Source of the DNA: Saprospiraceae bacterium | Lineage (GTDB): Bacteria > Bacteroidota > Bacteroidia > Chitinophagales > Saprospiraceae | Length of the DNA stretch: 59,872 nt | Direction of reading: 5' to 3' | Assembly (NCBI GenBank): GCA_016787285.1 | Contig: JAEUUV010000117.1 | Location: 1-59,872, forward strand | Shown: in pieces, positions 1 through 59,872 of the stretch | How the letters are laid out: each line of letters begins with the position of its first letter | Numbering within the stretch: the first letter of the stretch is position 1 | Program-made: the position numbers and the translations under genes | Notes under the pieces: generated by a model | The model's database searches: none | What the model was told of the DNA's origin: nothing | Seen by the model: the letters and a program-made list of their open reading frames with translations, nothing else

Positions 1-1
1 C

Positions 2-1219
2 CCGAACGACGGTACGGACTATGCCGACACCGACGGCGACCTGGTTCCGGATTACGTGGAAACGACGTACCAGCCGAACAACGGCGGTGTGGCGACGAAC
101 GCGAACGATCCGAACGATTTCACCGATACGGATAACGGCGGTGTGCCGGATTATGTGGAAACCATCCTGTTCCCGAACAGCGGCTTGCCGGCTACAAATC
201 CGGCGGTTGCAGCGGACGACAACCAGGACAGCGACGGCGACGGTGTAACGGATTACAACGAGTTGGTCAATGGATCAAACCCGGGTAATCCCTGCGATCC
301 CAACCCGAATGCAGTGGCTTGTCCGACCGGCGATTTCGACGGCGACGGTGTGCTGAACGGCGTTGATCCGGATCCGGTTGATCCCTGCATCCCGAACCCT
401 TGCGGCGTTACGATGACCAGCAAAGTGTTCCTGGGTGGCCCGTACGATGATGCTCTGGGTATGATGCACGACAGTCTCCGGGTGTTGAACCTGATCCCGA
501 CGGCTCAGCCGTACAATGCGCTGACCGACTACAACTACACCGGCACCGAAACTGTAAACCCGTCTGTGTTCACCACCACCGGGCCGGATGCGATTGTGGA
601 CTGGGTATTTGTTGAACTCCGCGACGCAACAGATCCGAAAGTTTCCCTGCACAAACGCGCAGCACTCGTCCAGCGTGATGGAGACATCGTTGATCTGGAT
701 GGCACTTCACCGCTGACGTTTGCCGGAGTCGGCACGGGCAACTACTATGTTTCGGTGCGCCACCGCAACCACCTCGGTGTGTTGACCCAGGCGCCGGTGA
801 CCTTCGGAGTTGTTCCTCCGGTAGTGGACTTCACCCTGGCAGCCACTTCGGTTTATCAGGTTGCCGGTCCGACCGGATCGCCGCATGCGCGTCAGGAATG
901 GTCGAACAACAAACGCTCCCTGTGGCCGGGCAACATGTCGAACAGCGCCAGCACAGGTGACCGGATTATTTACCAGGGCGCCGATTCGGATACCGAGGAA
1001 GCCTATTTCCGGGTACTGCTTGATCCAAACAACCTGACCTTCCTGCCGAACTTCATCGCGCTCGACTACCACAGAGCGGATGCCAACATGGATGGCCGGG
1101 TAATTTATCAGGGTGGAAATTCCGACACAGACGTCGTGTTCTTCACGGTTTTGCTGTTCCCGGGCAATCAAATCACCTTCCTGCCCAACTACGTGGTATT
1201 TGAACAAATACCGAAATAA
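2..1219 (+). CDS. Secreted calcium-binding-repeat protein, 3' part (5' end outside window)
   Basis: The reading frame is open from the window edge, so the start is missing. The visible N-terminal 110 residues carry aspartate-rich thrombospondin-type-3-like repeats (DTDGD, DSDGDGVTDYNE, DFDGDGVLNGVDPDP) that normally bind calcium and form a stiff stalk. A middle domain (VFLGGPYDDALGMMHDSLR to RNHLGV) is one I have seen in long exported Bacteroidota proteins. The end holds two similar units, each with a short IIYQG/VIYQG motif, an SDT motif and an FLPN motif. The second has a D-x-N-x-D-G calcium-loop-like start (DANMDG). There is no typical T9SS type A ending, so the terminal unit may itself be the anchoring or docking module (inference). 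Function is probably surface adhesion or matrix building. Confidence 0.75.
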   Translation, partial: PNDGTDYADTDGDLVPDYVETTYQPNNGGVATNANDPNDFTDTDNGGVPDYVETILFPNSGLPATNPAVAADDNQDSDGDGVTDYNELVNGSNPGNPCDPNPNAVACPTGDFDGDGVLNGVDPDPVDPCIPNPCGVTMTSKVFLGGPYDDALGMMHDSLRVLNLIPTAQPYNALTDYNYTGTETVNPSVFTTTGPDAIVDWVFVELRDATDPKVSLHKRAALVQRDGDIVDLDGTSPLTFAGVGTGNYYVSVRHRNHLGVLTQAPVTFGVVPPVVDFTLAATSVYQVAGPTGSPHARQEWSNNKRSLWPGNMSNSASTGDRIIYQGADSDTEEAYFRVLLDPNNLTFLPNFIALDYHRADANMDGRVIYQGGNSDTDVVFFTVLLFPGNQITFLPNYVVFEQIPK

Positions 1220-1230
1220 GGGATAAGATT

Positions 1231-1270
1231 CCTGCCCGATACCAAGGCTTTTGCCGGCGTATCGGGCAGG
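1231..1270. terminator. Hairpin after the first gene
   Basis: A perfect 12-bp stem, CCTGCCCGATAC (1231-1242) and GTATCGGGCAGG (1259-1270), encloses a 16-base loop 11 bases after the stop codon. There is no T-tract, so it may act as a transcript 3'-end stabiliser or a weak terminator. Confidence 0.55.
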
Positions 1271-1323
1271 ACTTAACCCGATTTCTATTGAAAAAAACGT
1301 CCATTTTTTAAAAGAAAAAAAAG

Positions 1324-2172
1324 ATGTCCAACCTGTTTTCAAAATTACTTCTTGCGGCACTCGTCGTTTGTCCGATGCAGATGTTGTGGGCGCAAGCCAA
1401 ACTCAATCTGTCGCTGATGCCGGATCAGCGCACCTATCTGGTCAGCATGGTACCGGAAAAAACCTGGGCGCCACCCCAAAATACAGTGGCATCTATTCAG
1501 GTTGTGTTGCAACTCCAGGCCGGCAAACCTTTTCTGGCCGGGCAGATTAACAGCATGATCCCCGGCATCACATGGGCAGATAACGCCTACGTGGAAAGCC
1601 CGTCGGCTGCAAGCGGGCAGCAGTTTGTCTGCTTTGTGATGAATGAGCGTTCCACCAACAAAATCCCCTTCGATGCCGGTGTGGAAACCCCCTTGTTCAC
1701 CTTCGTGAATCTGGAGCCGGGTTGTGCCGGTCTGGTGCAGTTGGTGGAAAAAAACGATGCCGTTGTCCGCGATGTCGTGCTGCGCGACCGCATCAACGTG
1801 ACCCAGAACATGACCGTGCTCGGCGCGCGGGGCAATGCCGTTACGGGTATTCTGAATCAGGGCGCCGACTGCACCGTGCTCAGCACCTCCGGTTCGACCC
1901 CGGCGCTGGTGAACAACCTGCGGGTATTCCCTGTGCCGGCCACCAACTTCCTGAATATTGCCTGGGAAAACGCCGCAGCAAACGGGCCGGACAAACTCTT
2001 GGTCAGCGACATGCTGGGTAAGGTCATGACCCTTGAAAATACCAGCGACCTCACCGGCGAGCACCGCATGCAACTGGATATCGCCACTTATCCCACCGGC
2101 CTTTACACAGCCGTGCTGACCAACACTTCCGGTGAGCGTCAGGTTTTCCGCTTTGTCGTCATCCATCCCTGA
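1324..2172 (+). CDS. Exported T9SS-sorted protein, 282 aa
   Basis: Residues 1-20 form a signal peptide ending in WAQA. Residues 21-180 are a beta-rich domain shared with the next gene (pattern TYLVSM, ASIQVV, PLFTFV, GCAGL). The last 80 residues are a T9SS type A sorting domain (LRVFPVPATNFLNIAW, then TYPTGLYTAVL, ending FRFVVIHP), so the protein should be exported through the outer membrane and attached to the surface. The leader is very A-rich with no Shine-Dalgarno site. The gene follows the adhesin-like gene after a hairpin. The domain could be a cohesin-like fold binding the repeat modules of the upstream protein, but this is conjecture. Confidence 0.8.
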   Translation: MSNLFSKLLLAALVVCPMQMLWAQAKLNLSLMPDQRTYLVSMVPEKTWAPPQNTVASIQVVLQLQAGKPFLAGQINSMIPGITWADNAYVESPSAASGQQFVCFVMNERSTNKIPFDAGVETPLFTFVNLEPGCAGLVQLVEKNDAVVRDVVLRDRINVTQNMTVLGARGNAVTGILNQGADCTVLSTSGSTPALVNNLRVFPVPATNFLNIAWENAAANGPDKLLVSDMLGKVMTLENTSDLTGEHRMQLDIATYPTGLYTAVLTNTSGERQVFRFVVIHP

Positions 2173-2199
2173 AAGTCAAATATTTATTCACAAATTAAA

Positions 2200-2796
2200 A
2201 TGATATCGAAAATGAACCGCTTCGCAAAAATTATACTGACCGTCTTGTTTTTTGCACCGTTCGCGCTTCTGGCGCAGGTGCAGGTTACTTACAAACTGGA
2301 GTACAACATGGCCACGTCCACCTACACCGTTTCCATGAATTCCAACACCGCCTACAACCCGCCCTTGTCACGGATTGCCGCCTCCACGCAGGTCACCATC
2401 GTAGTGCCGCAAATAAGCGGAGGCTGGCAACTGACCGACCTCACCAATTTGACCGCTCTGCAATGGGGTTCCTCCTTTCTGGACGGCTCCACGTTGAGCC
2501 TCTCAAAGGATTATTTCTTTTTTGCCCCTACGAATGCCGCCGGTTATTCTCCTTTCGCCATAGCAGCCAATACCGACATCCCGCTATTTTCCTTTAAAAG
2601 CGGCTCGGGATGCGTGGGCGATTTGTTGCTGTACGACAACATAAACGACCCGCTGAACGCCCATCCGAGTATCAACGGCGACAACAACATCGTCATTCTC
2701 GGCGCCGGCGCCGGCAACAAATACGTGGGGAATACCAGCGGGAATGTGGCTTGCGCCCTGCCTTGTACGGCTGATGCCGGTGTGTTGAGTTACTGA
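2200..2796 (+). CDS. Exported paralogue of the preceding protein, lacking a sorting domain, 198 aa
   Basis: It starts at ATG 2200 or, equally likely, ATG 2212 (MNRFAK). A signal peptide ends in LLAQ. The mature part aligns with residues 21-180 of the 282-aa neighbour (TYTVSM, AASTQVTIVV, IPLFSF, GCVGDLLLY), so the two arose by tandem duplication. Unlike the neighbour it stops at ...CTADAGVLSY with no T9SS domain. The ADAGVLS end resembles the first residues of the module that commonly follows such domains in Bacteroidota surface proteins, so the gene may be truncated at a domain boundary. It would be secreted to the periplasm or be a soluble partner. Confidence 0.7.
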   Translation: MISKMNRFAKIILTVLFFAPFALLAQVQVTYKLEYNMATSTYTVSMNSNTAYNPPLSRIAASTQVTIVVPQISGGWQLTDLTNLTALQWGSSFLDGSTLSLSKDYFFFAPTNAAGYSPFAIAANTDIPLFSFKSGSGCVGDLLLYDNINDPLNAHPSINGDNNIVILGAGAGNKYVGNTSGNVACALPCTADAGVLSY

Positions 2797-2923
2797 AAAA
2801 GTTTTACTCCGATGTGTTGAAAATACTGCGTTGAGCAATTGGGTCTTCCAGTTGCCGACCATAGTCATGCTGTTTTTCAAATAATCTTCATTCGCCGTTC
2901 AGCGCGATTTCTTACCCTTTTTA

Positions 2924-5900
2924 ATGCGTTGTCTCATGCAAAAGATCGCCTCTTTCATACATTTTCAAACTATCGGCAAATGGATTCCGGTTGTTATCAT
3001 TTGCCTGTGCTTATGCCTGAATGTTCGGGCGCAGAGCTGCCAGGTAGTGGAAGGCAGCCCGGTAACCTTCACCGCTTCCGGCTACAATAATGCGTCGGAT
3101 TACATCCAGGCGTACGTCCTCACCGACCTTTCCGGCGTAATTCAATATACGGCCTCTTCGCTGCCCATCCCGGGTGTCGCGGCAGGTCAGTACCTGGCCT
3201 ACGGCATCAACCACCGGAATACCGGTGCACAACCCAATATTGCTCCGGGTGTCCACATTTCCGGTATCGGGGGCGATTGCGTGGATGTCTCTTCGAGCCT
3301 TCCGATCGGGGTTTGTACGTGCAACAACAGCACCGGGAACATCGCTTTTTCCCTGTCGGGCAACAACACCGGCCCGGGGTACACCCAATCGTATGCGCTG
3401 ACCGATCAAACCGGGGTGATCCTGAGCATCGCTGCCGTTCCGGCATTTTCCGGCCAGAGCAATGGTATTTATCAGGTGTACAGTGTCAACTACGAGAGCG
3501 CAGCGGGAATCAGTGGCTATACTGCCGGCAATAATATTTCCGCAGTAAGCGGCTCTTGTGTGGATGTTTCCGCTCCGCTTCCATTCATCGTATGCCTCGT
3601 AAGTGATACGGACGGCGACGGCATTGCCGACAGCGATGAAACAGCCAACGGCACCGATCCGAACGACCCCTGCGATCCCGCGCAAATACCGGGCTATACG
3701 GGCCATGATCCGAACAACACGACCTGGCAAACAGCCGATTGCGACGGTGACGGCGTGCCCAACGGCGACGAGCACACCAACGGAACCGACCCGTATCTTG
3801 ATCCCGGTGACACCGACGGCGACGGGATCAACGACGATCAGGAAACGGACAACGGTACCGATCTGAACAACCCCTGCGATCCGGCGCAAGCCCCCGGCTA
3901 CACCGGCTACGACCCGAACAATGCCATCTGGCAAGCCGCCGATTGCGACGGTGACGGCGTAACCAACGGCGACGAGCAGACTAACGGCACCGACCCGTAC
4001 GAAAACCCGGGCGACACGGACGGCGACGGCATCAACGACGATCAGGAAACTAATGACGGTACCGATCCGAACAACCCCTGCGATCCCGCACAGGCGCCCG
4101 GCTACACGGGCTACGATCTGAACAACGCCGTCTGGCAGGCCGCCGACTGCGACAACGACGGCGTGCCCAACGGCGACGAACACACCAATGGCACCGACCC
4201 GTACGAAAACCCGGGCGATACGGACGGTGACGGCATCAACGACGATCAGGAAACCAATGATGGCACCGACCCGAATGATCCATGCGATCCCACTCAGTCC
4301 CCCGGCTACACCGGTTACGATCCGAACAACGTCCTCTGGCAGGCCGCCGATTGCGATGGCGACGGTTTTTCCAATGAGGATGAGCAAACAGCAGGCACCG
4401 ACCCATACGATCCGAATGATTACCCCGCTATCCCTTGTAACAATTTTACAGGCAATCTTTCTTTCTCGTTGTCGGGCAACAATACAAACCCGGGTTATAC
4501 CCAGTCGTATGTTTTGACAGATCAAACCGGCGTGATTCAGAACATCTCTCCAACGGCTGGTTTTTCCGGCCTGAGTGATGGCACTTATCAGGTTTACAGT
4601 GTTAACTACGAAACTGCTTCCGGTATCAGCAGCTATACTGTTGGGAATAATATTTCCGCTGTAAACGGCTCCTGTGTGGATATTTCCACTCCGCTCCTGT
4701 TTGTCGTTTGCATAGGCGACACGGACGGCGACGGCATTGCCGACGGCAATGAAACAACCAACGGTTCCGATCCGAACAACCCCTGCGATCCGGCACAGAC
4801 GCCCGGCTACACGGGCTACGATCCGAACAATGTCATCTGGCAGGCTGCCGACTGCGACAACGACGGCGTCACCAACGGCGACGAGCACACGAACGGCACC
4901 GACCCGTTCGAAAATCCCGGCGACACGGACGGCGACGGCATCAACGACGATCAGGAAACGGACGACAGCACTGATCCGAACAACCCCTGCGATCCGGCGC
5001 AAGCGCCCGGCTACACGGGCTACGATCCGGGCAATCCGATTTGGTTTGCTGCCGACTGTGATGGCGATGGTTTGACCAACGGCAATGAATACGACAACGG
5101 TACGGATCCGTATTGCCCATTCCTTGATTTCGCATCAACCGATGTTTCGTGTGCGGGCTTGTCCAACGGAGCTATTAACGTAACGATGCAGGCGGCTTTC
5201 GGCCCCTATAATTTTGACTGGAACGTCAACAGTCTGGACGTAACCGGCGTAAATGGTTCGAATTACGTCTGGCCGAATCTGGCTGCCGGCACCTATACGG
5301 TCACGGTCACCTATGGAAACGGATGTGCTGCAGAAGAGTCTGTAACGATCGAGGAAGGGGAGTCTCTGGAAATCGGCGCACTACCGGATATAGGGCCATT
5401 ATGCCCCGGAAGTACGGTCTCCGCTATCGCGCTTTCCGCGACGCCATCTAATCCTGGAACCCTTTTCTCCTGGAGTGGAGGAGATGGCGCAGGCTTGCCA
5501 GACGGAAACAGCACCGGTCTGAACCCGGCTATACCAGGTTTCACCATCGGCGTCACGCAAGGCACCTGGACGGTAACCGTGACGGCCAACCTTGGCCAGT
5601 GCACGGATACGGAAGTGTTTGAAATTCAGGTGGGCAGCAGGCCGGACTTTACCACCTGCCCGAACAACCTGACGGTGAATACCGCCGCAAATACCTGCAC
5701 GGCAGTGGTAAACTACAACGCCACGCCGAACAGCATCCCGGCCCCGGGCCTGGCTTACACTTTCACCGGCGCTACAACAGGCAGTGGTAGCGGCACCGGT
5801 AGCGGGGCGACATTCAACCTCGGGGCCTCCCTTGTGCGAATTATTGCCACCAATGCCTGCGGCGCCGACACCTGCCTGTTTACTATAACCGTCGAGGATA

Positions 5901-7705
5901 AACAGGCGCCCTCGGCGACCTGCCCCGGTAACATAACAGTATCCTGCAACCTGCCGCCGAATCCGGCGAGTGTGTCCGCATCAGACAACTGCACGGTGCA
6001 ATCCGTAGAATTCGTAAACGATGTATTTCTGGATCCGCCGTCGGCCTGCATGACAGGAAGGAGGGTAGAGCGCACTTACAAGGTGACGGACGGCTCCGGC
6101 AACACCAGTACCTGCTCGCATCAGGTCACGTTGATTGACAATACGGCCCCGGTATTTTCCTTTGTGCCTGCCAACGTGACGGTGCAGTGCAACAGCATGC
6201 CCGCCCCGGGAACGCCGGTTGCAACCGATAACTGTGGCGGTTCGATAAGCATAACCTACAGCGGGCAAACTGTTTCAGGAATAACTTGTCTGAATGCGTA
6301 TACACTGACACGCCAGTGGACTGCTACCGATCCCTGCGGCAACACCCGCACTGCCACGCAACGTATCACGGTGATAGACACGCAAAAACCGGCTTTTTTG
6401 AATCCGCCGGCCAACATCACGGTGCAATGCGATGCCATTCCGGTTGCGACATTGCCCACAGCAACGGACAACTGCGACACCGAGGTAGCCATCACCTACA
6501 TCGGCCAGACCAAAACCAACGGTGCTTGCCCGAACGCGTACACCCTGACCCGTCGTTGGGTGGCTGCCGACAATTGCAACAACACGATTTCCATTTCACA
6601 GCGCATCTCCGTGGTGGACAATGGTAAACCGGCTCTGACGATCCCGTCCAATGTCACGATTGCCTGCAACGAACCGATACCACCCGTGGGAACTCCTACG
6701 GCAACGGACAATTGCGGCGGAAATGTGACCATCGTGTATCTGGGCCAGACGACGGCAAATGCCGCTTGTCCGGGCCAATACGACCTGCGCCGCACCTGGC
6801 GTGCGACCGATATCTGCGGAAATTCAACTGCCGCTACGCAGATTATTTCCGTTCAGGACATGGCGCCGCCGACATTCGTTTCGGTGCCACAAAACGCGAC
6901 CATAGAATGTAACCAGTCGCTGCCGCCGCTCGGCAACCCGGTAGCGTCGGACGCTTGTGGCGGTTATGTCAGCATCACGTACCTGGGGCAGGTGCGTACC
7001 AACGGCAATTGCCTGTACAACTACACCCTCACACGCACCTGGCGCGCCACCGACTTGTGCGGAAATGCCACTACCACGGCCCAAGTCATCACCGTTCAGG
7101 ACACGCATGCGCCCGATTTCGTCAACCCGCCGGCCGATGTGACGGTGCTCTGTGCCCCCGACTGCGTGCCGCCACCGTTGACGCTTGTGGCCGTTGACGC
7201 TTGTGGTTCCGCTACTGTGACGCTCCAGGAAAACCAGTCGTCCGGCGATTGTTCCACCGGCTACACCGTAACGCGCACCTGGACTGCCACCGACCAGTGC
7301 GGAAATACCAAACAGCACACGCAGGTGTACACCGTACTGCCGGCGCCCAATTTCGGGGCACCTACTTCGGATGCTCAAAGCCGGCGTAAAAAAGTATCCG
7401 AACAAACGCAGAATCGCGACCGAAACTCGAAACTCGAAACTCGAAACTCGAAACTTAAAACTGTTTCCTTAGCGCCAAACCCGGCCAACGACCGGGTGCG
7501 AATCGGTCTGACCGATTTGGCCGGAGAGACCGCAACGGTTTCAATCTACAACGATCTGGGGCGCTTGATCTGGGAACAGCGGGTACAGGGCGAGGAAGAA
7601 CTGCAAATCAACCTCCGGCAGGCCGGAGTCACCGCAGGGTTGTACACCGTTCGGGTACAGGCAGCCGATCAGGTGGTGGCGAAACGCCTGGTAGTACGGG
7701 AATGA
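2924..7705 (+). CDS. Very large T9SS adhesin-like protein with TSP3, SprB and HYR-like repeats, 1593 aa
   Basis: Starts are possible at ATG 2924 or 2936 (MQKIASF), then a hydrophobic signal peptide to NVRAQS. Domain order: two or three related modules of about 90 aa (TQSYALTDQTGVI type); four calcium-binding TSP3-type units of exactly 68 aa (GDTDGDGINDDQE and CDPAQAPGYTGYDP motifs); another copy of the 90-aa module; two more TSP3 units; one SprB-like repeat (DVSCAGLSNGAINV to AAGTYTVTV); then about six HYR/Ig-like units of 80 aa (PPANITVQC, ATDNC, TLTRTW, ATDQCGN). A low-complexity linker follows and the protein ends in a T9SS type A domain (LAPNPANDRVRIGL to KRLVVRE). It is surely a surface adhesin or gliding-type filament protein. 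The linker is encoded by a 7-bp tandem repeat. Confidence 0.9.
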   Translation: MRCLMQKIASFIHFQTIGKWIPVVIICLCLCLNVRAQSCQVVEGSPVTFTASGYNNASDYIQAYVLTDLSGVIQYTASSLPIPGVAAGQYLAYGINHRNTGAQPNIAPGVHISGIGGDCVDVSSSLPIGVCTCNNSTGNIAFSLSGNNTGPGYTQSYALTDQTGVILSIAAVPAFSGQSNGIYQVYSVNYESAAGISGYTAGNNISAVSGSCVDVSAPLPFIVCLVSDTDGDGIADSDETANGTDPNDPCDPAQIPGYTGHDPNNTTWQTADCDGDGVPNGDEHTNGTDPYLDPGDTDGDGINDDQETDNGTDLNNPCDPAQAPGYTGYDPNNAIWQAADCDGDGVTNGDEQTNGTDPYENPGDTDGDGINDDQETNDGTDPNNPCDPAQAPGYTGYDLNNAVWQAADCDNDGVPNGDEHTNGTDPYENPGDTDGDGINDDQETNDGTDPNDPCDPTQSPGYTGYDPNNVLWQAADCDGDGFSNEDEQTAGTDPYDPNDYPAIPCNNFTGNLSFSLSGNNTNPGYTQSYVLTDQTGVIQNISPTAGFSGLSDGTYQVYSVNYETASGISSYTVGNNISAVNGSCVDISTPLLFVVCIGDTDGDGIADGNETTNGSDPNNPCDPAQTPGYTGYDPNNVIWQAADCDNDGVTNGDEHTNGTDPFENPGDTDGDGINDDQETDDSTDPNNPCDPAQAPGYTGYDPGNPIWFAADCDGDGLTNGNEYDNGTDPYCPFLDFASTDVSCAGLSNGAINVTMQAAFGPYNFDWNVNSLDVTGVNGSNYVWPNLAAGTYTVTVTYGNGCAAEESVTIEEGESLEIGALPDIGPLCPGSTVSAIALSATPSNPGTLFSWSGGDGAGLPDGNSTGLNPAIPGFTIGVTQGTWTVTVTANLGQCTDTEVFEIQVGSRPDFTTCPNNLTVNTAANTCTAVVNYNATPNSIPAPGLAYTFTGATTGSGSGTGSGATFNLGASLVRIIATNACGADTCLFTITVEDKQAPSATCPGNITVSCNLPPNPASVSASDNCTVQSVEFVNDVFLDPPSACMTGRRVERTYKVTDGSGNTSTCSHQVTLIDNTAPVFSFVPANVTVQCNSMPAPGTPVATDNCGGSISITYSGQTVSGITCLNAYTLTRQWTATDPCGNTRTATQRITVIDTQKPAFLNPPANITVQCDAIPVATLPTATDNCDTEVAITYIGQTKTNGACPNAYTLTRRWVAADNCNNTISISQRISVVDNGKPALTIPSNVTIACNEPIPPVGTPTATDNCGGNVTIVYLGQTTANAACPGQYDLRRTWRATDICGNSTAATQIISVQDMAPPTFVSVPQNATIECNQSLPPLGNPVASDACGGYVSITYLGQVRTNGNCLYNYTLTRTWRATDLCGNATTTAQVITVQDTHAPDFVNPPADVTVLCAPDCVPPPLTLVAVDACGSATVTLQENQSSGDCSTGYTVTRTWTATDQCGNTKQHTQVYTVLPAPNFGAPTSDAQSRRKKVSEQTQNRDRNSKLETRNSKLKTVSLAPNPANDRVRIGLTDLAGETATVSIYNDLGRLIWEQRVQGEEELQINLRQAGVTAGLYTVRVQAADQVVAKRLVVRE
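3605..5113 (+). repeat. 204-bp coding direct repeats (four plus two units)
   Basis: Units begin at 3605, 3809, 4013 and 4217, each 204 bp apart, and a second block begins at 4718. Each encodes a 68-aa TSP3 calcium-binding unit. The unit and the preceding 90-aa module are duplicated together, so the whole stretch is long near-identical DNA prone to recombination or assembly collapse. Confidence 0.9.
7421..7462 (+). repeat. Heptanucleotide tract (CGAAACT)5 plus one degenerate copy inside the adhesin gene
   Basis: Five exact copies of CGAAACT span 7421-7455, followed by TAAAACT. In the reading frame the tract encodes the heptapeptide RNSKLET and its partial copy RNSKLKT, just before the T9SS sorting domain. 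The unit length is not a multiple of three, so gain or loss of one copy would shift the frame. Confidence 0.95.
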
Positions 7706-7757
7706 CAGGGTAAACCGATGTTTTGCATGATTGACACATGAAGCATGTGCATCCCCC

Positions 7758-7794
7758 GAGCCGTCCCGTATTTTGGGGCGGCTCACTTTTTTTT
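7758..7794 (+). terminator. Rho-independent terminator after the adhesin gene
   Basis: The stem GAGCCGTCCC (7758-7767) pairs with GGGGCGGCTC (7775-7784) with one G-T wobble, and eight T residues follow at 7787-7794. It lies 53 bases after the stop codon. Confidence 0.85.
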
Positions 7795-7806
7795 GAAAAA
7801 TGAAGA

Positions 7807-7814
7807 TACATTTG
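7807..7814 (+). promoter_or_regulatory. Bacteroidota -7 element TACATTTG
   Basis: Perfect TAnnTTTG match, 40 bases before the ATG at 7854 and just after the upstream terminator. The -33 region is T-rich without a well-placed TTG. Confidence 0.6.
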
Positions 7815-7853
7815 CACGGCAGTCTCCTTTCCTGACTTTTCAACTACCACACC

Positions 7854-8822
7854 ATGAGCGCACTCGGACTCAGCAGCCGCGGCTTTAAAATCGGCACCTG
7901 CATCTTTGGAAATCACGGCGCCAAAATGGGCAGCGTCAAACAAATCGTACACGACGGCGACACCGTGGAAGGCCGCTTGAACGACAATATCGGCATCCGT
8001 TTCCTCGGCATTGACTCCGCGGAAGTCAGTTTTCCGCTGCCGGCGTCCACCTTCGTTAGTCTGAAAAATGACCGCTGGGACGCGTTTTTTACCTCCGGAA
8101 AATGGCGCGTCGGACTCAAACTTGACGCCGGCCTTATGCAATACCTCGAAAGCCGTATCGGCGACGGGCACGATGTGGCGCCTAACCACGCCCGGCATGC
8201 CGACCGTGCCCAGCGTTCGCTGGAAGACATCATCCAGGATGATCTGGATTTGAGCGGAAAAAAGCCCGCTGAGTTTGCCTTCTTCATGGCGTTTGCACAC
8301 GAATTTCTTGACGGTACCGGCAGGCTCCTGTGCTACCTGAATAGTGCCGACACCAATTTCGCCGACCCGGAAGTGGCCAAGGCCGTGACCAAGCTCAGTT
8401 ACAACGAACGCCAGATGGCCTCCGGAGCAGCCATGCCGTATTTCATCTGGCCCAACATCCAGCCGTTCCTGCTCGGCAGCCCGTTTGCACCGGCCAATAT
8501 CCGCCCCGAAACGTTCTGGAAAACAGTCAAAGCCAGTTCCAAACTGAAAAGCGCTCGCAAAAACGTAGCCGCTGCCCGCGCCGCCGGTCTTGGTGTATTC
8601 GACCCGCAAGACCCCCTGCGGCTGGAGCCGTTCGAACTGCGCTTCATCAGCCGCCGCAAACCGCCCACCCGATATGTGATTGACCTGTCCCAACCCGGTA
8701 GCAACCGGCTGTTGGGTACCCAACAGTACTACCGCATTCCCAACCCGGAAGACCGGCTGTTTATCCCGGCGGAGTACGTGATGATTTTTGAACACCTCGG
8801 CTGGGTGGTGGAAGGGGTGTAA
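7854..8822 (+). CDS. SNase/TNase-like domain protein, 322 aa
   Basis: The N-terminal 70 residues match the staphylococcal-nuclease-like fold: VKQIVHDGDTVEGRL followed by IRFLGIDSAEV. These correspond to the family's calcium-binding Asp, catalytic Arg and Glu region. The third catalytic region (a second Arg) cannot be placed by eye because a long divergent segment follows (residues 75-320). No signal peptide is evident, so it is probably cytoplasmic. The remainder has no motif I recognise but ends in a basic stretch and an IPAEYVMIFEHLGW segment. It is transcribed alone from its own promoter. It is likely a nuclease or nucleic-acid binding protein; activity is uncertain. Confidence 0.7.
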   Translation: MSALGLSSRGFKIGTCIFGNHGAKMGSVKQIVHDGDTVEGRLNDNIGIRFLGIDSAEVSFPLPASTFVSLKNDRWDAFFTSGKWRVGLKLDAGLMQYLESRIGDGHDVAPNHARHADRAQRSLEDIIQDDLDLSGKKPAEFAFFMAFAHEFLDGTGRLLCYLNSADTNFADPEVAKAVTKLSYNERQMASGAAMPYFIWPNIQPFLLGSPFAPANIRPETFWKTVKASSKLKSARKNVAAARAAGLGVFDPQDPLRLEPFELRFISRRKPPTRYVIDLSQPGSNRLLGTQQYYRIPNPEDRLFIPAEYVMIFEHLGWVVEGV

Positions 8823-8832
8823 ACACGGCGTT

Positions 8833-8863
8833 TGTTTGGCAAAAACTTAAGCAATACTTTTGC
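8833..8863 (+). promoter_or_regulatory. Bacteroidota-type promoter
   Basis: TTG at 8833-8835, 20 bp, then TACTTTTG at 8856-8863 fits the TTG-N19/20-TAnnTTTG consensus. It lies 28 bases upstream of the lipoprotein start at 8892, with an A/T-rich leader between. Confidence 0.75.
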
Positions 8864-8891
8864 AAATTCATTTTTTTAAAAACCGATCAAT

Positions 8892-9497
8892 ATGAAAGAC
8901 ACCTTGTCACTTGCACTTGCCCTGACCCTGATCCTTTCCGCTTGCGGCGGAAAAAAAGAAACATCCAATGCATCGGCCGAGCAGCCCACTACGCCACAGG
9001 AGGCTATGAAGCAGGCTGAAAAAGCCTTGGAGCAGGCTGATCTTCAACAACCCGTGGAACCGGTCAACTTTCGGAAACTTCAGGAATTGCTGCCGACGGA
9101 AACCGCCGGCTATACCCGCACCAAAGCAGGCGGTGAATCGGCCGGCGCTATGGGAATCAAGTTCTCCCAAGCCAAAGGCGACTACAAAAACAGCGAAGGC
9201 AATCGTTTGCGCATCCTGATTACCGATACCGGAGGTCTCGGCATGACCACCATGAGCATGGCGGCTTGGTCAACCATGACCATTGATAAGGAAGACGACA
9301 ACGGATACGAGCGCACAAGTACGCTCAACGGCTATAAATGCCTGGAAAAATACCGGAAGCAAGGCGAAGACTGTGAATTAGCCGTTTTTGCTGAAAACCG
9401 TTTTATCATAAATGCTACCTGCCGCGGTTGTTCCATGGAAACCGTCCGCTCCGCAGTAAATGGCCTGAATTTAAACACCCTCAAAAATCTCGAATAA
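8892..9497 (+). CDS. Lipoprotein of unknown function, 201 aa
   Basis: The signal peptide ends in a lipobox (ILSAC, Cys at residue 17), so it should be lipidated and held in the inner or outer membrane. A linker rich in Ala, Glu and Gln (residues 22-60, possibly a short helix) precedes a compact domain of about 140 residues (FRKLQELLPTETAGYTR, LRILITDTGG, CLEKYRKQGEDCELAVF). Three Cys residues near the end (GYKCLEKY, GEDCEL, ATCRGCS) could form disulphides. I do not recognise the family by name. The next gene also encodes a lipoprotein 30 bp downstream, so they are probably co-transcribed. Confidence 0.75.
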   Translation: MKDTLSLALALTLILSACGGKKETSNASAEQPTTPQEAMKQAEKALEQADLQQPVEPVNFRKLQELLPTETAGYTRTKAGGESAGAMGIKFSQAKGDYKNSEGNRLRILITDTGGLGMTTMSMAAWSTMTIDKEDDNGYERTSTLNGYKCLEKYRKQGEDCELAVFAENRFIINATCRGCSMETVRSAVNGLNLNTLKNLE

Positions 9498-9527
9498 CTT
9501 CCGAAACTATCATAAACCATATCCATC

Positions 9528-10010
9528 ATGCGCCTTACCGCAACACTCCTGTTCAGTATCCTTTCCTTTGCCATTGCCTGCAACAAAAACCACGAAACAC
9601 CCGACTCCACCGTCGGCAGCGGCACCGTAACCGCTACCGTGGACGGTCGCCCCTGGGCCAGCCTGACTACCGTGGGAGGTGCTACCGTGGTGTCCGCTCA
9701 GGGCACCAACACACTCACGGCCATCTCCTCCGATTCTTCGGTCATCATCCTTGCGGTTCCTACGACGGTCGTCAGTGACAAGGCGTATACCTGCGCCGAC
9801 GGCAAATTGACCGCCACATTCAAACCCTCCTCTATCGGCAATACGGCATTTGTTGCTGCAGGCTCCATCGGTACGGGCACTATCATTTTTTCGGAGTTTA
9901 ACACCCGAAAAGCCAAAGGCACCTTCGAGTTTACCGGGGTGTACACCGACGGCTCGGGCACCCAGACGGAAAAGGTGATTACCGCCGGAACATTCGACAT
10001 CAACCGTTGA
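9528..10010 (+). CDS. Lipoprotein, DUF6252-like, 160 aa
   Basis: Short signal peptide with a lipobox ending at Cys 18 (FAIACNKN). The mature part begins with GTVTATVDGRPWASL, the hallmark start of small Bacteroidota lipoproteins of the DUF6252 type, which are all-beta and of unknown function. The remainder alternates hydrophobic and polar residues as in a beta sandwich (IIFSEFN, GTFEFTGVYTDGSG). It probably shares a transcript with the preceding lipoprotein. The next gene starts at 10016, only five bases after this stop. The family assignment is from memory of the motif. Confidence 0.65.
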   Translation: MRLTATLLFSILSFAIACNKNHETPDSTVGSGTVTATVDGRPWASLTTVGGATVVSAQGTNTLTAISSDSSVIILAVPTTVVSDKAYTCADGKLTATFKPSSIGNTAFVAAGSIGTGTIIFSEFNTRKAKGTFEFTGVYTDGSGTQTEKVITAGTFDINR

Positions 10011-10015
10011 ACGGT

Positions 10016-10675
10016 ATGAATGTCCTGCTGAAAAAACTGCGCATCGCTGCACCGCACCGGTTTTTGCACCTTCAGGCGCCCGCCGATTTTGAGGGTGTGC
10101 TATCGGAAGGCACTTCGGGCTGCTCGTTTTCATCGGATGTTTCCAGACCCTTCGATTCGTTGCATTGGTTTGTAAAAACCCGGGCAGATGTGGACGCAGG
10201 CGCTGCCGGCATCCTGAAAATCCTCCCGCCCGGCGTACCGGCTTGGGTGTATTTCCCGAAGGGGAAAAGCGGCATTCAGACAGACCTGACCCGTGACGCC
10301 GGATGGGAGCCGATCCTGTCCAATCCGGAGGTTCGCTGGATCAACCTGATCGCTTTCGACGACACCTGGTCGGCATTTTCTTTCCGGCTGAAAACCGAAA
10401 AAGACCGCGCGGAGGAAGCCAAGCCGAAACCCGAACGGGAAATTTTTCAGTACGCCGACTCGGCTACCAAAACCATACGCTTGCCGGAGGATATGCAGGT
10501 TGTCCTGGAAAACAACCCGGCTGAAAAAGCCGTATTCGATGTGCTGAGTTTTTCCCATAAACGCGAGTACGTCGAGTGGATCATCACGGCCAAACAGGAA
10601 AAAACGCGGCAAAGCCGCCTCGACGGCACTATGGAGCGGCTGCGGCGCGGCTGGAAAAATCCTGTGGGCCGATGA
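10016..10675 (+). CDS. YdeI/OmpD-associated-family protein with an N-terminal DUF3052-like domain, 219 aa
   Basis: ATG 10016 is preferred over the in-frame TTG at 10007, which overlaps the previous stop. Residues 1-125 resemble DUF3052 proteins (LLKKLRIAAPHRFLHLQAP, a Phe/Trp-rich core around WFVKTRAD, PAWVYFPKG). Residues 145-219 are a YdeI-type bacteriocin-protection domain (IRLPEDMQVVLENNP, FDVLSFSHKREYVEWI, AKQEKTRQSRL), which in other bacteria occurs alone or with such N-terminal parts. It is probably cytoplasmic; the biochemical role is unknown. Its stop overlaps the next ATG (ATGA at 10672-10675), suggesting translational coupling. Confidence 0.75.
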   Translation: MNVLLKKLRIAAPHRFLHLQAPADFEGVLSEGTSGCSFSSDVSRPFDSLHWFVKTRADVDAGAAGILKILPPGVPAWVYFPKGKSGIQTDLTRDAGWEPILSNPEVRWINLIAFDDTWSAFSFRLKTEKDRAEEAKPKPEREIFQYADSATKTIRLPEDMQVVLENNPAEKAVFDVLSFSHKREYVEWIITAKQEKTRQSRLDGTMERLRRGWKNPVGR

Positions 10676-12015
10676 AAAAAGTCGCCTTGCTCCTGGCCCT
10701 GGCCGCTTTTGTGTTTTCCGCTTGCACGACCTCCCGAGGCCTCGAACGACGTGCGGGCGGGGAATTGAAAAAACGCGTCGCAGAATCGCCGGTATTTGCT
10801 AATGGTTTCACCGGCTTTGTGCTGCTCGACCCGGAAACCGGACGCATACTGGCCGACGTCAACGGCGACCACTACTTCACCCCCGCTTCTAATACGAAAA
10901 TTCTGACCCTGGCGACCTGCCTGGAGGTGTTGGGCGACTCTGTGCCGGCCATGCAAACCCGGCGCCATGTTCTTGACGAGGCAGCAAACCGCAGCGTCCT
11001 GCTCCTGCGCGGCACCGGCGACCCGACATTTCTGCATCCGCAGTTTCAAGCCTGGCAATCGGCCTTCGGGTGGCTGAAAAACCGCAGCGACACCGTGCAG
11101 ATTTGGCCTCGACCGCCGCAAGTGGAGCGTTTCGGCCCCGGTTGGGCCTGGGACGATTACCCGGACGACTACTCGGCGGAGCGCAGTGTTTTTCCCCTGT
11201 ACGGCAACACGGCACTTTTCTCCTTCGACACTGGCGGCTATGCGGTGGTGCCGCCTTTTTTCCGGAAAAACCTGGATTCCTCGCTTTACACCGACCGGAT
11301 CAAACGCCGCGAACACGAAAACTTGTGGTTTTTGCCTGCATTTCCCAAGCCGCAGGACACCGCGCGCTGGTTTCCGTTCACCCGCATCGGCCTCGACCTC
11401 GGCGCCCTGCTTGCCGACACACTCGGCAGACCGGTGCTGGAACTGACCGGCGGGGAATACGAATTCGTCCCCGACGACTGGCACACCCACTTCGCCACGC
11501 CGCTCGATACGGTGCTGCGCCGCATGATGCACCAGAGCGACAATTTCATCGCCGAGCAGATGCTGCTGGTGTGTAGCGGCCAAAAATTCGGCGTGCTCCA
11601 GCCGGACATCCCGATCCGCTGGATGCTCGACAGTGTGCTCACCGGTATGCCGCAGCGCCCCCGCTGGGTGGATGGCTCCGGCCTTTCGCGCTACAACCTT
11701 GCCACGCCGCAGAGCCTCGCATTGGTACTCCGCAAACTCTGGCTGGAGCAGCCCCACGGGCGTTTGCTCGACCTGTTTCCCGCCGGCGGTGTGAGCGGCA
11801 CCATCGCCGACCGGTATGCGGGTCCAGACGGCAAGCCCTTCGTTTTTGCCAAAACCGGCGGCATGAGCGGCGTGCATTGCCTGAGTGGATACGTTGTGAC
11901 CAAACGCGGCAAAACGCTGGTGTTCAGTTTTATGCACAACAATTTTGTCGGAACCAATCGCCCCTGGAAGGAGGAAATGGGGCGGGTGCTGGAGTTTATT
12001 CGAGAGGCGTTTTAG
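10672..12015 (+). CDS. dacB: D-alanyl-D-alanine carboxypeptidase/endopeptidase, PBP4 type, 447 aa
   Basis: The start is ATG 10672, giving MKKVALLLAL and a lipobox with Cys 18 (FSACTTS), so it is a lipoprotein facing the periplasm. All three active-site motifs of penicillin-binding proteins are present: SxxK at residues 73-76 (ASNTK), SxN at 289-291 (SDN) and KTG at 394-396. It trims or cleaves peptidoglycan peptides ending in D-Ala-D-Ala and is a target of beta-lactams. The length fits class C PBP4. Its stop codon overlaps the stop of the converging hypE by four bases, leaving no room for a terminator between the two. Confidence 0.92.
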   Translation: MKKVALLLALAAFVFSACTTSRGLERRAGGELKKRVAESPVFANGFTGFVLLDPETGRILADVNGDHYFTPASNTKILTLATCLEVLGDSVPAMQTRRHVLDEAANRSVLLLRGTGDPTFLHPQFQAWQSAFGWLKNRSDTVQIWPRPPQVERFGPGWAWDDYPDDYSAERSVFPLYGNTALFSFDTGGYAVVPPFFRKNLDSSLYTDRIKRREHENLWFLPAFPKPQDTARWFPFTRIGLDLGALLADTLGRPVLELTGGEYEFVPDDWHTHFATPLDTVLRRMMHQSDNFIAEQMLLVCSGQKFGVLQPDIPIRWMLDSVLTGMPQRPRWVDGSGLSRYNLATPQSLALVLRKLWLEQPHGRLLDLFPAGGVSGTIADRYAGPDGKPFVFAKTGGMSGVHCLSGYVVTKRGKTLVFSFMHNNFVGTNRPWKEEMGRVLEFIREAF

Positions 12016-13052
12016 CAAATCCGCGGCAATTGCTCCCCCGTAAGCATATTCACCACACGCCGCCCGCCTACCAGGCTGTGGAGAACAACCTGACGCGGAT
12101 GGGCATCCACCACTTCGCCGATAATTTCGGCGGCGGCGCCATGTTCCAGCGTGCGTAGTTTTTGCAGCACTGCATCGGCGGCGGCAGGGCGTACTACGGC
12201 GAGGAATACGCCCTCGTTGGCGACATACAGCGGATCAAGCCCGAGCATTTCGCAGGCGCCGGCTACTTCATCCAGTACGCGCAGGCCTTTTTGATGAATC
12301 TCGACTCCCCAGCGGGTGTCGCGTGCAATTTCGTTTAGCACGGTAGCCACGCCGCCGCGGGTGGCATCGCGCAGGAGCGGAATGTCGTGCCCGTGGTCGT
12401 CGAGCAGCCGGAGCACGGTGTGGTTCAGGCAGGCCGTATCGCTTTGCAGGGAAGTGCCGAACTCCAGTCCTTGCCGCAAACTCATAATGACGATGCCGTG
12501 GGTGGCAATGGGGCCGCTGCAAATGATCTTGTCGCCCGGCTGGATATGGCCCATAGCGATGTTGGCTTTGGGGTGTACCTGTCCGATCCCGGTGGTATTG
12601 ATAAAAATCCGGTCGCCCTTGCCGCGTTCCACCACCTTGGTGTCGCCAGTTACGATGTGAACGCCGGCGCGTTCGGCGGCCTGTTTGATGCCGACGAGTA
12701 CATCCCAGAATTCCTGCATGGTCAGGCCCTCTTCGAGAATAAACGCGAGGGACAGGTAGCGCGCCGCTGCGCCACACATGGCCAGGTCGTTCACGGTGCC
12801 GTTCACGGCCAGTTCGCCGATGTTTCCGCCGGGAAAAAAGATGGGCGAAACCACATAGCTGTCGGTGCTGAAGGCTAAGCGGCCCTTCAGTTCGAATACT
12901 GCGCCGTCGTGATGCGTGTCGAGCAGGGGATTTTTCAGCAGATCGAACACTCCTGATTCGAGCAGTTTGTTGGTCAGCAAACCGCCGCTTCCGTGGCCAA
13001 GGGTGATCACGTCGAAGTCAAGCGGCGGAAGAGGACAGTTTAGTTGCATCAT
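12012..13052 (-). CDS. hypE: [NiFe]-hydrogenase maturation protein HypE, 346 aa
   Basis: HypE dehydrates a carbamoylated C-terminal cysteine to thiocyanate, the source of the CN ligands of the active-site iron. The essential C-terminal PRIC motif is intact (LPRIC at the very end). The N-terminal AIR-synthase-like ATP-binding part is recognisable ([40 protein letters not shown]). The protein has the usual length. Start ATG is 13052, with a second Met at 13049. The start overlaps the hypD stop (ATGA). It is the last gene of the leftward hyp operon. hypF, which supplies the carbamoyl group, is not in the window. Confidence 0.95.
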
Positions 13053-14146
13053 GCTTCATTCGTCAGGCCTGAAAAGTGGTAATACGCCGCGCAGGCGCCT
13101 TCGGACGATACCATAGGCGCGCCGAGCGGATTGGAGGGGGTGCATTTTTTGCCGAACTGGGGGCACTCGAACGGTTTTTTGATGCCCTTGAGCACCAGGC
13201 CGGCGATGCATTCGCTGCTTTCGGGGGCTTTTTCCTGCGGCACGTTGAATTTTTTATTGGCGTCGAAGGCCGAAAACTCGTCGCGCAGATCCCAGCCGCT
13301 TTCGGGGATGGTACCGATACCGCGCCACTCGCGGTCGGAGGTGTCGAACACCTGTTCGATGATTTTCCGGGCGGCCGGGTTTCCCTCCGGGCGCACCACG
13401 CGGCTGTACTGGTTCTCCACCCGGTGCTCGCCGTTTTCCAGTTGGCGGACGGTCATCAGGATGCCCTGCATCAAATCTACCGGCTCAAAACCGGTAATGA
13501 CAATGGGCACCCGGTATTTTTCGGCAAGCGGGAAATACTCGGCAAACCCCATGACCGTACATACATGACCAGCAGCCAGAAACCCGTGAATGGCGGTTTC
13601 CGGGTCGTTCATCACGGCTTTGATGGCCGGCGGCACCAGCACATGGGAGGTCAGGATGGCGTAGTTTTTTACACCGAGTTTTTGGGCGTGCAGCACCGAC
13701 ATGGCGTTGGCGGGCGCCGTGGTTTCAAACCCCACTGCGAAAAACACCACCTGCTTGCCGGGATTTTCCTGCGCCACCTTGACGGCCTCCAGCGGCGAGT
13801 ACAGAATGCGCACATCGGCGCCCCGCGCTTTGGCTTCGAGGAGGCTGCATTCAGAACCGGGTACGCGGATCATGTCGCCGAACGAACACAGGATAACGCC
13901 CGGCTGCTTTGCCAGCCAGACGGCTTTGTCTATGAGGTGCAAGGGCGTGACGCACACCGGGCAGCCCGGGCCGTGTACCATCGAAACCTCGGGCGGCAAC
14001 AGCTGCAGCAGCCCGTTTTTGACCAGACTATGCGTTTGGCCGCCACAAACTTCCATGATTTTCCAGGGCCGGTTCGTGATGTGCCGGATTTCAGCAGCGT
14101 AGCGCTCTACGAGTTCAGGGTCGCGGTATTCGGTCAGGTATTTCAT
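13049..14146 (-). CDS. hypD: [NiFe]-hydrogenase maturation protein HypD, 365 aa
   Basis: HypD, with HypC, is the scaffold on which the Fe(CN)2CO group is assembled and carries a [4Fe-4S] cluster. Diagnostic motifs are present: [49 protein letters not shown], and the C-terminal cysteine region ([35 protein letters not shown]). The start is ATG 14146 (MKYLTEYRD), which overlaps the stop of the permease gene upstream (ATGA). Length is normal. Confidence 0.96.
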
Positions 14147-14895
14147 GCGCCGAGATTTTCCAGTACGACCATCGCACCGTAGCCGATGCACAATACCGAG
14201 GAGAGCAGCGCCAGGCCAAGTTGCAACCAGCGGTGGGACGAGAGTTTTTTGGAAAACGGCAAACTGAACAGCCCGCTGGCCAGCAACATGCCGGCAACCG
14301 ATCCGATACCGAAAATGAGCAGGTACAGGATGGACAGGTCAATGCGTTGAATCTGGCTCATCACCAGCACCACCAGCGCCCCGCTGCCGGCAAGCCCGTG
14401 TACCAGCCCCACGCCGTAGGCCAGTTGGTGCCCTTTGTATCCGGTGTCCAGTTGCAGGTGCTGTGCTTCAAAACCGGAACGGGGCGCCCCGGAGAAGTTG
14501 AACGGCGCCACAACCTGACTTTGAGGGCGTTTCTTTTTCCAGAAAAACAAATCCTCCGGGTGCAAGTGCGTATGGACAGCCCGGCCGTTTTTTTGCAAAA
14601 AATACAGGCGAAACACGCCGAGGGTAATCAGCATCAGGCCGACGGCGGCTTCGAGGTAATGAAAAACCTGTTCGCCGATACCTACCTTGAACACAATGAT
14701 CAGCAGCCCTATGACAAAAATCGTGGACGTGTGGCCAAGCCCCCAGGCAATGCCGTCCTTGACAGCCAGCCATATCGAGTTGCGTTTGGTGACGATATTG
14801 CTCACCGCAAGGAGATGGTCGGCCTCGAACGAGTGGGAAAAACCCACCACGGCTGCAAAGAAAATGGGAAGTATGGATTCCATGATTTCAGCCAA
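14143..14895 (-). CDS. Nickel/cobalt permease-like membrane protein (UreH/NicO type), 250 aa
   Basis: A polytopic membrane protein with about six hydrophobic segments. The first helix holds [16 protein letters not shown], resembling the metal-binding H-x4-D-H motif of nickel/cobalt permeases. A second, glycine-rich helix pair has [18 protein letters not shown], typical of UreH/NicO-family proteins. A His-rich cytoplasmic or periplasmic loop ([10 protein letters not shown]) may bind metal. Its position between hypC (3 bp gap) and hypD (4 bp overlap) argues that it supplies nickel for the hydrogenase (inference from context). Start at 14895, or the second Met at 14883. Confidence 0.85.
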
Positions 14896-14898
14896 AGT

Positions 14899-15162
14899 TT
14901 AGGTAGCGGAAGGATTGGGCGATAATTCATCCAACTCGCCGATTTGTTGCAGGTACCTGAACGTCTCCCGGGCTTCGGCTTCATCCACCACGCTGATGGC
15001 AGCGCCTACGTGTACGAGCACAAAGTCGCCTACGCGGGCTTCGGGAACCATGCTCAGGTTCACCTCACGGGTAATGCCGCCGAAACTGACCTTCCCGTTG
15101 CGAAAGGTTTCGTCGAGTTCGGCGGTGATGGATTGAATTTGACCGGGTATGGCGAGGCACAT
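14899..15162 (-). CDS. hypC: [NiFe]-hydrogenase chaperone HypC, 87 aa
   Basis: Small maturation chaperone that carries the Fe(CN)2CO unit with HypD and delivers it to the apo large subunit. It begins MCLAIPGQI, with the essential Cys 2, followed by VSFGGITREVNLSMV and VGDFVLVHVGAAIS, the family signature, at normal length. The 33-bp gap to hypB is almost completely filled by a CTCAAAA heptanucleotide repeat (15166-15195), which therefore forms its leader. Confidence 0.95.
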   Translation of the reverse strand: MCLAIPGQIQSITAELDETFRNGKVSFGGITREVNLSMVPEARVGDFVLVHVGAAISVVDEAEARETFRYLQQIGELDELSPNPSAT

Positions 15163-15165
15163 GAC

Positions 15166-15195
15166 AGTTTTGAGTTTTGAGTTTTGAGTTTTGAG
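15166..15195 (-). repeat. CTCAAAA heptad repeat in the hypC leader
   Basis: About four copies, read as CTCAAAA on the sense strand of hypC. They end three bases before the start codon and start at the hypB stop codon. Confidence 0.9.
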
Positions 15196-16014
15196 TTAGT
15201 TGGGGTGTGGTTGAGTTTTTTGGTTATTCAGCCAGGTATACCAGTTTTCCATGCCCTGGCCGGTGGTGGCTGAAAGTTCGATAAATTCAAGTTCGGGGTT
15301 TACCTGGCGGGCAAATGCTTTGAGGGCGTCGAGGTCGAATTTGAGATAGGGTAGCAGGTCCATTTTGTTGATGAGGCAAAGCTGGGACGACCGGAACATA
15401 TCGGGGTACTTGAGTGGCTTGTCTTCGCCCTCGGTGATGCTGATGACGACTACGCGGTTGCGCTCTCCGAGGTCGAACATGGAAGGACAAACAAGATTGC
15501 CCACATTTTCAATAAACACCACGCTGCCCGGAGCCGGGTCAAGTTGGCGGAGCGCCTCATGCACCATGTTGGCTTCGAGGTGGCAACCTTTTCCGGTATT
15601 GACCTGCACGACCGGGGTGCCACCGGCGGCAATCCGCTCGGCATCGCGCGCGCTCTGCTGGTCGCCTTCGATGACGTAGAATTTTGTTTGTGTCCCGCGC
15701 TCCAGCAACGTGCGCTCCAGAATACTGGTTTTGCCCGATCCCGGAGAACTGACGAGGTTGAAGGCCGCAATATTCCGGGCTTCAAAATAACCACGGTTGC
15801 GTTCGGCGAGGCGGTTGTTCTTATCCAGCACATCGCGTTCCACTTCGATCAGCGTCTTGGACGGCTCGGGCGCATGGATGGTCGGAGGCCCGGCGGCGGC
15901 TTGTACCATAACGCCCGCATCCACCTGAAGGGCGCCGATGTTGCGCGGCTTGCCGGTGGGGACAAAAGTGGTCAGTTTGTGGCCGTCGCCACTGCATCCG
16001 CAGGTTGCACACAT
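15196..16014 (-). CDS. hypB: Hydrogenase nickel-incorporation GTPase HypB, 272 aa
   Basis: HypB is a SIMIBI-class GTPase that, with HypA, inserts nickel into the large subunit. The chosen start gives MCATCGCSG, including the N-terminal CxxCGC high-affinity metal site. The P-loop is at about residues 89-96 (SSPGSGKTS), followed by EGDQQSARDAER, NTGKGCHLEANMV, FIENVGNLVCP and the NKMD guanine-specificity motif. There is no long His-rich storage tail. The 5' end overlaps the hypA 3' end by 43 bp, indicating tight coupling. Confidence 0.95.
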   Translation of the reverse strand: MCATCGCSGDGHKLTTFVPTGKPRNIGALQVDAGVMVQAAAGPPTIHAPEPSKTLIEVERDVLDKNNRLAERNRGYFEARNIAAFNLVSSPGSGKTSILERTLLERGTQTKFYVIEGDQQSARDAERIAAGGTPVVQVNTGKGCHLEANMVHEALRQLDPAPGSVVFIENVGNLVCPSMFDLGERNRVVVISITEGEDKPLKYPDMFRSSQLCLINKMDLLPYLKFDLDALKAFARQVNPELEFIELSATTGQGMENWYTWLNNQKTQPHPN

Positions 16015-16352
16015 AGTTCGATAGATTTGATTTTCAATTCTTCCCCCGTTTTTACCTCCTTCCAGAATGAGCCGCAAACGGGGCATGCATCAAAATAGTT
16101 TTTCAGGGCAAAGTTACCATTACAATCCAGACACACCGCACGCGCCTCCACCCGTTCGACGGCACACTCCGCCTGCTGCAAAACCGTGCCTTGCACGGCT
16201 GCCGGCCACAGGAACTCCAGATTTTCCACTTCCACACCGGCCAAATCCCCGATCTGCAACAGTACCCGTTCCACTTCCACTACGGCATCCTGCTCCGCTA
16301 CCGTCGCTTCCACGGTTTCGATGATGCTGTGAATGATGGAAAGTTCGTGCAT
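15972..16352 (-). CDS. hypA: Hydrogenase nickel-incorporation protein HypA, 126 aa
   Basis: HypA binds nickel at its N-terminus (MHEL, with the ligand His 2) and zinc through two CxxC motifs; both are present (CLDC about residue 73 and CPVC about residue 90). It transfers nickel with HypB to the large subunit. It is slightly longer than usual at the C-terminus, where it overlaps hypB by 43 bp. It is the first gene of the hyp operon, divergent from the structural genes. Its leader contains C/A-rich heptad-like repeats. Confidence 0.94.
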   Translation of the reverse strand: MHELSIIHSIIETVEATVAEQDAVVEVERVLLQIGDLAGVEVENLEFLWPAAVQGTVLQQAECAVERVEARAVCLDCNGNFALKNYFDACPVCGSFWKEVKTGEELKIKSIELCVQPADAVATATN

Positions 16353-16355
16353 AAC

Positions 16356-16396
16356 CCGGGTTTTAAGGTTTCTGGTTGGAGGGCTTCTGGTTGGGG
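16356..16396 (-). repeat. AACCAGAAACC-type leader repeat upstream of hypA
   Basis: On the hypA sense strand it reads CCAACCAGAAGCCCTCCAAC and then AACCAGAAACC, just before the start codon. It is related to the repeat at 16521-16546 in front of the divergent hydrogenase gene. Confidence 0.8.
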
Positions 16397-16584
16397 ATAA
16401 AATTCCGTGGTCAAATGTCCGAACAGGCGGTAAACAGGGCTAATGACAACAATCACATTTGGTGTCGACATGACTCAGGCGTAAAATTATCGGTGTAAAG
16501 CCACCTTTACCGGCGAAAAAAACTCCAACCAGAAGCCCTCAAACCCATGCACAGTACACCTTTCGTCACCTAACTTCCTTTTTT
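16397..16584. promoter_or_regulatory. Divergent control region between hyp and hydrogenase operons
   Basis: This stretch must hold promoters for both directions. I see only near-matches to the -7 element: ACATTTG preceded by G on the minus strand (about 16413-16420) and CACATTTG on the plus strand (about 16458-16466). No clear FNR, CRP or other operator palindrome is visible. Confidence 0.4.
16521..16546 (+). repeat. AACCAGAA-type leader repeat upstream of the hydrogenase small subunit
   Basis: Reads CTCCAACCAGAAGCCCTCAA on the sense strand, about 40 bases before the ATG at 16585. It is the mirror of the hypA leader repeat. Confidence 0.75.
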
Positions 16585-17700
16585 ATGTCTACACGTCCGG
16601 CACGCACCACTTATTATGAGGAACTCCGTCAGCGCGGATATTCGAGGCGGGATTTTATGAAGTTTTGCGCTACTGTGGCAGCCTACCTTGGCTTGGAAGC
16701 CAGCGGTACGGCTCAGGTAGTGCAAGCGCTTTCCGACAAACCGCGGATACCGGTGATCTGGCTGCACTTTCAGGAATGTACCTGTTGCAGCGAGAGTTTT
16801 ATCCGTTCCTCACACCCCATTGTAGCCGATATTTTGCTCGACAAACTTTCGCTCGACTACACCGAGACGCTCATGGCAGCCTCGGGCCATCAGGCCGAAA
16901 AATGCATGCGCGACACGATGGAAAAGTACAAGGGTGAATATGTGTTGTGCATCGAAGGCTCGGTGCCCACGGAAGCCGACGGCGTGTACTGCATGATCGG
17001 TGGGCGCACCTCGCTGGATATTTTGAAAGAGGTGTCGGCTACCGCCAAGGCCGTAATTTGTTGGGGCAGTTGCGCTTGCAACGGCTGCGTGCAGTCGGCC
17101 AAACCCAACCCGACCGGCGCCACTCCGATCCACAAACTGATCCGGGGCGTACCGATCATCAAGGTGCCGGGTTGCCCGCCGATCGGCGAGGTCATGGCCG
17201 GCGTGCTGGTACACCTGATCACGTTCGGCAAACTGCCTGAACTGGACGGCATTGGACGGCCGAAAGCGTTCTATTCCAAACGCGTACACGATACTTGCTA
17301 CCGCCGCCCGTTCTACGATGCCGGTCTGTTTGTGGAGAGTTTCGATGATGAAAATGCCAAAAAAGGCTACTGCCTGTACAAGGTGGGTTGCAAAGGCCCG
17401 ACCACGTACAACGCCTGCTCGGTCACGAAATGGAATAACGGCACAAGTTATCCCATCCAATCGGGACACGGCTGCTTCGGCTGCTCGGAAGAAAACTACT
17501 GGGACGCCGGTGCGCTGTACGCCCGTGCCCAACCTTTCCCGGGCTTTGGTATTGAATCGGATGCCGACAAGATCGGCACGGCGGCAGCAATCGCTACCGG
17601 TGTGGGTATTGCCGCACACGCCGTGATGACCAATATCCGCAAGTCCAAACTCATCCACGACGTCATCGAGGAAGGCAAGGAAGCCGAAAAAGAACTTTGA
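16585..17700 (+). CDS. hyaA: Uptake [NiFe]-hydrogenase small subunit, oxygen-tolerant type, 371 aa
   Basis: The electron-transfer subunit with three Fe-S clusters. A Tat signal (SRRDFMKF, residues 20-27) exports the folded heterodimer. The proximal-cluster cysteines are C65, C67, C68 (ECTCCSES), C163, C168 (GSCACNGC) and C197 (VPGCPP). C67 and C168 match the two extra cysteines that build the [4Fe-3S] cluster of oxygen-tolerant group 1d enzymes such as E. coli Hyd-1. C165 is one more, unusual cysteine. The distal and medial cluster ligands are present (HDTCYRR, GYCLYKVGCKGP, NACSVTKWN, GHGCFGCSE). A C-terminal hydrophobic helix (about 325-345) anchors it in the membrane. First gene of the structural operon. 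The symbol follows E. coli Hyd-1. Confidence 0.95.
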   Translation: MSTRPARTTYYEELRQRGYSRRDFMKFCATVAAYLGLEASGTAQVVQALSDKPRIPVIWLHFQECTCCSESFIRSSHPIVADILLDKLSLDYTETLMAASGHQAEKCMRDTMEKYKGEYVLCIEGSVPTEADGVYCMIGGRTSLDILKEVSATAKAVICWGSCACNGCVQSAKPNPTGATPIHKLIRGVPIIKVPGCPPIGEVMAGVLVHLITFGKLPELDGIGRPKAFYSKRVHDTCYRRPFYDAGLFVESFDDENAKKGYCLYKVGCKGPTTYNACSVTKWNNGTSYPIQSGHGCFGCSEENYWDAGALYARAQPFPGFGIESDADKIGTAAAIATGVGIAAHAVMTNIRKSKLIHDVIEEGKEAEKEL

Positions 17701-17710
17701 TCCCTGAGGG

Positions 17711-17732
17711 CTCATCCATTCATCATTCATCC
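17711..17732 (+). repeat. CATCATTCATC-type leader repeat upstream of the large subunit
   Basis: Short repeat reading CATCCATTCATCATTCATCC on the sense strand between the two hydrogenase subunit genes. It is similar to leaders at 44023-44053 and 56617-56645. Confidence 0.7.
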
Positions 17733-17741
17733 GCGCAGAGC

Positions 17742-17775
17742 AGACTTTCCGGGTTTTTCACAACCTGGAAAGTCT
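17742..17775 (+). promoter_or_regulatory. Intercistronic hairpin between the hydrogenase subunit genes
   Basis: AGACTTTCCGGGTT (17742-17755) pairs with AACCTGGAAAGTCT (17762-17775) with one mismatch. It lies 24 bases before the large-subunit ATG and has no T-tract. It may stabilise or process the operon mRNA. Confidence 0.6.
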
Positions 17776-17799
17776 TGAGCGCTAAAAATATCTCCAGTT

Positions 17800-19515
17800 A
17801 TGAGTGAACGTATCGTAGTGGACCCCGTCACCCGTATTGAAGGCCACCTGCGTGTGGAGGCCGATATTCAGAACGGGAAAATCGTGGATGCTTTTTCATC
17901 CGGCACCATGGTTCGGGGCATCGAAAAAATACTGCGCGGGCGCGACCCGCGCGACGCATGGGCATTTGTCGGGCGGGTTTGCGGGGTATGCACCTCGGTG
18001 CACTCGCTGGCGTCGGTGCGATCGGTGGAGGACGCACTGGATATTACCATTCCGCCCAATGCCGAACTGGTGCGCAACATCATGTTTGCCGCCCAGTACA
18101 TGCACGACCACGTGGTGCATTTTTACCACCTCCATGCCCTCGACTGGGTGGATGTGGTGAGCGCCCTGAAAGCCGACCCGAAAGAAGCCTCGACCATCGC
18201 CCAGAGCATTTCCAACTACCCGAAAAGTTCGCCCGGTTATTTTTCCGACTTGCAAAAACGCCTTGGACGATTCGTGGAAAGCGGCCAACTGGGCATTTTC
18301 GCCAACGGCTACTGGGGCCACAGCGCCTACAAACTGCCGCCTGCCGTAAACCTGATCGCCGTGGCGCACTACCTGGAAGCCCTGGAGTGGCAAAAGGAAA
18401 TCGTGAAAATTCACGCCATCTTCGGGGGCAAAAACCCGCACCCGAATTATCTGGTCGGCGGCATGGCTTGCAGTATCGGGCTTGACGATGTAAGCGCCAT
18501 CAATGCCGAACGCCTGGCATACGTGGGCCAGTTGCTGCACGACGCCAAAGAATTTGTGAATCAGGTGTACATCCCCGACCTGTTGGCCATCGCACCGTAC
18601 TACCTCGACTGGGGCGCCATCGGTGGCGGCCTCGGCAATTACTTAGCGTACGGCGACTTGCCCACCAACGGCTACCGCGACACGAGTTCGTACAAATTCC
18701 CGGCAGGCGCCATTCTGAACAAAGACCTGAGCAAGGTGCACGAAGTGAACATGCGCGACGACGCCGAGATTCAGGAGTTTATTGACAACTCCTGGTACGA
18801 ATACCCGGGCGACGCCAAAGGTTTGCACCCCTGGAAAGGCGAAACGGACATCAAGTACACCGGCCCGAAACCGCCGTTCGAGCACCTGGACACCACCAAG
18901 GCATACAGTTACCTGAAAACGCCGCGCTGGAAAGGCCATGCGATGGAGGTCGGCCCACTCGCCCGTGTATTAGTCGGCTATGCCTCCGGACGCGAAGAGT
19001 ACAAGGCCATTGTGGATAGTACCCTGCAAAAACTCGGTGTACCGGCTGCCGCCCTGTTCTCCACCCTGGGACGTACGGCTGCACGCGGACTGGAGTCGGC
19101 GCTCATGGCCGATTGGGGTATTGAGTTCTACGACAACCTGATCAACAACATCCGCAACGGCGACACCCGCATGGCCGTCATGGAAAAATTCAGCCCGGAC
19201 AAGTGGCCCCAACGCGCACAAGGCGTCGGCCACACCGAAGCGCCGCGCGGTGCCCTCGGCCACTGGATCGTGATCGAGGATAAAAAAATCGCCAACTACC
19301 AGTTGGTGGTTCCCACGACCTGGAATGCCTCCCCGCGCGACGGCGAGGGCAAACAGTCGGCCTACGAATCGTCGCTTATGGACACACCGGTTGCCGACGT
19401 GCATCAGCCGGTCGAAATCCTGCGGACGATCCACTCGTTCGACCCCTGCCTGGCCTGCGCCGTACACCTGTATGACGAAGACGGCAAACACGTGAGCCGG
19501 GTTAAAGTATTGTGA
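17800..19515 (+). CDS. hyaB: Uptake [NiFe]-hydrogenase large subunit, 571 aa
   Basis: The catalytic subunit that splits H2 at the Ni-Fe centre. The four active-site cysteines are present: C61 and C64 in RVCGVCTSVHS, and C550 and C553 in DPCLACAVH. After H556 a 15-residue tail remains (starting LYDEDGK), which the protease encoded downstream must remove after nickel insertion. Other family landmarks are RIEGHLRVE, DHVVHFYHLHALDWVDV and FGGKNPHPNYLVGG, close to E. coli HyaB. It is carried across the membrane on the Tat signal of the small subunit. Confidence 0.97.
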   Translation: MSERIVVDPVTRIEGHLRVEADIQNGKIVDAFSSGTMVRGIEKILRGRDPRDAWAFVGRVCGVCTSVHSLASVRSVEDALDITIPPNAELVRNIMFAAQYMHDHVVHFYHLHALDWVDVVSALKADPKEASTIAQSISNYPKSSPGYFSDLQKRLGRFVESGQLGIFANGYWGHSAYKLPPAVNLIAVAHYLEALEWQKEIVKIHAIFGGKNPHPNYLVGGMACSIGLDDVSAINAERLAYVGQLLHDAKEFVNQVYIPDLLAIAPYYLDWGAIGGGLGNYLAYGDLPTNGYRDTSSYKFPAGAILNKDLSKVHEVNMRDDAEIQEFIDNSWYEYPGDAKGLHPWKGETDIKYTGPKPPFEHLDTTKAYSYLKTPRWKGHAMEVGPLARVLVGYASGREEYKAIVDSTLQKLGVPAAALFSTLGRTAARGLESALMADWGIEFYDNLINNIRNGDTRMAVMEKFSPDKWPQRAQGVGHTEAPRGALGHWIVIEDKKIANYQLVVPTTWNASPRDGEGKQSAYESSLMDTPVADVHQPVEILRTIHSFDPCLACAVHLYDEDGKHVSRVKVL

Positions 19516-19528
19516 TCTTGTGAATCAT

Positions 19529-19566
19529 ACCGGTTTTGCGCGGCTGTCAATCTGCGCAAAACCGGT
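19529..19566 (+). promoter_or_regulatory. Perfect intercistronic hairpin between large subunit and cytochrome b genes
   Basis: ACCGGTTTTGCGC (19529-19541) pairs perfectly over 13 bp with GCGCAAAACCGGT (19554-19566), with a 12-base loop. It is not followed by a T-tract and lies 14 bases before the next ATG. Confidence 0.7.
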
Positions 19567-19580
19567 CAAAAATTTCATCT

Positions 19581-20300
19581 ATGAACTACCACAAACTACG
19601 CCGTGTATTCGTGTGGGAACTGCCCGTACGCGTATTCCACTGGATCAACGCATTGGCTATCACTACGCTTTGCATCACCGGCTATATGATCGGCAAACCG
19701 CCCGCCATTATGTTTGGCGGCGAAGCCTGGGAGCGCTACCTGTTTGGCTGGATTCGGTATATCCACTTCGTAGCGGCCTATATTTTCGTGGCCAACTTTG
19801 TTTTCCGCATCTATTGGGGATTTGTTGGAAACAAGTACGCCAACTGGAAAAACTTCATCCCGACCACCCGGAAATATTTTCAGGAAATGTGGGAGGTGCT
19901 CAAAATTGACATTTTCCAAACCAAGCCGGGGGAACATATGGCCGTGGGGCACAACGCGCTTGCCGGCTTTATCTATTTCCTGACGTTTATCGCCTTTGGT
20001 ATTCAGGTCATCACCGGCTTTGGCCTGTATGCCGCCATGAGCGAATCGTGGTTTGCCGGGCTGTTTACCTGGGTGGTTCCGCTGTTCGGGGCCGACTCCG
20101 GTGTGCGCAACCTGCACCATATCCTGATGTGGTTTTTTATCCTTTTCACCATCGTGCATATTTACTTAGTGTTTTACCACGACTACCTGAAAGGACGCGG
20201 CGAAATATCCTCCATGGGCGGCGGCTGGAAGTTTATTGAAGAAGAGGCCTTTCAGGCAGAAAAAGCCAAGGAAGCCGCCGAATCGAAAAAAGCCGCATAA
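19581..20300 (+). CDS. hyaC: Ni/Fe-hydrogenase cytochrome b subunit, 239 aa
   Basis: Membrane diheme cytochrome b that takes electrons from the small subunit to the quinone pool. The start ATG 19581 gives MNYHKLRRVFVWELPVRVFHW, the usual opening with a heme-ligand His in the first helix. Four hydrophobic segments carry further histidines (RYIHFVAAYIF, HNALAGFIYF, LHHILMWFFILFTIVHIYLVF). A charged Ala/Glu/Lys-rich tail (EEEAFQAEKAKEAAESKKAA) ends the protein. The presence of this subunit supports respiratory H2 uptake rather than H2 production. Confidence 0.94.
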   Translation: MNYHKLRRVFVWELPVRVFHWINALAITTLCITGYMIGKPPAIMFGGEAWERYLFGWIRYIHFVAAYIFVANFVFRIYWGFVGNKYANWKNFIPTTRKYFQEMWEVLKIDIFQTKPGEHMAVGHNALAGFIYFLTFIAFGIQVITGFGLYAAMSESWFAGLFTWVVPLFGADSGVRNLHHILMWFFILFTIVHIYLVFYHDYLKGRGEISSMGGGWKFIEEEAFQAEKAKEAAESKKAA

Positions 20301-20306
20301 CCTGCC

Positions 20307-20813
20307 ATGGAAACACCTGAAAACAACACGCTGGTACTCGGTATCGGCAACTACCTGATGGGCGACGAAGGGGTCGGTGTGTATGTGGCGCAACAACTTG
20401 CCCAAACGCCGACGCCTTCGGGCCTTGATGTGCTGGACGGCGGCACGGGCGGTTTCCACCTGATGGGCGTTCTGGAAGATTATCCCTTCGTGGTCATGGT
20501 AGATGCCACACTGGACGGCCTTCCGGCAGGCACTATCCGTCGGATTGAGCCGCGTTTTTCCGCCGATTTTCCCCGTGCCATGAGCACGCACGACGTCGGG
20601 CTTCGGGATGTGGTGGAAGCCCTGTGCATCCGCGAACGTTTGCCCAAAATTCTCCTGTACGTGGTCTCCATCGAGGAGGCAAAACCCATGCATATCGGTC
20701 TTTCGCCTGCCGTGCAGGCGGCTGCGGATGCAGTTTTGGAAGAAATCCGAAACCTGCCGAGTTTGTTTTTTACCGCGGAGACGCAGAGCCGCGGAGGTTT
20801 TTCGCAGAGTTGA
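20307..20813 (+). CDS. hyaD: Hydrogenase maturation protease (HyaD type), 168 aa
   Basis: An endopeptidase that removes the C-terminal tail of the large subunit once nickel is bound. Motifs: VLGIGNYLMGDEGVGV with the nickel-sensing Glu/Asp (about residue 20), DGGTGGFHL, VDATLDG with a second Asp, and STHDVGL with the His ligand. The normal protein would end near EIRNLPS. The final 15 or so residues (FFTAETQSRGGF...) are encoded by a palindromic intergenic repeat and are probably a non-native extension. Last gene of the operon, 6 bp after the cytochrome gene. Confidence 0.93.
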   Translation: METPENNTLVLGIGNYLMGDEGVGVYVAQQLAQTPTPSGLDVLDGGTGGFHLMGVLEDYPFVVMVDATLDGLPAGTIRRIEPRFSADFPRAMSTHDVGLRDVVEALCIRERLPKILLYVVSIEEAKPMHIGLSPAVQAAADAVLEEIRNLPSLFFTAETQSRGGFSQS

Positions 20814-20921
20814 TTTCGCTCTGTTTGGTGTTTTCACCAAGCAGCCTCGCGTTGAGCCGCTTGGTGAAAACACCAAGCAGGGCGAAATCACTCCGCGCCT
20901 CCGCGTCTCTGCGGTGAAAAA
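20767..20921. repeat. Palindromic intergenic element of the ACGCAGAG type
   Basis: Outer arms TTTTACCGCGGAGACGCAG and its complement near CTGCGGTGAAAA enclose an inner pair of about 32 bp (TGATTTCGC..., GGTGTTTTCACCAAGC and complement), giving almost complete dyad symmetry over 155 bp. It lies between converging hyaD and ppsA, supplies the last codons of hyaD and ends 2 bp before the ppsA stop. No coding capacity of its own. Confidence 0.9.
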
Positions 20922-20923
20922 CG

Positions 20924-23305
20924 CTACACCACCTCCGCCGCATTCATATTTTCGATGCCCTTGAGCAGCGCGTCGGTGTTGAACGAGATGCTGTGAATAC
21001 CCTCGCGCACCAGAAACTGCGCGAACTCCGGCATATCGCTGGGCGCCTGCCCGCACAGGCCGATCTTGATGCCTTTTTCCCGGGCAACCCGTATGGCCGT
21101 GGCGATCAGCCGCATCACCGCCGGATTTTTTTCGTTGAACAAGCCGCTCACGAGCGACGAGTCGCGGTCGAGACCGAGGGTGAGTTGCGTGAGGTCGTTG
21201 GAACCGATGGAGAAGCCGTCGAATATCTCGGCGAATTGCTCGGCCAGGAGCACGTTGCTCGGGATTTCGACCATGACGTAGATTTCGAGGCCGTTTTTGC
21301 CGCGCTCCAGCCCGAACTCACGCATGGTGGCTACCACCTGTTCGCCCTCCTCCACGGTGCGGCAAAACGGAATCATCAGTTTCACGTTGGTGAAGCCCAT
21401 TTCCTCGCGCACGCGCTTCATGGCCTTGCATTCGAGCGCAAAACCATCTTTGTACAGCGGCGAATAGTAGCGGGAAGCGCCCCGAAAACCGATCATCGGG
21501 TTTTCTTCCGCCGGCTCGAACTGCCTGCCACCGATGAGATTGGCGTACTCGTTGCTTTTGAAATCGCTCATGCGCACGATCACGTCGTGCGGGTGAAAGG
21601 CCGCCGCGATGGTGGCCACACCCTGCGCGAGTTTGTCCACGAAGTAGTCCTTTTTGTCGCGATAGTGCCGGGTCAGGCGGCTGATTTCGGTGCGCACCGC
21701 CGGCTCGGTGATCTGCTCAAAACGCGAGAGCGCCAGCGGGTGTACCGCGATGTGGTGGGTAATCAAAAACTCCATGCGCAGCAGGCCGACACCGCGGTTG
21801 GGCAAAAACGACTGTTTGAACGCCAGTGACGGGTCGCCGAGGATGAGCATGGGCGCCGTGCGCGGCATGGGCAGGTGGGAAATGTCCTTTTCCTGTTCCG
21901 TCCATTCGGCTTTTCCGGCGTACACAAAACCCGTTTTACCTTCGGCGCAACTGACGGTGATGAGGTCGCCGTCGTGAATTTTGTCCGTCGCATCGCCGCA
22001 ACCAACAATGGCCACCGTGCCCAATTCGCGGGCCACAATGGCGGCGTGGCTGGTGCGTCCGCCCTTGTTGGTGACGATGGCGGCGGCGCGTTTCAGGATC
22101 GGGTCCCAGTCGGGGTTGGTGATGTCGGTCACGAGCACCTCGCCGTTTTGCAGCAGGCGCCCTTCTTGCGGCGAGCGCAGGAGCCTGGCCCGGCCCAAAG
22201 CGATTTTGTCGCCGAGGGCAATGCCTTCTGCGAGTATTTGGCCTTTTGTTTTGAGTTGAAACGTGCGCAAGACGCGCTGTTTGGGTTTACCGGCATGCAC
22301 GGTTTCGGGGCGGGCCTGCACGATGTAGAGTTTGCCGGAAAGGCCGTCTTTGGCCCACTCGATGTCCATGGGTTTGCCGTAGTGGCGCTCAATGTCGGCG
22401 CACCAGCGACCCAGGGTGTGCACGTCGGAGTCGGTTAGTGAAAACGCGTCGCGTTTGGCGGCCGGGGTGGGGGTGTTCACGACCGTTTCGCTGGAGCGGG
22501 CGTGGTCGGCGTAGGTCATCGTCCACTCTTTTTCCCCGATTTTTTTTGAAATAACCGGGTTGAACGCGGAGTTCAGGTGCGGTTTGAACAGCACGAACTC
22601 GTCGGGAGTGGAACGTCCCTGTACGATGTTTTCGCCGAGGCCGTAGATGCTGTCGAGCACCACGACTTGATCGAAACCCGTGTCGGGGTCGAGCGTGAAC
22701 GCCACACCGGAGGCCGCGAGGTCGGAGCGCACCATCTTTTGAACGCCCACGGAGAGCAGCACGTTGCGGTTGCCAAATCCCTGGTCTTCGCGGTACTTGA
22801 TGGCGCGGTCGGTGAACAGGGAGGAAAAGCAGCGGTGTACGGCGCGGAGCAGTTCCTGTTCGCCACGGATGTTCAGGTAACTTTCCAGCCTGCCGGCAAA
22901 ACTGGCCGTGGGCAGGTCTTCCGCCGTGGCGCTGCTGCGCACGGCAAGGGAAATGTCGGCGCCTTCGCGGGCGCACAAGTCGCGGTACGCCTGCCCGATG
23001 GCGGCTTCGACGGCTTTGGGCAATGCAGCGTTCAGGATCAGCGTGCGGGCCTGGGCGCCGATGGATTCGAGGTTGGAAAAATCGGCCTTGTCCAACTGCG
23101 CGAGCAGATCGTCCAGCGGTGCGCGCAAGTTGTTTTCGTCCAGAAATGCCCCGTAGGCATCGGAGGTGACGGCAAAGCCGTCGGGCACGAGGATGCCTTT
23201 GGGCACAAGTTGGCAGAACATTTCCCCCAATGAGGCATTTTTTCCGCCCACGAGGGCGAGGTCGCGAATGGAGATTTCGGAGAAATTTTTGATGAGGGTC
23301 GGCAT
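20924..23305 (-). CDS. ppsA: Phosphoenolpyruvate synthase, 793 aa
   Basis: Converts pyruvate, ATP and water to PEP, AMP and phosphate for gluconeogenesis. The start ATG 23305 gives MPTLIKNFSEISIRD. The N-terminal ATP-binding domain has LVGGKNASLGEM, AVRSSATAEDLPTASFAG and IVQARPETV. The swivelling phosphohistidine domain has GGRTSHAAIVAREL with the catalytic His. The C-terminal barrel has RMSDFKSNEYANLIGG, MIPFCRTVEEG, FSIGSNDLTQL and the LCGQAPSD motif with the catalytic Cys. Full length. The 5' side has a near-consensus promoter (CACCTTTG on the minus strand, about 23333). Confidence 0.96.
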   Translation of the reverse strand: MPTLIKNFSEISIRDLALVGGKNASLGEMFCQLVPKGILVPDGFAVTSDAYGAFLDENNLRAPLDDLLAQLDKADFSNLESIGAQARTLILNAALPKAVEAAIGQAYRDLCAREGADISLAVRSSATAEDLPTASFAGRLESYLNIRGEQELLRAVHRCFSSLFTDRAIKYREDQGFGNRNVLLSVGVQKMVRSDLAASGVAFTLDPDTGFDQVVVLDSIYGLGENIVQGRSTPDEFVLFKPHLNSAFNPVISKKIGEKEWTMTYADHARSSETVVNTPTPAAKRDAFSLTDSDVHTLGRWCADIERHYGKPMDIEWAKDGLSGKLYIVQARPETVHAGKPKQRVLRTFQLKTKGQILAEGIALGDKIALGRARLLRSPQEGRLLQNGEVLVTDITNPDWDPILKRAAAIVTNKGGRTSHAAIVARELGTVAIVGCGDATDKIHDGDLITVSCAEGKTGFVYAGKAEWTEQEKDISHLPMPRTAPMLILGDPSLAFKQSFLPNRGVGLLRMEFLITHHIAVHPLALSRFEQITEPAVRTEISRLTRHYRDKKDYFVDKLAQGVATIAAAFHPHDVIVRMSDFKSNEYANLIGGRQFEPAEENPMIGFRGASRYYSPLYKDGFALECKAMKRVREEMGFTNVKLMIPFCRTVEEGEQVVATMREFGLERGKNGLEIYVMVEIPSNVLLAEQFAEIFDGFSIGSNDLTQLTLGLDRDSSLVSGLFNEKNPAVMRLIATAIRVAREKGIKIGLCGQAPSDMPEFAQFLVREGIHSISFNTDALLKGIENMNAAEVV

Positions 23306-23498
23306 GGCGAAACGGCATTTAATTATACGGCAAAGGTGCCGGCGCGGGCCGCTTTTGGGGGTGATGCGGGTCAGGAGGGCGGGTGAGGTTTGGGGGGAGG
23401 ATAATTTTGGGTACAAGTTTGGCCAAAAAGAATCATGATGCTACCTTTCGCACCACAAAATCAGTTACAAACTGCTTAAATTTTAAAAATTGGACATT

Positions 23499-23678
23499 AT
23501 GAAAAATCGAAACCTCTTCATTCTCCTGATCATCATATGCGTACTGGCACCCGGGATTCATTACTTCATTGGAGGCAAACAATTTGATAATTCGAGCATT
23601 CGCAATATTTTGGTCGGTGTTCAAATTGTTGGCGGCTTGCTCCTCTTGTTTCTTTACGGGAGAAAAGAAAGCAAATAG
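23499..23678 (+). CDS. Small two-helix membrane protein, 59 aa
   Basis: Starting at ATG 23499 it encodes two hydrophobic segments (LFILLIIICVLAPGIHYFI and ILVGVQIVGGLLLLFLYG) joined by a short polar loop and ending in a basic tail (RKESK), consistent with a hairpin in the inner membrane. The leader is A-rich. A TAATTTTG element lies at 23402-23409 and a TACCTTTC near-match at about 23442. I recognise no family. The gene stands alone between divergent ppsA and the export operon, so it is only moderately supported. Confidence 0.5.
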   Translation: MKNRNLFILLIIICVLAPGIHYFIGGKQFDNSSIRNILVGVQIVGGLLLLFLYGRKESK

Positions 23679-23860
23679 GTGCTTTTTGCCTTTTCAGGAA
23701 TTTCATTTGCCGGCAATATAACGCTGCCCCGACAATCTGCCGGCTTGATAAATGCCGTCCGCATCCCCACCTGACCACAGTTGCCCCTTCTCCTGATCGC
23801 GCTCATCGTTTCCGCACCGGTCAGGAATGGAGATTTGGGTGTAAAAAAACGGGAATTGCC
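23679..23860. other. Intergenic stretch before the export operon
   Basis: No gene or hairpin with a T-tract is visible. It presumably contains the promoter of the Lol-like operon, but there is no full TAnnTTTG match that I can place well. Confidence 0.35.
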
Positions 23861-24622
23861 ATGAAGATTGACCTCGTTTTGCTTTTGTTCCCGCTCTGCC
23901 TCATGCAGGGCGTTTACCTTGGTGCGCAAGCCACCGAAGATGCTGCTGCCATCGTCCGCAAGGCCGACGAGCGGGTGCGCGGTAAAACCTCCATCGCCGA
24001 CATGACCATCACCACCGTGCGGCCCAAGTGGACGCGCACCATGGAGATAAAGGCGTGGACGAGGGGCGCCGATCTGGCGCTTATTTTGGTGAAAGCCCCC
24101 GCCAAGGACAAGGGCACCGCTTTTTTGAAACGCAAAAAAGAAGTGTGGAACTGGCTGCCCACGCTGGAACGTACCATCAAACTGCCGCCGTCCATGATGT
24201 CGCAGTCGTGGATGGGCACGGATTTCACCAACGACGACCTCGTGAAGGAATCCTCGATCGTGGAGGATTACACCCACAAAATGATCGGCTCGGAAGTCGT
24301 GGACGGTCGCGACTGCTACAAGATCGAACTGACCCCGAAACCTGAAGCCGCTGTGGTGTGGGGGAAAATTCTGAACTGGATTGACAAAAAAGACTACCTC
24401 CAACTCCGCGTTGAATTCTACGACGAGTACGGGGAACTGACTCAGACGATGATCGGCTCCGACCTGAAAATACTCGGCGGCAAACTGTTGCCCGCCCGCA
24501 TCGAAATGACGCCTGCCGGAAAAAAGGGGCACAAAACCGAGATCGTGTACAAACTACTTGAGTTCGACAAGCCGCTGGCCGACGGTTTTTTCACCACCGA
24601 AAACATGACCAAAGTCAAATAA
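23861..24622 (+). CDS. LolA-like outer-membrane lipoprotein-sorting protein, 253 aa
   Basis: A signal peptide (to about LGAQA) precedes a soluble periplasmic domain of the LolA/LolB-like beta-barrel type. Landmarks are DMTITTVRPKWTRTMEIKAW, KRKKEVWNWLPTLERTIKLP, MGTDFTNDDLVKESS and the closing LLEFDKPLADGFFTTENM. Family members bind lipids or lipoproteins and work with FtsX-type ABC transporters. Such transporters follow directly (6 bp gap), so this is the periplasmic carrier of the export system. The gene is full length. Confidence 0.88.
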   Translation: MKIDLVLLLFPLCLMQGVYLGAQATEDAAAIVRKADERVRGKTSIADMTITTVRPKWTRTMEIKAWTRGADLALILVKAPAKDKGTAFLKRKKEVWNWLPTLERTIKLPPSMMSQSWMGTDFTNDDLVKESSIVEDYTHKMIGSEVVDGRDCYKIELTPKPEAAVVWGKILNWIDKKDYLQLRVEFYDEYGELTQTMIGSDLKILGGKLLPARIEMTPAGKKGHKTEIVYKLLEFDKPLADGFFTTENMTKVK

Positions 24623-24628
24623 CATCCC

Positions 24629-25843
24629 ATGCTAACCCTGCTCGCCTGGCGCAATTTGTGGCGCAACCGTAGCCGCTCGTTCATCACCATGGCCTCCGTA
24701 TGGTGCGCCGTGGTGCTGGCAGTAGCGCTGAGCAGTCTGCAAAAAGGCGTGTTCGACCACCTGATCGCCAATGTGGTCAGTTTTTACAGCGGATACGTGC
24801 AGGTGCACCATGCCGGTTACCAGTCGGAACAAACGCTCGAGAACAGTTTTCCCCTGACGGATTCCGTGCGGCAAGCGGTGCTGTCGGCGCCCGGCGTTGT
24901 CCATGCAACGCCCCGGCTGGAAGCCTTTGCGCTGGTGTCCACAGGCGAAAAGACGCGCGGCTGCATGGTGGCCGGCATTGAGCCCGATGGCGAGGACCGG
25001 GTCACGCACCTGAAAAGCAAATTGGTCGCAGGGGCGTTTCTGCACGAGCGTTCGACGGGCGTATTGCTCGCCGAAGGACTTGCGAAACGCTTGCGGGTTG
25101 GGCCGGGCGACACGGTGGTGCTGCTCGGGCAGGGCTACTACGGCTCCACGGCTGCGGGCAAATACGCGGTGGAGGGCCTGCTGCGCTTTGGTTCGCCGGC
25201 GCTCAACGATCAGGTCGTGTTCCTGGCGCTGGCTACGGCGCAGCACTGGCTCGATGCACCCGATCTGGTCACCACACTGGTCGTGTCACCCCGAAAACCT
25301 GCCGAAACGGAATCCGTGGCTGCCGGGCTGCGCCGTACCCTTCCCGCCGACTTCGAGACGCTCTCCTGGCAGGAAATGATGCCCGATATTCGCGAGCACA
25401 TCCAAACCGACACCGCCAGCAGCGCCATCATCAAGGCAGTGCTGTACCTGCTGATCGCCTTCGGCATTTTCGCCACCCTGCTCATGATGCTGGCCGAGCG
25501 CCAACGCGAGTTTGGAATGCTCGTCGCGCTGGGTATGAAAAAAATACAACTTGCCCGGGTCGTATTGTTCGAGACCATTTTCATCACCATCACCGGATGC
25601 CTCGTCGGTATTGCCGTCAGTATCCCGCTGGTTTGGTGGCTGAAGGAGCACCCGATCCGTTTCAGCGGAGAAACAGCCGAGGTGTACGAGCGTTTCGGCT
25701 TCGAAGCCGTTTTCCCGGCTGCACTCAGCCCGTCCATTTTTGTCAATCAGGCAGTAGCCGTCTTCATCGTCGGCGTGTTGCTTTCGTTTTATCCGGTAAT
25801 CAAAGTCCTGTCCATCAACCCCGTCGAAGCCATGCGCTCCTGA
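24629..25843 (+). CDS. FtsX/LolE-type ABC transporter permease, 404 aa
   Basis: Begins MLTLLAWRNLWRNRSRSFIT, the usual cytoplasmic start of MacB/LolC-type permeases, followed by one transmembrane helix. A large periplasmic domain spans residues 45-260, and three C-terminal helices follow (AVLYLLIAFGIFATLLMML, IFITITGCLVGIAVSI, AVAVFIVGVLLSFYPV), ending in the typical VLSINPVEAMRS. It forms a heterodimer with the next permease (inference). Between the two permeases lies a 130-bp palindrome. Confidence 0.9.
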   Translation: MLTLLAWRNLWRNRSRSFITMASVWCAVVLAVALSSLQKGVFDHLIANVVSFYSGYVQVHHAGYQSEQTLENSFPLTDSVRQAVLSAPGVVHATPRLEAFALVSTGEKTRGCMVAGIEPDGEDRVTHLKSKLVAGAFLHERSTGVLLAEGLAKRLRVGPGDTVVLLGQGYYGSTAAGKYAVEGLLRFGSPALNDQVVFLALATAQHWLDAPDLVTTLVVSPRKPAETESVAAGLRRTLPADFETLSWQEMMPDIREHIQTDTASSAIIKAVLYLLIAFGIFATLLMMLAERQREFGMLVALGMKKIQLARVVLFETIFITITGCLVGIAVSIPLVWWLKEHPIRFSGETAEVYERFGFEAVFPAALSPSIFVNQAVAVFIVGVLLSFYPVIKVLSINPVEAMRS

Positions 25844-25901
25844 CAATACTTGTATTTCGTAAAAATAGTAGTTGAGTATGTGGAACAATTGATATGAGAG
25901 A

Positions 25902-26029
25902 AAATTCTGCGTGAGGTCTGCGCATTAGGTCTGTGCATCTTCTGTGGGAAATACTCTACGGTGCGTCGAACGCAACAAATTTCTCACAGACGATGCACAG
26001 ACCTAATGCGCAGACCTCACACAGAATTT
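25902..26029. repeat. 128-bp palindromic element between two permease genes
   Basis: Arms of about 51 bp (25902-25952 and 25979-26029) match after reversal with only a few mismatches. The core is TGAGGTCTGCGCATTAGGTC. A 26-base loop separates them. It is non-coding and intercistronic, splitting what is otherwise a tight operon. Confidence 0.9.
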
Positions 26030-26077
26030 GTCAATTTAAATGTGTTCGCCTGCTTACAAATCATAAACAGCAACCAC

Positions 26078-27289
26078 ATGCTAATTCTCATTGCCTGGCG
26101 GAATTTATGGCGGCACCGCACGCGCAGTCTGGTCATCATCGCCTCGGTGGCGCTGGGGATATGGGCGGGCGCGTTCATTGTGTCGCTGTACTACGGCATG
26201 GGCAACGAACGGGTACGCATTGCCATCGAGCAGGAGGTATCGCACCTGCAGGTACACCATCCGGGGTTTCAGGACGACCACGATGTGGCGTTCCATTTTA
26301 ACCGCGACAGCCTGGCTGCCGTGTTGCGCAAGGTGCCCGGCCTGCGGGCGTTTTCGCAGCGCCTCACGGCGATGGGCATGCTGGCCAATGCAGCCGGCAG
26401 CAACGGCGTGCAAATCAACGGCATTGACCCGGCAGCAGAATCCGATACCCGGGGGCTGCACGGGTTTGTCGTGGCCGGCGCCTACTTCGATGCCGGGCGG
26501 CGGCACCAGATTCTGGTTGGGAAAAAATTGGCCGACAAAATGAAACTCGCACCCGGAGCGAAAGTCGTGCTCACGTTTCAGGATCGGGAGCAGCACATCA
26601 CGTCGGGCGCGTTTCGCATCGCGGGCATTTACGAAACCGCCAACGCTCCGCTCGACGAGCGCAACGTGTACGTGCGGCGCGATGAGCTCGGCGACCTGCT
26701 CGGCCTGCCGGAACAGGCGACGGAAGCCGCCGTGTTGCTGCACGACGACGCGCAGGTACCGGAAGCCTTCGCGTTTTTGCGCAGCAAACTTCCCGAATTA
26801 TTGGTGGAAGACTGGCAGTCGGTGTCGCCCGAAACGGCGCTGGTGATGTCGTCCCTCGACCTCTCCTCGTTCATCATTATCGGGATCATCCTGCTGGCCC
26901 TGGCTTTCGGCATCATCAACACCATGCTCATGGCGGTGCTGGAGCGCACGCACGAGATCGGGATGCTGATGGCCGTGGGCATGACGAAAGGGCGGCTATT
27001 CGGCATGGTGGTGCTGGAAACGGCCTTTCTGACGCTGGTGGGCAGCCCCATAGGCATTGCACTGGCGCTGCTGGTGAATGCCTGGCTGTCGAAAACCGGC
27101 ATTGATCTGACCGCCGTTGCGGAAAATGTGATGAAAGGCTTCGGCTACGGAGCCGTCATTTACCCCGATCTGCCGGAAGAGAAAGTGTGGCAAATATTGG
27201 TCATCGTGTGCCTCACCGCATTGCTCGCATCGGTTTTTCCGGCCTGGAAAGCCTTGCGCATGAAGCCTGCGGAGGCGATAAGGCGCTAA
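26078..27289 (+). CDS. FtsX/LolE-type ABC transporter permease, 403 aa
   Basis: The start ATG 26078 gives MLILIAWRNLWRHRTRSLV, paralogous to the previous permease. Longer upstream extensions would translate the palindrome and are rejected. One N-terminal helix, a periplasmic domain (residues 40-265) and three C-terminal helices (FIIIGIILLALAFGIINTML, VLETAFLTLVGSPIGIAL, ILVIVCLTALLASVFPAW) are present. It ends LRMKPAEAIRR, the classic MacB/LolC ending. It pairs with the other permease and the ATPase that follows. Confidence 0.92.
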   Translation: MLILIAWRNLWRHRTRSLVIIASVALGIWAGAFIVSLYYGMGNERVRIAIEQEVSHLQVHHPGFQDDHDVAFHFNRDSLAAVLRKVPGLRAFSQRLTAMGMLANAAGSNGVQINGIDPAAESDTRGLHGFVVAGAYFDAGRRHQILVGKKLADKMKLAPGAKVVLTFQDREQHITSGAFRIAGIYETANAPLDERNVYVRRDELGDLLGLPEQATEAAVLLHDDAQVPEAFAFLRSKLPELLVEDWQSVSPETALVMSSLDLSSFIIIGIILLALAFGIINTMLMAVLERTHEIGMLMAVGMTKGRLFGMVVLETAFLTLVGSPIGIALALLVNAWLSKTGIDLTAVAENVMKGFGYGAVIYPDLPEEKVWQILVIVCLTALLASVFPAWKALRMKPAEAIRR

Positions 27290-27294
27290 AAAAC

Positions 27295-27999
27295 ATGAAA
27301 AAAACAGTCATCGACATCCACAACGTCAGCAAGGTGTACAACCCGGACACCATTCCCGTGCATGCCGTGAACAACGTACACCTGCATTTCGAGCAGGGCG
27401 AGTTCACGGCGCTGGTGGGGCCGTCCGGGTCGGGCAAAACGACCCTGCTCAACATCATCGGTGGTCTTGATGCCCCCACGCAGGGCAGCGTGATCATCAA
27501 CGGGACGGACATCACGCACCTGTCGGCCAACGCGCTAATCCGGTTTCGTCTGCACCATATCGGCTTTGTGTTTCAGTCGTACAACCTCGTGCCGGTGCTG
27601 ACGGCACGCGAAAACGTGGAGTTTATCATGCTGCTGCAGGGCGTGTCGAAAGCCGGGCGCGAACGGCGCGTGCGCGAATTGATGGCAGCTGTCGGCCTGA
27701 GCGACAAGATGGACGTGCGCCCGGCGCAACTTTCCGGCGGACAACAACAACGGGTGGCCGTGGCCCGCGCCCTGGCCTCCAAACCGCAGTTCATCCTCGC
27801 CGACGAACCTACCGCCAACCTCGACTCCCACTCCGCCGCCAACCTGCTCGACATGATGGCCCAACTCAACCGCGACGAAGGCATGACCTTCATCTTTTCC
27901 ACCCACGACGCCCGCGTGATCGAACGCGCCGGCCGCGTGATCACGCTGGTGGACGGCAGCATCGCGTCGGATACGGCGCGGGTGGAGACCGGGGTTTGA
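27295..27999 (+). CDS. LolD/MacB-type ABC transporter ATPase, 234 aa
   Basis: Energises the two permeases. The start ATG 27295, 5 bp after the permease, gives MKKTVIDIHNVSKVYNP. Walker A GPSGSGKTTLLN (about residue 44), Q-loop FVFQSYNLVPVLTARENV, signature LSGGQQQRVAVARAL, Walker B FILADEPTANLDS and H-loop FSTHD are all intact. Length and motifs fit the lipoprotein/macrolide exporter branch, which mechanically drives periplasmic release rather than import. Confidence 0.96.
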   Translation: MKKTVIDIHNVSKVYNPDTIPVHAVNNVHLHFEQGEFTALVGPSGSGKTTLLNIIGGLDAPTQGSVIINGTDITHLSANALIRFRLHHIGFVFQSYNLVPVLTARENVEFIMLLQGVSKAGRERRVRELMAAVGLSDKMDVRPAQLSGGQQQRVAVARALASKPQFILADEPTANLDSHSAANLLDMMAQLNRDEGMTFIFSTHDARVIERAGRVITLVDGSIASDTARVETGV

Positions 28000-28020
28000 T
28001 GGTTTGGGGGTTTCTGGTTT

Positions 28021-28048
28021 ACCCGCCGTAGCCTTGGCGTAGGCGGGT
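28021..28048. repeat. Short palindrome ACCCGCC...GGCGGGT
   Basis: A 28-bp GC-rich dyad with the core GCCTTGGC between the ATPase and outer-membrane gene. It matches a dispersed repeat type often seen in Bacteroidota genomes, as I recall. Confidence 0.7.
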
Positions 28049-28071
28049 GGCAAGGTTTAAAATTATGGATT

Positions 28072-29253
28072 ATGAAAGGTTTTTGGACATGGGCTGTTGC
28101 ATTGGTTTTCGGGTGTATTGCCTTGGAAACAAGCGCTCAGCCGGATTCGCTGCCGGAGGAGCAGCCCGCGCGTTTTCAGTTCGGCGGCTATCTGAAAGAC
28201 TTGCAAACCGCTGCGTTTACCCCGGAGCGAGGTTCCTTGCTGACGGGCAATTTTTTGCACAACCGCCTGAATTTCCGCTATGATTTTTCAGAAAACTTCT
28301 CAGCCCGCGTTGAGTTGCGTACCCGCCTGTTTTGGGGCGAACAGGTGCGCTGGACACCCGGTTTTTCCCAACAGGTGGACTACGAAAACGGCCTGCTGAA
28401 CCTCTCCTGGGTAGTGGCCGACGAGCCGGCCTTAGTGCTGCACACCATTGCCGACCGGCTTTCCCTGAACTGGCAAACAGGCGACTGGGACATCACCCTC
28501 GGCCGGCAACGCGTGAACTGGGGCATGAGCACCGCCTGGAACCCCAACGACCTGTTCAACGCCTACAATTTTTTTGATTTCGACTACGAGGAACGCCCTG
28601 GCAGCGACGCCCTGCGGGTGCGATACGCCACCGGCGGCATGGCAGGTTTCGACCTGGCGCTGAGCCGGGGCCGCGACGCGGGTTCCACTATTGCTGCGCT
28701 GCTGTACCGGTTCAACCGCTGGGGCTACGATTTTCAGGTGCTGGGCAGTTGGTACAAGAACGATCTGGCACTCGGCGCCGGCTGGGCGGGCAGTATCGGC
28801 GAGGCCGGATTCAAGGGCGAAGCCACCTGGTTTCAGCCCCGCAAGACAACCGGCGACAGTACCGGCGCGCTCTCGCTCACCGTAGGCGGCGACTACAGTT
28901 TCGAGGGCGGCTGGTACCTTGGTGGGTCGTTGTTGTATACATCTCTGGGCAGCAACAACAGCGAGGCGCTGATCCTGCTCGCCACGCAGCCGCTCTCGGC
29001 CAAACGGCTGATGCCGTTCCGGTACACCTTTTTGGTACAGGGCGGCAAGCAGGTCACACCGTTGTTCAGCGCCAACCTGAGCGTGATTTACAGTCCGGGC
29101 GCCAATGCGCTCATCATTTTTCCGGTGCTGACGTACTCGGTCAGCGACAACTGGGAGGCAAACCTTGTCGCACAGGCATTTTTTTCGCCGGAGGGCGACG
29201 TGTTCCAAAACCGGGGCAACGCGCTGTTCTTCCGACTGAAATGGGGGTTTTGA
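28072..29253 (+). CDS. Outer-membrane beta-barrel protein of the export operon, 393 aa
   Basis: A signal peptide ends at TSAQPDS. The mature part is made of alternating amphipathic strands (FQFGGYLKDLQTAAF, LNFRYDFSENFSARVEL, WDITLGRQRVNWGMSTAWNP) and ends in an aromatic residue (FFRLKWGF), as outer-membrane barrels do. The GRQRVNWG/NPNDLFN pattern is reminiscent of DUF1302 and alginate-export porins, which sit beside LolA-like/FtsX operons in many bacteria. It is probably the outer-membrane acceptor or exit pore of the system (inference). Start ATG 28072. Confidence 0.82.
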   Translation: MKGFWTWAVALVFGCIALETSAQPDSLPEEQPARFQFGGYLKDLQTAAFTPERGSLLTGNFLHNRLNFRYDFSENFSARVELRTRLFWGEQVRWTPGFSQQVDYENGLLNLSWVVADEPALVLHTIADRLSLNWQTGDWDITLGRQRVNWGMSTAWNPNDLFNAYNFFDFDYEERPGSDALRVRYATGGMAGFDLALSRGRDAGSTIAALLYRFNRWGYDFQVLGSWYKNDLALGAGWAGSIGEAGFKGEATWFQPRKTTGDSTGALSLTVGGDYSFEGGWYLGGSLLYTSLGSNNSEALILLATQPLSAKRLMPFRYTFLVQGGKQVTPLFSANLSVIYSPGANALIIFPVLTYSVSDNWEANLVAQAFFSPEGDVFQNRGNALFFRLKWGF

Positions 29254-29354
29254 TGGGGGGCAAGAGCCTCTAACGCGTGTGCATGCTTTTGATGCCAATT
29301 ATTGTACGACAAGATCGCGCATGAGAAAGCGGTCAGCGTCAGACCACAGGGAGC

Positions 29355-29387
29355 ATTGGTCTGACGACTACAAGTCGTCTGACCAAT
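29355..29387. repeat. Hairpin repeat ATTGGTCTGACGACT
   Basis: ATTGGTCTGACGACT (29355-29369) pairs with AGTCGTCTGACCAAT (29373-29387) with one mismatch around a 3-base loop. It lies between the barrel gene and the T9SS gene. No T-tract follows, so it is more likely a dispersed repeat than a simple terminator. Confidence 0.75.
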
Positions 29388-29456
29388 ACATGTTACAATT
29401 GCGAACTCAAGACAAGACTTTCCGTTCCTTTGCAGGCAGTTAAATCTACCCTGCCG

Positions 29457-30713
29457 ATGCTCACACGACTGCTTCTCTTCCTGCACCTGCTCGTTGCAAC
29501 CGCCGCCGCTGCTCAACCCGGCTGCCCCGATCCGCAAGCCACCAACTACGACCCCGCCGCCACCGTCAACGACGGCAGTTGCCTGTACCCGGCCACCAAC
29601 TACACACTCACGCAGGCGACCGGGCTTGACGGTACGGTGAAGGAAACTTCAGGCCTTGTCTTTGCCGGCGGCAGGTTGTGGACGCACAACGACGGCGGCA
29701 ACGAGGCAGCGCTGTACCAGATTGATTCGATTTCGTTCACCATCCTGCAAACGGTGCGTATCGGCGGGGCCACCAATGTGGACTGGGAAGACCTCGCCTT
29801 CGACGGCGTCAATTTCTACATCGGCGACTTCGGCAACAATGCGAACGGCAACCGCGACGACCTGAAAATTTACAAGTTCCCGCTTGCCGCCATTCCCGCC
29901 GGCAACGAGGTGACCGTGCCCGCCTCCGCCGTGCAACTGATCGAATTCGCCTACGAGGATCAATCGGATTTTTCGCCGCAAGGCGCCAACAACACCCGCT
30001 TTGACTGCGAGGCCATGCTGTGGCGCAACGACTCGCTGCACCTGTTCACCAAGGACTGGGTCGGCCTGCAAACAGTGCACTACACCCTGCCCGCCACGGC
30101 AGGCGCCCATATTGCCCGCAAACGCGAAACCCTGCCCGCCGACGGCCTCATCACGGGCGCCGACATTTCCGCACCGGGAGTGGTGCTGCTGCTCGGCTAC
30201 CGCACCGACAACGGCGCGCTGTTCGCCTGGCTACTGTTCGACCACGCCGGCGGTTTGTTTTTCAACGGCAACAAACGCCGCATCGGGCTGGGACTGGCGC
30301 CGTTTTTCGGCCAGGTAGAGGGAATTTGTTTTCGCGACAGCGGCAGCGGTTACATCTCGAATGAGGAACTGATCGTGACCATTCTGGGCCAGACGATCAC
30401 GATTCCGCCCCGGCTGTACCGCTTCGGCATAGCACAATGGCTGCCGCCTGTTTTCCTTCCGGCTGAAGAAGCCACGGCCAGCCAGACGCCACCTTGCCGG
30501 GTGTCGCCAAACCCGGTAGCCGCCGGGCAGTCGTTCCGGTTTGCACAAGAAATTCAGGGAAATGCCCGCGTCGAACGCTGGGATGCGCTGGGCAGGAGGA
30601 CTGATGTCGTCCGGGAAACCGATCTGGCTCCAAATGCGCCGGGGCTGTATTTTTTGCTGGTGCGTGGCGCGTCGAACGAGCTGCTTTGCACCGATAAACT
30701 ATTGGTTCGATAA
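29457..30713 (+). CDS. Secreted T9SS protein with a beta-propeller-like domain, 418 aa
   Basis: Start ATG 29457 (MLTRLLLFLHLL), signal peptide to AAAAQPG. A short Cys-bounded module (CPDPQATNYDPAA to DGSC), common just after signal peptides in marine Bacteroidota, precedes a 280-residue domain. That domain carries propeller-like repeats (ETSGLVFAGGRLWTHNDGG, VDWEDLAFDGVNFYIGDFGNN, DCEAMLWRNDSLHLFTKDW, VEGICFRDSGSGYISNEE) suggestive of an esterase-like or SdiA-regulated-type fold. It ends in a T9SS type A sorting domain (CRVSPNPVAAGQSFRF to CTDKLLVR). Substrate unknown. It converges on icd with a long hairpin between. Confidence 0.8.
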   Translation: MLTRLLLFLHLLVATAAAAQPGCPDPQATNYDPAATVNDGSCLYPATNYTLTQATGLDGTVKETSGLVFAGGRLWTHNDGGNEAALYQIDSISFTILQTVRIGGATNVDWEDLAFDGVNFYIGDFGNNANGNRDDLKIYKFPLAAIPAGNEVTVPASAVQLIEFAYEDQSDFSPQGANNTRFDCEAMLWRNDSLHLFTKDWVGLQTVHYTLPATAGAHIARKRETLPADGLITGADISAPGVVLLLGYRTDNGALFAWLLFDHAGGLFFNGNKRRIGLGLAPFFGQVEGICFRDSGSGYISNEELIVTILGQTITIPPRLYRFGIAQWLPPVFLPAEEATASQTPPCRVSPNPVAAGQSFRFAQEIQGNARVERWDALGRRTDVVRETDLAPNAPGLYFLLVRGASNELLCTDKLLVR

Positions 30714-30714
30714 A

Positions 30715-30792
30715 AGGTTTGAAGGTTTTTGGTTTGAAGGTTTCTGGTTATCGTTTAAACCAGAAACCTTCAAACCAAAAACCTTCAAACCT
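30715..30792. terminator. Perfect 35-bp inverted heptad-like repeat between converging genes
   Basis: AGGTTTGAAGGTTTTTGGTT and 15 further bases (30715-30749) are repeated exactly, inverted, at 30758-30792, with an 8-base loop. It sits between two converging stop codons (30713 and 30800), so it may end transcription from both sides. It is composed of the same GAAACC-type repeat found in gene leaders. Confidence 0.7.
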
Positions 30793-30799
30793 CAAAAAA

Positions 30800-32065
30800 T
30801 TACATATTCGCAATGATCTCATCGCCGAACTCGGAGCACTTGAGTTTGGTGGCGCCTTTCATCAGGCGTTCGAAGTCGTAGGTCACGCGTTTTTTGCGAA
30901 TGGAGCGCTCCAGGCCTTTGACGATGAGTTTGGCGGCCTTGGTCCAGCCCATGTACTCGAGCATCATCACGCCGGAAAGGATGACCGACGAGGGGTTCAC
31001 CACGTCTTTGCCGGCATACTTGGGTGCCGTGCCGTGGGTGGCCTCGAAAATGGCGTGGCCGCTCACATAGTTGATGTTGGCGCCGGGCGCGATGCCGATA
31101 CCACCAACCTGTGCGGCAAGGGCGTCGGAGAGGTAGTCGCCGTTGAGATTGAGCGTGGCCACCACGTCGTACTCGGCCGGGCGGAGCAGAATTTGCTGGA
31201 GAAATGCGTCGGCGATCACGTCCTTGACGATCATTTTGCCGGCGGCAACAGCCTCGCTTTGGGCCTTGTTGGCGGCTTCTTCGCCTTTGGCTTCCTTGAT
31301 GCGGTCGTACTCGGCCCAGGTGAATACACGGTCGCCGTACTCGCGCTCGGCAAGGGCGTAGCCCCAGTCCTTGAACTTGCCTTCGGTGAATTTCATAATG
31401 TTGCCCTTGTGTACGAGCGTCAGCGACTTGCGTTTTTGCGACAGGGCGTATTCCAGCGCCGAGCGCACGAGGCGTTCGGTGCCTTCCACCGACACCGGCT
31501 TGATACCGATGGAGGAGGTTTTCGGGAAGCGGATTTTTTTCACGCCCATTTCATTTTGCAGGAAATCGAGCACTTTTTGGCACTCCGGCGTACCGGAAAG
31601 GTATTCGATGCCGGCGTAGATGTCCTCGGTGTTTTCACGGAAGATGACCATGTCCACGAGGCCGGGTTCCTTGACCGGGCTGGGTACGCCGCGGAACCAG
31701 CGCACCGGACGCACACAGGCGTACAGGTCGAGTTGCTGGCGCAGAGCCACGTTGAGCGAGCGGATGCCGCCGCCGACAGGCGTGGTGAGCGGGCCTTTGA
31801 TGGCCACTTTGTACTCGTTGATCACGTCGAGTGTTTCCTTCGGAAGCCAGTCGCCGGTTTTGTTGAATGCTTTTTCGCCGGCGAGCACTTCGCGCCACAC
31901 GATTTTCTTTTTGCCGCCAAAGGCTTTTTCCACGGCAGCGTCGAGCACGCGCACGGAAGCCGCCCAGATGTCGGGGCCGGTGCCGTCGCCTTCGATGAAC
32001 GGAATGATGGGGTCGTTGGGCACTTTGAGTTTGCCCCGTTTGATGGTGATGGTAGATCCTTGCAT
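30800..32065 (-). CDS. icd: NADP-dependent isocitrate dehydrogenase, 421 aa
   Basis: TCA-cycle enzyme making 2-oxoglutarate, CO2 and NADPH. The start ATG 32065 gives [19 protein letters not shown]. Motifs: [40 protein letters not shown] with the regulatory/substrate Ser, [19 protein letters not shown], the metal site [18 protein letters not shown] and the cofactor region [18 protein letters not shown] with the ISO-type Lys/Tyr downstream. It matches the E. coli-like NADP enzymes. A near-consensus promoter (TAACTTCG on the minus strand, 32113-32120) lies 48 bases upstream. Confidence 0.95.
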
Positions 32066-32154
32066 GGAACGTGTATGTTGTCTTAGGATAGAGTGTTTGA
32101 AAAAATGCGGCGCGAAGTTAGGAAAAGGGGGTGAATTGCAGGTGGAAGGAATCT

Positions 32155-34011
32155 TCAAACCTTTTTCCCCCGCATGGCCTCGCGGATCGTGGTGTCCATG
32201 GCCCGGTGTGCCAGCGGCGACGTGTAGGCGTTCAGGTCTTCAATGGCACGGTGGATGAGGTCTTTGTCTTCGGTTTCTGTCGCGCTTTTCAGGGCGCTCA
32301 GCAGACTTTTCGTGGTTGCTTTTTCGACTTCGGAAAGTATGGTGTCGTTTTGCTGCAGAAACTTGTCGCCGGCGTGCAGCAGGTTGTTGGCTTCGTTTCG
32401 CGCCTCCAGAAGTCCGCGGATGCGCATGTCCTCGGATGCGTGGGCGATGCTGTCGAGCAACATCCGGGCCATGTCTTCCTCGCTGATGCCGTAGGTTGGC
32501 CGTATGTCAATTTCCTGCGCCACCCCGGAACGCAGTTCTTTGGCACGCACGGTCAGGATGCCGTCGGCATTGATGATGAATTGAATGTCAATCTTGGGCA
32601 AACCGGCAGGCATAGGCGGAATGCCGTGCAAGATGAACTCGCCGAGTTTCCGATTGTGCTGCACGAGGTCGCGCTCGCCCTGATACACGGCAATTTTCAG
32701 GTTCTTCTGGCCGTCCACGCTGGTGGTGTACTGACGCCCGGCCCGTCCGGGTACTTTGGAGTTGCGCGGGATAATGGTGTCCATGAGGCCTCCTACGGTT
32801 TCGATGCCGAGCGAGAGCGGGGTGATGTCGAGCAGGAGCAGGTCTTTTCGGTTGCCGGCGAGAATGTCGGCCTGAATGGCGGCGCCGAGCGCCACCACTT
32901 CGTCGGGGTCAAGGTCATCGAACGGGGACTTTCCGAACAAGCCGGCGACGCTGTTTTTTACTAACGGTACCCGCGTGCTGCCGCCTACGAGCACCACCTT
33001 GTCAATTTTTTCCGTACCGATTTTGGCGTCGCGCAGGGCATTGGCGCAGCAGTTGAGCGTGCGGCGTACGAGCGGCTCGATACCTTTTTCAAATTCGGCG
33101 CGGGTGATGCGCACGGGTTTGCCGCCAACCGAACCGGAAAATTCATCGGCACCGGACAAGGTTTTTTTGGCCGATTCGGCCGCCAGCCTGATTTCTTGCC
33201 CCAGGGATTTGTCGGTCGCCAGGTCTGCATCCGACAAGCCCAGTTGATTTGCAAACAACCCGATGACGACCTGGTCAAAATCGTCGCCGCCGAGAAAGGT
33301 GTCGCCGTTGGTGGCTAACACCTCGAAAATGCCTTCCTGAATTTGCAGAATGGAGATGTCGAACGTGCCGCCGCCGAGGTCGTACACGGCGATAGTTTCG
33401 GTTTGTGCCGGATCGAGGCCGATGCCGTAGGCAAGTGCGGCGGCAGTGGGTTCGTTCACGATGCGCAGCACGTCGAGTCCGGCAAGTTTGCCTGCGTCGC
33501 GGGTGGCCTGGCGCTGGTTGTCGTTGAAATAAGCCGGCACGGTGATGACGGCTTTGTTTACCGGCTGCCCGAGTTCTGTTTCGATGCGGCGCTTGAGTTC
33601 GCGCAGGATGTCGGCACTGAGTTCGATGGGGGTGAAATAGCGGTCATTGACCCGGATTTTGACCAACGACTCCGTGTCGTCGTCGAGGATTTTATAGCCG
33701 AAGAAACCCTGCAAGCCGGCAACGTCCCGGTAGGATTTACCCATGAGGCGCTTTACGGAATAAATCGTGTTGGCCGGGTCGGAAACGAGTTTGGCCTTGG
33801 CGGCATCACCCACGACAACCGACCTGTCTGCTGCAAAATGTACCACCGAGGGCACCAGCGCATTTTTGCCGTCGGCGCTTTTCACACAGTACGGTTGTCC
33901 GTCCTTCATGTACGCAACGAGGCTATTGGTGGTGCCAAGATCAATGCCGACGATTACATCCGCTGCTTTCGCGAGGGAGCCGTCCTGCAAGTTTATGGGT
34001 ATGATTGCCAT
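32155..34011 (-). CDS. hscA: Fe-S cluster assembly chaperone HscA (Hsp70 family), 618 aa
   Basis: An Hsp70-type ATPase that with HscB helps transfer Fe-S clusters from IscU. The start ATG 34011 gives [15 protein letters not shown], then the nucleotide-binding domain [50 protein letters not shown] and [14 protein letters not shown]. The C-terminal substrate domain ([48 protein letters not shown]) and the 618-aa length fit HscA rather than DnaK. There is no hscB, iscU or fdx nearby. The leader has a CTCAAAA-type heptad repeat. Confidence 0.9.
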
Positions 34012-34017
34012 TTTGAC

Positions 34018-34062
34018 AGTTTTGAGTGTTGAGTTTTGGGTTTTGAGTCGGGTTTTGAGTTG
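34018..34062 (-). repeat. CTCAAAA-type leader repeat of hscA
   Basis: On the hscA sense strand it reads ACTCAAAACCCGACTCAAAA followed by further degenerate copies, between the -7 element at 34068-34075 and the start codon. Confidence 0.85.
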
Positions 34063-34067
34063 GGCCG

Positions 34068-34075
34068 CAAAAGTA
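34068..34075 (-). promoter_or_regulatory. -7 element of hscA
   Basis: TACTTTTG on the minus strand, a perfect TAnnTTTG match, 57 bases upstream of the hscA start. No clear -33 TTG. Confidence 0.6.
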
Positions 34076-34163
34076 TGGATTCTCGTTCCGAGGGGCGGCG
34101 GCCTGCTGCTAAACATCCCAAAAAAAGATTGGTTTGATCCGCGCGCTTTCCCACCTTTGACCC

Positions 34164-34202
34164 AACTCAAAACTCAAAACTCAAAACTCAAAACTCAAAA
34201 CC
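34164..34202 (+). repeat. CTCAAAA leader repeat of the YhhQ-type transporter
   Basis: Five exact heptads of CTCAAAA on the sense strand, ending about 10 bases before the ATG at 34213. It mirrors the hscA leader on the other side of the same divergent region. Confidence 0.9.
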
Positions 34203-34212
34203 TGTTCTTGTC

Positions 34213-35016
34213 ATGCGCGAATTTTTCTCTTCCAAATCCAACCGCCTCTGGATGGTTCTGTCCGGCTTGTTCATCAGCAACGCGCTTGTAGCGGAATTCA
34301 TGGGCGTAAAGTTGTTTTCACTCGAACGCACGTTCGGTTTTTCCGAAGTGCAGTGGACGCTTCTGGGCCAGAGCGGCTTGTCGTTCACCCTCACGGCCGG
34401 TGTGCTTTTGTGGCCGGTTGTGTTTGTAATGACCGACATTATCAACGAGTACTTCGGTCGCCGGGGTGTGCGTATGTTGTCGTACCTGACTGCCGGACTT
34501 GTAGCCTACGGCTTTTTGATGCTTTTCATGGCCATCCAACTCGACCCGGCGGAATTCTGGCGCACGGCGCACATCAAACCCTCCTGGACACCCGAACAGC
34601 AGGAAGCCATGCGGGCGCAGGTGGCCGATTACAACGCTGCCTACGCGGTGGTTTTCGGGCAAAGTATGTGGATCATCGTCGGTTCGCTCGTGGCGTTTTT
34701 GGTGGCGCAAATTGTGGATGTGGGCGTGTTTCACCGAATCAAGGCAGCTACGGGCGAGAAAAAAATCTGGCTACGGGCAACCGGCAGCACGTTGGTATCG
34801 CAGTTTTTGGACAGTTTTATCGTGGTGTTTATTGCGCTGCACATCGGGCAGCAGTTGCCGTTTATGCAGGTACTGGCTATCTCCGTGATGAGTTATTTGT
34901 ACAAGGCGGCCATGGCGGTAGCGCTAACGCCGGTGATTTACGGAGTGCATGCGTGGATTGACCGATACCTTGGTGAGTCGCTGGCAACGGAGATGAAAAC
35001 GGCGGCGCAAAAGTGA
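34213..35016 (+). CDS. yhhQ: Queuosine precursor transporter (YhhQ/VUT family), 267 aa
   Basis: An inner-membrane protein that imports preQ0/preQ1-type precursors for tRNA queuosine. It has six or so hydrophobic helices. Family hallmarks are FISNALVAEFMGVKLF at the first helix, VVFVMTDIINEYFGRRGVR, and STLVSQFLDSFIVVFIALHIG in the second half. The gene is full length and starts directly after a heptad leader. A cytoplasmic loop between helices three and four is longer than in E. coli (residues 110-150). Downstream lies a palindromic repeat element. Confidence 0.9.
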   Translation: MREFFSSKSNRLWMVLSGLFISNALVAEFMGVKLFSLERTFGFSEVQWTLLGQSGLSFTLTAGVLLWPVVFVMTDIINEYFGRRGVRMLSYLTAGLVAYGFLMLFMAIQLDPAEFWRTAHIKPSWTPEQQEAMRAQVADYNAAYAVVFGQSMWIIVGSLVAFLVAQIVDVGVFHRIKAATGEKKIWLRATGSTLVSQFLDSFIVVFIALHIGQQLPFMQVLAISVMSYLYKAAMAVALTPVIYGVHAWIDRYLGESLATEMKTAAQK

Positions 35017-35017
35017 G

Positions 35018-35186
35018 GTGCCGAGCGCGGCAACAATGGCAACGCGGATTTTACTGCCGAGCGCGGCAACAATGGCAACGCGGATTACACAGATTTTGCG
35101 GATTATCACAGATTTTTTTAAATCCGTGGTAATCTGCGTTGATCGGTGTAATCCGCGTTGCCATTGTTGCCGCGCTCGGCAGTAAA
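35018..35186. repeat. Palindromic element with perfect 41-bp arms and a duplicated arm
   Basis: TTTACTGCCGAGCGCGGCAA and 21 further bases (35050-35090) recur inverted without mismatch at 35146-35186. The inner part is an imperfect palindrome of GATTTAACAC-type sequence. An extra direct copy of the arm lies at 35018-35050. The right arm is read through by the kinase-like gene on the minus strand. Confidence 0.95.
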
Positions 35187-35729
35187 AAGCGCATCCAGAA
35201 TAATCGTCCCGACCTCCTCCGGCGTGCGGTGCGTAGTGTCCACCACGAGGTCGAAATTGCGCATGTCGGCGCAGTCGGCGCCGTATTTTTTCAGGAAACG
35301 TGCGTTTTCGCTCGCCTTGCGGGCGGTAATTTTTTCAATGGCTTCTTCCCGGCTTTGATACTGTTCGCTGTTTCGCCCGGGATCGCTCAGAATACGTTCG
35401 GCGGCAACGATCACATCGGCGCGGAGGAAAACCTTGAACGAGCGGGGTAGAAAAAACCAAGCCATGCGGCTGTCCACCACATAACTTTCAGGGTCTTTTC
35501 CGAGTGCGACAAAGATGCCGTCAATAGTTTCGTCAATGCTGGGGTCGGTATCGGCGCGGCGGTTCATTTCCAGGGTGTCAATACCCATTTTTTCGGCCAG
35601 TTGGCGCTGGATACGTCCGGTGGATACGTACTGAAATCCCGTACGTGCGCACAAAATGCGTGACACGGCGCTCTTGCCGCTGCCGAGGTCGCCGGTGATG
35701 GTAATCTTGGTGCCGGGTGGAAAATTCAT
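35118..35729 (-). CDS. Cytidylate-kinase-like P-loop protein, 203 aa
   Basis: The start ATG 35729 gives MNFPPGTKITITGDLGSGKS, a Walker A motif (GDLGSGKS, residues 13-20), followed by VSTGRIQRQLAEKMGI and a DSRMAWFFLP segment. The pattern matches the cytidylate-kinase-like family (Cytidylate_kin2), which phosphorylates nucleotides or is of unknown specificity. The last 23 or so residues (from LFTAERG) are encoded by the palindromic repeat, so the native end was probably near TIILDALF. A perfect TACTTTTG lies 28 bases before the start. Confidence 0.8.
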   Translation of the reverse strand: MNFPPGTKITITGDLGSGKSAVSRILCARTGFQYVSTGRIQRQLAEKMGIDTLEMNRRADTDPSIDETIDGIFVALGKDPESYVVDSRMAWFFLPRSFKVFLRADVIVAAERILSDPGRNSEQYQSREEAIEKITARKASENARFLKKYGADCADMRNFDLVVDTTHRTPEEVGTIILDALFTAERGNNGNADYTDQRRLPRI

Positions 35730-35756
35730 GCCGCTTGCCTCTTTTTTGGTGGGCCG

Positions 35757-35764
35757 CAAAAGTA
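35757..35764 (-). promoter_or_regulatory. -7 element TACTTTTG of the kinase-like gene
   Basis: Perfect TAnnTTTG on the minus strand, 28 bases upstream of the start codon at 35729. Confidence 0.65.
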
Positions 35765-35783
35765 GGCAAGATTCCTAAACCGC

Positions 35784-36284
35784 TTACAGGTTGGCACAAA
35801 TAGTGCCGCCCATCAGCGCCAGCGTCAGTGCCCAGTAGCCGGTATGGATGGCGATGTACTTGCCGCCTTTGCGCTCGAACAGGGCGTTGATACCCAAAAC
35901 CGGAAGTGCGATAAACAAGGCAGCGATGATTCCGTGCAGGGCGCCGTGTTTGAACGTACGGAAGTTATGGCCGTATTTTTCCAGCAAGTCTGCGAAGAGT
36001 CTTCCTACTTCGGACTGCGGGTCGCCAAACCCGGGTTCCTCCATCAGAAGCGACATCAAGTGCGACTGGTGGATGGTCAATGAGATCATCGCAGCCGACA
36101 ACATCAGCCCCAGCACGTAGGTCAGTCCGAAAATGGCAGCCATATTGCCGCCTTTGAGTTGCTCCTCGCTCAGGCCGGCGCTTCGCATCCAGGCGTTTGC
36201 GAAGGTTTTGGGATTGTACCAGATGAACCCTGTAACAAGAGGAATGAGGGCAGCGCCGAAAAGAATGTACCAGTTGAATTCCAT
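35784..36284 (-). CDS. DUF1761-family membrane protein, 166 aa
   Basis: Four hydrophobic helices: WYILFGAALIPLVTGFIWYNP, MAAIFGLTYVLGLMLSAAMI, HGIIAALFIALPVLGINALF and YIAIHTGYWALTLALMGG. The GFIWYNPKTFANAWMR segment after helix one is the hallmark of DUF1761, small inner-membrane proteins of unknown function. The gene is full length. A near-consensus -7 element (TACCTTCG, 36309-36316 on the minus strand) lies 25 bases upstream, with GAAACC-type repeats beyond it. Confidence 0.85.
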   Translation of the reverse strand: MEFNWYILFGAALIPLVTGFIWYNPKTFANAWMRSAGLSEEQLKGGNMAAIFGLTYVLGLMLSAAMISLTIHQSHLMSLLMEEPGFGDPQSEVGRLFADLLEKYGHNFRTFKHGALHGIIAALFIALPVLGINALFERKGGKYIAIHTGYWALTLALMGGTICANL

Positions 36285-36324
36285 GACGTGTGGTGTTTAA
36301 GTTCGCAGCGAAGGTAGGGAAAAG

Positions 36325-36378
36325 GGTTTCTGGTTGGAGGGTTTCTGGTTGGAAGGTTGTAAGGTTTCTGGCTGGAGG
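36325..36378 (-). repeat. AACCAGAAACC repeat upstream of the DUF1761 gene promoter
   Basis: Reads AACCAGAAACCCTCCAACC in the direction of the minus-strand gene. With the copy at 36407-36460 it forms an imperfect long inverted repeat around the 36392 promoter. Confidence 0.8.
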
Positions 36379-36391
36379 ATCGTGTAAGCAT

Positions 36392-36399
36392 TACATTTG
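36392..36399 (+). promoter_or_regulatory. -7 element TACATTTG
   Basis: Perfect TAnnTTTG match, 67 bases before the ATG at 36466. The leader between is almost entirely AACC-type repeat. Confidence 0.6.
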
Positions 36400-36406
36400 T
36401 GGCAAC

Positions 36407-36460
36407 AACCTCCAACCAGAAACCTTTCAACCTTTCAACCAGAAACCCTCCAGCCTTCTA
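36407..36460 (+). repeat. AACCAGAAACC-type leader repeat of the DUF4340-like gene
   Basis: Seven- to eight-base units of AACCAGA/AACCTTT type on the sense strand, ending six bases before the ATG. Confidence 0.85.
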
Positions 36461-36465
36461 ACTGC

Positions 36466-37446
36466 ATGAAAAACAAACACTTAGTTTTGCTATTCGTGGG
36501 CGTTTTACTTGTAGGACTGGTATCGCGCTGGCTGCCGGTACGGTACCGGACACTGTTTGAATCCAGGTTGTTTCGATGGGAAGAAAAGGATGTTAGCCGA
36601 ATAACGGTATCCGGCGGCGGCAGGCCCGATTTGCTGTTTGAACGCATTGAGGAAGGGTGGGGTGTAGAGCAAGAAGCCCGCGCGACAGTTGTGCAAGAGG
36701 CCGTTGTGTCGGAAATGCTGGGTGCACTGACGGGGATCGGGACGTTTGAACTGGTGAAAACCGGACGTCCGGATACGCTGGGTTTTGTGGCGGGCGAGGT
36801 GCTTCCGGTTCGCCTTTACCGGCAAAAATATCTTTTGGAAGCCCTGGAAATCGGCAGCGAGGGCGCTACGCCTGCCGGGGCCTGCACGTATATTCGTTTG
36901 CCGGAACACGGCGGCGTGTACCGGGTGCCGGGGCATTTACGGCATTTTTTTGCCCGTTCGCTCCAGGATTTTCGTCCTAAAACCTTAGTCACGCTTGCAC
37001 CTGATGCAGTCAGGCGCATTACGGTGGCATGGCCGAACAGCGATTCTCTTGTACTGAACCGGGCAGATTCCGCCGGTCGCTGGGTTTTGGCGAATGATCT
37101 GCGCCATCTTTCAGCCGACTCGGTGCACGCCTGGCTGGCGTTGTTCGAGCGTTTGAAAAACAGCCCGTTTGCCGACTATTTTGATGAAAGCCGGGAAACG
37201 GAAACCCTGTTTGCCGGTATTGTCCTCGAAGCAGTGGACACGGTGGAAATCCTGCGCATTTTCTACCTGGAACCGCCCGATGTGCCGGAAGAGCCGGCTG
37301 ATTTGCGCCGCAGGGATCGGCACTTTCCGGCTGCTTTTGTGGCGCACAGTTCGGCCAATCCGTATAATTACTTTGCTTTGCCCGATACCAATCTGGTGCG
37401 CATCTTGTGCTTCGGACTCGTGCAGCCACCGGATTCCAATCGGTAA
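36466..37446 (+). CDS. DUF4340-like membrane-anchored protein, 326 aa
   Basis: Start ATG 36466 (MKNKHLVLLFVGVLLVG), giving an N-terminal hydrophobic anchor. An upstream in-frame ATG at 36397 would translate the leader repeat and is rejected. Motifs VSRITVSGGG, LLFERIEEGWGVEQEA, VVSEMLGALTGI and FRPKTLVTLAPDAVRRITVAW follow the two-domain pattern of DUF4340 proteins, which have repeated beta-rich domains and often accompany gliding-type ABC transporters. No such transporter is adjacent here. The bulk is probably periplasmic. The next gene is 13 bp downstream. Confidence 0.65.
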   Translation: MKNKHLVLLFVGVLLVGLVSRWLPVRYRTLFESRLFRWEEKDVSRITVSGGGRPDLLFERIEEGWGVEQEARATVVQEAVVSEMLGALTGIGTFELVKTGRPDTLGFVAGEVLPVRLYRQKYLLEALEIGSEGATPAGACTYIRLPEHGGVYRVPGHLRHFFARSLQDFRPKTLVTLAPDAVRRITVAWPNSDSLVLNRADSAGRWVLANDLRHLSADSVHAWLALFERLKNSPFADYFDESRETETLFAGIVLEAVDTVEILRIFYLEPPDVPEEPADLRRRDRHFPAAFVAHSSANPYNYFALPDTNLVRILCFGLVQPPDSNR

Positions 37447-37459
37447 AAAAATACTTGCC

Positions 37460-38746
37460 ATGACAACAACCACCGACGTGCCGACACTCGCCAACTGGGG
37501 CAACTACCCCAAAGTAAAAGCCGTCGTGGCCGGCCCGGAAACACCGGAAGACGCCCGAGCCGAGGTGTTGGGCCAGGACCGCCTCATTGCCCGCGGAAAC
37601 GGCAAATGCTATGGCGATGCAGCGCTGGCTCCGCGTGTGTTGTCCACCCTGCGACTCAATCGCTTGCTCCGGTTCGATGCCGAAAACGGGATTGTCCACT
37701 GCGAATCGGGTATGCTGCTGGCCGATTTGCTGGACGTGATTGTGCCCGCCGGCTGGTTTTTCCACGTGACGCCCGGTATCAAAAATATCACCGTAGGCGG
37801 CGCCATCGCCTGCGACGTACACGGCAAAAATCACCCGACTAAAGGCTGTTTTTCCAACTGGCTGCTCGATTTTGACCTGCTGCGCGCCGACGGCTCGGTG
37901 CTGCGTTGCTCCCGCACCGAACACACCGACCTGTTTTGGCAAACCTGTGGCGGCATGGGCTGGACGGGCGTCGTGCTTGCTGCCCGGTTCCAACTTATGC
38001 GCATCGGTAGCGTACAGATGCGCCAGATGGCGGTGCGTGCCGGCAACCTGGACGAACTTTTCCGGGCTTTTGAAAACCACGCCGATTGGCCTTACGCGGC
38101 CGGTTGGGTGGACTGCCTTGCCAAAGGCGCCGCCTTTGGCCGTGGCGTCGTGTATTTCGCAGAGCATGCGGAACAGGACGCAGGTGAACCGCTGCAATAC
38201 CCGTTTCGCGACACCCGAAACGTGCCGTTTTACGCGCCGACATGGCTGCTCAATCCACTTTCCATCCGGTTGCACAACTACATGCTTTTTTCCAAAGCCA
38301 AAACCGGAGAGCAACTGGTAGACCTGGATCGCTATTTTTATCCGCTCGACCGAATCCGGAACTGGAACCGGCTGTACGGGCGCCGGGGGTTCATCCAATA
38401 CCAGTTTTGTTTACCGGAGGAAAATAGTGCCGACGGCATCCGGCAAATCCTCGAAACGATCCGCCAAAGTCGCGACGTGCCGTTTCTCAGTGTGCTCAAA
38501 CGCCACGGCGAGCGCCCGCCGGAGGCTGTACATTCCTTTCCTATCCGCGGGTATTCGCTTGCGCTGGATTTTCCGCGTACGAGCACAATTTTCGAGTTGG
38601 TAAGACGCCTTGACGAACTCGTCTGGCAGCACGGCGGCAAAATTTACTTAGCCAAAGACGCCTGCTCGGCGCCGCGCATGGGGCGTGTGAATCCGGCTAC
38701 ATTCGGCGAAGCCAAATTCTCGTCCCTTTTGCGCGAACGCCTGTAA
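37460..38746 (+). CDS. FAD-binding oxidoreductase, DprE1-like, 428 aa
   Basis: Start ATG 37460. The FAD-binding (VAO-type) domain shows GNGKCYGDAALAPRVL, CESGMLLADLLDVIVPAGW, HVTPGIKNITVGGAIACDVHG, KNHPTKGCF and CGGMGWTGVV. These are typical of DprE1, the decaprenylphosphoryl-ribose oxidase, and of related sugar-lipid oxidases. The C-terminal part (RGFIQYQFCLP, GYSLALDFP, LAKDACSAPRMGR) fits the same family. It would oxidise a polyprenyl-phospho-sugar at C2' (family knowledge), but Bacteroidota homologues are uncharacterised. No DprE2-like partner is adjacent. Confidence 0.82.
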   Translation: MTTTTDVPTLANWGNYPKVKAVVAGPETPEDARAEVLGQDRLIARGNGKCYGDAALAPRVLSTLRLNRLLRFDAENGIVHCESGMLLADLLDVIVPAGWFFHVTPGIKNITVGGAIACDVHGKNHPTKGCFSNWLLDFDLLRADGSVLRCSRTEHTDLFWQTCGGMGWTGVVLAARFQLMRIGSVQMRQMAVRAGNLDELFRAFENHADWPYAAGWVDCLAKGAAFGRGVVYFAEHAEQDAGEPLQYPFRDTRNVPFYAPTWLLNPLSIRLHNYMLFSKAKTGEQLVDLDRYFYPLDRIRNWNRLYGRRGFIQYQFCLPEENSADGIRQILETIRQSRDVPFLSVLKRHGERPPEAVHSFPIRGYSLALDFPRTSTIFELVRRLDELVWQHGGKIYLAKDACSAPRMGRVNPATFGEAKFSSLLRERL

Positions 38747-38835
38747 CAAGTGCCTCTATCCCCCCAATCCGGTTCTTTATCTAATTTCAGCCGGCTTCAA
38801 AACGGGGCTTTCTTCCTTTGCTGCATCAAAATCGG

Positions 38836-38880
38836 ATTTGGTCAATCGAATCAATCGGGTCAATCGAATCAATCGAATTC
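38836..38880 (+). repeat. Nine-base tandem repeat (TCAATCGAA-type) in the sppA leader
   Basis: Four degenerate copies of TCAATCGAA/TCAATCGGG directly upstream of the sppA start at 38894. Confidence 0.8.
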
Positions 38881-38893
38881 AATTCACAGCAAC

Positions 38894-40684
38894 ATGAACC
38901 AGTTTTTCAAATTTCTATTCGCTTCCTGCCTCGGCACATTTCTGGCCCTGGTCCTTCTTTTTTTCTTCGGCATTATGACCTTATCGGGCATCGCCTCTTC
39001 GGCCATGGAGAAAGAAAAAACACCCATCAAGGCCAACTCGGTACTGGAACTCAAATTTGAGCAGCCCATCCCGGAAAAAACCAACAACATGCCGCTCGAC
39101 CCGTTCAACTTTGACCAGGAAGACGTGCTGGGCCTGACCGATATGGTGAAAACCATTCGGCATGCCAAGGAAGACCCCGACATCAAGGGCATTTACATCA
39201 ACGCCATGAACCTGTCCGCCGGCCGGGCCACGTCGAACAGCCTGCGTGAGGCCCTGCTGGATTTCAAATCTTCCGGCAAATTCGTGGTGTCCTATGCCAA
39301 TTTTTATACCCAGAATGCCTACTACGTCGCTTCGGCAGCCGACGAGGTGCTGCTCAATCCTGTCGGCGCCGTGGATTTTCGTGGCTTGTCGAGCATGATC
39401 ATGTTTTTCAAAGGTATGCTGGACAAACTGGATGTGCAGATGCGCATTTTTTATGCCGGCAAATTCAAAAGCGCCACTGAGCCGTTCCGCCTCGATAAAA
39501 TGAGTGAGGAAAACCGCTTGCAAGTACGCGAGTACGTGAAAGCCCTGTACGACGACATGATCGACGATATCAGCGCCAGCCGCAAAATATCCGACAACGA
39601 CCTTCGGCGTATTGCCGACAACTTCGATGGGCGCAGTGCCAAAACCGCTCTGAGCAGCGGCCTGGTGGATCGCATCGCGTATGAAGACGAGGCGTTGGGA
39701 CTGCTCAAATCAAAAATCGGGCTGGGCGAAAAGGAGAAACTTAACCGAATCCAGGCAGAGGCGTACTACGAGTCCCGGGTTAAGAAAATTGACCTGTCGT
39801 CGAAGGACAAAATTGCCGTGGTGTATGCCGAAGGTACGATTATGGACGGCGACAAAGGGGATCCCGGCGAAGTGCTGGACGGCAAGTATGTAAAAATGTT
39901 GCGCAAAATCCGCGAGGACAAAACCGTGAAAGCCGTTGTCTTGCGCATCAATTCGCCGGGCGGCAGCGTGCTGGCCAGCGAAAATATCCTGCGTGAGGTC
40001 AACCTCTGCAAGGAGGCCGGCAAGCCGATCGTGGTGAGTATGGGCGATGTGGCGGCTTCCGGCGGATATTACATCGCCTGCCAGGCCGACAGTATTTTTG
40101 CCGAACCCAACACGATCACCGGCTCCATTGGCGTGTTCGGGGTAGTGCCCATCCTGCAAAAAACGATGAAAGAAAATCTCGGTATCACGATGGATACCGT
40201 ACGCACCGGGCGCTATTCGGCATTCGGTACGCCGTTTCTCGATTTTTCACCCGAAGAAAGCCGCATGATTCAGGAACGGGTAGAGTGGATTTACCAGGAC
40301 TTTCTGGAAAAAGTAGCCAAAGGGCGCAAGATGACCGTGGCGCAAGTGGATTCGATTGCCCAAGGGCGCGTATGGGCGGGTAAAAAAGCCCGTGAAATCG
40401 GTCTGGTGGACGCGATGGGCAACCTCGACCGGGCAATCGCTTCGGCGGCAAAATTGGCCAAATTGGGAAAATACCGCATCACCGAATACCCGCGCACGAA
40501 GACGGGCATTGAGCAACTGATCGAAAAATTTGACCGCAGCGGCTCCGGCAGCGACGACGAAATTCGCGCCATGCTGATTCGCTCTGAACTGGGCGACATG
40601 TACCCCGTATACAAAATGCTGCGCGATGCCCACCGCAATCAGGGCATTCAGGCACGGCTGCCGTACGAGTTGATGGTACATTGA
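38894..40684 (+). CDS. sppA: Signal peptide peptidase SppA, 67-kDa type, 596 aa
   Basis: A membrane protease that degrades left-over signal peptides. Start ATG 38894 (MNQFFKFLFASCLG), with one N-terminal transmembrane helix. An upstream ATG at 38750 would translate a repeat and is rejected. The protein has two tandem SppA domains. The catalytic Lys lies in AGKFKSATEPFR in the first domain and the catalytic Ser in MGDVAASGGYYIAC in the second, as in E. coli SppA. ITGSIGVFG follows. Full length. Confidence 0.93.
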   Translation: MNQFFKFLFASCLGTFLALVLLFFFGIMTLSGIASSAMEKEKTPIKANSVLELKFEQPIPEKTNNMPLDPFNFDQEDVLGLTDMVKTIRHAKEDPDIKGIYINAMNLSAGRATSNSLREALLDFKSSGKFVVSYANFYTQNAYYVASAADEVLLNPVGAVDFRGLSSMIMFFKGMLDKLDVQMRIFYAGKFKSATEPFRLDKMSEENRLQVREYVKALYDDMIDDISASRKISDNDLRRIADNFDGRSAKTALSSGLVDRIAYEDEALGLLKSKIGLGEKEKLNRIQAEAYYESRVKKIDLSSKDKIAVVYAEGTIMDGDKGDPGEVLDGKYVKMLRKIREDKTVKAVVLRINSPGGSVLASENILREVNLCKEAGKPIVVSMGDVAASGGYYIACQADSIFAEPNTITGSIGVFGVVPILQKTMKENLGITMDTVRTGRYSAFGTPFLDFSPEESRMIQERVEWIYQDFLEKVAKGRKMTVAQVDSIAQGRVWAGKKAREIGLVDAMGNLDRAIASAAKLAKLGKYRITEYPRTKTGIEQLIEKFDRSGSGSDDEIRAMLIRSELGDMYPVYKMLRDAHRNQGIQARLPYELMVH

Positions 40685-40697
40685 GTCTTTGCCCCAT

Positions 40698-40772
40698 TGT
40701 CATTCCGAAGTATAATAGGGCAATCGAGTGTGACAGCCCTATTAGAGCGGACGGATTCCTTCAGAATGACAA
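40698..40772. repeat. Nested inverted repeat (TTGTCATTC ... GAATGACAA)
   Basis: TTGTCATTCCGAAG (from 40698) pairs with CTTCAGAATGACAA (to 40772). Inside it, TAATAGGGC pairs with GCCCTATTA. A dispersed-repeat-like structure between sppA and the barrel gene. Confidence 0.7.
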
Positions 40773-40810
40773 AGTGTGGGCGGGTTCCTTCGGCAAGGCA
40801 CAAAAAAGCA

Positions 40811-40843
40811 GAGGCCGCAACGGATGTGATCCGCTGCGGCCTC
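40811..40843. terminator. Bidirectional rho-independent terminator
   Basis: GAGGCCGCAACGGAT (40811-40825) pairs with ATCCGCTGCGGCCTC (40829-40843) with one mismatch and a 3-base loop. Runs of T follow on the plus strand and of A precede it, so it can serve both converging genes. Confidence 0.85.
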
Positions 40844-40933
40844 AAATTTTTCCTGCGTGCTACCTCGGCATAGGCTCCGTACGTTGGTGCGGCACAGGAA
40901 TCAGATTATCCGTGTTATTGGTACTATAATTTA

Positions 40934-41452
40934 TTAATTGCCGCCGATGAACGCCTGCACGCCGAAGTTGATGCCAAAGGAACCAACAGCGTCGCCTTCG
41001 CCGAAGCTGGAGCTCGTGTAGCCCACCAGGCCGTCAATAGCCACGTGGTCGTTGAGGAAAATGCTGACGCCCGCGCCGCCGCCGAAAGCGGTACCGGTCA
41101 CGGCATCTGCGTCGCCAAACTTAAGGCTGGACCACTGAAACATGCCCTGAGCAAAGAAACGGGCCTTGCCTTCGCCATTGAAGTAGTAGCGAACCATCGG
41201 GCCAACGCCAAATGCAGTTGCATCGCCACCAAGGTCGGAGCTGGTGCTGGCAAAAGCGATCTGACCACCGATGGCAAGTTGATCAATAATGAAAAAACCG
41301 AGCGAAGGAGCAACAGAGATTTCCGTGGTGCCGTCGCTGGAGGAGAATCCGGCGGTGCCGCCGATCATCATGGAGCCTTGCTGGGTTTGTGCGAAAAGCG
41401 ATGCGCCGAAAAGGCAAAATGCCAGAGTAAGTAAACGTGGGTAGTGCTTCAT
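40934..41452 (-). CDS. Small outer-membrane beta-barrel protein, 172 aa
   Basis: Start ATG 41452 (MKHYPRLLTLAFCLFG), signal peptide to SLFAQ. The mature part has about eight amphipathic strands (GSMMIGGTAGFSSSDG, ISVAPSLGFFIIDQLAIGG, AFGVGPMVRYYF, ARFFAQGMFQWSSLKFG, GGGAGVSIFLNDHVAIDG, SFGINFGVQAFIG). This is the architecture of OmpX/OmpA-type eight-stranded barrels (OMP_b-brl family). Probably structural. It has its own promoter and faces the bidirectional terminator. Confidence 0.85.
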   Translation of the reverse strand: MKHYPRLLTLAFCLFGASLFAQTQQGSMMIGGTAGFSSSDGTTEISVAPSLGFFIIDQLAIGGQIAFASTSSDLGGDATAFGVGPMVRYYFNGEGKARFFAQGMFQWSSLKFGDADAVTGTAFGGGAGVSIFLNDHVAIDGLVGYTSSSFGEGDAVGSFGINFGVQAFIGGN

Positions 41453-41525
41453 ACTGGAAAAAATTTTGTGAATGAGTGGATGTTTTGTCGAAAAATAAAT
41501 GCGGAGCCATAAGTTTTTCAAGTGG

Positions 41526-41555
41526 TAAAAGTAACACACACTTTCAAATCACAAA
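41526..41555 (-). promoter_or_regulatory. Near-consensus promoter of the small barrel gene
   Basis: On the minus strand TTTG (41552-41555), 18 bp, then TACTTTTA (41526-41533), one base off TAnnTTTG, 73 bases before the ATG. Confidence 0.5.
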
Positions 41556-41564
41556 ATTTCAAGC

Positions 41565-42659
41565 TCAGGTTTCTTTCAAAGTAGTCGCTAAATCACCGTA
41601 TGCTACAATTTGCTCCCGGCACAGTTCCAGTACATTTGCTTCATTGTACCGCGCATACCAGTCGGCAGTAAACGCCACGGTTTTTTCAAAATCGAGCACC
41701 GGTTTCCAGCCGAGCACCTGCATGGCCTTGCTGATGTCGAGCATCAACAAGCCGGCTTCGTGGGGTTGATCGGGGCGGGAAGTGTCGCGCCAGCCGGGGA
41801 GGTTAGCGCCGGGCGCCGATTTTTCTCGGAAATACCGGTAAAAAGCGTCGGCAATTTTCCCGACCGGATGTACGCTCTGGGGCAACGGCCCGAAATTCCA
41901 TGCTTCGGCGAAACGACGGGGTTGTTCCAATAATTTTTGTGCCAGCAGCAGGTACCCGCTCAACGGCTCGATCACGTGTTGCCAGGGGCGCACGGCCTTC
42001 GGACTCCGGATGTCCAGAACCTGACCGGATTCCATGGCGCGTACGATGTCGGGCACGAGGCGGAAATTGGACCAGTCTCCGCCGCCGATCACGTTTCCGG
42101 CGCGGGCTGAGGCTATTGCCGGACTGTCGTCGGCTGAAAAAAACGAGCGACGATAGGCTGAGATGACGATTTCGGCGGCGCCTTTGCTGGCGCTATACGG
42201 GTCGTGGCCACCCATCGGGTCGTTTTCGCGGTAGCCGTACACCCACTCGCGGTTTTCGTAGCACTTGTCGGTAGTCACCAGCACCGCTGCCTGCACGGAT
42301 GGCGTGCGCCGGATGGCTTCGAGGATATGCGCGGTGCCCTGTGTGTTGGTGGCGAAGGTGCCCACCGGATCGGTATAACTTTCCAGTACGAGCGGCTGGG
42401 CGGCTAAATGGAATACGATTTCGGGCTTTTCTTCAGCAAATACGCGCAGCACGGTGTCGAGGTCGCGAATGTCGCCCCGATGATCGTGCATACGGTGGCC
42501 GATACCGCTCAGCACGAACACATCGCGTTCGGTATGCGGGTCAAGGGCCAGGCCGGACAGCCGGGCGCCGAGCATGTCGAGCCAAATGCTCAGCCAGGCG
42601 CCTTTGAAGCCGGTGTGGCCGGTGACGAGGATGCGTTTGTTGTGGAAATGCAGGCTCAT
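41565..42659 (-). CDS. rfbG: CDP-glucose 4,6-dehydratase, 364 aa
   Basis: Converts CDP-glucose to CDP-4-keto-6-deoxyglucose, the branch point to 3,6-dideoxyhexoses and related sugars of O-antigens. It is an extended SDR enzyme with the NAD motif RILVTGHTGFKGAWLSIWL, then FHLAAQPLVLESYTDPVGTF, TTDKCYENREWVYGYRE and the catalytic Tyr/Lys in DPYSASKGAAE. The wording is diagnostic for RfbG. Full length. It is separated from rfbF by two small genes. Confidence 0.93.
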   Translation of the reverse strand: MSLHFHNKRILVTGHTGFKGAWLSIWLDMLGARLSGLALDPHTERDVFVLSGIGHRMHDHRGDIRDLDTVLRVFAEEKPEIVFHLAAQPLVLESYTDPVGTFATNTQGTAHILEAIRRTPSVQAAVLVTTDKCYENREWVYGYRENDPMGGHDPYSASKGAAEIVISAYRRSFFSADDSPAIASARAGNVIGGGDWSNFRLVPDIVRAMESGQVLDIRSPKAVRPWQHVIEPLSGYLLLAQKLLEQPRRFAEAWNFGPLPQSVHPVGKIADAFYRYFREKSAPGANLPGWRDTSRPDQPHEAGLLMLDISKAMQVLGWKPVLDFEKTVAFTADWYARYNEANVLELCREQIVAYGDLATTLKET

Positions 42660-42678
42660 AAGGGATCAATACAGAGTT

Positions 42679-42975
42679 TCAGGCACTCATTTTGAACGGG
42701 ATCGCCAAGCGGTCCAGGAGTTGGCGAATCAGTTCCGATTCTTCAGGAGATTTAGGGAAAATTTGAAAGGAAACAACATGCGCCGGTTGCTTTTCAGCCT
42801 GTGTCCGCGCAGAACGTACAGCCGCTAAAAGTGCGGCCAAGCCTTCCTGAATGTCGTTTTCGTCTTTCTCCTCCAGTTTGTGGAGCAGGGTTTTGAAAAA
42901 CAACTCCCGGTCGTCCGAATTACTCAAGACGCGATGCCGTTCGATCCATTGCCGAAGTTCTTGATGAGCAACCAT
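42679..42975 (-). CDS. Small protein of unknown function, 98 aa
   Basis: A charged, mainly helical protein (MVAHQELRQWIERHRVL, FFKTLLHKLEEKDENDIQEG) with no signal peptide. The end (KSPEESELIRQLLDRLAIPF) resembles C-termini of small Bacteroidota proteins that often pair with a second small protein, including antitoxin-like ones, though I cannot name a family. It lies 11 bases downstream of the 63-aa gene and 19 bases before rfbG, and shares the promoter at 43201-43231. Confidence 0.6.
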   Translation of the reverse strand: MVAHQELRQWIERHRVLSNSDDRELFFKTLLHKLEEKDENDIQEGLAALLAAVRSARTQAEKQPAHVVSFQIFPKSPEESELIRQLLDRLAIPFKMSA

Positions 42976-42986
42976 AAGCAGCGATT

Positions 42987-43178
42987 TTAAGGTTTGTCTT
43001 TGTGCTTTTCCAAAATTTCCCGGATGCAGTTGATTTCATCCAGAATTGCGTCAATGTACTCGGTGTATTCTTTGTCTGTCATACTTTTTGCCCGATTTCG
43101 TTTTCTGGCGTAATAATCCAGTAACCAAAGATATAGCGCAAGGTCGCGTTCAAGTTGTTCGCGTTCTGGTTGGGTCAT
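42987..43178 (-). CDS. Small helical protein of unknown function, 63 aa
   Basis: The start ATG 43178 gives MTQPEREQLERDLALYLWLL, then DYYARKRNRAKSM and IDAILDEINCIREILEKHK, i.e. two charged helices, perhaps a coiled coil. A longer frame reaching into rfbF is rejected because a perfect promoter (TTG, 20 bp, TACATTTG) ends 23 bases before this ATG. No recognised family. It forms a two-gene unit with the 98-aa gene. Confidence 0.65.
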   Translation of the reverse strand: MTQPEREQLERDLALYLWLLDYYARKRNRAKSMTDKEYTEYIDAILDEINCIREILEKHKDKP

Positions 43179-43200
43179 ACTCCAGGTTTTTTTATTGGAA

Positions 43201-43231
43201 CAAATGTAGGCGAATGCAGGTTGATCTCCAA
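43201..43231 (-). promoter_or_regulatory. Consensus promoter for the two small genes
   Basis: On the minus strand TTG (43229-43231), 20 bp, TACATTTG (43201-43208). It begins within 4 bases of the rfbF stop codon, so the two small genes and rfbG can be transcribed independently of the upstream operon. Confidence 0.85.
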
Positions 43232-43234
43232 CCC

Positions 43235-44011
43235 TTACCATAATTTCCAAGGGGGAACTCCGCCTTTCCACAAATTTTCCAGCGTCATCTTGTCGCGAAG
43301 GGTATCCATCGGGTGCCAGAAGCCGCTGTGCTTGTAAGTGAACAATTCGCCGTCGGCGGCGAGTTTTTCGAGCGGACTGCGTTCGAAAATCGTGCTGTCG
43401 CCCTCGGTGATGTAGTCGAACACAAGGTGTTCGCACACAAAAAAGCCGGCGTTGATCCAGCCGCCTTCGCCTTTGGGTTTTTCCACAAACTTGCTCACCT
43501 GCCCGCTTTCGCCGATGTCAAGCGCGCCGAAACGGCCTTCCGGCTGGCTGGAGGTCATGGTGATGGCTTTGCCGTGGGCCGCGTGAAAACGCACCAGGGC
43601 GCCAATGTCCACGTTGGAGACGCCGTCGCCGTAGGTTAGCATGAACGGTTCGCCGGGCGCCAGGAAGGGTTTGGCCCGCAGCACACGCCCGCCGGTCATG
43701 GTGTCAAGGCCGGTGTCCAGCAGGGTTACTTTCCAGGGTTCGCTTACATTGTTGTGCACCTCCATGCGGTTATTGGCCAGGTCGAACGTGACGTCGGAGT
43801 GGTGGAGGAAATACTGGGCAAAATATTCCTTGATGGCGTATGCCTTGTAGCCGCACAGGATGATGAAGTCCGTGTAGCCGTGGTGGGCATAAATTTTCAT
43901 AATGTGCCAGAGGATCGGTCTGCCTCCGATCTCGACCATGGGTTTCGGGCGCAGGCCGGTTTCTTCGCTGAGCCGGGAACCGTAGCCTCCGGCGAGGATC
44001 ATCACTTTCAT
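43235..44011 (-). CDS. rfbF: Glucose-1-phosphate cytidylyltransferase, 258 aa
   Basis: Makes CDP-glucose from glucose-1-phosphate and CTP, the substrate of RfbG. The start ATG 44011 gives MKVMILAGGYGSRLSEETGL, the nucleotidyltransferase signature, then PKPMVEIGGRPILWHIMKIY and YGDGVSNVDIGALVRFH. Full length. The upstream in-frame extension translates a CATCATTC-type repeat and is rejected. Confidence 0.94.
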   Translation of the reverse strand: MKVMILAGGYGSRLSEETGLRPKPMVEIGGRPILWHIMKIYAHHGYTDFIILCGYKAYAIKEYFAQYFLHHSDVTFDLANNRMEVHNNVSEPWKVTLLDTGLDTMTGGRVLRAKPFLAPGEPFMLTYGDGVSNVDIGALVRFHAAHGKAITMTSSQPEGRFGALDIGESGQVSKFVEKPKGEGGWINAGFFVCEHLVFDYITEGDSTIFERSPLEKLAADGELFTYKHSGFWHPMDTLRDKMTLENLWKGGVPPWKLW

Positions 44012-44022
44012 GGAGCGCTTGT

Positions 44023-44053
44023 GGATGATGAATGATAAATGGTGAATGATGAA
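44023..44053 (-). repeat. CATCATTC-type leader repeat of rfbF
   Basis: On the rfbF sense strand it reads CATCATTCACCATTTATCAT then TCATCATCC, about 12 bases before the start. Confidence 0.8.
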
Positions 44054-44102
44054 GGTCCGGCAAGGGGCATTCTGTTCGTGACGCACATAAACCGTTGCAT
44101 GA

Positions 44103-45185
44103 TCAGGTGGAAGAAGGCTGTGGTTTTTTCAGGTACGAGAGGAGGCCTGGGAAATATTTAAACAGCAAGGGCAATAGCCCGAGTTTCTGCCGCCAAGTTC
44201 CGGCGTTTCGGTACAGCAGCGACAGCATTTTTCGGAAAAGGCGTTTTTTATCCTCCCTTGCGAGCGGTTGCTTGTAGAGGCGGTCAAAATCATGGAGGAT
44301 GCCGAACAGGGCTTCCTGGAGTTTTTGGCCGTTGTAGCGGGCTTTTTCTTCCGAATTAGTCACGCCGCCGGAGTGTTTGCGGTAGGCTGTGGTGGTTTCC
44401 GGCAGGAAATGTACCCGGGATCGCAGCGCTACGTGCAGCCACATCAGGTAGTCGTGGATGTAGTATTTCCGGTCGGTGTCAATGACATGGTCGCGCAGCA
44501 GATCGTGGCGGACGACGGCGGTGGAGTTGTTGATAAAATTGCCGCCCAGTAGGTACAGAAAAATATCGCCGCCGGCATAGCAGGAGCGCAGTTCGTCGTG
44601 TTCGTCGCCCTGCACGGCGGCGCTTGTTTCGGAAATAATGTGCACGTCGGAGTACGACAGGCCGTAGTCGGGGTTGTTTTCTAAAAAAGAAACCTGCTTT
44701 TGCAGTTTGGCAGGGTCTGTCCAGATGTCGTCACCGTCGCAAATGGCGAGGTATCTGGCTGTGCAATGCGACAGTGCCCGATTGGCATTTCCGGCGATGC
44801 CGAGGTTTTGATCGCCTGGCAAAAAAAGGATGCGCTCCGGGTATTTGTTGGCGTATGCCTGGCAAATCGAAGGCGTTTCATCCGTAGAACAATCTTCGCC
44901 GATGACTAACCGTACCGGGAAATCTGTTTCTTGCGCCAGCACGCCTTCGATGGCCTGGGCGATGTAGGGCGCGACATTGTAGGCGAGCATGAGGACGTCA
45001 ACCCCACCCCCAACCCCTCCCCCAAGGGGGAGGGGGGCTACATTCCGCTTCGCTTGAATCATCTCAAGTTGAGGCTCGATAGTATCCAAATTTTGGTTGT
45101 CAAACTTGGCTGAGGGCAAGCCCCCCTCCCTTTTGGGGGAGGGGATGGGGGTGGGGTTGACGCCAGGCGCGATCTTTTGTTCCAT
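44103..45185 (-). CDS. Family 2 glycosyltransferase with an in-frame repeat insertion, 360 aa
   Basis: Start ATG 45185, 20 bases after the flippase stop. The GT-A domain shows DVLMLAYNVAPYIAQAIEGV, LVIGEDCSTDETPSICQAY, AICDGDDIWTDP (the DxD region) and the acceptor part HDYLMWLHVALRS. It adds a sugar to the lipid-linked repeat unit. Between MEQKIAPG and VDVLMLAYN lies a 55-codon insert (NPTPIPSPKREGG ... APLPLGGGVGGG) encoded by a palindromic repeat. Without it the N-terminus would read MEQKIAPGVDVLMLAYN, a normal GT2 start. Whether the insert is tolerated is unknown. Confidence 0.85.
   Translation of the reverse strand: MEQKIAPGVNPTPIPSPKREGGLPSAKFDNQNLDTIEPQLEMIQAKRNVAPLPLGGGVGGGVDVLMLAYNVAPYIAQAIEGVLAQETDFPVRLVIGEDCSTDETPSICQAYANKYPERILFLPGDQNLGIAGNANRALSHCTARYLAICDGDDIWTDPAKLQKQVSFLENNPDYGLSYSDVHIISETSAAVQGDEHDELRSCYAGGDIFLYLLGGNFINNSTAVVRHDLLRDHVIDTDRKYYIHDYLMWLHVALRSRVHFLPETTTAYRKHSGGVTNSEEKARYNGQKLQEALFGILHDFDRLYKQPLAREDKKRLFRKMLSLLYRNAGTWRQKLGLLPLLFKYFPGLLSYLKKPQPSST
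44997..45161. mobile_element. 165-bp palindromic insertion with 41-bp inverted ends
   Basis: The ends GTCAACCCCACCCCCAACCC (44997 on) and the complement ending GGGGTTGAC at 45161 match over about 41 bp with few differences. Its C-rich/G-rich sequence is the type whose spurious translation TPNPSPKGEG is widespread in databases. The length is exactly 55 codons with no stop in the gene frame. A GTC on the gene side may be a target duplication. No transposase is encoded. Confidence 0.8.
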
Positions 45186-45205
45186 ATCCGGGGTTCTTTC
45201 AAAAA

Positions 45206-46669
45206 CTACGCCTTTTTGCGCACCAATTGCAGGGTTTTTGGAATAATCGTTTGCCGGATGAATTGCATTTCTTCGGTTTTCACGGCGATGTGCATGCCGA
45301 GGTACGCCAGCCCGGCGATACCGGACAACACGATCAGTTGCAAAAAACCGGTGCCGATGGGCAGATTTTTCAGAAAATACAACAGGCCACCAGCCAACAG
45401 GCTGAACGCTACCGTGGGCAGGATGTCGCGCACTTGCTCCCCCAGCGAATAGCGCAGGAATTTTTTGGAGTAGTAGGCATTGATGACGAGGTTGACATAC
45501 GTGGCCACTACCTCGCCGATAATGAGGCCGTAGATACCGAATTGCAAGCCGACCACGATGGCGATGGCGATGTTGATTTTTTTGATAACCTCCAGTTTCA
45601 GGCTGAGGTCGGAGCGGCCTAGTACGAGCAGCATGTTCAGGTTGACGGTGCTGAAATGGTACGTGACGCCCGACAGGCACAGCAACTGAAGCATGGGCGT
45701 GGCGGGCAGCCATTTTTCTCCTACCAGCGTGACAAGCACCGGTTCGGCCAGCACGCCCAGCACGGTCATGGCCGGCACGATGATGAACGAACTCAGTTGC
45801 AGCATTTTCCGATAGCCGAGTTTGAGTTTTTCGCGGTCGTCCTGCAGTTTGGCCAGCACGGGGTAGGTCACGCTTTGCACCGTGCGGAACAGCGTGTTGA
45901 TGACCATATTGGTAAATGTGCCGGCCTGGGTGTAAAAACCGAGGGTGGCGGCGGCGAAAAACTTGCCGATCAGGAGTTTGTAAATGTGTACGAAAAACTT
46001 GTCGAGCACGGCGGCAGCCAGAATTTTGGAACCGAAACCGAACAGCCGCCGGAACGACTCCCGGCTGAATTCCATCGTCGGCCGCCAGCGCCCCAGAATC
46101 CAGAACATAGCGGTGGTCATCAGGTCGAGCAGGGCGTACCGTGCCACGAGGCTCCACACGCCCCAGCCCTGAAAGGCCAGCAACACCGCCACGCCGCCCG
46201 ACACCAATACCGCTGCTGAGCGCACGATGGTCTGGGTTTTGAAATCAATTTGCTGAATCAGAACGCTGTGCTGCACGAGCGACAGCGCGTTCACAATCAG
46301 GCTGACGCCCATGATGCGCACGATCAGCGTCAGCAGCGGCTGCTTAAAAAACGCGGCGATGTACGGAGCGCTGAAAAACAGCACCCCGTACAGCACCACT
46401 GACGTGATCAGGTTGAAAATGAAGGTCGTAGACTTGTCGGCCTCCGAGATGGTTTGTTCCCGGATAAGCGCCGTGGAAAATCCACTTTCCACGAAAACCG
46501 CCGAGAACTCGAAAAAAATCATAACCATCGCCACCAGGCCGAAGTCTTCCGGCGACAGCAGGCGGGCCAGCAGAATGGTCACGATAAAGCTGACGACGCT
46601 CCCGCTCAACTTGTCCAGCACTGCCCAGGCGACCGCCGAAAGGGAGCGGTCGCTCAAACTTTTCGACAT
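45206..46669 (-). CDS. Lipopolysaccharide/exopolysaccharide flippase, Wzx/WzxC type, 487 aa
   Basis: A MOP-superfamily exporter with about 12-14 hydrophobic helices that moves undecaprenyl-linked repeat units across the inner membrane. It starts MSKSLSDRSLSAVAWAVLDK and shows LLSPEDFGLVAMVMIFFEFS, VESGFSTALIRE and GFYTQAGTFTNMVINTLFRT, the usual PST-family features. It follows the Wzc-like gene after 9 bp and precedes the glycosyltransferase by 20 bp, in one operon. Confidence 0.92.
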   Translation of the reverse strand: MSKSLSDRSLSAVAWAVLDKLSGSVVSFIVTILLARLLSPEDFGLVAMVMIFFEFSAVFVESGFSTALIREQTISEADKSTTFIFNLITSVVLYGVLFFSAPYIAAFFKQPLLTLIVRIMGVSLIVNALSLVQHSVLIQQIDFKTQTIVRSAAVLVSGGVAVLLAFQGWGVWSLVARYALLDLMTTAMFWILGRWRPTMEFSRESFRRLFGFGSKILAAAVLDKFFVHIYKLLIGKFFAAATLGFYTQAGTFTNMVINTLFRTVQSVTYPVLAKLQDDREKLKLGYRKMLQLSSFIIVPAMTVLGVLAEPVLVTLVGEKWLPATPMLQLLCLSGVTYHFSTVNLNMLLVLGRSDLSLKLEVIKKINIAIAIVVGLQFGIYGLIIGEVVATYVNLVINAYYSKKFLRYSLGEQVRDILPTVAFSLLAGGLLYFLKNLPIGTGFLQLIVLSGIAGLAYLGMHIAVKTEEMQFIRQTIIPKTLQLVRKKA

Positions 46670-46678
46670 GGCTCGGGA

Positions 46679-49036
46679 TCAGTTCAGGTGGACAGGTTTG
46701 GTTTTGACCTTGGTCTTGTGTTTCGAACGTTTTTCGGGTTCGTAGTAGCCGTTTTTGCTGTTGCCGTAGCCGTAGCCGTATGCATACGCGCCGGTTTGGC
46801 CGGGTTTGTTCACGGGCACCCCGTTGAGTACGATAAACGGACGCGGCAGTTTGTCTTTTTTCGCGATATCGTCCACTATTTGCAACTGCCCCCGGCGGGT
46901 GTAGTTCATTCGAACCACATACATGGTGGCGTCGGCGATGTCTTTCATTTGCAAGGCGTCGGCTACGAGGCCTACCGGCGGCGCATCGAGGATGATAAAA
47001 TCGTAACGTTCGCGCATTTCGGCCAGCAGGTCACGCAGGCGGGTCGAGAGGATCAGTTCGCTCGGGTTGGGTGGCACCGGGCCGCTGGCGATGAAGTCGA
47101 GGTTGAGGTGCAGGCCGGTGTTGCGCAGAATTTTGGACGGCTTCATCGAGTGGTCAATGAGGTAGTTGACAATACCGTCTTCAGCAGGTTCAATGCTCAT
47201 GTAGGCTTCCTGTTTGGGTTTGCGCAGGTCGAGTTCGACGATGAGTACGCGTTTGCCCGACAGGGCCAGGCTCATGCCGAGGTTGAGGGCGATGAACGAT
47301 TTGCCCTCACCCGAAGTGCTGGAAGTCATGAGCAGGGTTTTCAGGTCGGTTCCCGGGGCGATGTAGGCGAGGTTGGCGCGTAACAGGCGGAACATTTCGG
47401 CGATGGCCGTGCGGCTGTTTTCGCGTACCACGAGTTTCTCTTTGCTGTTGCTCAGCCCCAGTGTTCCACCCAGCGGCACCGAGGTGGCGTGGGTGATGTC
47501 CTCCTCTTTTTGCACCTTGTCGTTGAGGTTTTCGAGGAAAAAGATTAGGCCGATCGGGATGGCAAAGCCAAGGAAAAAGGCGACCATCCAGATTTGGGAG
47601 CCTTTCGGGCTGAGTTTGGCGTAACTCAGGGTGGCCGGTTCCACAACGCGACCTTTAGGCGCTGTTACAGCCAGCGACACGGCGGCTTCTTCGCGTTTTT
47701 GGAGCAGGTACAGGTACAGGTTTTCCTTCACGTCCTTTTGCCGCATCATTTCCAATTGCTCGCGTTCGCGGCGGGGCAGACTGGACATGCGGCTCTCGAG
47801 GGTGGAACGTACACCTTTGTTGGTGTTGCTGGCAATTACCAGGTCGTTTTTGATGCTGCGAATATTTTCGATGATCGTCTGGCGCAGGTTCTGAATTTCT
47901 TTCTGGGCGAGCAACAGGTCGGGGTGCGCCACGCCGAGTGTAGACTCCATGCGGGAGCGGTCGTTGAGCAGCTGGTTAAAACGCTCTAATTGGTTGGTCA
48001 GCGTCAGATTGTTGAGGTTCAGGTTGGTGGGCACAAACTCAAAGTTGTTCCGGTTTTTGACTAAAAAATCTTCTACCGTCTGCAAAATCTGAATCTGCAC
48101 CTCGGTGGCGGTGATTTCTTTGTTGAACGAAGACATTTCGGCCAGCAGTTGGGTGCCTTCGGCGCCCAGGCTAACCTGGGCGTTGTTCTGCTGGTAAATT
48201 TCCAGACTGCGTTCGGCTTCCGACAAGTTGGAGGCGATCATGTCAATGCGCTCGTTCACCATTTCGATGGTATTTTCGTGCGCTTTGTTTCGGATAGCCA
48301 CGCTGTTGGCGTTGTAGGCTTCCATGAGTTCGGAAACGATGTCGTGGGCGCGTTCGGGCGAGTTGTCTTTGATGGACAGTTTGAGCGTGCTCGACTGTTC
48401 GCCCATGATTTCGACTTTCAGGGCGTCGGCCAGTCCGCGGGCAGTGCCGTATTCGGTCAGGATGAGGATGCCGATTTGGGTGTCGGCATATTCCCCGGGC
48501 TTGTGCGATATGGTTATCGTACCGGTGGGCAACTTGAGTTCCTTGCCGAACTCGCCGTTGTACACTTGTTCTGTTTCCTCAATGGTAAACTGATAGCCGC
48601 CGCGTCCGTTGTCGGTCAGTACCCCGTACAGTTCCACCTGGTCGTTCACCGGTTGCCAGGAAATCACCTGTACGGGCGAGTTCTTATACAAGGCGCGTTT
48701 TTTCAACCCGTCTATGCTGGTGTACTGGTATTGCAGGTTGAGTTTTCGAACCACTTCCTGCATGAGCGGTGTGGAGGTGAGCACAAGCGTCTCGTTCTCG
48801 AGGGTTTTGCTCTTTTTGCCCATGCCTAACTCGGAGAAGAATATCTCCTCGGAGGGCTGCCCGGAGTTTTCATCATCCTTGATCAGGATCATGCCCTCCG
48901 ATTTGTACACGGGCATGGTGTATTGCAGGTAAAAGTAGGCGCCGGCAAGCATCGCGGTGAGCGCGATGACAAAAAAGTACCAGTACCCCAAGCCTTTGTA
49001 AAAAAGTTGTCTCAGGTTAAATTGATTATCCCCCAT
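46679..49036 (-). CDS. Polysaccharide co-polymerase/tyrosine autokinase, Wzc/GumC type, 785 aa
   Basis: Controls chain length and export of capsular or exopolysaccharide. N-terminal Wzz domain with a helix (YWYFFVIALTAMLAGAYF), a long periplasmic coiled-coil region (residues 200-450) and a second helix (IWMVAFFLGFAIPIGLIFFL). The C-terminal BY-kinase domain has Walker A TSSTSGEGKSFIALNLG, Walker A' VLIVELDLRKPK and Walker B YDFIILDAPPVGLVADA. The Tyr-rich tail GAYAYGYGYGNSKNGYYEPE is the autophosphorylation cluster. The kinase domain is fused to the co-polymerase, as in proteobacterial Wzc. Confidence 0.93.
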   Translation of the reverse strand: MGDNQFNLRQLFYKGLGYWYFFVIALTAMLAGAYFYLQYTMPVYKSEGMILIKDDENSGQPSEEIFFSELGMGKKSKTLENETLVLTSTPLMQEVVRKLNLQYQYTSIDGLKKRALYKNSPVQVISWQPVNDQVELYGVLTDNGRGGYQFTIEETEQVYNGEFGKELKLPTGTITISHKPGEYADTQIGILILTEYGTARGLADALKVEIMGEQSSTLKLSIKDNSPERAHDIVSELMEAYNANSVAIRNKAHENTIEMVNERIDMIASNLSEAERSLEIYQQNNAQVSLGAEGTQLLAEMSSFNKEITATEVQIQILQTVEDFLVKNRNNFEFVPTNLNLNNLTLTNQLERFNQLLNDRSRMESTLGVAHPDLLLAQKEIQNLRQTIIENIRSIKNDLVIASNTNKGVRSTLESRMSSLPRREREQLEMMRQKDVKENLYLYLLQKREEAAVSLAVTAPKGRVVEPATLSYAKLSPKGSQIWMVAFFLGFAIPIGLIFFLENLNDKVQKEEDITHATSVPLGGTLGLSNSKEKLVVRENSRTAIAEMFRLLRANLAYIAPGTDLKTLLMTSSTSGEGKSFIALNLGMSLALSGKRVLIVELDLRKPKQEAYMSIEPAEDGIVNYLIDHSMKPSKILRNTGLHLNLDFIASGPVPPNPSELILSTRLRDLLAEMRERYDFIILDAPPVGLVADALQMKDIADATMYVVRMNYTRRGQLQIVDDIAKKDKLPRPFIVLNGVPVNKPGQTGAYAYGYGYGNSKNGYYEPEKRSKHKTKVKTKPVHLN

Positions 49037-49122
49037 AGTATGATCGGTTTTGATATTGACAAAAAGTATGTTTTCCTTGCAGGCAAGGCCCCCTTTGCCC
49101 TGCTTGCAAGAACCGTTCCCAA

Positions 49123-50094
49123 TTATTCCCGCTCGAACGGGTGTGGACTTAGCGGCAACTCGGCCAGCGGATGATGCTCGTGGCCGTTCAGACCGGTCGG
49201 CTGTGCGTTTCGAATAGCGTACGCAATTTCGACGGCTTGCGCGGCCTCTTCAAGTCCAAAACCTTGCCCATCCAAAACACTTTGGTAACTGAGCGTGTGC
49301 AAGTCGGTAAAACCTTCGCTGAACTCGATTTCCCGGCCTTCAACGGTGATGGAACGGAAGGTGCGGGCGCCGTTTTGGCGAATGGCTTCGGTGATGGTAT
49401 TGGAGTTGATGCTCAAAAACCAGTTGACCCGTGCTTTTCCCAGGCGCAGGTACCCGGATGCACGGTCGTGTGTGCGCACATACACGTGGTTTTCCACGAC
49501 GTCTCCGAAAATCCAGTGCAGCATATCGAAAAAGTGGATACCGATATTCGTGGCAATGCCGCCCGATTTTTCGATGTCGCCTTTCCAACTGGCAAAGTAC
49601 CAGTTGCCGCGCGAGGTGATGTAGGTCAGGTTGACATCAAACACCTTGCCCGGAGGGGCGGCGTCTACCTGGCGTTTGAGTTCCTGAAGAGCCGGGTGCA
49701 GGCGCAATTGCAGGATGGTATACACGTGTTTGCCGGTGTCTTTTTCGATCTCGCGCAGACCCTCCACGTTCCAGGGATTCAGCACGAGCGGTTTTTCACA
49801 GATGACATCGGCGCCGTTTCGCAAACCAAATCGGATGTGTGCGTCGTGCAGGTAGTTGGGCGAACAAATGCTCACGTAGTCAATCGGAATACCGTTGCGT
49901 TTGAGTTTGCTGACGTACCGGTCGAATCGCTCGAATTCGGTGAAAAAGGCAGATTCCGGGAAGTAACTGTCAATGATTCCAACAGAGTCGTTGGGATCGA
50001 GCGCTGCGACCATGGTATTTCCGGTATCCCGTATCGCGCGCATGTGGCGGGGGGCTACGTAACCGGCGGCGCCAATGAGTACAAATCGTTTCAT
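49123..50094 (-). CDS. wlbA: Gfo/Idh/MocA oxidoreductase, WlbA/WbpB-like, 323 aa
   Basis: Oxidises C3 of UDP-N-acetylglucosaminuronate, a step toward UDP-2,3-diacetamido-2,3-dideoxy-glucuronate. The start ATG 50094 gives MKRFVLIGAAGYVAPRHMRA, a nucleotide-binding motif almost identical to WlbA, then AALDPNDSVGIIDSYFP, the EKPL motif (CEKPLVLNPWNV) and LRLHPALQ. Next to an N-acetyltransferase of the same pathway; the aminotransferase (WlbC type) is not in the window. Confidence 0.88.
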   Translation of the reverse strand: MKRFVLIGAAGYVAPRHMRAIRDTGNTMVAALDPNDSVGIIDSYFPESAFFTEFERFDRYVSKLKRNGIPIDYVSICSPNYLHDAHIRFGLRNGADVICEKPLVLNPWNVEGLREIEKDTGKHVYTILQLRLHPALQELKRQVDAAPPGKVFDVNLTYITSRGNWYFASWKGDIEKSGGIATNIGIHFFDMLHWIFGDVVENHVYVRTHDRASGYLRLGKARVNWFLSINSNTITEAIRQNGARTFRSITVEGREIEFSEGFTDLHTLSYQSVLDGQGFGLEEAAQAVEIAYAIRNAQPTGLNGHEHHPLAELPLSPHPFERE

Positions 50095-50126
50095 TGTAAT
50101 GAAGATTGCAATGGATTAGACAGAGA

Positions 50127-50192
50127 AGGTTGGAGGGTTTCCGGTTGGAAGGTTTAACGGGTTGAGCGGGTTTAACGGGTTGAGAGGTTTAA
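50127..50192 (-). repeat. AACC-type leader repeat of the wlbA-like gene
   Basis: Reads AACCTCTCAACCCGTTAAACC and further AACC units on the sense strand, within the 110 bases between the acetyltransferase stop and the wlbA start. Confidence 0.75.
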
Positions 50193-50202
50193 GTCCTCGG
50201 GT

Positions 50203-50790
50203 TTATTCGTGGGATATTTTGGTTACGGCGCCGTTATGGAGCCGGTAATGTTCACCGCTGCGGGGGCACACGGCCTCGTCGTGTTCGTTGAAAAATAGTC
50301 GTTCGCCGTGTTCGCTCATCCAGCCGATGGCCCGCCCGGGATTGCCCACAATGAGCGCATATGGCGGCACATCGCGGGTGATTACGGCGCCTGCGCCAAT
50401 GAAGGCATAGGCGCCGATGTCATGCCCGCACACGATCGTGGCGTTGGCGCCGATGGTAGCACCGCGACCGACGTGTGTTTTGCGGTATTCGTTTTTGCGT
50501 TCCACGGCACTGCGGGGATTGATTACATTGGTAAAAACCATGGACGGGCCGAGAAATACATCGTCAGCACAAATCACACCCGTGTAAAGCGAGACATTAT
50601 TTTGCACCTTCACATTGTCGCCCAGTTCAACCCCCGTGGCGACAAACACATTCTGTCCAAGTGAGCAATTCCGGCCGATCCGGGAACCGGGCATGATGTG
50701 GCAAAAGTGCCAGATTTTGGTTCCGTCACCGATATCGCAACCCTCGTCGAGGATAGCGCTGGGATGCGCATAATAGGCAGGTGCAGCCAC
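50203..50790 (-). CDS. wlbB: Left-handed beta-helix N-acetyltransferase, WlbB/WbpD-like, 195 aa
   Basis: Transfers an acetyl group to the 3-amino group of UDP-2-acetamido-3-amino-glucuronate in the same pathway as WlbA. Hexapeptide repeats run through the protein (AILDEGCDIGDGTKIWHF, SRIGRNCSLGQNVFV, GVELGDNVKVQNNVSLY, VCADDVFLGPSMVFTNVINPR), ending ALIVGNPGRAIGWMSEHG. The FTNVINPRS segment is diagnostic of WlbB/WbpD. First gene of the leftward polysaccharide operon. Confidence 0.9.
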   Translation of the reverse strand: MAAPAYYAHPSAILDEGCDIGDGTKIWHFCHIMPGSRIGRNCSLGQNVFVATGVELGDNVKVQNNVSLYTGVICADDVFLGPSMVFTNVINPRSAVERKNEYRKTHVGRGATIGANATIVCGHDIGAYAFIGAGAVITRDVPPYALIVGNPGRAIGWMSEHGERLFFNEHDEAVCPRSGEHYRLHNGAVTKISHE

Positions 50791-50998
50791 GGTCTGTTTG
50801 TTGTTTTTCGTTAGAAATCAGGTTGTTAAACGGCACGCGGTTTCAGATTACGCATACGTTCAATGGCTTGATAACCAATTCAGATTATTTGCAACGGGAA
50901 AGACAAAAGTCATGCCAACCAGACAGGAGATTGCATCTGACCAATACCCCGAAAACGCTAAGGGGCGCCAAGGTAGCAAGAAAATTCTCAATATCCTC

Positions 50999-53900
50999 CT
51001 AATGGCTCACCACGAGGCGGCGGATGACCCTGCTGTTTGCAGACTGGAGGTGTAGCAGATAAACGCCGGGCTGTAGCCGGCGGACATCCAATTCAAATTG
51101 TGTTTGTGCAGCCTGCTGCATGTGTTCTTGAAGGACAGTCCGACTCAATATATCCAGAATGCGGATGTCAAGTTGGGCAGGCTTCGGCAAATGGACGGAC
51201 ACGGTGATTTTTTCAGATGCCGGATTCGGATACACGCGTACCTCGAAGGCCTCTCCGGATACCTGCCGCGTAGCGACGGTTTCGGTGAGCGTGCGCGACA
51301 GGCTGTCCCAGCAGCTGTGGCTATCCATAGCATACAAAATGTAGGTGCCGGCGGGCACTCCTTCGAGGTCTTCGGTAGCCGCTACGAAGGTGGTGGTGTT
51401 CAGGTACCACGAGTACATGATCGGTGGCGTACCGCCGGCCGGTGTGACGTGTATACTGCCGTTGCTCGCGCCCGGCTCCGGGTGTTGCAGATTTTCCAGA
51501 ATGAGATACAGTGAGTCCGGCGATTCGAGGATTGTTTCCACTACCTGTGTACAGCCTTTTGCATCCGTAATAGTCAGGGTGTACGTGCCGGCGCCAAGAT
51601 TCGGGTTTTCTGCTGAATAGACCTCGTTGGACCAGACCAATGCAAACGGCCCGGTACCGCCGCTTTGGAGCGCAACTTCCAACGACCCGTCGGTATCGCC
51701 GAAACAGGTTGGCTCAACCGCAAGAAGTTCAAAAATCAGGGAATCCGGTTGCGTCAGTTCTACTTCCGCGACACTCGTGCAGCCGCTGCTTTCGGTAATT
51801 GTCAGCGTATATGTGCCGGCGCCGAGGTTGACATTTTCGGCAGACAAAACCTGATTGCTCCAGACAAAATCAAATGGAGGCACACCACCGAAAAGCACTT
51901 CGGCAAACAGCGCGCCGTCTGTGTCGCCGAAACAGTCGGGGGTTTGGAGGAGCACTTCATAAACAAGTGAGTCCGGCGACACCAGTTCAGCCTCGGCCGT
52001 GTACGAACACCCGGTAGCTTCAGTGACGGTCAGGGTGTAGGTGCCGGGACCCAGATTGGTGTTTTCAGTAGAAAAAACCTGATTGGACCACTGGAATGCG
52101 AGCAGCCCGCCGTTGCCGCCTGTCACCACGGCACTCAGGGAACCGTCGGCAGTGCCGTAGCAGGGTTGATGCACCAGAATATCCACGAGCAAGGAGTCGT
52201 GTTTCGGAACTTCTGTTTCCAACAGGTAGGTGCATCCGGTATTTTCCGAGATGGTGAGGGAATAGGTTCCCGGCGCCAGACCGGCGTTGTTAGCCGTGTA
52301 AATCTGGTTGGACCACTCGAAGAAAAACGGCCCGGTGCCGCCGCTCAGGACAGCCGCGCTCAGTGCGCCGTCGGTGGTATCATAGCAGGAGGGTGGGGTA
52401 GGGGTGATGGCGATGTTGGCCGTACAGGCGTTGCTCAGGCAGGTTTTGGCGGTATCGGCCTGCCAGGTTTGACAGCCGATTGCATCTTGAATGACAAAAG
52501 ACCAGGGCGTGCCGCCCGAAACAATTTGGCCGGCAGTGTTGGTTAAAAATGTGTACGGCGGTGTACCTCCGCTTACTGTAGCGAGCAGTTTGACACTGTC
52601 GGCACCCACGCATAATTGCGTAGCGGATAACTCCAGCGGTGTGAAATCGTAGGGCAAGGCGCCGTCGCGGATTTTCAGGCAAATTTCTCCCGCCTCGCTG
52701 CCCGCCGTGCCGTCGCGGGAAGCAATTTGCAGGAAATAGGTCTGCCCTTTGTTCAGATTTGGAATAATCGTGTAGCCTTCGCAGGACAACGGATTGTCCT
52801 GGCAAAAAACCTGTTTCAGGTTGTTGCAATCGCCTTCCCAAACAGCAAGTATGTGTTCAAATTTTGCCCCTGTGTTCACCTGCACGGAGCCGTACTCGGG
52901 CGCAATAAACTGAAACCACACGTCGTGCTCCACCGATACCGCGCAGGCGGGTTTCGGCCCGGAAAACGTAGCGCCGGTGATGCCGGCAGGTAAACACGTC
53001 GCGTTCAGGGCAACCGTTGTGGCCGTTTCACACAGGTCATTGGCAGGAGCAGGGTTTTGCACAATGGCAAGTTTCGGGCACAAATTCCCCTCCACGGTGG
53101 CGAAAACGCCGGCGATTTGTACGAAGTAGGTCTGGCCGGCAGTCAGTGTCGGCATAGTCAGTAACGCACCTTGTTCGTTGGTGGCAATTTCGGTGAGGCT
53201 GTTGCAGGCGCCCCGATACAGCGTGATGATGTGGGAAAAATCAGCGTTGGTTTCCAGTTCGAGCGTTTGACCCGGAGCAAGTGTCGGCGCCGCAAACCGA
53301 TACCACACATCGGCGCGGGCCAGCCGGTTATGCGAAGGCAAAAAGGCCGACATGGCGGCGTTGCGGTTGTTTCCTGGGGTGCAGGCGCTGTTTATCGTCA
53401 GCACTTGAGCAGTGGCGCAGTCATCGTTGACGGGGCGAACGGGGTAGGCACTTGCTGCTTCGATCCCGATGCACACTTGTCCGCGCGGCAGCCCGAAACC
53501 ACCTTCCTGTCCGGCTACACGCAGAAAATAGTGCGTGCCGGCCTGACACGGGAAAAAGGTTGTTTCGCCGGTGAACCCGTGTTCGTCGCGGTTGTCGCAA
53601 ACGACCGGGAGCGGGTTGCCGCAACTGCCGGTGAACACGTTGACCACGTCGTTGAAATCGGCGCGTGTGCTCAGCTTGGCAATACCGGTAAAATTGGCCT
53701 GCCAGCGGAACCACAGGCCGCCTGTAATCCGGTCGGAACATGTGCTTGCCGGGCCGGTGAGCAGCGCGTTGGTGTTGTCGGCAGTCGTGCAGGGTGCGCC
53801 GGTGAGCAAGGGATAAGCGGCATCGCAAAAATCGAGCGCAGGACCGTTTCCGGTCACTTTTACGTTGTCAATGCCGGCCCAGTAGCCTTGCTTGCCGCCG

Positions 53901-54937
53901 TCGGAATATTCAAAAACGATGCGCAACTGCGGCGAACGATACGGGGAAAGGTCGAAGGCGAAACTGCCGTAGTCCGGAAAAAACGGTCCGGCGACGTGGC
54001 CCTCCGTTTTCGTCAGCGGGATGGTTTCGCCCTTATCGTTTTCCAGATACACGGCAAACGACTCGTAGCCCGAATAGCGCATGATTGCGTCGTACGTCAG
54101 TTTGTAGTCAAAAAATTCCGTGCCGGAAAACCAGGGAGAGCGCAAGCGAATGGTGGAGCCGGGCGCGAGTTCGCCCTGCGCATTGTCGTCAAAAAACGCA
54201 AAACAGGTGCCGTTCATGGAGTTGCCTTCGTAAAATGCCGAAGAGCCGAGGGGCACAAAACCAAATGACCAGTTTGCCGGCCCGCTCACAATTTCCGTCG
54301 TCCATCCGGCAGGTTTTTGGCACATGTCAAAATCCTCGAGCAGCACATTGGTGCCGGTACCGGAGCCAACTACCTCAATGTTGTCAATGGCTGCGTAGTT
54401 GCCCTTGCTGCCGTTCGGGCTGGTGTAGCGAATAATCAAATGGGCCGTGGGCGATTGGGTGACGAAGGCCAGATCGTGCCGGATTTTGAAAATATCGCCC
54501 TTGTCGAGCGGCTCGTAGTTGGTCGTGTAGTTGTCGAAGCGGGCCAGCAGGGTTTCTGTGGAGCCGTCCGACACGAATATTTGCATGAAGTCACTTGCTC
54601 CGAAACGAAAATATACGTCCATGCTGCTCATAACCGTGGTATAGCCGGACACGTCGAACACAGGTGAAACAAACTCCAACATGTATCCTGGAGCAGTAGC
54701 GCCGCCGGCATCGTCGTCAATGAACAGCATGCAGGTGCCGTCAATGCTTTGTCCCTGCACGGCAGAATTTTGTGCAAAGCCGATGTTCCAGGCCGGAATG
54801 AAAGTGCTGCCGGTGATGCGTACCTGCCAGCCTGCCGGCAGGGCGCAGCCGTTGAAATCCTCCTGGAGCAAAACCGTTTGAGCGCTCAGACCGGCGGAGA
54901 AAAAAAGAAAAAAGGAGACGAGAAACCGAATACACAT
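50999..54937 (-). CDS. Large T9SS protein with adhesin-like domains and SprB-like repeats, 1312 aa
   Basis: Signal peptide MCIRFLVSFFLFFSAG to SAQ. Two related cleaved-adhesin-like domains (LLQEDFNGCALPAGW and LLEDFDMCQKPAGW, each about 190 aa) are followed by three PPC-like units (CTTADNTNALL, WFRWQA, GQTYFVQIAG). Then come about five SprB-like repeats (PTCFGDTDGSLEVAL, NLGAGTYTLTITDAKGC), the cell-surface gliding-adhesin type. A T9SS type A domain closes it (VRVYPNPASEKITVSV to IRRLVVSH). A surface adhesin or exopolysaccharide-binding filament is likely. It is near the polysaccharide cluster but transcribed from its own promoter. Confidence 0.9.
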   Translation of the reverse strand: MCIRFLVSFFLFFSAGLSAQTVLLQEDFNGCALPAGWQVRITGSTFIPAWNIGFAQNSAVQGQSIDGTCMLFIDDDAGGATAPGYMLEFVSPVFDVSGYTTVMSSMDVYFRFGASDFMQIFVSDGSTETLLARFDNYTTNYEPLDKGDIFKIRHDLAFVTQSPTAHLIIRYTSPNGSKGNYAAIDNIEVVGSGTGTNVLLEDFDMCQKPAGWTTEIVSGPANWSFGFVPLGSSAFYEGNSMNGTCFAFFDDNAQGELAPGSTIRLRSPWFSGTEFFDYKLTYDAIMRYSGYESFAVYLENDKGETIPLTKTEGHVAGPFFPDYGSFAFDLSPYRSPQLRIVFEYSDGGKQGYWAGIDNVKVTGNGPALDFCDAAYPLLTGAPCTTADNTNALLTGPASTCSDRITGGLWFRWQANFTGIAKLSTRADFNDVVNVFTGSCGNPLPVVCDNRDEHGFTGETTFFPCQAGTHYFLRVAGQEGGFGLPRGQVCIGIEAASAYPVRPVNDDCATAQVLTINSACTPGNNRNAAMSAFLPSHNRLARADVWYRFAAPTLAPGQTLELETNADFSHIITLYRGACNSLTEIATNEQGALLTMPTLTAGQTYFVQIAGVFATVEGNLCPKLAIVQNPAPANDLCETATTVALNATCLPAGITGATFSGPKPACAVSVEHDVWFQFIAPEYGSVQVNTGAKFEHILAVWEGDCNNLKQVFCQDNPLSCEGYTIIPNLNKGQTYFLQIASRDGTAGSEAGEICLKIRDGALPYDFTPLELSATQLCVGADSVKLLATVSGGTPPYTFLTNTAGQIVSGGTPWSFVIQDAIGCQTWQADTAKTCLSNACTANIAITPTPPSCYDTTDGALSAAVLSGGTGPFFFEWSNQIYTANNAGLAPGTYSLTISENTGCTYLLETEVPKHDSLLVDILVHQPCYGTADGSLSAVVTGGNGGLLAFQWSNQVFSTENTNLGPGTYTLTVTEATGCSYTAEAELVSPDSLVYEVLLQTPDCFGDTDGALFAEVLFGGVPPFDFVWSNQVLSAENVNLGAGTYTLTITESSGCTSVAEVELTQPDSLIFELLAVEPTCFGDTDGSLEVALQSGGTGPFALVWSNEVYSAENPNLGAGTYTLTITDAKGCTQVVETILESPDSLYLILENLQHPEPGASNGSIHVTPAGGTPPIMYSWYLNTTTFVAATEDLEGVPAGTYILYAMDSHSCWDSLSRTLTETVATRQVSGEAFEVRVYPNPASEKITVSVHLPKPAQLDIRILDILSRTVLQEHMQQAAQTQFELDVRRLQPGVYLLHLQSANSRVIRRLVVSH

Positions 54938-54991
54938 AGTGACTATGGTTGAACGGAGGGATTAGGTAGGATTTTTGTGCCTTAAATTTGG

Positions 54992-55021
54992 CAAATGTAA
55001 AGGTAATAGCCCGAGCGCCAA
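54992..55021 (-). promoter_or_regulatory. Consensus promoter of the large SprB-repeat gene
   Basis: On the minus strand TTG (55019-55021), 19 bp, TACATTTG (54992-54999), both perfect, 55 bases before the ATG at 54937. Confidence 0.85.
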
Positions 55022-55042
55022 CAGGATTCTGCAAACCTTCCC

Positions 55043-55050
55043 TAATTTTG
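55043..55050 (+). promoter_or_regulatory. -7 element TAATTTTG of the DUF1800 gene
   Basis: Perfect TAnnTTTG, 51 bases before ATG 55102. A second perfect match, TAAATTTG, lies at 54983-54990, two bases from the divergent promoter on the other strand. Confidence 0.6.
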
Positions 55051-55101
55051 GCTTTTGAAAAAAATCGGACAATTTTATCCGCAAGCCATAATCGAAAAAT
55101 C

Positions 55102-56616
55102 ATGCCTGCCGCCACATCAGCATTTTTTGAAAACCGCCAACAGCGCACCATGTTCATGCCTGCGTTGGCGGATTCGCTTGACCCGTATGAGCCGTCGCCG
55201 GACAAACCCTGGAACGCCCGCCGCGTGGCGCACTTGTACCGGCGACTCGGTTTCGGGGCTACGATTGACCAAATTCAGCAGGGACTGGCCATGCACCCCT
55301 CGGCCCTGGTGGATCAGTTGCTCAACGAAGCAGTAGCCCTGCCGCTACCCCCCGTACCTCAGCCGGAAGACTGGACCCAATGGACCAGCGCCCAGTATGC
55401 CAACAATTTCGGCAAAGTAGAGGAGCACCGCCGCTACCTGCGTCACCGCTGGTTTTCGGAAATGCTCGACGAAAGCGTGCGTGCCAAAATGACCCTGTTC
55501 TGGCACAACCACTTTGTCACCAAACTCTACATCGTCGGTTGCAATGCCTACACCTGGAGTTATTTTGTGCTCCTGCACCGGTATGCATTCGGGAATTTCC
55601 GCGAATTTGTCGTGGAAATGGGCAAAAACCCTGCCATGCTCGTGTTTCTGAACGGCAATGTGAACGAGACCGGAGAGCCTAACGAAAACTATGCCCGCGA
55701 ACTCATGGAACTGTTCACCATGGGCGAAGGCAACGGCTACACCCAGGCCGATGTAGTGGAAATGGCCCGGGCGCTGACCGGCTGGCGGGCCTCATTCAAC
55801 GACTGTACCCCGCACTACTTCGACCCGACGAAATACGACAACAACCCCAAGACCATCTTCGGCGTCACCGGCAATTTCGATTCCGATGCCGCACACAACC
55901 TGATTTTTCAGGAGCGCCCGGTGCAGGTTTCCGAGTTTGTCACCGGCAAACTGTACCGTCACTTTGTGTTTCAGCACACCGACCCGGCGATCATTCAGGG
56001 ACTGGCCACCACCTTCCGTGACCAGAATTGGGAACTGCTGCCGGTGGTGAAACAACTAATCAAAAGCGAGCATTTCTTCGAAGAACGTTTCCTCAACGCC
56101 CGCATCAAAAGCCCGATGGAGGTGCTTATCCCCATCCTGAAAATGGCCGGCGCCAAATCGGCAGATCATGTGGAACCGGTCTGGTGGGACGACGTCACGT
56201 TCTGGATGGACAAACTCGGGCAAGTGCCCTTCGACCCGCCGAATGTAGCCGGCTGGTCCGGGCACCGCAAATGGGTCAATGAAAGTACGCTGACCAACCG
56301 CTGGAAATTCGCCGGCCTGCTGGCTACCCTCGTGTCCAAAAACGACTTCCTGCGCGACAACCTGCGTACCCTCGCCAAAACGCTGACAAACAACAGCAAC
56401 GATCCGGCGGTCATCTCGGCGGCGCTTATTGACTTTTTCTGCGGGCAGGAACTCGACGCGATTCATTTCCAGGCCGCAGTCGAGTATTTCAAAAACGGCA
56501 TCCCGGAAGGCTATTTCACCGACGGTTCCTGGAACCTGAACTGGGACGAGGCGCCATACCAGGTGATCGCACTGCTTCAATATTTAGCCAAACAACCGGA
56601 ATATCAACTTGCTTAG
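55102..56616 (+). CDS. DUF1800-family protein, 504 aa
   Basis: Start ATG 55102 gives MPAATSAFFENRQQRTMFMP. Typical DUF1800 landmarks are ARRVAHLYRRLGFGATIDQI, MTLFWHNHFVTKL, LVFLNGNVNETGEPNENYAREL, MELFTMGEGNGYTQADVVE, ALTGWRA and PPNVAGWSGHRKW. The function of the family is unknown. It almost always neighbours a DUF1501 gene, as here (33 bp gap), so the two products probably act together. The N-terminus has no obvious signal peptide. The length is full for the family. Confidence 0.92.
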   Translation: MPAATSAFFENRQQRTMFMPALADSLDPYEPSPDKPWNARRVAHLYRRLGFGATIDQIQQGLAMHPSALVDQLLNEAVALPLPPVPQPEDWTQWTSAQYANNFGKVEEHRRYLRHRWFSEMLDESVRAKMTLFWHNHFVTKLYIVGCNAYTWSYFVLLHRYAFGNFREFVVEMGKNPAMLVFLNGNVNETGEPNENYARELMELFTMGEGNGYTQADVVEMARALTGWRASFNDCTPHYFDPTKYDNNPKTIFGVTGNFDSDAAHNLIFQERPVQVSEFVTGKLYRHFVFQHTDPAIIQGLATTFRDQNWELLPVVKQLIKSEHFFEERFLNARIKSPMEVLIPILKMAGAKSADHVEPVWWDDVTFWMDKLGQVPFDPPNVAGWSGHRKWVNESTLTNRWKFAGLLATLVSKNDFLRDNLRTLAKTLTNNSNDPAVISAALIDFFCGQELDAIHFQAAVEYFKNGIPEGYFTDGSWNLNWDEAPYQVIALLQYLAKQPEYQLA

Positions 56617-56645
56617 CATCGCTCATCACACATCACTCATCACTA
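56617..56645 (+). repeat. CATCACTCATCACT-type leader repeat of the DUF1501 gene
   Basis: Reads CATCGCTCATCACACATCAC then TCATCACT on the sense strand, filling the gap between the two genes and ending four bases before the ATG. Confidence 0.85.
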
Positions 56646-56649
56646 ATTT

Positions 56650-58257
56650 ATGAAACGTTTCGGTTCAGCCCTCGAACACGGTGAAGCCCACAGCCGGGAG
56701 CACCGCCTGTGGTCGCGTCGCGATTTCCTTTCCGCTTCGGGTCTGTTGGGTGCAGGCAGCATGCTGCTGGGCGGCCTGCCCGTGCGCGCGTTCCAACCCA
56801 CACCGCTGCTGGCATCCTTGGCGGCAAACTGGGACGACAACGACCGGATTCTCGTGCTCATTCGCCTCGACGGCGGCAACGACGGACTGAATACCGTGAT
56901 CAAGCGCGGCAGTTCGGAATACTACAACCTCCGGCCTACGCTCGGCATCCCCGACAACAAACTCTGGGCGCTCAGTGCCCAATACGGTATGCCGCAGGAA
57001 ACCAACTCCCTGCAATCGCTTTGGGCGGAGGGCATGATGAAGGTGATTTTCAACGTGGGATACCCCGACCCGAATTACAGCCATTTTCGCTCGTCGGACA
57101 TTATTACCTCGGCCAGCGACCGCAACGAAGTAGTGGAAACCGGCTGGGTCGGACGTTTTCTCGAACACGAGTACGCCGCATTCCTCGAAGCCCCGCCTTC
57201 CGTGCCGCCTGCCCTGCAAATCGGTGTGCAAACCAACCTGTTGTTCACTGCCGAGGAGGCCAATATGGCGCTGGCCGTCAGCAGCCCGCAGGAGTTTTAC
57301 CAGATCGCCCAAACAGGTCAGTTGTACGAAACCGAATCGCTGAGCGCTTCCAACCGCGACCGTGAATTGGCCTACGTTCGACAAACTGCCAACGCCGCGT
57401 TTCGCTATGCCGAAACGATTCGGGAGGCGTTCAATACCGGCAAAAACGACGTGACCTTTCCCACGTCCAACTCCCTTTCGGCGCCCATGTCCATCATCTC
57501 AAGGGTCATCAAGGGCAACATGGGTACCCGCATTTTCCTGGTGGACATCGGCGACTTCGATACCCACGTCAATCAGATGAACAACCACCTGAGCCTGCTC
57601 CAGCAACTGTCTACTGCCGTGCGGGCATTTTACGACGATCTCGCATTCGGAAACAGCGGGCTGGAAAAAAAGGTGCTCACGATGACCTTTTCCGAATTTG
57701 GTCGCACCATCTACGAAAACGGTTCCCGCGGCACCGACCACGGCGCGGGTACGCATACGCTCCTGTTCGGCGGCGGCATCGGAAACGGATTCGTAGGCCA
57801 GTACCAGGACCTGAGCAATCCCGACCCCGTTGGCGACCCGGTGTTCAGCGTGGACTTCCGCGACGTGTATGCCAGCGTGTTGCAGAACTGGCTCGGAAAC
57901 CCGCCCGAATTAGTGGATTTTGTGCTGGGCAAACCGCATCCGACCATTACCGGTCTGGTACCGGCGACTCCGCCCGCCCTCGGCGACAACGGCAAAGCCG
58001 CTCTGCTGGGCCACAACCCGCACCCGTCTTTGTCGGGGACGTTTGAAATCAAGTATTCCCTGACCCACGGCAGTGCCCTGCGGCTCCAGATTTTGGACAA
58101 GGCCGGGCACGTGTTGCGCACATTGGTCAGCGATTTTGTGCCCAAAGGCAGCCACACGTTCCTGTTCCGTCCGGCACAGTGGTATGTGCCGCCGGGGGTG
58201 TACCAATACCGGTTGATGGCCAACGGGCAGGTGTTCCAGCGGGAAATCAGAATCTGA
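56650..58257 (+). CDS. DUF1501-family protein with Tat signal, 535 aa
   Basis: Exported by the Tat system as a folded protein (SRRDFLSASGLLGAGSMLLG, residues 23-42). The alkaline-phosphatase-superfamily-like DUF1501 core shows LIRLDGGNDGLNTVI, SHFRSSDII, GDFDTHVNQMNNHLSLLQ and the metal-type motif GSRGTDHGAGTHTLLFGG. The last 70 residues (LRLQILDKAGHVLRTLVSDF to YQYRLMANGQVFQREIRI) form a FlgD/T9SS-like Ig domain. It may act as an outer-surface domain. Enzyme activity is unproven. Partner of the DUF1800 gene. Confidence 0.92.
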   Translation: MKRFGSALEHGEAHSREHRLWSRRDFLSASGLLGAGSMLLGGLPVRAFQPTPLLASLAANWDDNDRILVLIRLDGGNDGLNTVIKRGSSEYYNLRPTLGIPDNKLWALSAQYGMPQETNSLQSLWAEGMMKVIFNVGYPDPNYSHFRSSDIITSASDRNEVVETGWVGRFLEHEYAAFLEAPPSVPPALQIGVQTNLLFTAEEANMALAVSSPQEFYQIAQTGQLYETESLSASNRDRELAYVRQTANAAFRYAETIREAFNTGKNDVTFPTSNSLSAPMSIISRVIKGNMGTRIFLVDIGDFDTHVNQMNNHLSLLQQLSTAVRAFYDDLAFGNSGLEKKVLTMTFSEFGRTIYENGSRGTDHGAGTHTLLFGGGIGNGFVGQYQDLSNPDPVGDPVFSVDFRDVYASVLQNWLGNPPELVDFVLGKPHPTITGLVPATPPALGDNGKAALLGHNPHPSLSGTFEIKYSLTHGSALRLQILDKAGHVLRTLVSDFVPKGSHTFLFRPAQWYVPPGVYQYRLMANGQVFQREIRI

Positions 58258-58261
58258 GCGC

Positions 58262-59302
58262 ATGAGGCACTGGTGGACGAAATGGACGGTCTGGGAGTAT
58301 TTCCCCTGGTGGCTGGCCAATGTGCCTGTTTATGGCATTTACCTGTGGTTTGCCCTGCGGGCGCGTCATTTCTTCTTTTTTAGCAATGTCAATCCGGCCA
58401 TTCCACTGGGCGGAGCGATGGGTGAATCCAAAAAAGCCATACTTGATTTGCTCCCGGCACATTTGAAACCCGCTACGGTATTCGTGCCGGCAGGTGCAGC
58501 GCTGTCGGACATCGAGAATTTGATGCGTTCGTCGGGCATCAAGTTTCCCGTGGTGGCCAAGCCGGATGTGGGCGAGCGCGGGTTTTTGGTGCAAAAATTT
58601 GACGATCCTGGCGCTTTGGGACGGCACCTCCGGCGCTATTCGGCCGATTTTCTGATTCAGGAGTTTTTGAGTCACCCGATGGAGGCCACGGTGCTCTTTC
58701 ACCGGTTTCCGGCCGGCGGGTGTTTCGGCATTACCTCGGTTTGTACCAAGGAGTTTTTGCACGTTACGGGCGACGGCGCCTCTACCGTGCGGGAACTGAT
58801 GCTTCGCACGCCTCGCTCGGCGTTTCAGATCGAACGCCTCGAGCGCGAACAGCCGGACTTGATGGCTCGGGTGCCCACTGCCGGGGAAGTATTGCTGCTG
58901 GAGCCGATCGGCAACCATGCCCGTGGAACCAAGTTTTTGAATGCTAACAATTTAATCGGCCCGGATATGATCGCCGCTTTCGAGCGGGTTTGTTCCGAAA
59001 TCGAGGGTGTGCATTTTGGCCGCTTCGATATGAAATGCGCTTCAGTGGAAGCACTACGCCGGGGCGAGTTTCTGGCCATGGAACTGAACGGCGTGTTTGC
59101 CGACCCGGCGCACGTGTATGATCCCGAATATGGCGCTTTCCGTGCATACCGGCACTACGCCCGGCATTGGCGGATACTCTTCGAATTGCACCGTGAGCAG
59201 CGGCGCCGAGGCATACGCCCTGCCTCGTACCGGGAGGCATTTCGGATTATACAGGATTATTTCCGCTACAAAAAGCGCCTGCAGGACGGGCAGGTCCGGT
59301 AA
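58262..59302 (+). CDS. ATP-grasp protein, D-Ala-D-Ala-ligase-like, 346 aa
   Basis: Begins MRHWWTKWTVWEYFPWWLAN with a hydrophobic N-terminal stretch (VPVYGIYLWFALRARHFFFF) that may anchor it in the membrane. The ATP-grasp core shows FPVVAKPDVGERGFLVQKF, FLIQEFL, FGITSV, VTGDGASTVREL and FDMKCA (metal site). The substrate cannot be assigned, although the family ligates carboxylates to amines. The start is 5 bp after the DUF1501 stop, so it belongs to the same transcription unit. Confidence 0.82.
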   Translation: MRHWWTKWTVWEYFPWWLANVPVYGIYLWFALRARHFFFFSNVNPAIPLGGAMGESKKAILDLLPAHLKPATVFVPAGAALSDIENLMRSSGIKFPVVAKPDVGERGFLVQKFDDPGALGRHLRRYSADFLIQEFLSHPMEATVLFHRFPAGGCFGITSVCTKEFLHVTGDGASTVRELMLRTPRSAFQIERLEREQPDLMARVPTAGEVLLLEPIGNHARGTKFLNANNLIGPDMIAAFERVCSEIEGVHFGRFDMKCASVEALRRGEFLAMELNGVFADPAHVYDPEYGAFRAYRHYARHWRILFELHREQRRRGIRPASYREAFRIIQDYFRYKKRLQDGQVR

Positions 59303-59308
59303 AAAGGC

Positions 59309-59316
59309 TACCTTCG
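59309..59316 (+). promoter_or_regulatory. Near-consensus -7 element TACCTTCG
   Basis: One base off TAnnTTTG, 48 bases before the SlyD-like start at 59364. Confidence 0.4.
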
Positions 59317-59363
59317 CGGCGTTTTTTACATTTTCTCACCTTTTCAGCGCAATTCCACATCCA

Positions 59364-59870
59364 ATGGTCATAGCAGAAAAAAAAGTAGTGCTGGTGCACT
59401 ATACCCTTACCGAAGGCAACGCCGAAGGCGAAATGATTGAATCTACCCAGGGCCGCGAGCCGCTCGGCTTCATTTACGGCGTGGGTATGATGATCCCTGA
59501 TTTTGAAAAAAACCTGAGCGGACTCAAGGCCGGCGATTCGTTTGCGTTCGGCATCAAGGCATCCAATGCGTACGGCGATTACGACGAAAGTGCCATCGTG
59601 GAGGTGCCCAAGAGCATCTTCGAGACGGACGGTAAAATCCCGGACGGCCTGCTCGAAATCGGCAACATGATTCCGCTGACCGATCAGGACGGCAACCGCT
59701 TCCAGGGCTCCGTGGCCTGGATCGGGCTGGACAAAGTCAAACTCGATTTCAACCACCCGATGGCCGGCGTGGACCTGTTTTTCACCGGCCAGGTGGAAAT
59801 GGTACGCGACGCCGAACCGGCAGAACTGGAGCACGGCCACGTGCATGGCGCCGGCGGGCACCATCATTGA
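59364..59870 (+). CDS. slyD: FKBP-type peptidyl-prolyl isomerase, SlyD-like, 168 aa
   Basis: Start ATG 59364 (MVIAEKKVVLVHYTLTEGNA). The FKBP core shows EPLGFIYGVGMMIPDFEKNL, GLKAGDSFAFGIKASNAYGDY and the inserted flap (IPDGLLEIGNMIPLTDQDG). It ends in a short His-rich tail (HGHVHGAGGHHH) that can bind metal ions. SlyD isomerises prolyl bonds and, in E. coli, helps deliver nickel to hydrogenases together with HypB. Whether it serves the hydrogenase locus 40 kb away is open. Confidence 0.88.
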   Translation: MVIAEKKVVLVHYTLTEGNAEGEMIESTQGREPLGFIYGVGMMIPDFEKNLSGLKAGDSFAFGIKASNAYGDYDESAIVEVPKSIFETDGKIPDGLLEIGNMIPLTDQDGNRFQGSVAWIGLDKVKLDFNHPMAGVDLFFTGQVEMVRDAEPAELEHGHVHGAGGHHH

Positions 59871-59872
59871 TT

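Follow-up and report, generated by a model that had tools for sequence, protein, structure and literature searches.

Short tandem repeats beside the genes of a Saprospiraceae genome follow an orientation rule that applies at both ends of the gene: whether at a start or at a stop, the G-rich strand points away from the coding sequence, and the C/A-rich strand therefore runs into it. In gaps with room, the rule holds for 30 of 30 arrays within 40 bp of a start and for 26 of 30 arrays within 40 bp of a stop, while farther than 40 bp from a coding edge the polarity is lost (10 of 20 outward). The polarity is two-sided, disappears beyond 40 bp, and is independent of unit sequence and of genome. A preliminary description of this DNA had proposed that the repeats stand upstream of genes with a fixed polarity. 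This is real at starts but is only half of the pattern, as the stop side is mirrored and has the G/T-rich strand as sense. The earlier observation missed this mirrored stop-side polarity.

The repeats were noticed in a window of 59,872 nt, the whole stretch of DNA that was analysed (Table 1). At all 11 sites listed originally, the named gene has the C/A-rich strand as its sense strand, the gene families having been checked. Two supposed exceptions turn out to follow the stop-side rule: the "antisense" copy near 28001 adjoins the + strand stop at 27999, and the "palindromic" copy at 30715 lies between two stops.

Table 1. Repeat sites in the window, with the strand that carries the C/A-rich sequence and the position relative to genes.
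Positions	Repeat	Strand	Location
7424..7462	F1-type array, CGAAACT x5	+	inside ORF, C/A sense
15166..15197	F1 block, ACTCAAA x4.6, 32 bp	C/A-rich on -	3 bp upstream of hypC
16367..16392	F2 array, AACCAGAAACC type	C/A-rich on -	14 bp upstream of hypA
16527..16537	single F2 unit	C/A-rich on +	at least 48 bp before hyaA start
17712..17731	F3 (CATCATTCATC)	C/A-rich on +	11 bp past hyaA stop, 68 bp before hyaB
27991..28019	F2-like array	-; G/T-rich on +	overlaps + strand stop at 27999 and extends just beyond
30716..30749	F2 left arm	-; G/T-rich on +	2 bp past + strand stop, convergent gap
30757..30791	F2 right arm	C/A-rich on +	8 bp from stop of - strand isocitrate/isopropylmalate dehydrogenase gene
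34018..34061	F1 array	C/A-rich on -	6 bp upstream of Hsp70 (hscA-like) gene, within probable leader
34164..34202	F1 array, 5.4 units	C/A-rich on +	10 bp upstream of yhhQ-like (Vut_1) gene
36325..36373	F2 array	C/A-rich on -	40 bp upstream of DUF1761
36414..36447	F2 array	C/A-rich on +	18 bp upstream of DUF4340 gene
38840..38877	F5 array, AATCGAATC type	+	16 bp upstream of gene at 38894
44025..44053	F3 array	C/A-rich on -	13 bp upstream of nucleotidyltransferase (rfbF-like) gene
50127..50192	F2 then F4 array	C/A-rich on -	between GFO/IDH/MocA (wlbA-like) start and next - gene's stop
56617..56643	F3 array	C/A-rich on +	fills DUF1800 stop-DUF1501 start gap

Most of the 11 sites hold arrays, and the hyaA site is a single unit. 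Across the divergent hypA/hyaA gap this unit faces the hypA array. The hypC array spans the entire gap to the stop of the next - strand gene (CobW/HypB family); it and the DUF1501 array occupy the full intergenic space and therefore touch both a stop and a start. The F3 repeat at the hyaB site and the array at 50127..50192 are oriented as the start side of the rule has it, but they violate the stop side. The array inside an open reading frame sits in a linker immediately ahead of a Por_Secre_tail sorting domain. The F5 array, absent from the earlier list, has no G/C skew and was omitted from the skew counts.

The counts for the source genome come from 859 kb sampled out of 5.56 Mb, with genes called by a purpose-written simple codon-usage caller and not by a published program. 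Of 61 stretches, 10 were chosen for holding a motif; when these are dropped and the window is retained, the rule is obeyed at 24/24 starts and 24/26 stops. The main class consists of skewed arrays that lie in gaps with room, no more than 40 bp from a coding edge. Arrays of weak G/C skew (76 intergenic rows, all genomes) were excluded, as was one array whose stretch had no called genes, and arrays with both edges within 40 bp were tallied separately. In such tight gaps the G strand leads away from whichever edge is nearer in just 26 of 32 cases, and lone arrays there obey a nearer start in 11/12 and a nearer stop in 5/13. Lone arrays in roomy gaps obey at 11/11 starts and 14/15 stops. Convergent gaps, which contain no start codon, show the rule in 16 of 18 cases, and divergent gaps in 17 of 17. 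There are four roomy exceptions, 50150 in the window, L022 17589, L045 1193 and L045 8475; the orientation of the first fits a start 55 bp away, and the two in L045 are left arms of facing pairs.

The arrays also hug coding edges. Where gaps have at least 100 bp of free room, 37 of 59 arrays lie within 12 bp of an edge, against 7.8 expected under uniform placement, and the placement pattern thus exceeds chance. In the source genome, divergent gaps hold arrays about as often as other gap types.

The rule extends to relatives that mostly have different units: it held in 43 of 43 arrays, 15 of them at starts, in the same distance class and in roomy gaps. G023, which belongs to another genus and has mostly other units, contributes 6/6 starts and 20/20 stops, and nine further relatives pooled give 9/9 starts and 8/8 stops. 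Motif-chosen stretches are included here as well (those of G137 and G035, and 8 of 20 in G023). The other 12 stretches of G023 were not so chosen, and 16 of 16 arrays in them obey. With all genomes pooled, the figures are 45/45 starts and 54/58 stops, and 32/60 beyond 40 bp. In other Bacteroidota families, 8 of 9 arrays obey, 7 of the 9 being from motif-chosen stretches (3 of 20 stretches, those shorter than 8 kb skipped); tight gaps there give 3/6.

It might be supposed that the arrays are neutral slippage products that inherited the base composition of leaders and trailers, a reading we regard as very unlikely. Array-free leaders are G-poor, the 20 bp next to the start having a GC skew of about -0.3, and the lengths of the main family, F1, vary among loci from 17 to 123 bp. 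However, array-free trailers show a skew of about 0, and yet stop-side arrays are polarised; ordinary composition therefore cannot account for stop-side polarity, and local composition as a cause is contradicted on that side. The phase-locked ends of F1 and the genome-wide recurrence of the families also argue against it. On the start side, the G strand contains a start codon in 45 of 45 arrays from all genomes of the main count, so that avoidance of false starts would explain that side just as well as the reading preferred below.

Six unit families (F1–F6) are found in the source genome, and many other units in relatives. F1 is the heptad ACTCAAA, whose consensus G strand, AGTTTTG, is without any G run. 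CTCAAAACTCAAAA has 412 overlapping matches across the source genome. Of 199 genomes of the family, 8 contain three units in succession, counting the source genome, and neither of two congeners does; 80 kb sampled from two congeners has one weak array.

F1 looks like a copied block. A scan that leaves the ends free gives a length of exactly 31 or 32 bp for 26 of 59 copies, and TRF does so for 21 of 57 heptad arrays; a second F1 search pattern fixes the end phases and gives 7-bp length steps by construction. The first base is A3 or A4 in 49 of 59 copies and the last is T6 in 44 of 59, a locking that is weaker or absent in F2, F3, F5 and F6. Internal variants of F1 recur at unrelated loci. Array lengths in G023 have no sharp peak at 31 bp. 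Two copies within open reading frames were aligned and the orthologs have gaps at those places, which suggests insertion of the block; the orthologs are distant (33–50% identity), and the gaps in the alignments exceed the array by a few residues. At orthologous hscA loci in named MAGs, no F1 array is seen in the upstream gaps displayed. Those of L070 and L071 (75 and 74% identity) have no array, that of L072 has GTGAGAG/CTCTCAC-type arrays, and L069 has a CAAACCTC array further upstream of hscA. Neither a target duplication nor a mobilising enzyme was found, the loci inspected including six of nine with a Y1 transposase.

Inside open reading frames, 11 copies reach 20 bp or more; all of them are C/A-sense, and the lone G-sense copy runs across a stop (219 matches shorter than 20 bp within genes fall outside this analysis). 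One of the 11 (L016 3265) is 8 bp past the called start and may precede a later ATG, and two share one weakly scored reading frame in L017. These copies invite the idea of a reading-frame filter, whereby stop-bearing G-strand copies end up beside stops and read-through C-strand copies inside reading frames; by eye, some stops do lie at an array junction. It is nevertheless hardly credible as the cause, and fails for arrays lying clear of stops, which obey in 19/23 cases in the source genome and 15/15 in relatives. Arrays whose G strand has no stop codon obey in 5 of 5 cases in relatives, although the single such case in the source genome does not.

Facing arrays have a common family in 22 of 24 gaps, against 28.5% by chance. 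Both strands are present in 27 gap-and-family cases, of which 25 are simple G..C pairs and two are alternating series with G first and C last, and there are no plain C..G pairs. The order is reversed in a single two-sided gap, that of L043, which is 1,983 bp long and has matches of 11–13 bp. The two F2 arms at 30714-30799 of the window are predicted to fold as a hairpin of -58.4 kcal/mol (z -13.7), and the other of the two same-family pairs folded, L011 14456-14533, gives -49.7 kcal/mol.

The pairs bring to mind REPINs, described by Bertels and Rainey (2011; PMC3116915) as inverted doublets of which singlets are relics. Both are short dispersed extragenic repeats whose inverted doublets form hairpins, here predicted ones. 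A similar palindromic mobile element, in which G-arm, spacer and C-arm move together and lone arrays are half elements, is an unlikely explanation. An inverted repeat is identical from both sides, so that the G-left/C-right order is automatic; the pair counts, the shared families and the hairpins fit, and inner variants agree between the two arms of L011 14458-14529. On the other hand, the inner variants of L009 8039-8102 differ between arms, three gaps have arms of different families and still the same G/C order, the spacers look unrelated by eye (in divergent gaps they can hold promoters), and the copies within reading frames are single arms. Lone roomy arrays, moreover, keep their polarity (25/26) and hug the coding edge, and lone arms that are common and positioned are unlike the REPINs of PMC3116915. 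The arms differ as well: REP arms are imperfect palindromes in that account, whereas here they are tandem arrays, and a lone C/A arm (window 15163-15195) folds at 0 kcal/mol.

Mobilisation by a RAYT gained no support from the loci examined. The source genome has nine Y1_Tnp matches, eight above cut-off, and at the six loci examined no F1 array lies beside the transposase gene; near these loci are an F5 array more than 1 kb away (L240) and single F2 units (L242 and L244). There is one RVT_1 match in the genome. A separate candidate, complementarity between the 5′ and 3′ ends of one mRNA, was rejected, as none of five genes with arrays at both ends has the same family at the two ends.

The preliminary description interpreted the repeats as length-variable translation enhancers in 5′ leaders. 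For the start side this has merit: arrays there are C/A-rich and G-poor, with C/A sense in 45/45, and the two leaders folded are both predicted to be unstructured. A TANNTTTG box is present in 10 of 40 array leaders, and in 6 of the 10 the array starts 0–14 bp past the box and so probably lies inside the leader. Initiation in Bacteroidetes is described as Shine–Dalgarno-independent (PMC3155529), which C/A-rich, unstructured leader arrays would suit. As an account of the class the proposal fails, because arrays are equally frequent after stops (30 versus 30; 31 versus 34 by motif scan), are mirrored there (54/58), and obey in convergent gaps. Translation enhancement alone thus cannot explain the repeats; as sole cause it is ruled out, and we consider the enhancer reading improbable.

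No prior paper on intergenic tandem repeats of Saprospiraceae was found in the literature searched. Short tandem heptads between genes are known from cyanobacteria as STRR heptads. The closest precedent, with the same orientation rule, is the GGGAATC and GGGGA(C/T)T heptads of Xanthomonas and Nostoc, discussed as quadruplexes by Rehm et al. (2015; PMC4692102). According to that paper, the G-rich strand of GGGAATC repeats is antisense within 50 bp upstream and sense within 50 bp after the stop, the repeats are nearer to the open reading frame 5′ of the G strand, four units are the commonest length, inverted pairs occur in xanthomonads, and no functional gene class stands out. Both systems thus have heptads that are mostly intergenic, with the G strand outward at both gene ends. 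The four-unit preference is common to the two, though here it belongs to F1 only. The differences are that GGGAATC is one quadruplex-capable consensus, whereas here there are six families, mostly incapable; that divergent gaps are under-represented for GGGAATC; and that the present repeats have facing arms of a common family, and F1 blocks within reading frames.

Selection of position and four-unit length by G-quadruplexes, which the matching rule and length preference in Xanthomonas would favour (PMC4692102), is nonetheless most improbable in this lineage. Among 86 near-gene arrays, 57 cannot form even a two-tier quadruplex and only 7 reach three tiers, and the incapable arrays obey in 50/57 cases in the source genome and 37/37 in relatives, which contradicts the idea for most units here. 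The four-unit peak seen here does not call for a quadruplex.

A second relevant system is the TAACTGA direct repeats of Beggiatoaceae, for which a translational role was suggested (MacGregor, 2015; PMC4679880). They occur there in 2–6 copies, mostly just before start codons and in one orientation, with 12 of 170 sets directed toward a stop codon, and are also present in five Bacteroidetes and in cyanobacteria. That is a single, start-biased unit, whereas here the stop side is equally frequent and mirrored.

Insulation of transcription would cover both gene ends, all gap types and the indifference to unit sequence: C-rich, G-poor RNA at gene entry would load Rho against antisense or read-through transcription, and G-rich exits would favour pausing or R-loops. 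Rut sites are C-rich and G-poor. A length of 31 bp is, however, short for a rut site. In addition, Nostoc obeys a similar rule (PMC4692102), despite cyanobacteria being described as lacking Rho (PMC13289151). We judge insulation to be quite unlikely.

The explanation we prefer, at a little short of even confidence, is that lineage-specific, strand-asymmetric blocks spread as units and are held in one orientation at coding edges. The blocks would be copied into DNA that flanks genes and would probably grow by slippage, one or more complete units at a time, and selection acting on RNA would set the orientation, with the C/A-rich strand into the gene and the G-rich strand out. At starts, Shine–Dalgarno-independent ribosomes may tolerate or favour leaders that are G-poor, unstructured and free of start codons. 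At stops, a G-rich trailer, alone or with a facing C-rich block, may keep C-rich unstructured RNA from the point where ribosomes exit, and would tend to close the gap as a hairpin. Translation enhancement would then be at most one consequence, at one gene end. A broader claim, which we put forward only tentatively and with less confidence, is that in repeat-rich bacteria coding edges carry a sequence-independent polarity, such that any spreading repeat is kept or laid down only with its G strand outward. If so, there would be one general strand-polar process at gene edges, e.g. control of RNA entry and exit, and no motif, quadruplex or start-codon signal would be the basis of polarity.

As a dispersed element that has no known mover, the F1 block would be unusually short. 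A near-perfect orientation rule across many units, both gene ends and several Bacteroidota families bears in a general way on what is tolerated beside coding sequences, and makes testable special cases of the quadruplex reading for Xanthomonas and Nostoc and the start-codon reading for Beggiatoa. Such genomes are natural experiments in the design of 5′ and 3′ untranslated regions, in a phylum that does not use Shine–Dalgarno pairing.

In the genome that holds the window (5.56 Mb in 345 contigs, the window being contig C178), short repeat units form tandem arrays whose G-rich strand points out of the adjacent gene and whose C/A-rich strand reads in, at both starts and stops. The nearest named relatives of the window's Hsp70 gene are metagenome genomes labelled Saprospiraceae or Bacteroidota. 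The sample comprised the window and 60 other stretches (859,234 bases in all; 627 genes called), and six unit families were tracked: F1 (ACTCAAA), F2 (AACCAGAAACC with CTTCC), F3 (CATCACT/CATCATT), F4 (AACCCGTTA/AACCCGCTC), F5 (AATCGAATC) and F6 (CAATCAACCAGTCAAC).

By tandem-repeat calling (G/C skew of at least 0.4), and for arrays no farther than 40 bp from a coding edge in gaps with room, the G-rich strand points outward in 30 of 30 start-side and 26 of 30 stop-side arrays; beyond 40 bp it does so in only 10 of 20. A motif scan of arrays of at least 20 bp gave 31/31, 32/34 and 8/17, respectively, and the rule is kept in convergent (16/18) and divergent (17/17) gaps. When ten motif-chosen stretches were removed and the window kept, 24 of 24 starts and 24 of 26 stops still conformed. 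Lone arrays in roomy gaps behave likewise (11/11 starts, 14/15 stops). Arrays also hug coding edges: among the 59 that have 100 bp or more of free room, 37 lie no more than 12 bp from an edge, where 7.8 are expected. In codirectional gaps short enough to bring a single array close to a stop and a start at once, the sense strand is the C/A-rich one in 17 of 20 cases, and thus the start side wins over the stop side.

The preliminary description had pointed to C/A-rich sense strands upstream of eleven genes, and this is borne out at all eleven sites; the gene identities also hold at Pfam family level (HypC, HypA, NiFe hydrogenase subunits, Hsp70, Vut_1, DUF1761, DUF4340, nucleotidyltransferase, GFO/IDH/MocA and DUF1501). 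The copies near 28001 and 30715, which it set apart as exceptions, are ordinary stop-side cases of the rule. Its reading of the arrays as translation enhancers does not survive as a complete account: a purely translational role is contradicted by the stop-side arrays and by those in convergent gaps. Local composition fails for the stop side because array-free trailers show no skew, and quadruplexes are excluded for most arrays.

The known TANNTTTG box pattern is present in 10 of 40 array-bearing leaders, and in six of these ten the array starts 0–14 bp past the box. The distance from box to start is greater in array-bearing leaders than in array-free genes (p 0.03). By eye, some stop-side arrays precede a terminator-like hairpin (sampled stretches L034 and L062). 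Start-side and stop-side arrays alike are thus probably part of untranslated RNA.

The polarity does not depend on the unit sequence or on this one genome. In G023, a genome of another genus with mostly different units, 6/6 starts and 20/20 stops obey the rule; the 12 stretches of G023 that had not been picked for motif matches gave 16/16, short gaps included. Nine other relatives pooled gave 9/9 starts and 8/8 stops; their units include GCAGTAG, AGTTCGA, GTGAGTT, GTTTGAA and ATTGGAA, and F1-type units are present in two of the nine. Beyond 40 bp, polarity is absent from the pooled own genome and relatives (32/60). Stretches from further families within the phylum contributed nine arrays, of which eight obey; seven of the nine come from three stretches picked for motif matches. 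Heptads of the AGTTTTG/CTCAAAA type and CTAACAG are found in other Bacteroidota families (L265, L264 and L255, from genomes G339, G243 and G383), with polarity mostly as in the own genome.

There are 412 overlapping matches to CTCAAAACTCAAAA across the own genome; its three-unit form is present in 8 of 199 family genomes and 8 of 198 phylum-wide, own included in each, and is absent from both congeners searched (0/2). With two mismatches allowed, the own genome contains 95 matches to AACCAGAAACCTTCCAACCAGAAACC, and the seven relatives searched contain none. AATCGAATCAATCGAATCAATCG is found 101 times in the own genome and 105 times in G023, but not in the other 118 of 120 genomes searched. Long AATCGAATC arrays are close to contig ends in G023 (L154, L155, L157); the assembly seems to break there, and unit counts may be lower bounds.

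The arrays are more than free-running microsatellites. Lengths of F1 peak at 31–32 bp (26 of 59 copies in a scan with free ends; with TRF, 21 of 57 heptad arrays). F1 ends are phase-locked: with the unit written as CAAAACT, the array opens on A3 or A4 in 49 of 59 copies and closes on T6 in 44 of the 59. Evenly spread phases would put about 8 on any one base. Unrelated loci carry identical internal F1 variants. F2, F3, F5 and F6 show weaker end locking or none, and therefore the block model is firm for F1 only.

F1 blocks also occur in frame within conserved proteins (see table). A 15-column alignment gap spans the whole L013 array in 23 of 24 aligned relatives and most of it in one; at L046, a gap of about 12–15 columns, extending some residues past the array, is found in 24 of 24, the congener included. 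Twelve arrays of 20 bp or more were assigned to open reading frames; 11 have the C/A-rich strand as sense, and the twelfth, which is G-sense, overruns a stop codon. A reading-frame filter accounts for these C-sense copies but not for arrays clear of stops, which obey the rule too (19/23 in the own genome, 15/15 in relatives).

Locations of in-frame arrays and of other repeats in the sampled DNA (L, sampled stretch)
Feature	Location	Remarks
In-frame F1 block	L013, 10606-10636	Conserved protein, presumably kinase-like; alignment gap in relatives
In-frame F1 block	L046, 484-515	Conserved protein, presumably helicase-like; alignment gap in relatives
In-frame linker array, F1-type	Window, 7424-7462	Directly precedes C-terminal tail (Por_Secre_tail domain) of large protein
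In-frame linker arrays	L049, 550-574 and 13350-13374	Before C-terminal tail of large proteins; with the window array, two families (F1-type, F3), each 243 bp ahead of stop
Coding tandem repeat	Window, 3608-4365	204-bp unit; protein with TSP3 repeats
Long inverted repeat, CGCTCTG..GGTGTTTTCACCAAGC	Window, 20811-20890	Convergent gap; outside array families
Longer inverted repeats of CACAGAGGC / CGCAGAGGCGCGGAG phrases	L051, ~6256; L067, ~12115; L068, ~13900	Gene gaps; further repeat kind
~73-bp unit (G arm, spacer, C arm)	L033, 6443-6753	Copies head-to-tail; resembles mosaic repeats of other bacteria
TGCCCGGTCAGGCAGTT arrays flanking Y1-transposase gene	L241, 1348-1381 and 2394-2427	Unrelated to F1–F6; transposase may be a RAYT that has a repeat of its own

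Both strands of one family share a gap in 27 gap-and-family cases. The order is G-rich then C-rich in 25, the other two are alternating series with G first and C last, and there is no plain C-then-G pair among them. With arms (the arrays of a facing pair) of at least 14 bp, one family occupies both sides in 22 of 24 two-sided gaps (28.5% expected). Two same-family pairs, both in convergent gaps, fold into long hairpins (−58.4 and −49.7 kcal/mol) that no shuffle equalled. Facing pairs are what a palindromic mobile unit would leave, but lone arrays and mixed-family gaps are unaccounted for by such an element. Mixed-family arms in three gaps retain the G-then-C order, and a folded mixed-family gap is not exceptional (z −1.2); the order is reversed in a single long gap whose matches are very short. 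No family is common to both ends of one gene (0/5).

The account left standing is that of a copied block; some influence at work on both flanks of coding sequences would filter its orientation, or set it. With moderate confidence we favour selection on RNA, with G-poor RNA leading into genes and G-rich RNA leading out; the reason for it on the stop side is something we infer. The absence of Rho from cyanobacteria (PMC13289151) speaks against an account by Rho alone.

Comparable repeats are known. According to Rehm et al. (2015; PMC4692102), GGGAATC repeats of two Xanthomonas genomes show a four-unit preference and inverted pairs and obey a positional rule identical to that of the present arrays; one Nostoc genome has a similar distribution, and those authors found no function. 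TAACTGA repeats lie 5′ of start codons according to MacGregor (2015; PMC4679880). The present arrays widen this kind of repeat by the use of many units, mostly incapable of forming quadruplexes, the mirrored stop side, with convergent and divergent gaps included, and the block-like copies within open reading frames.
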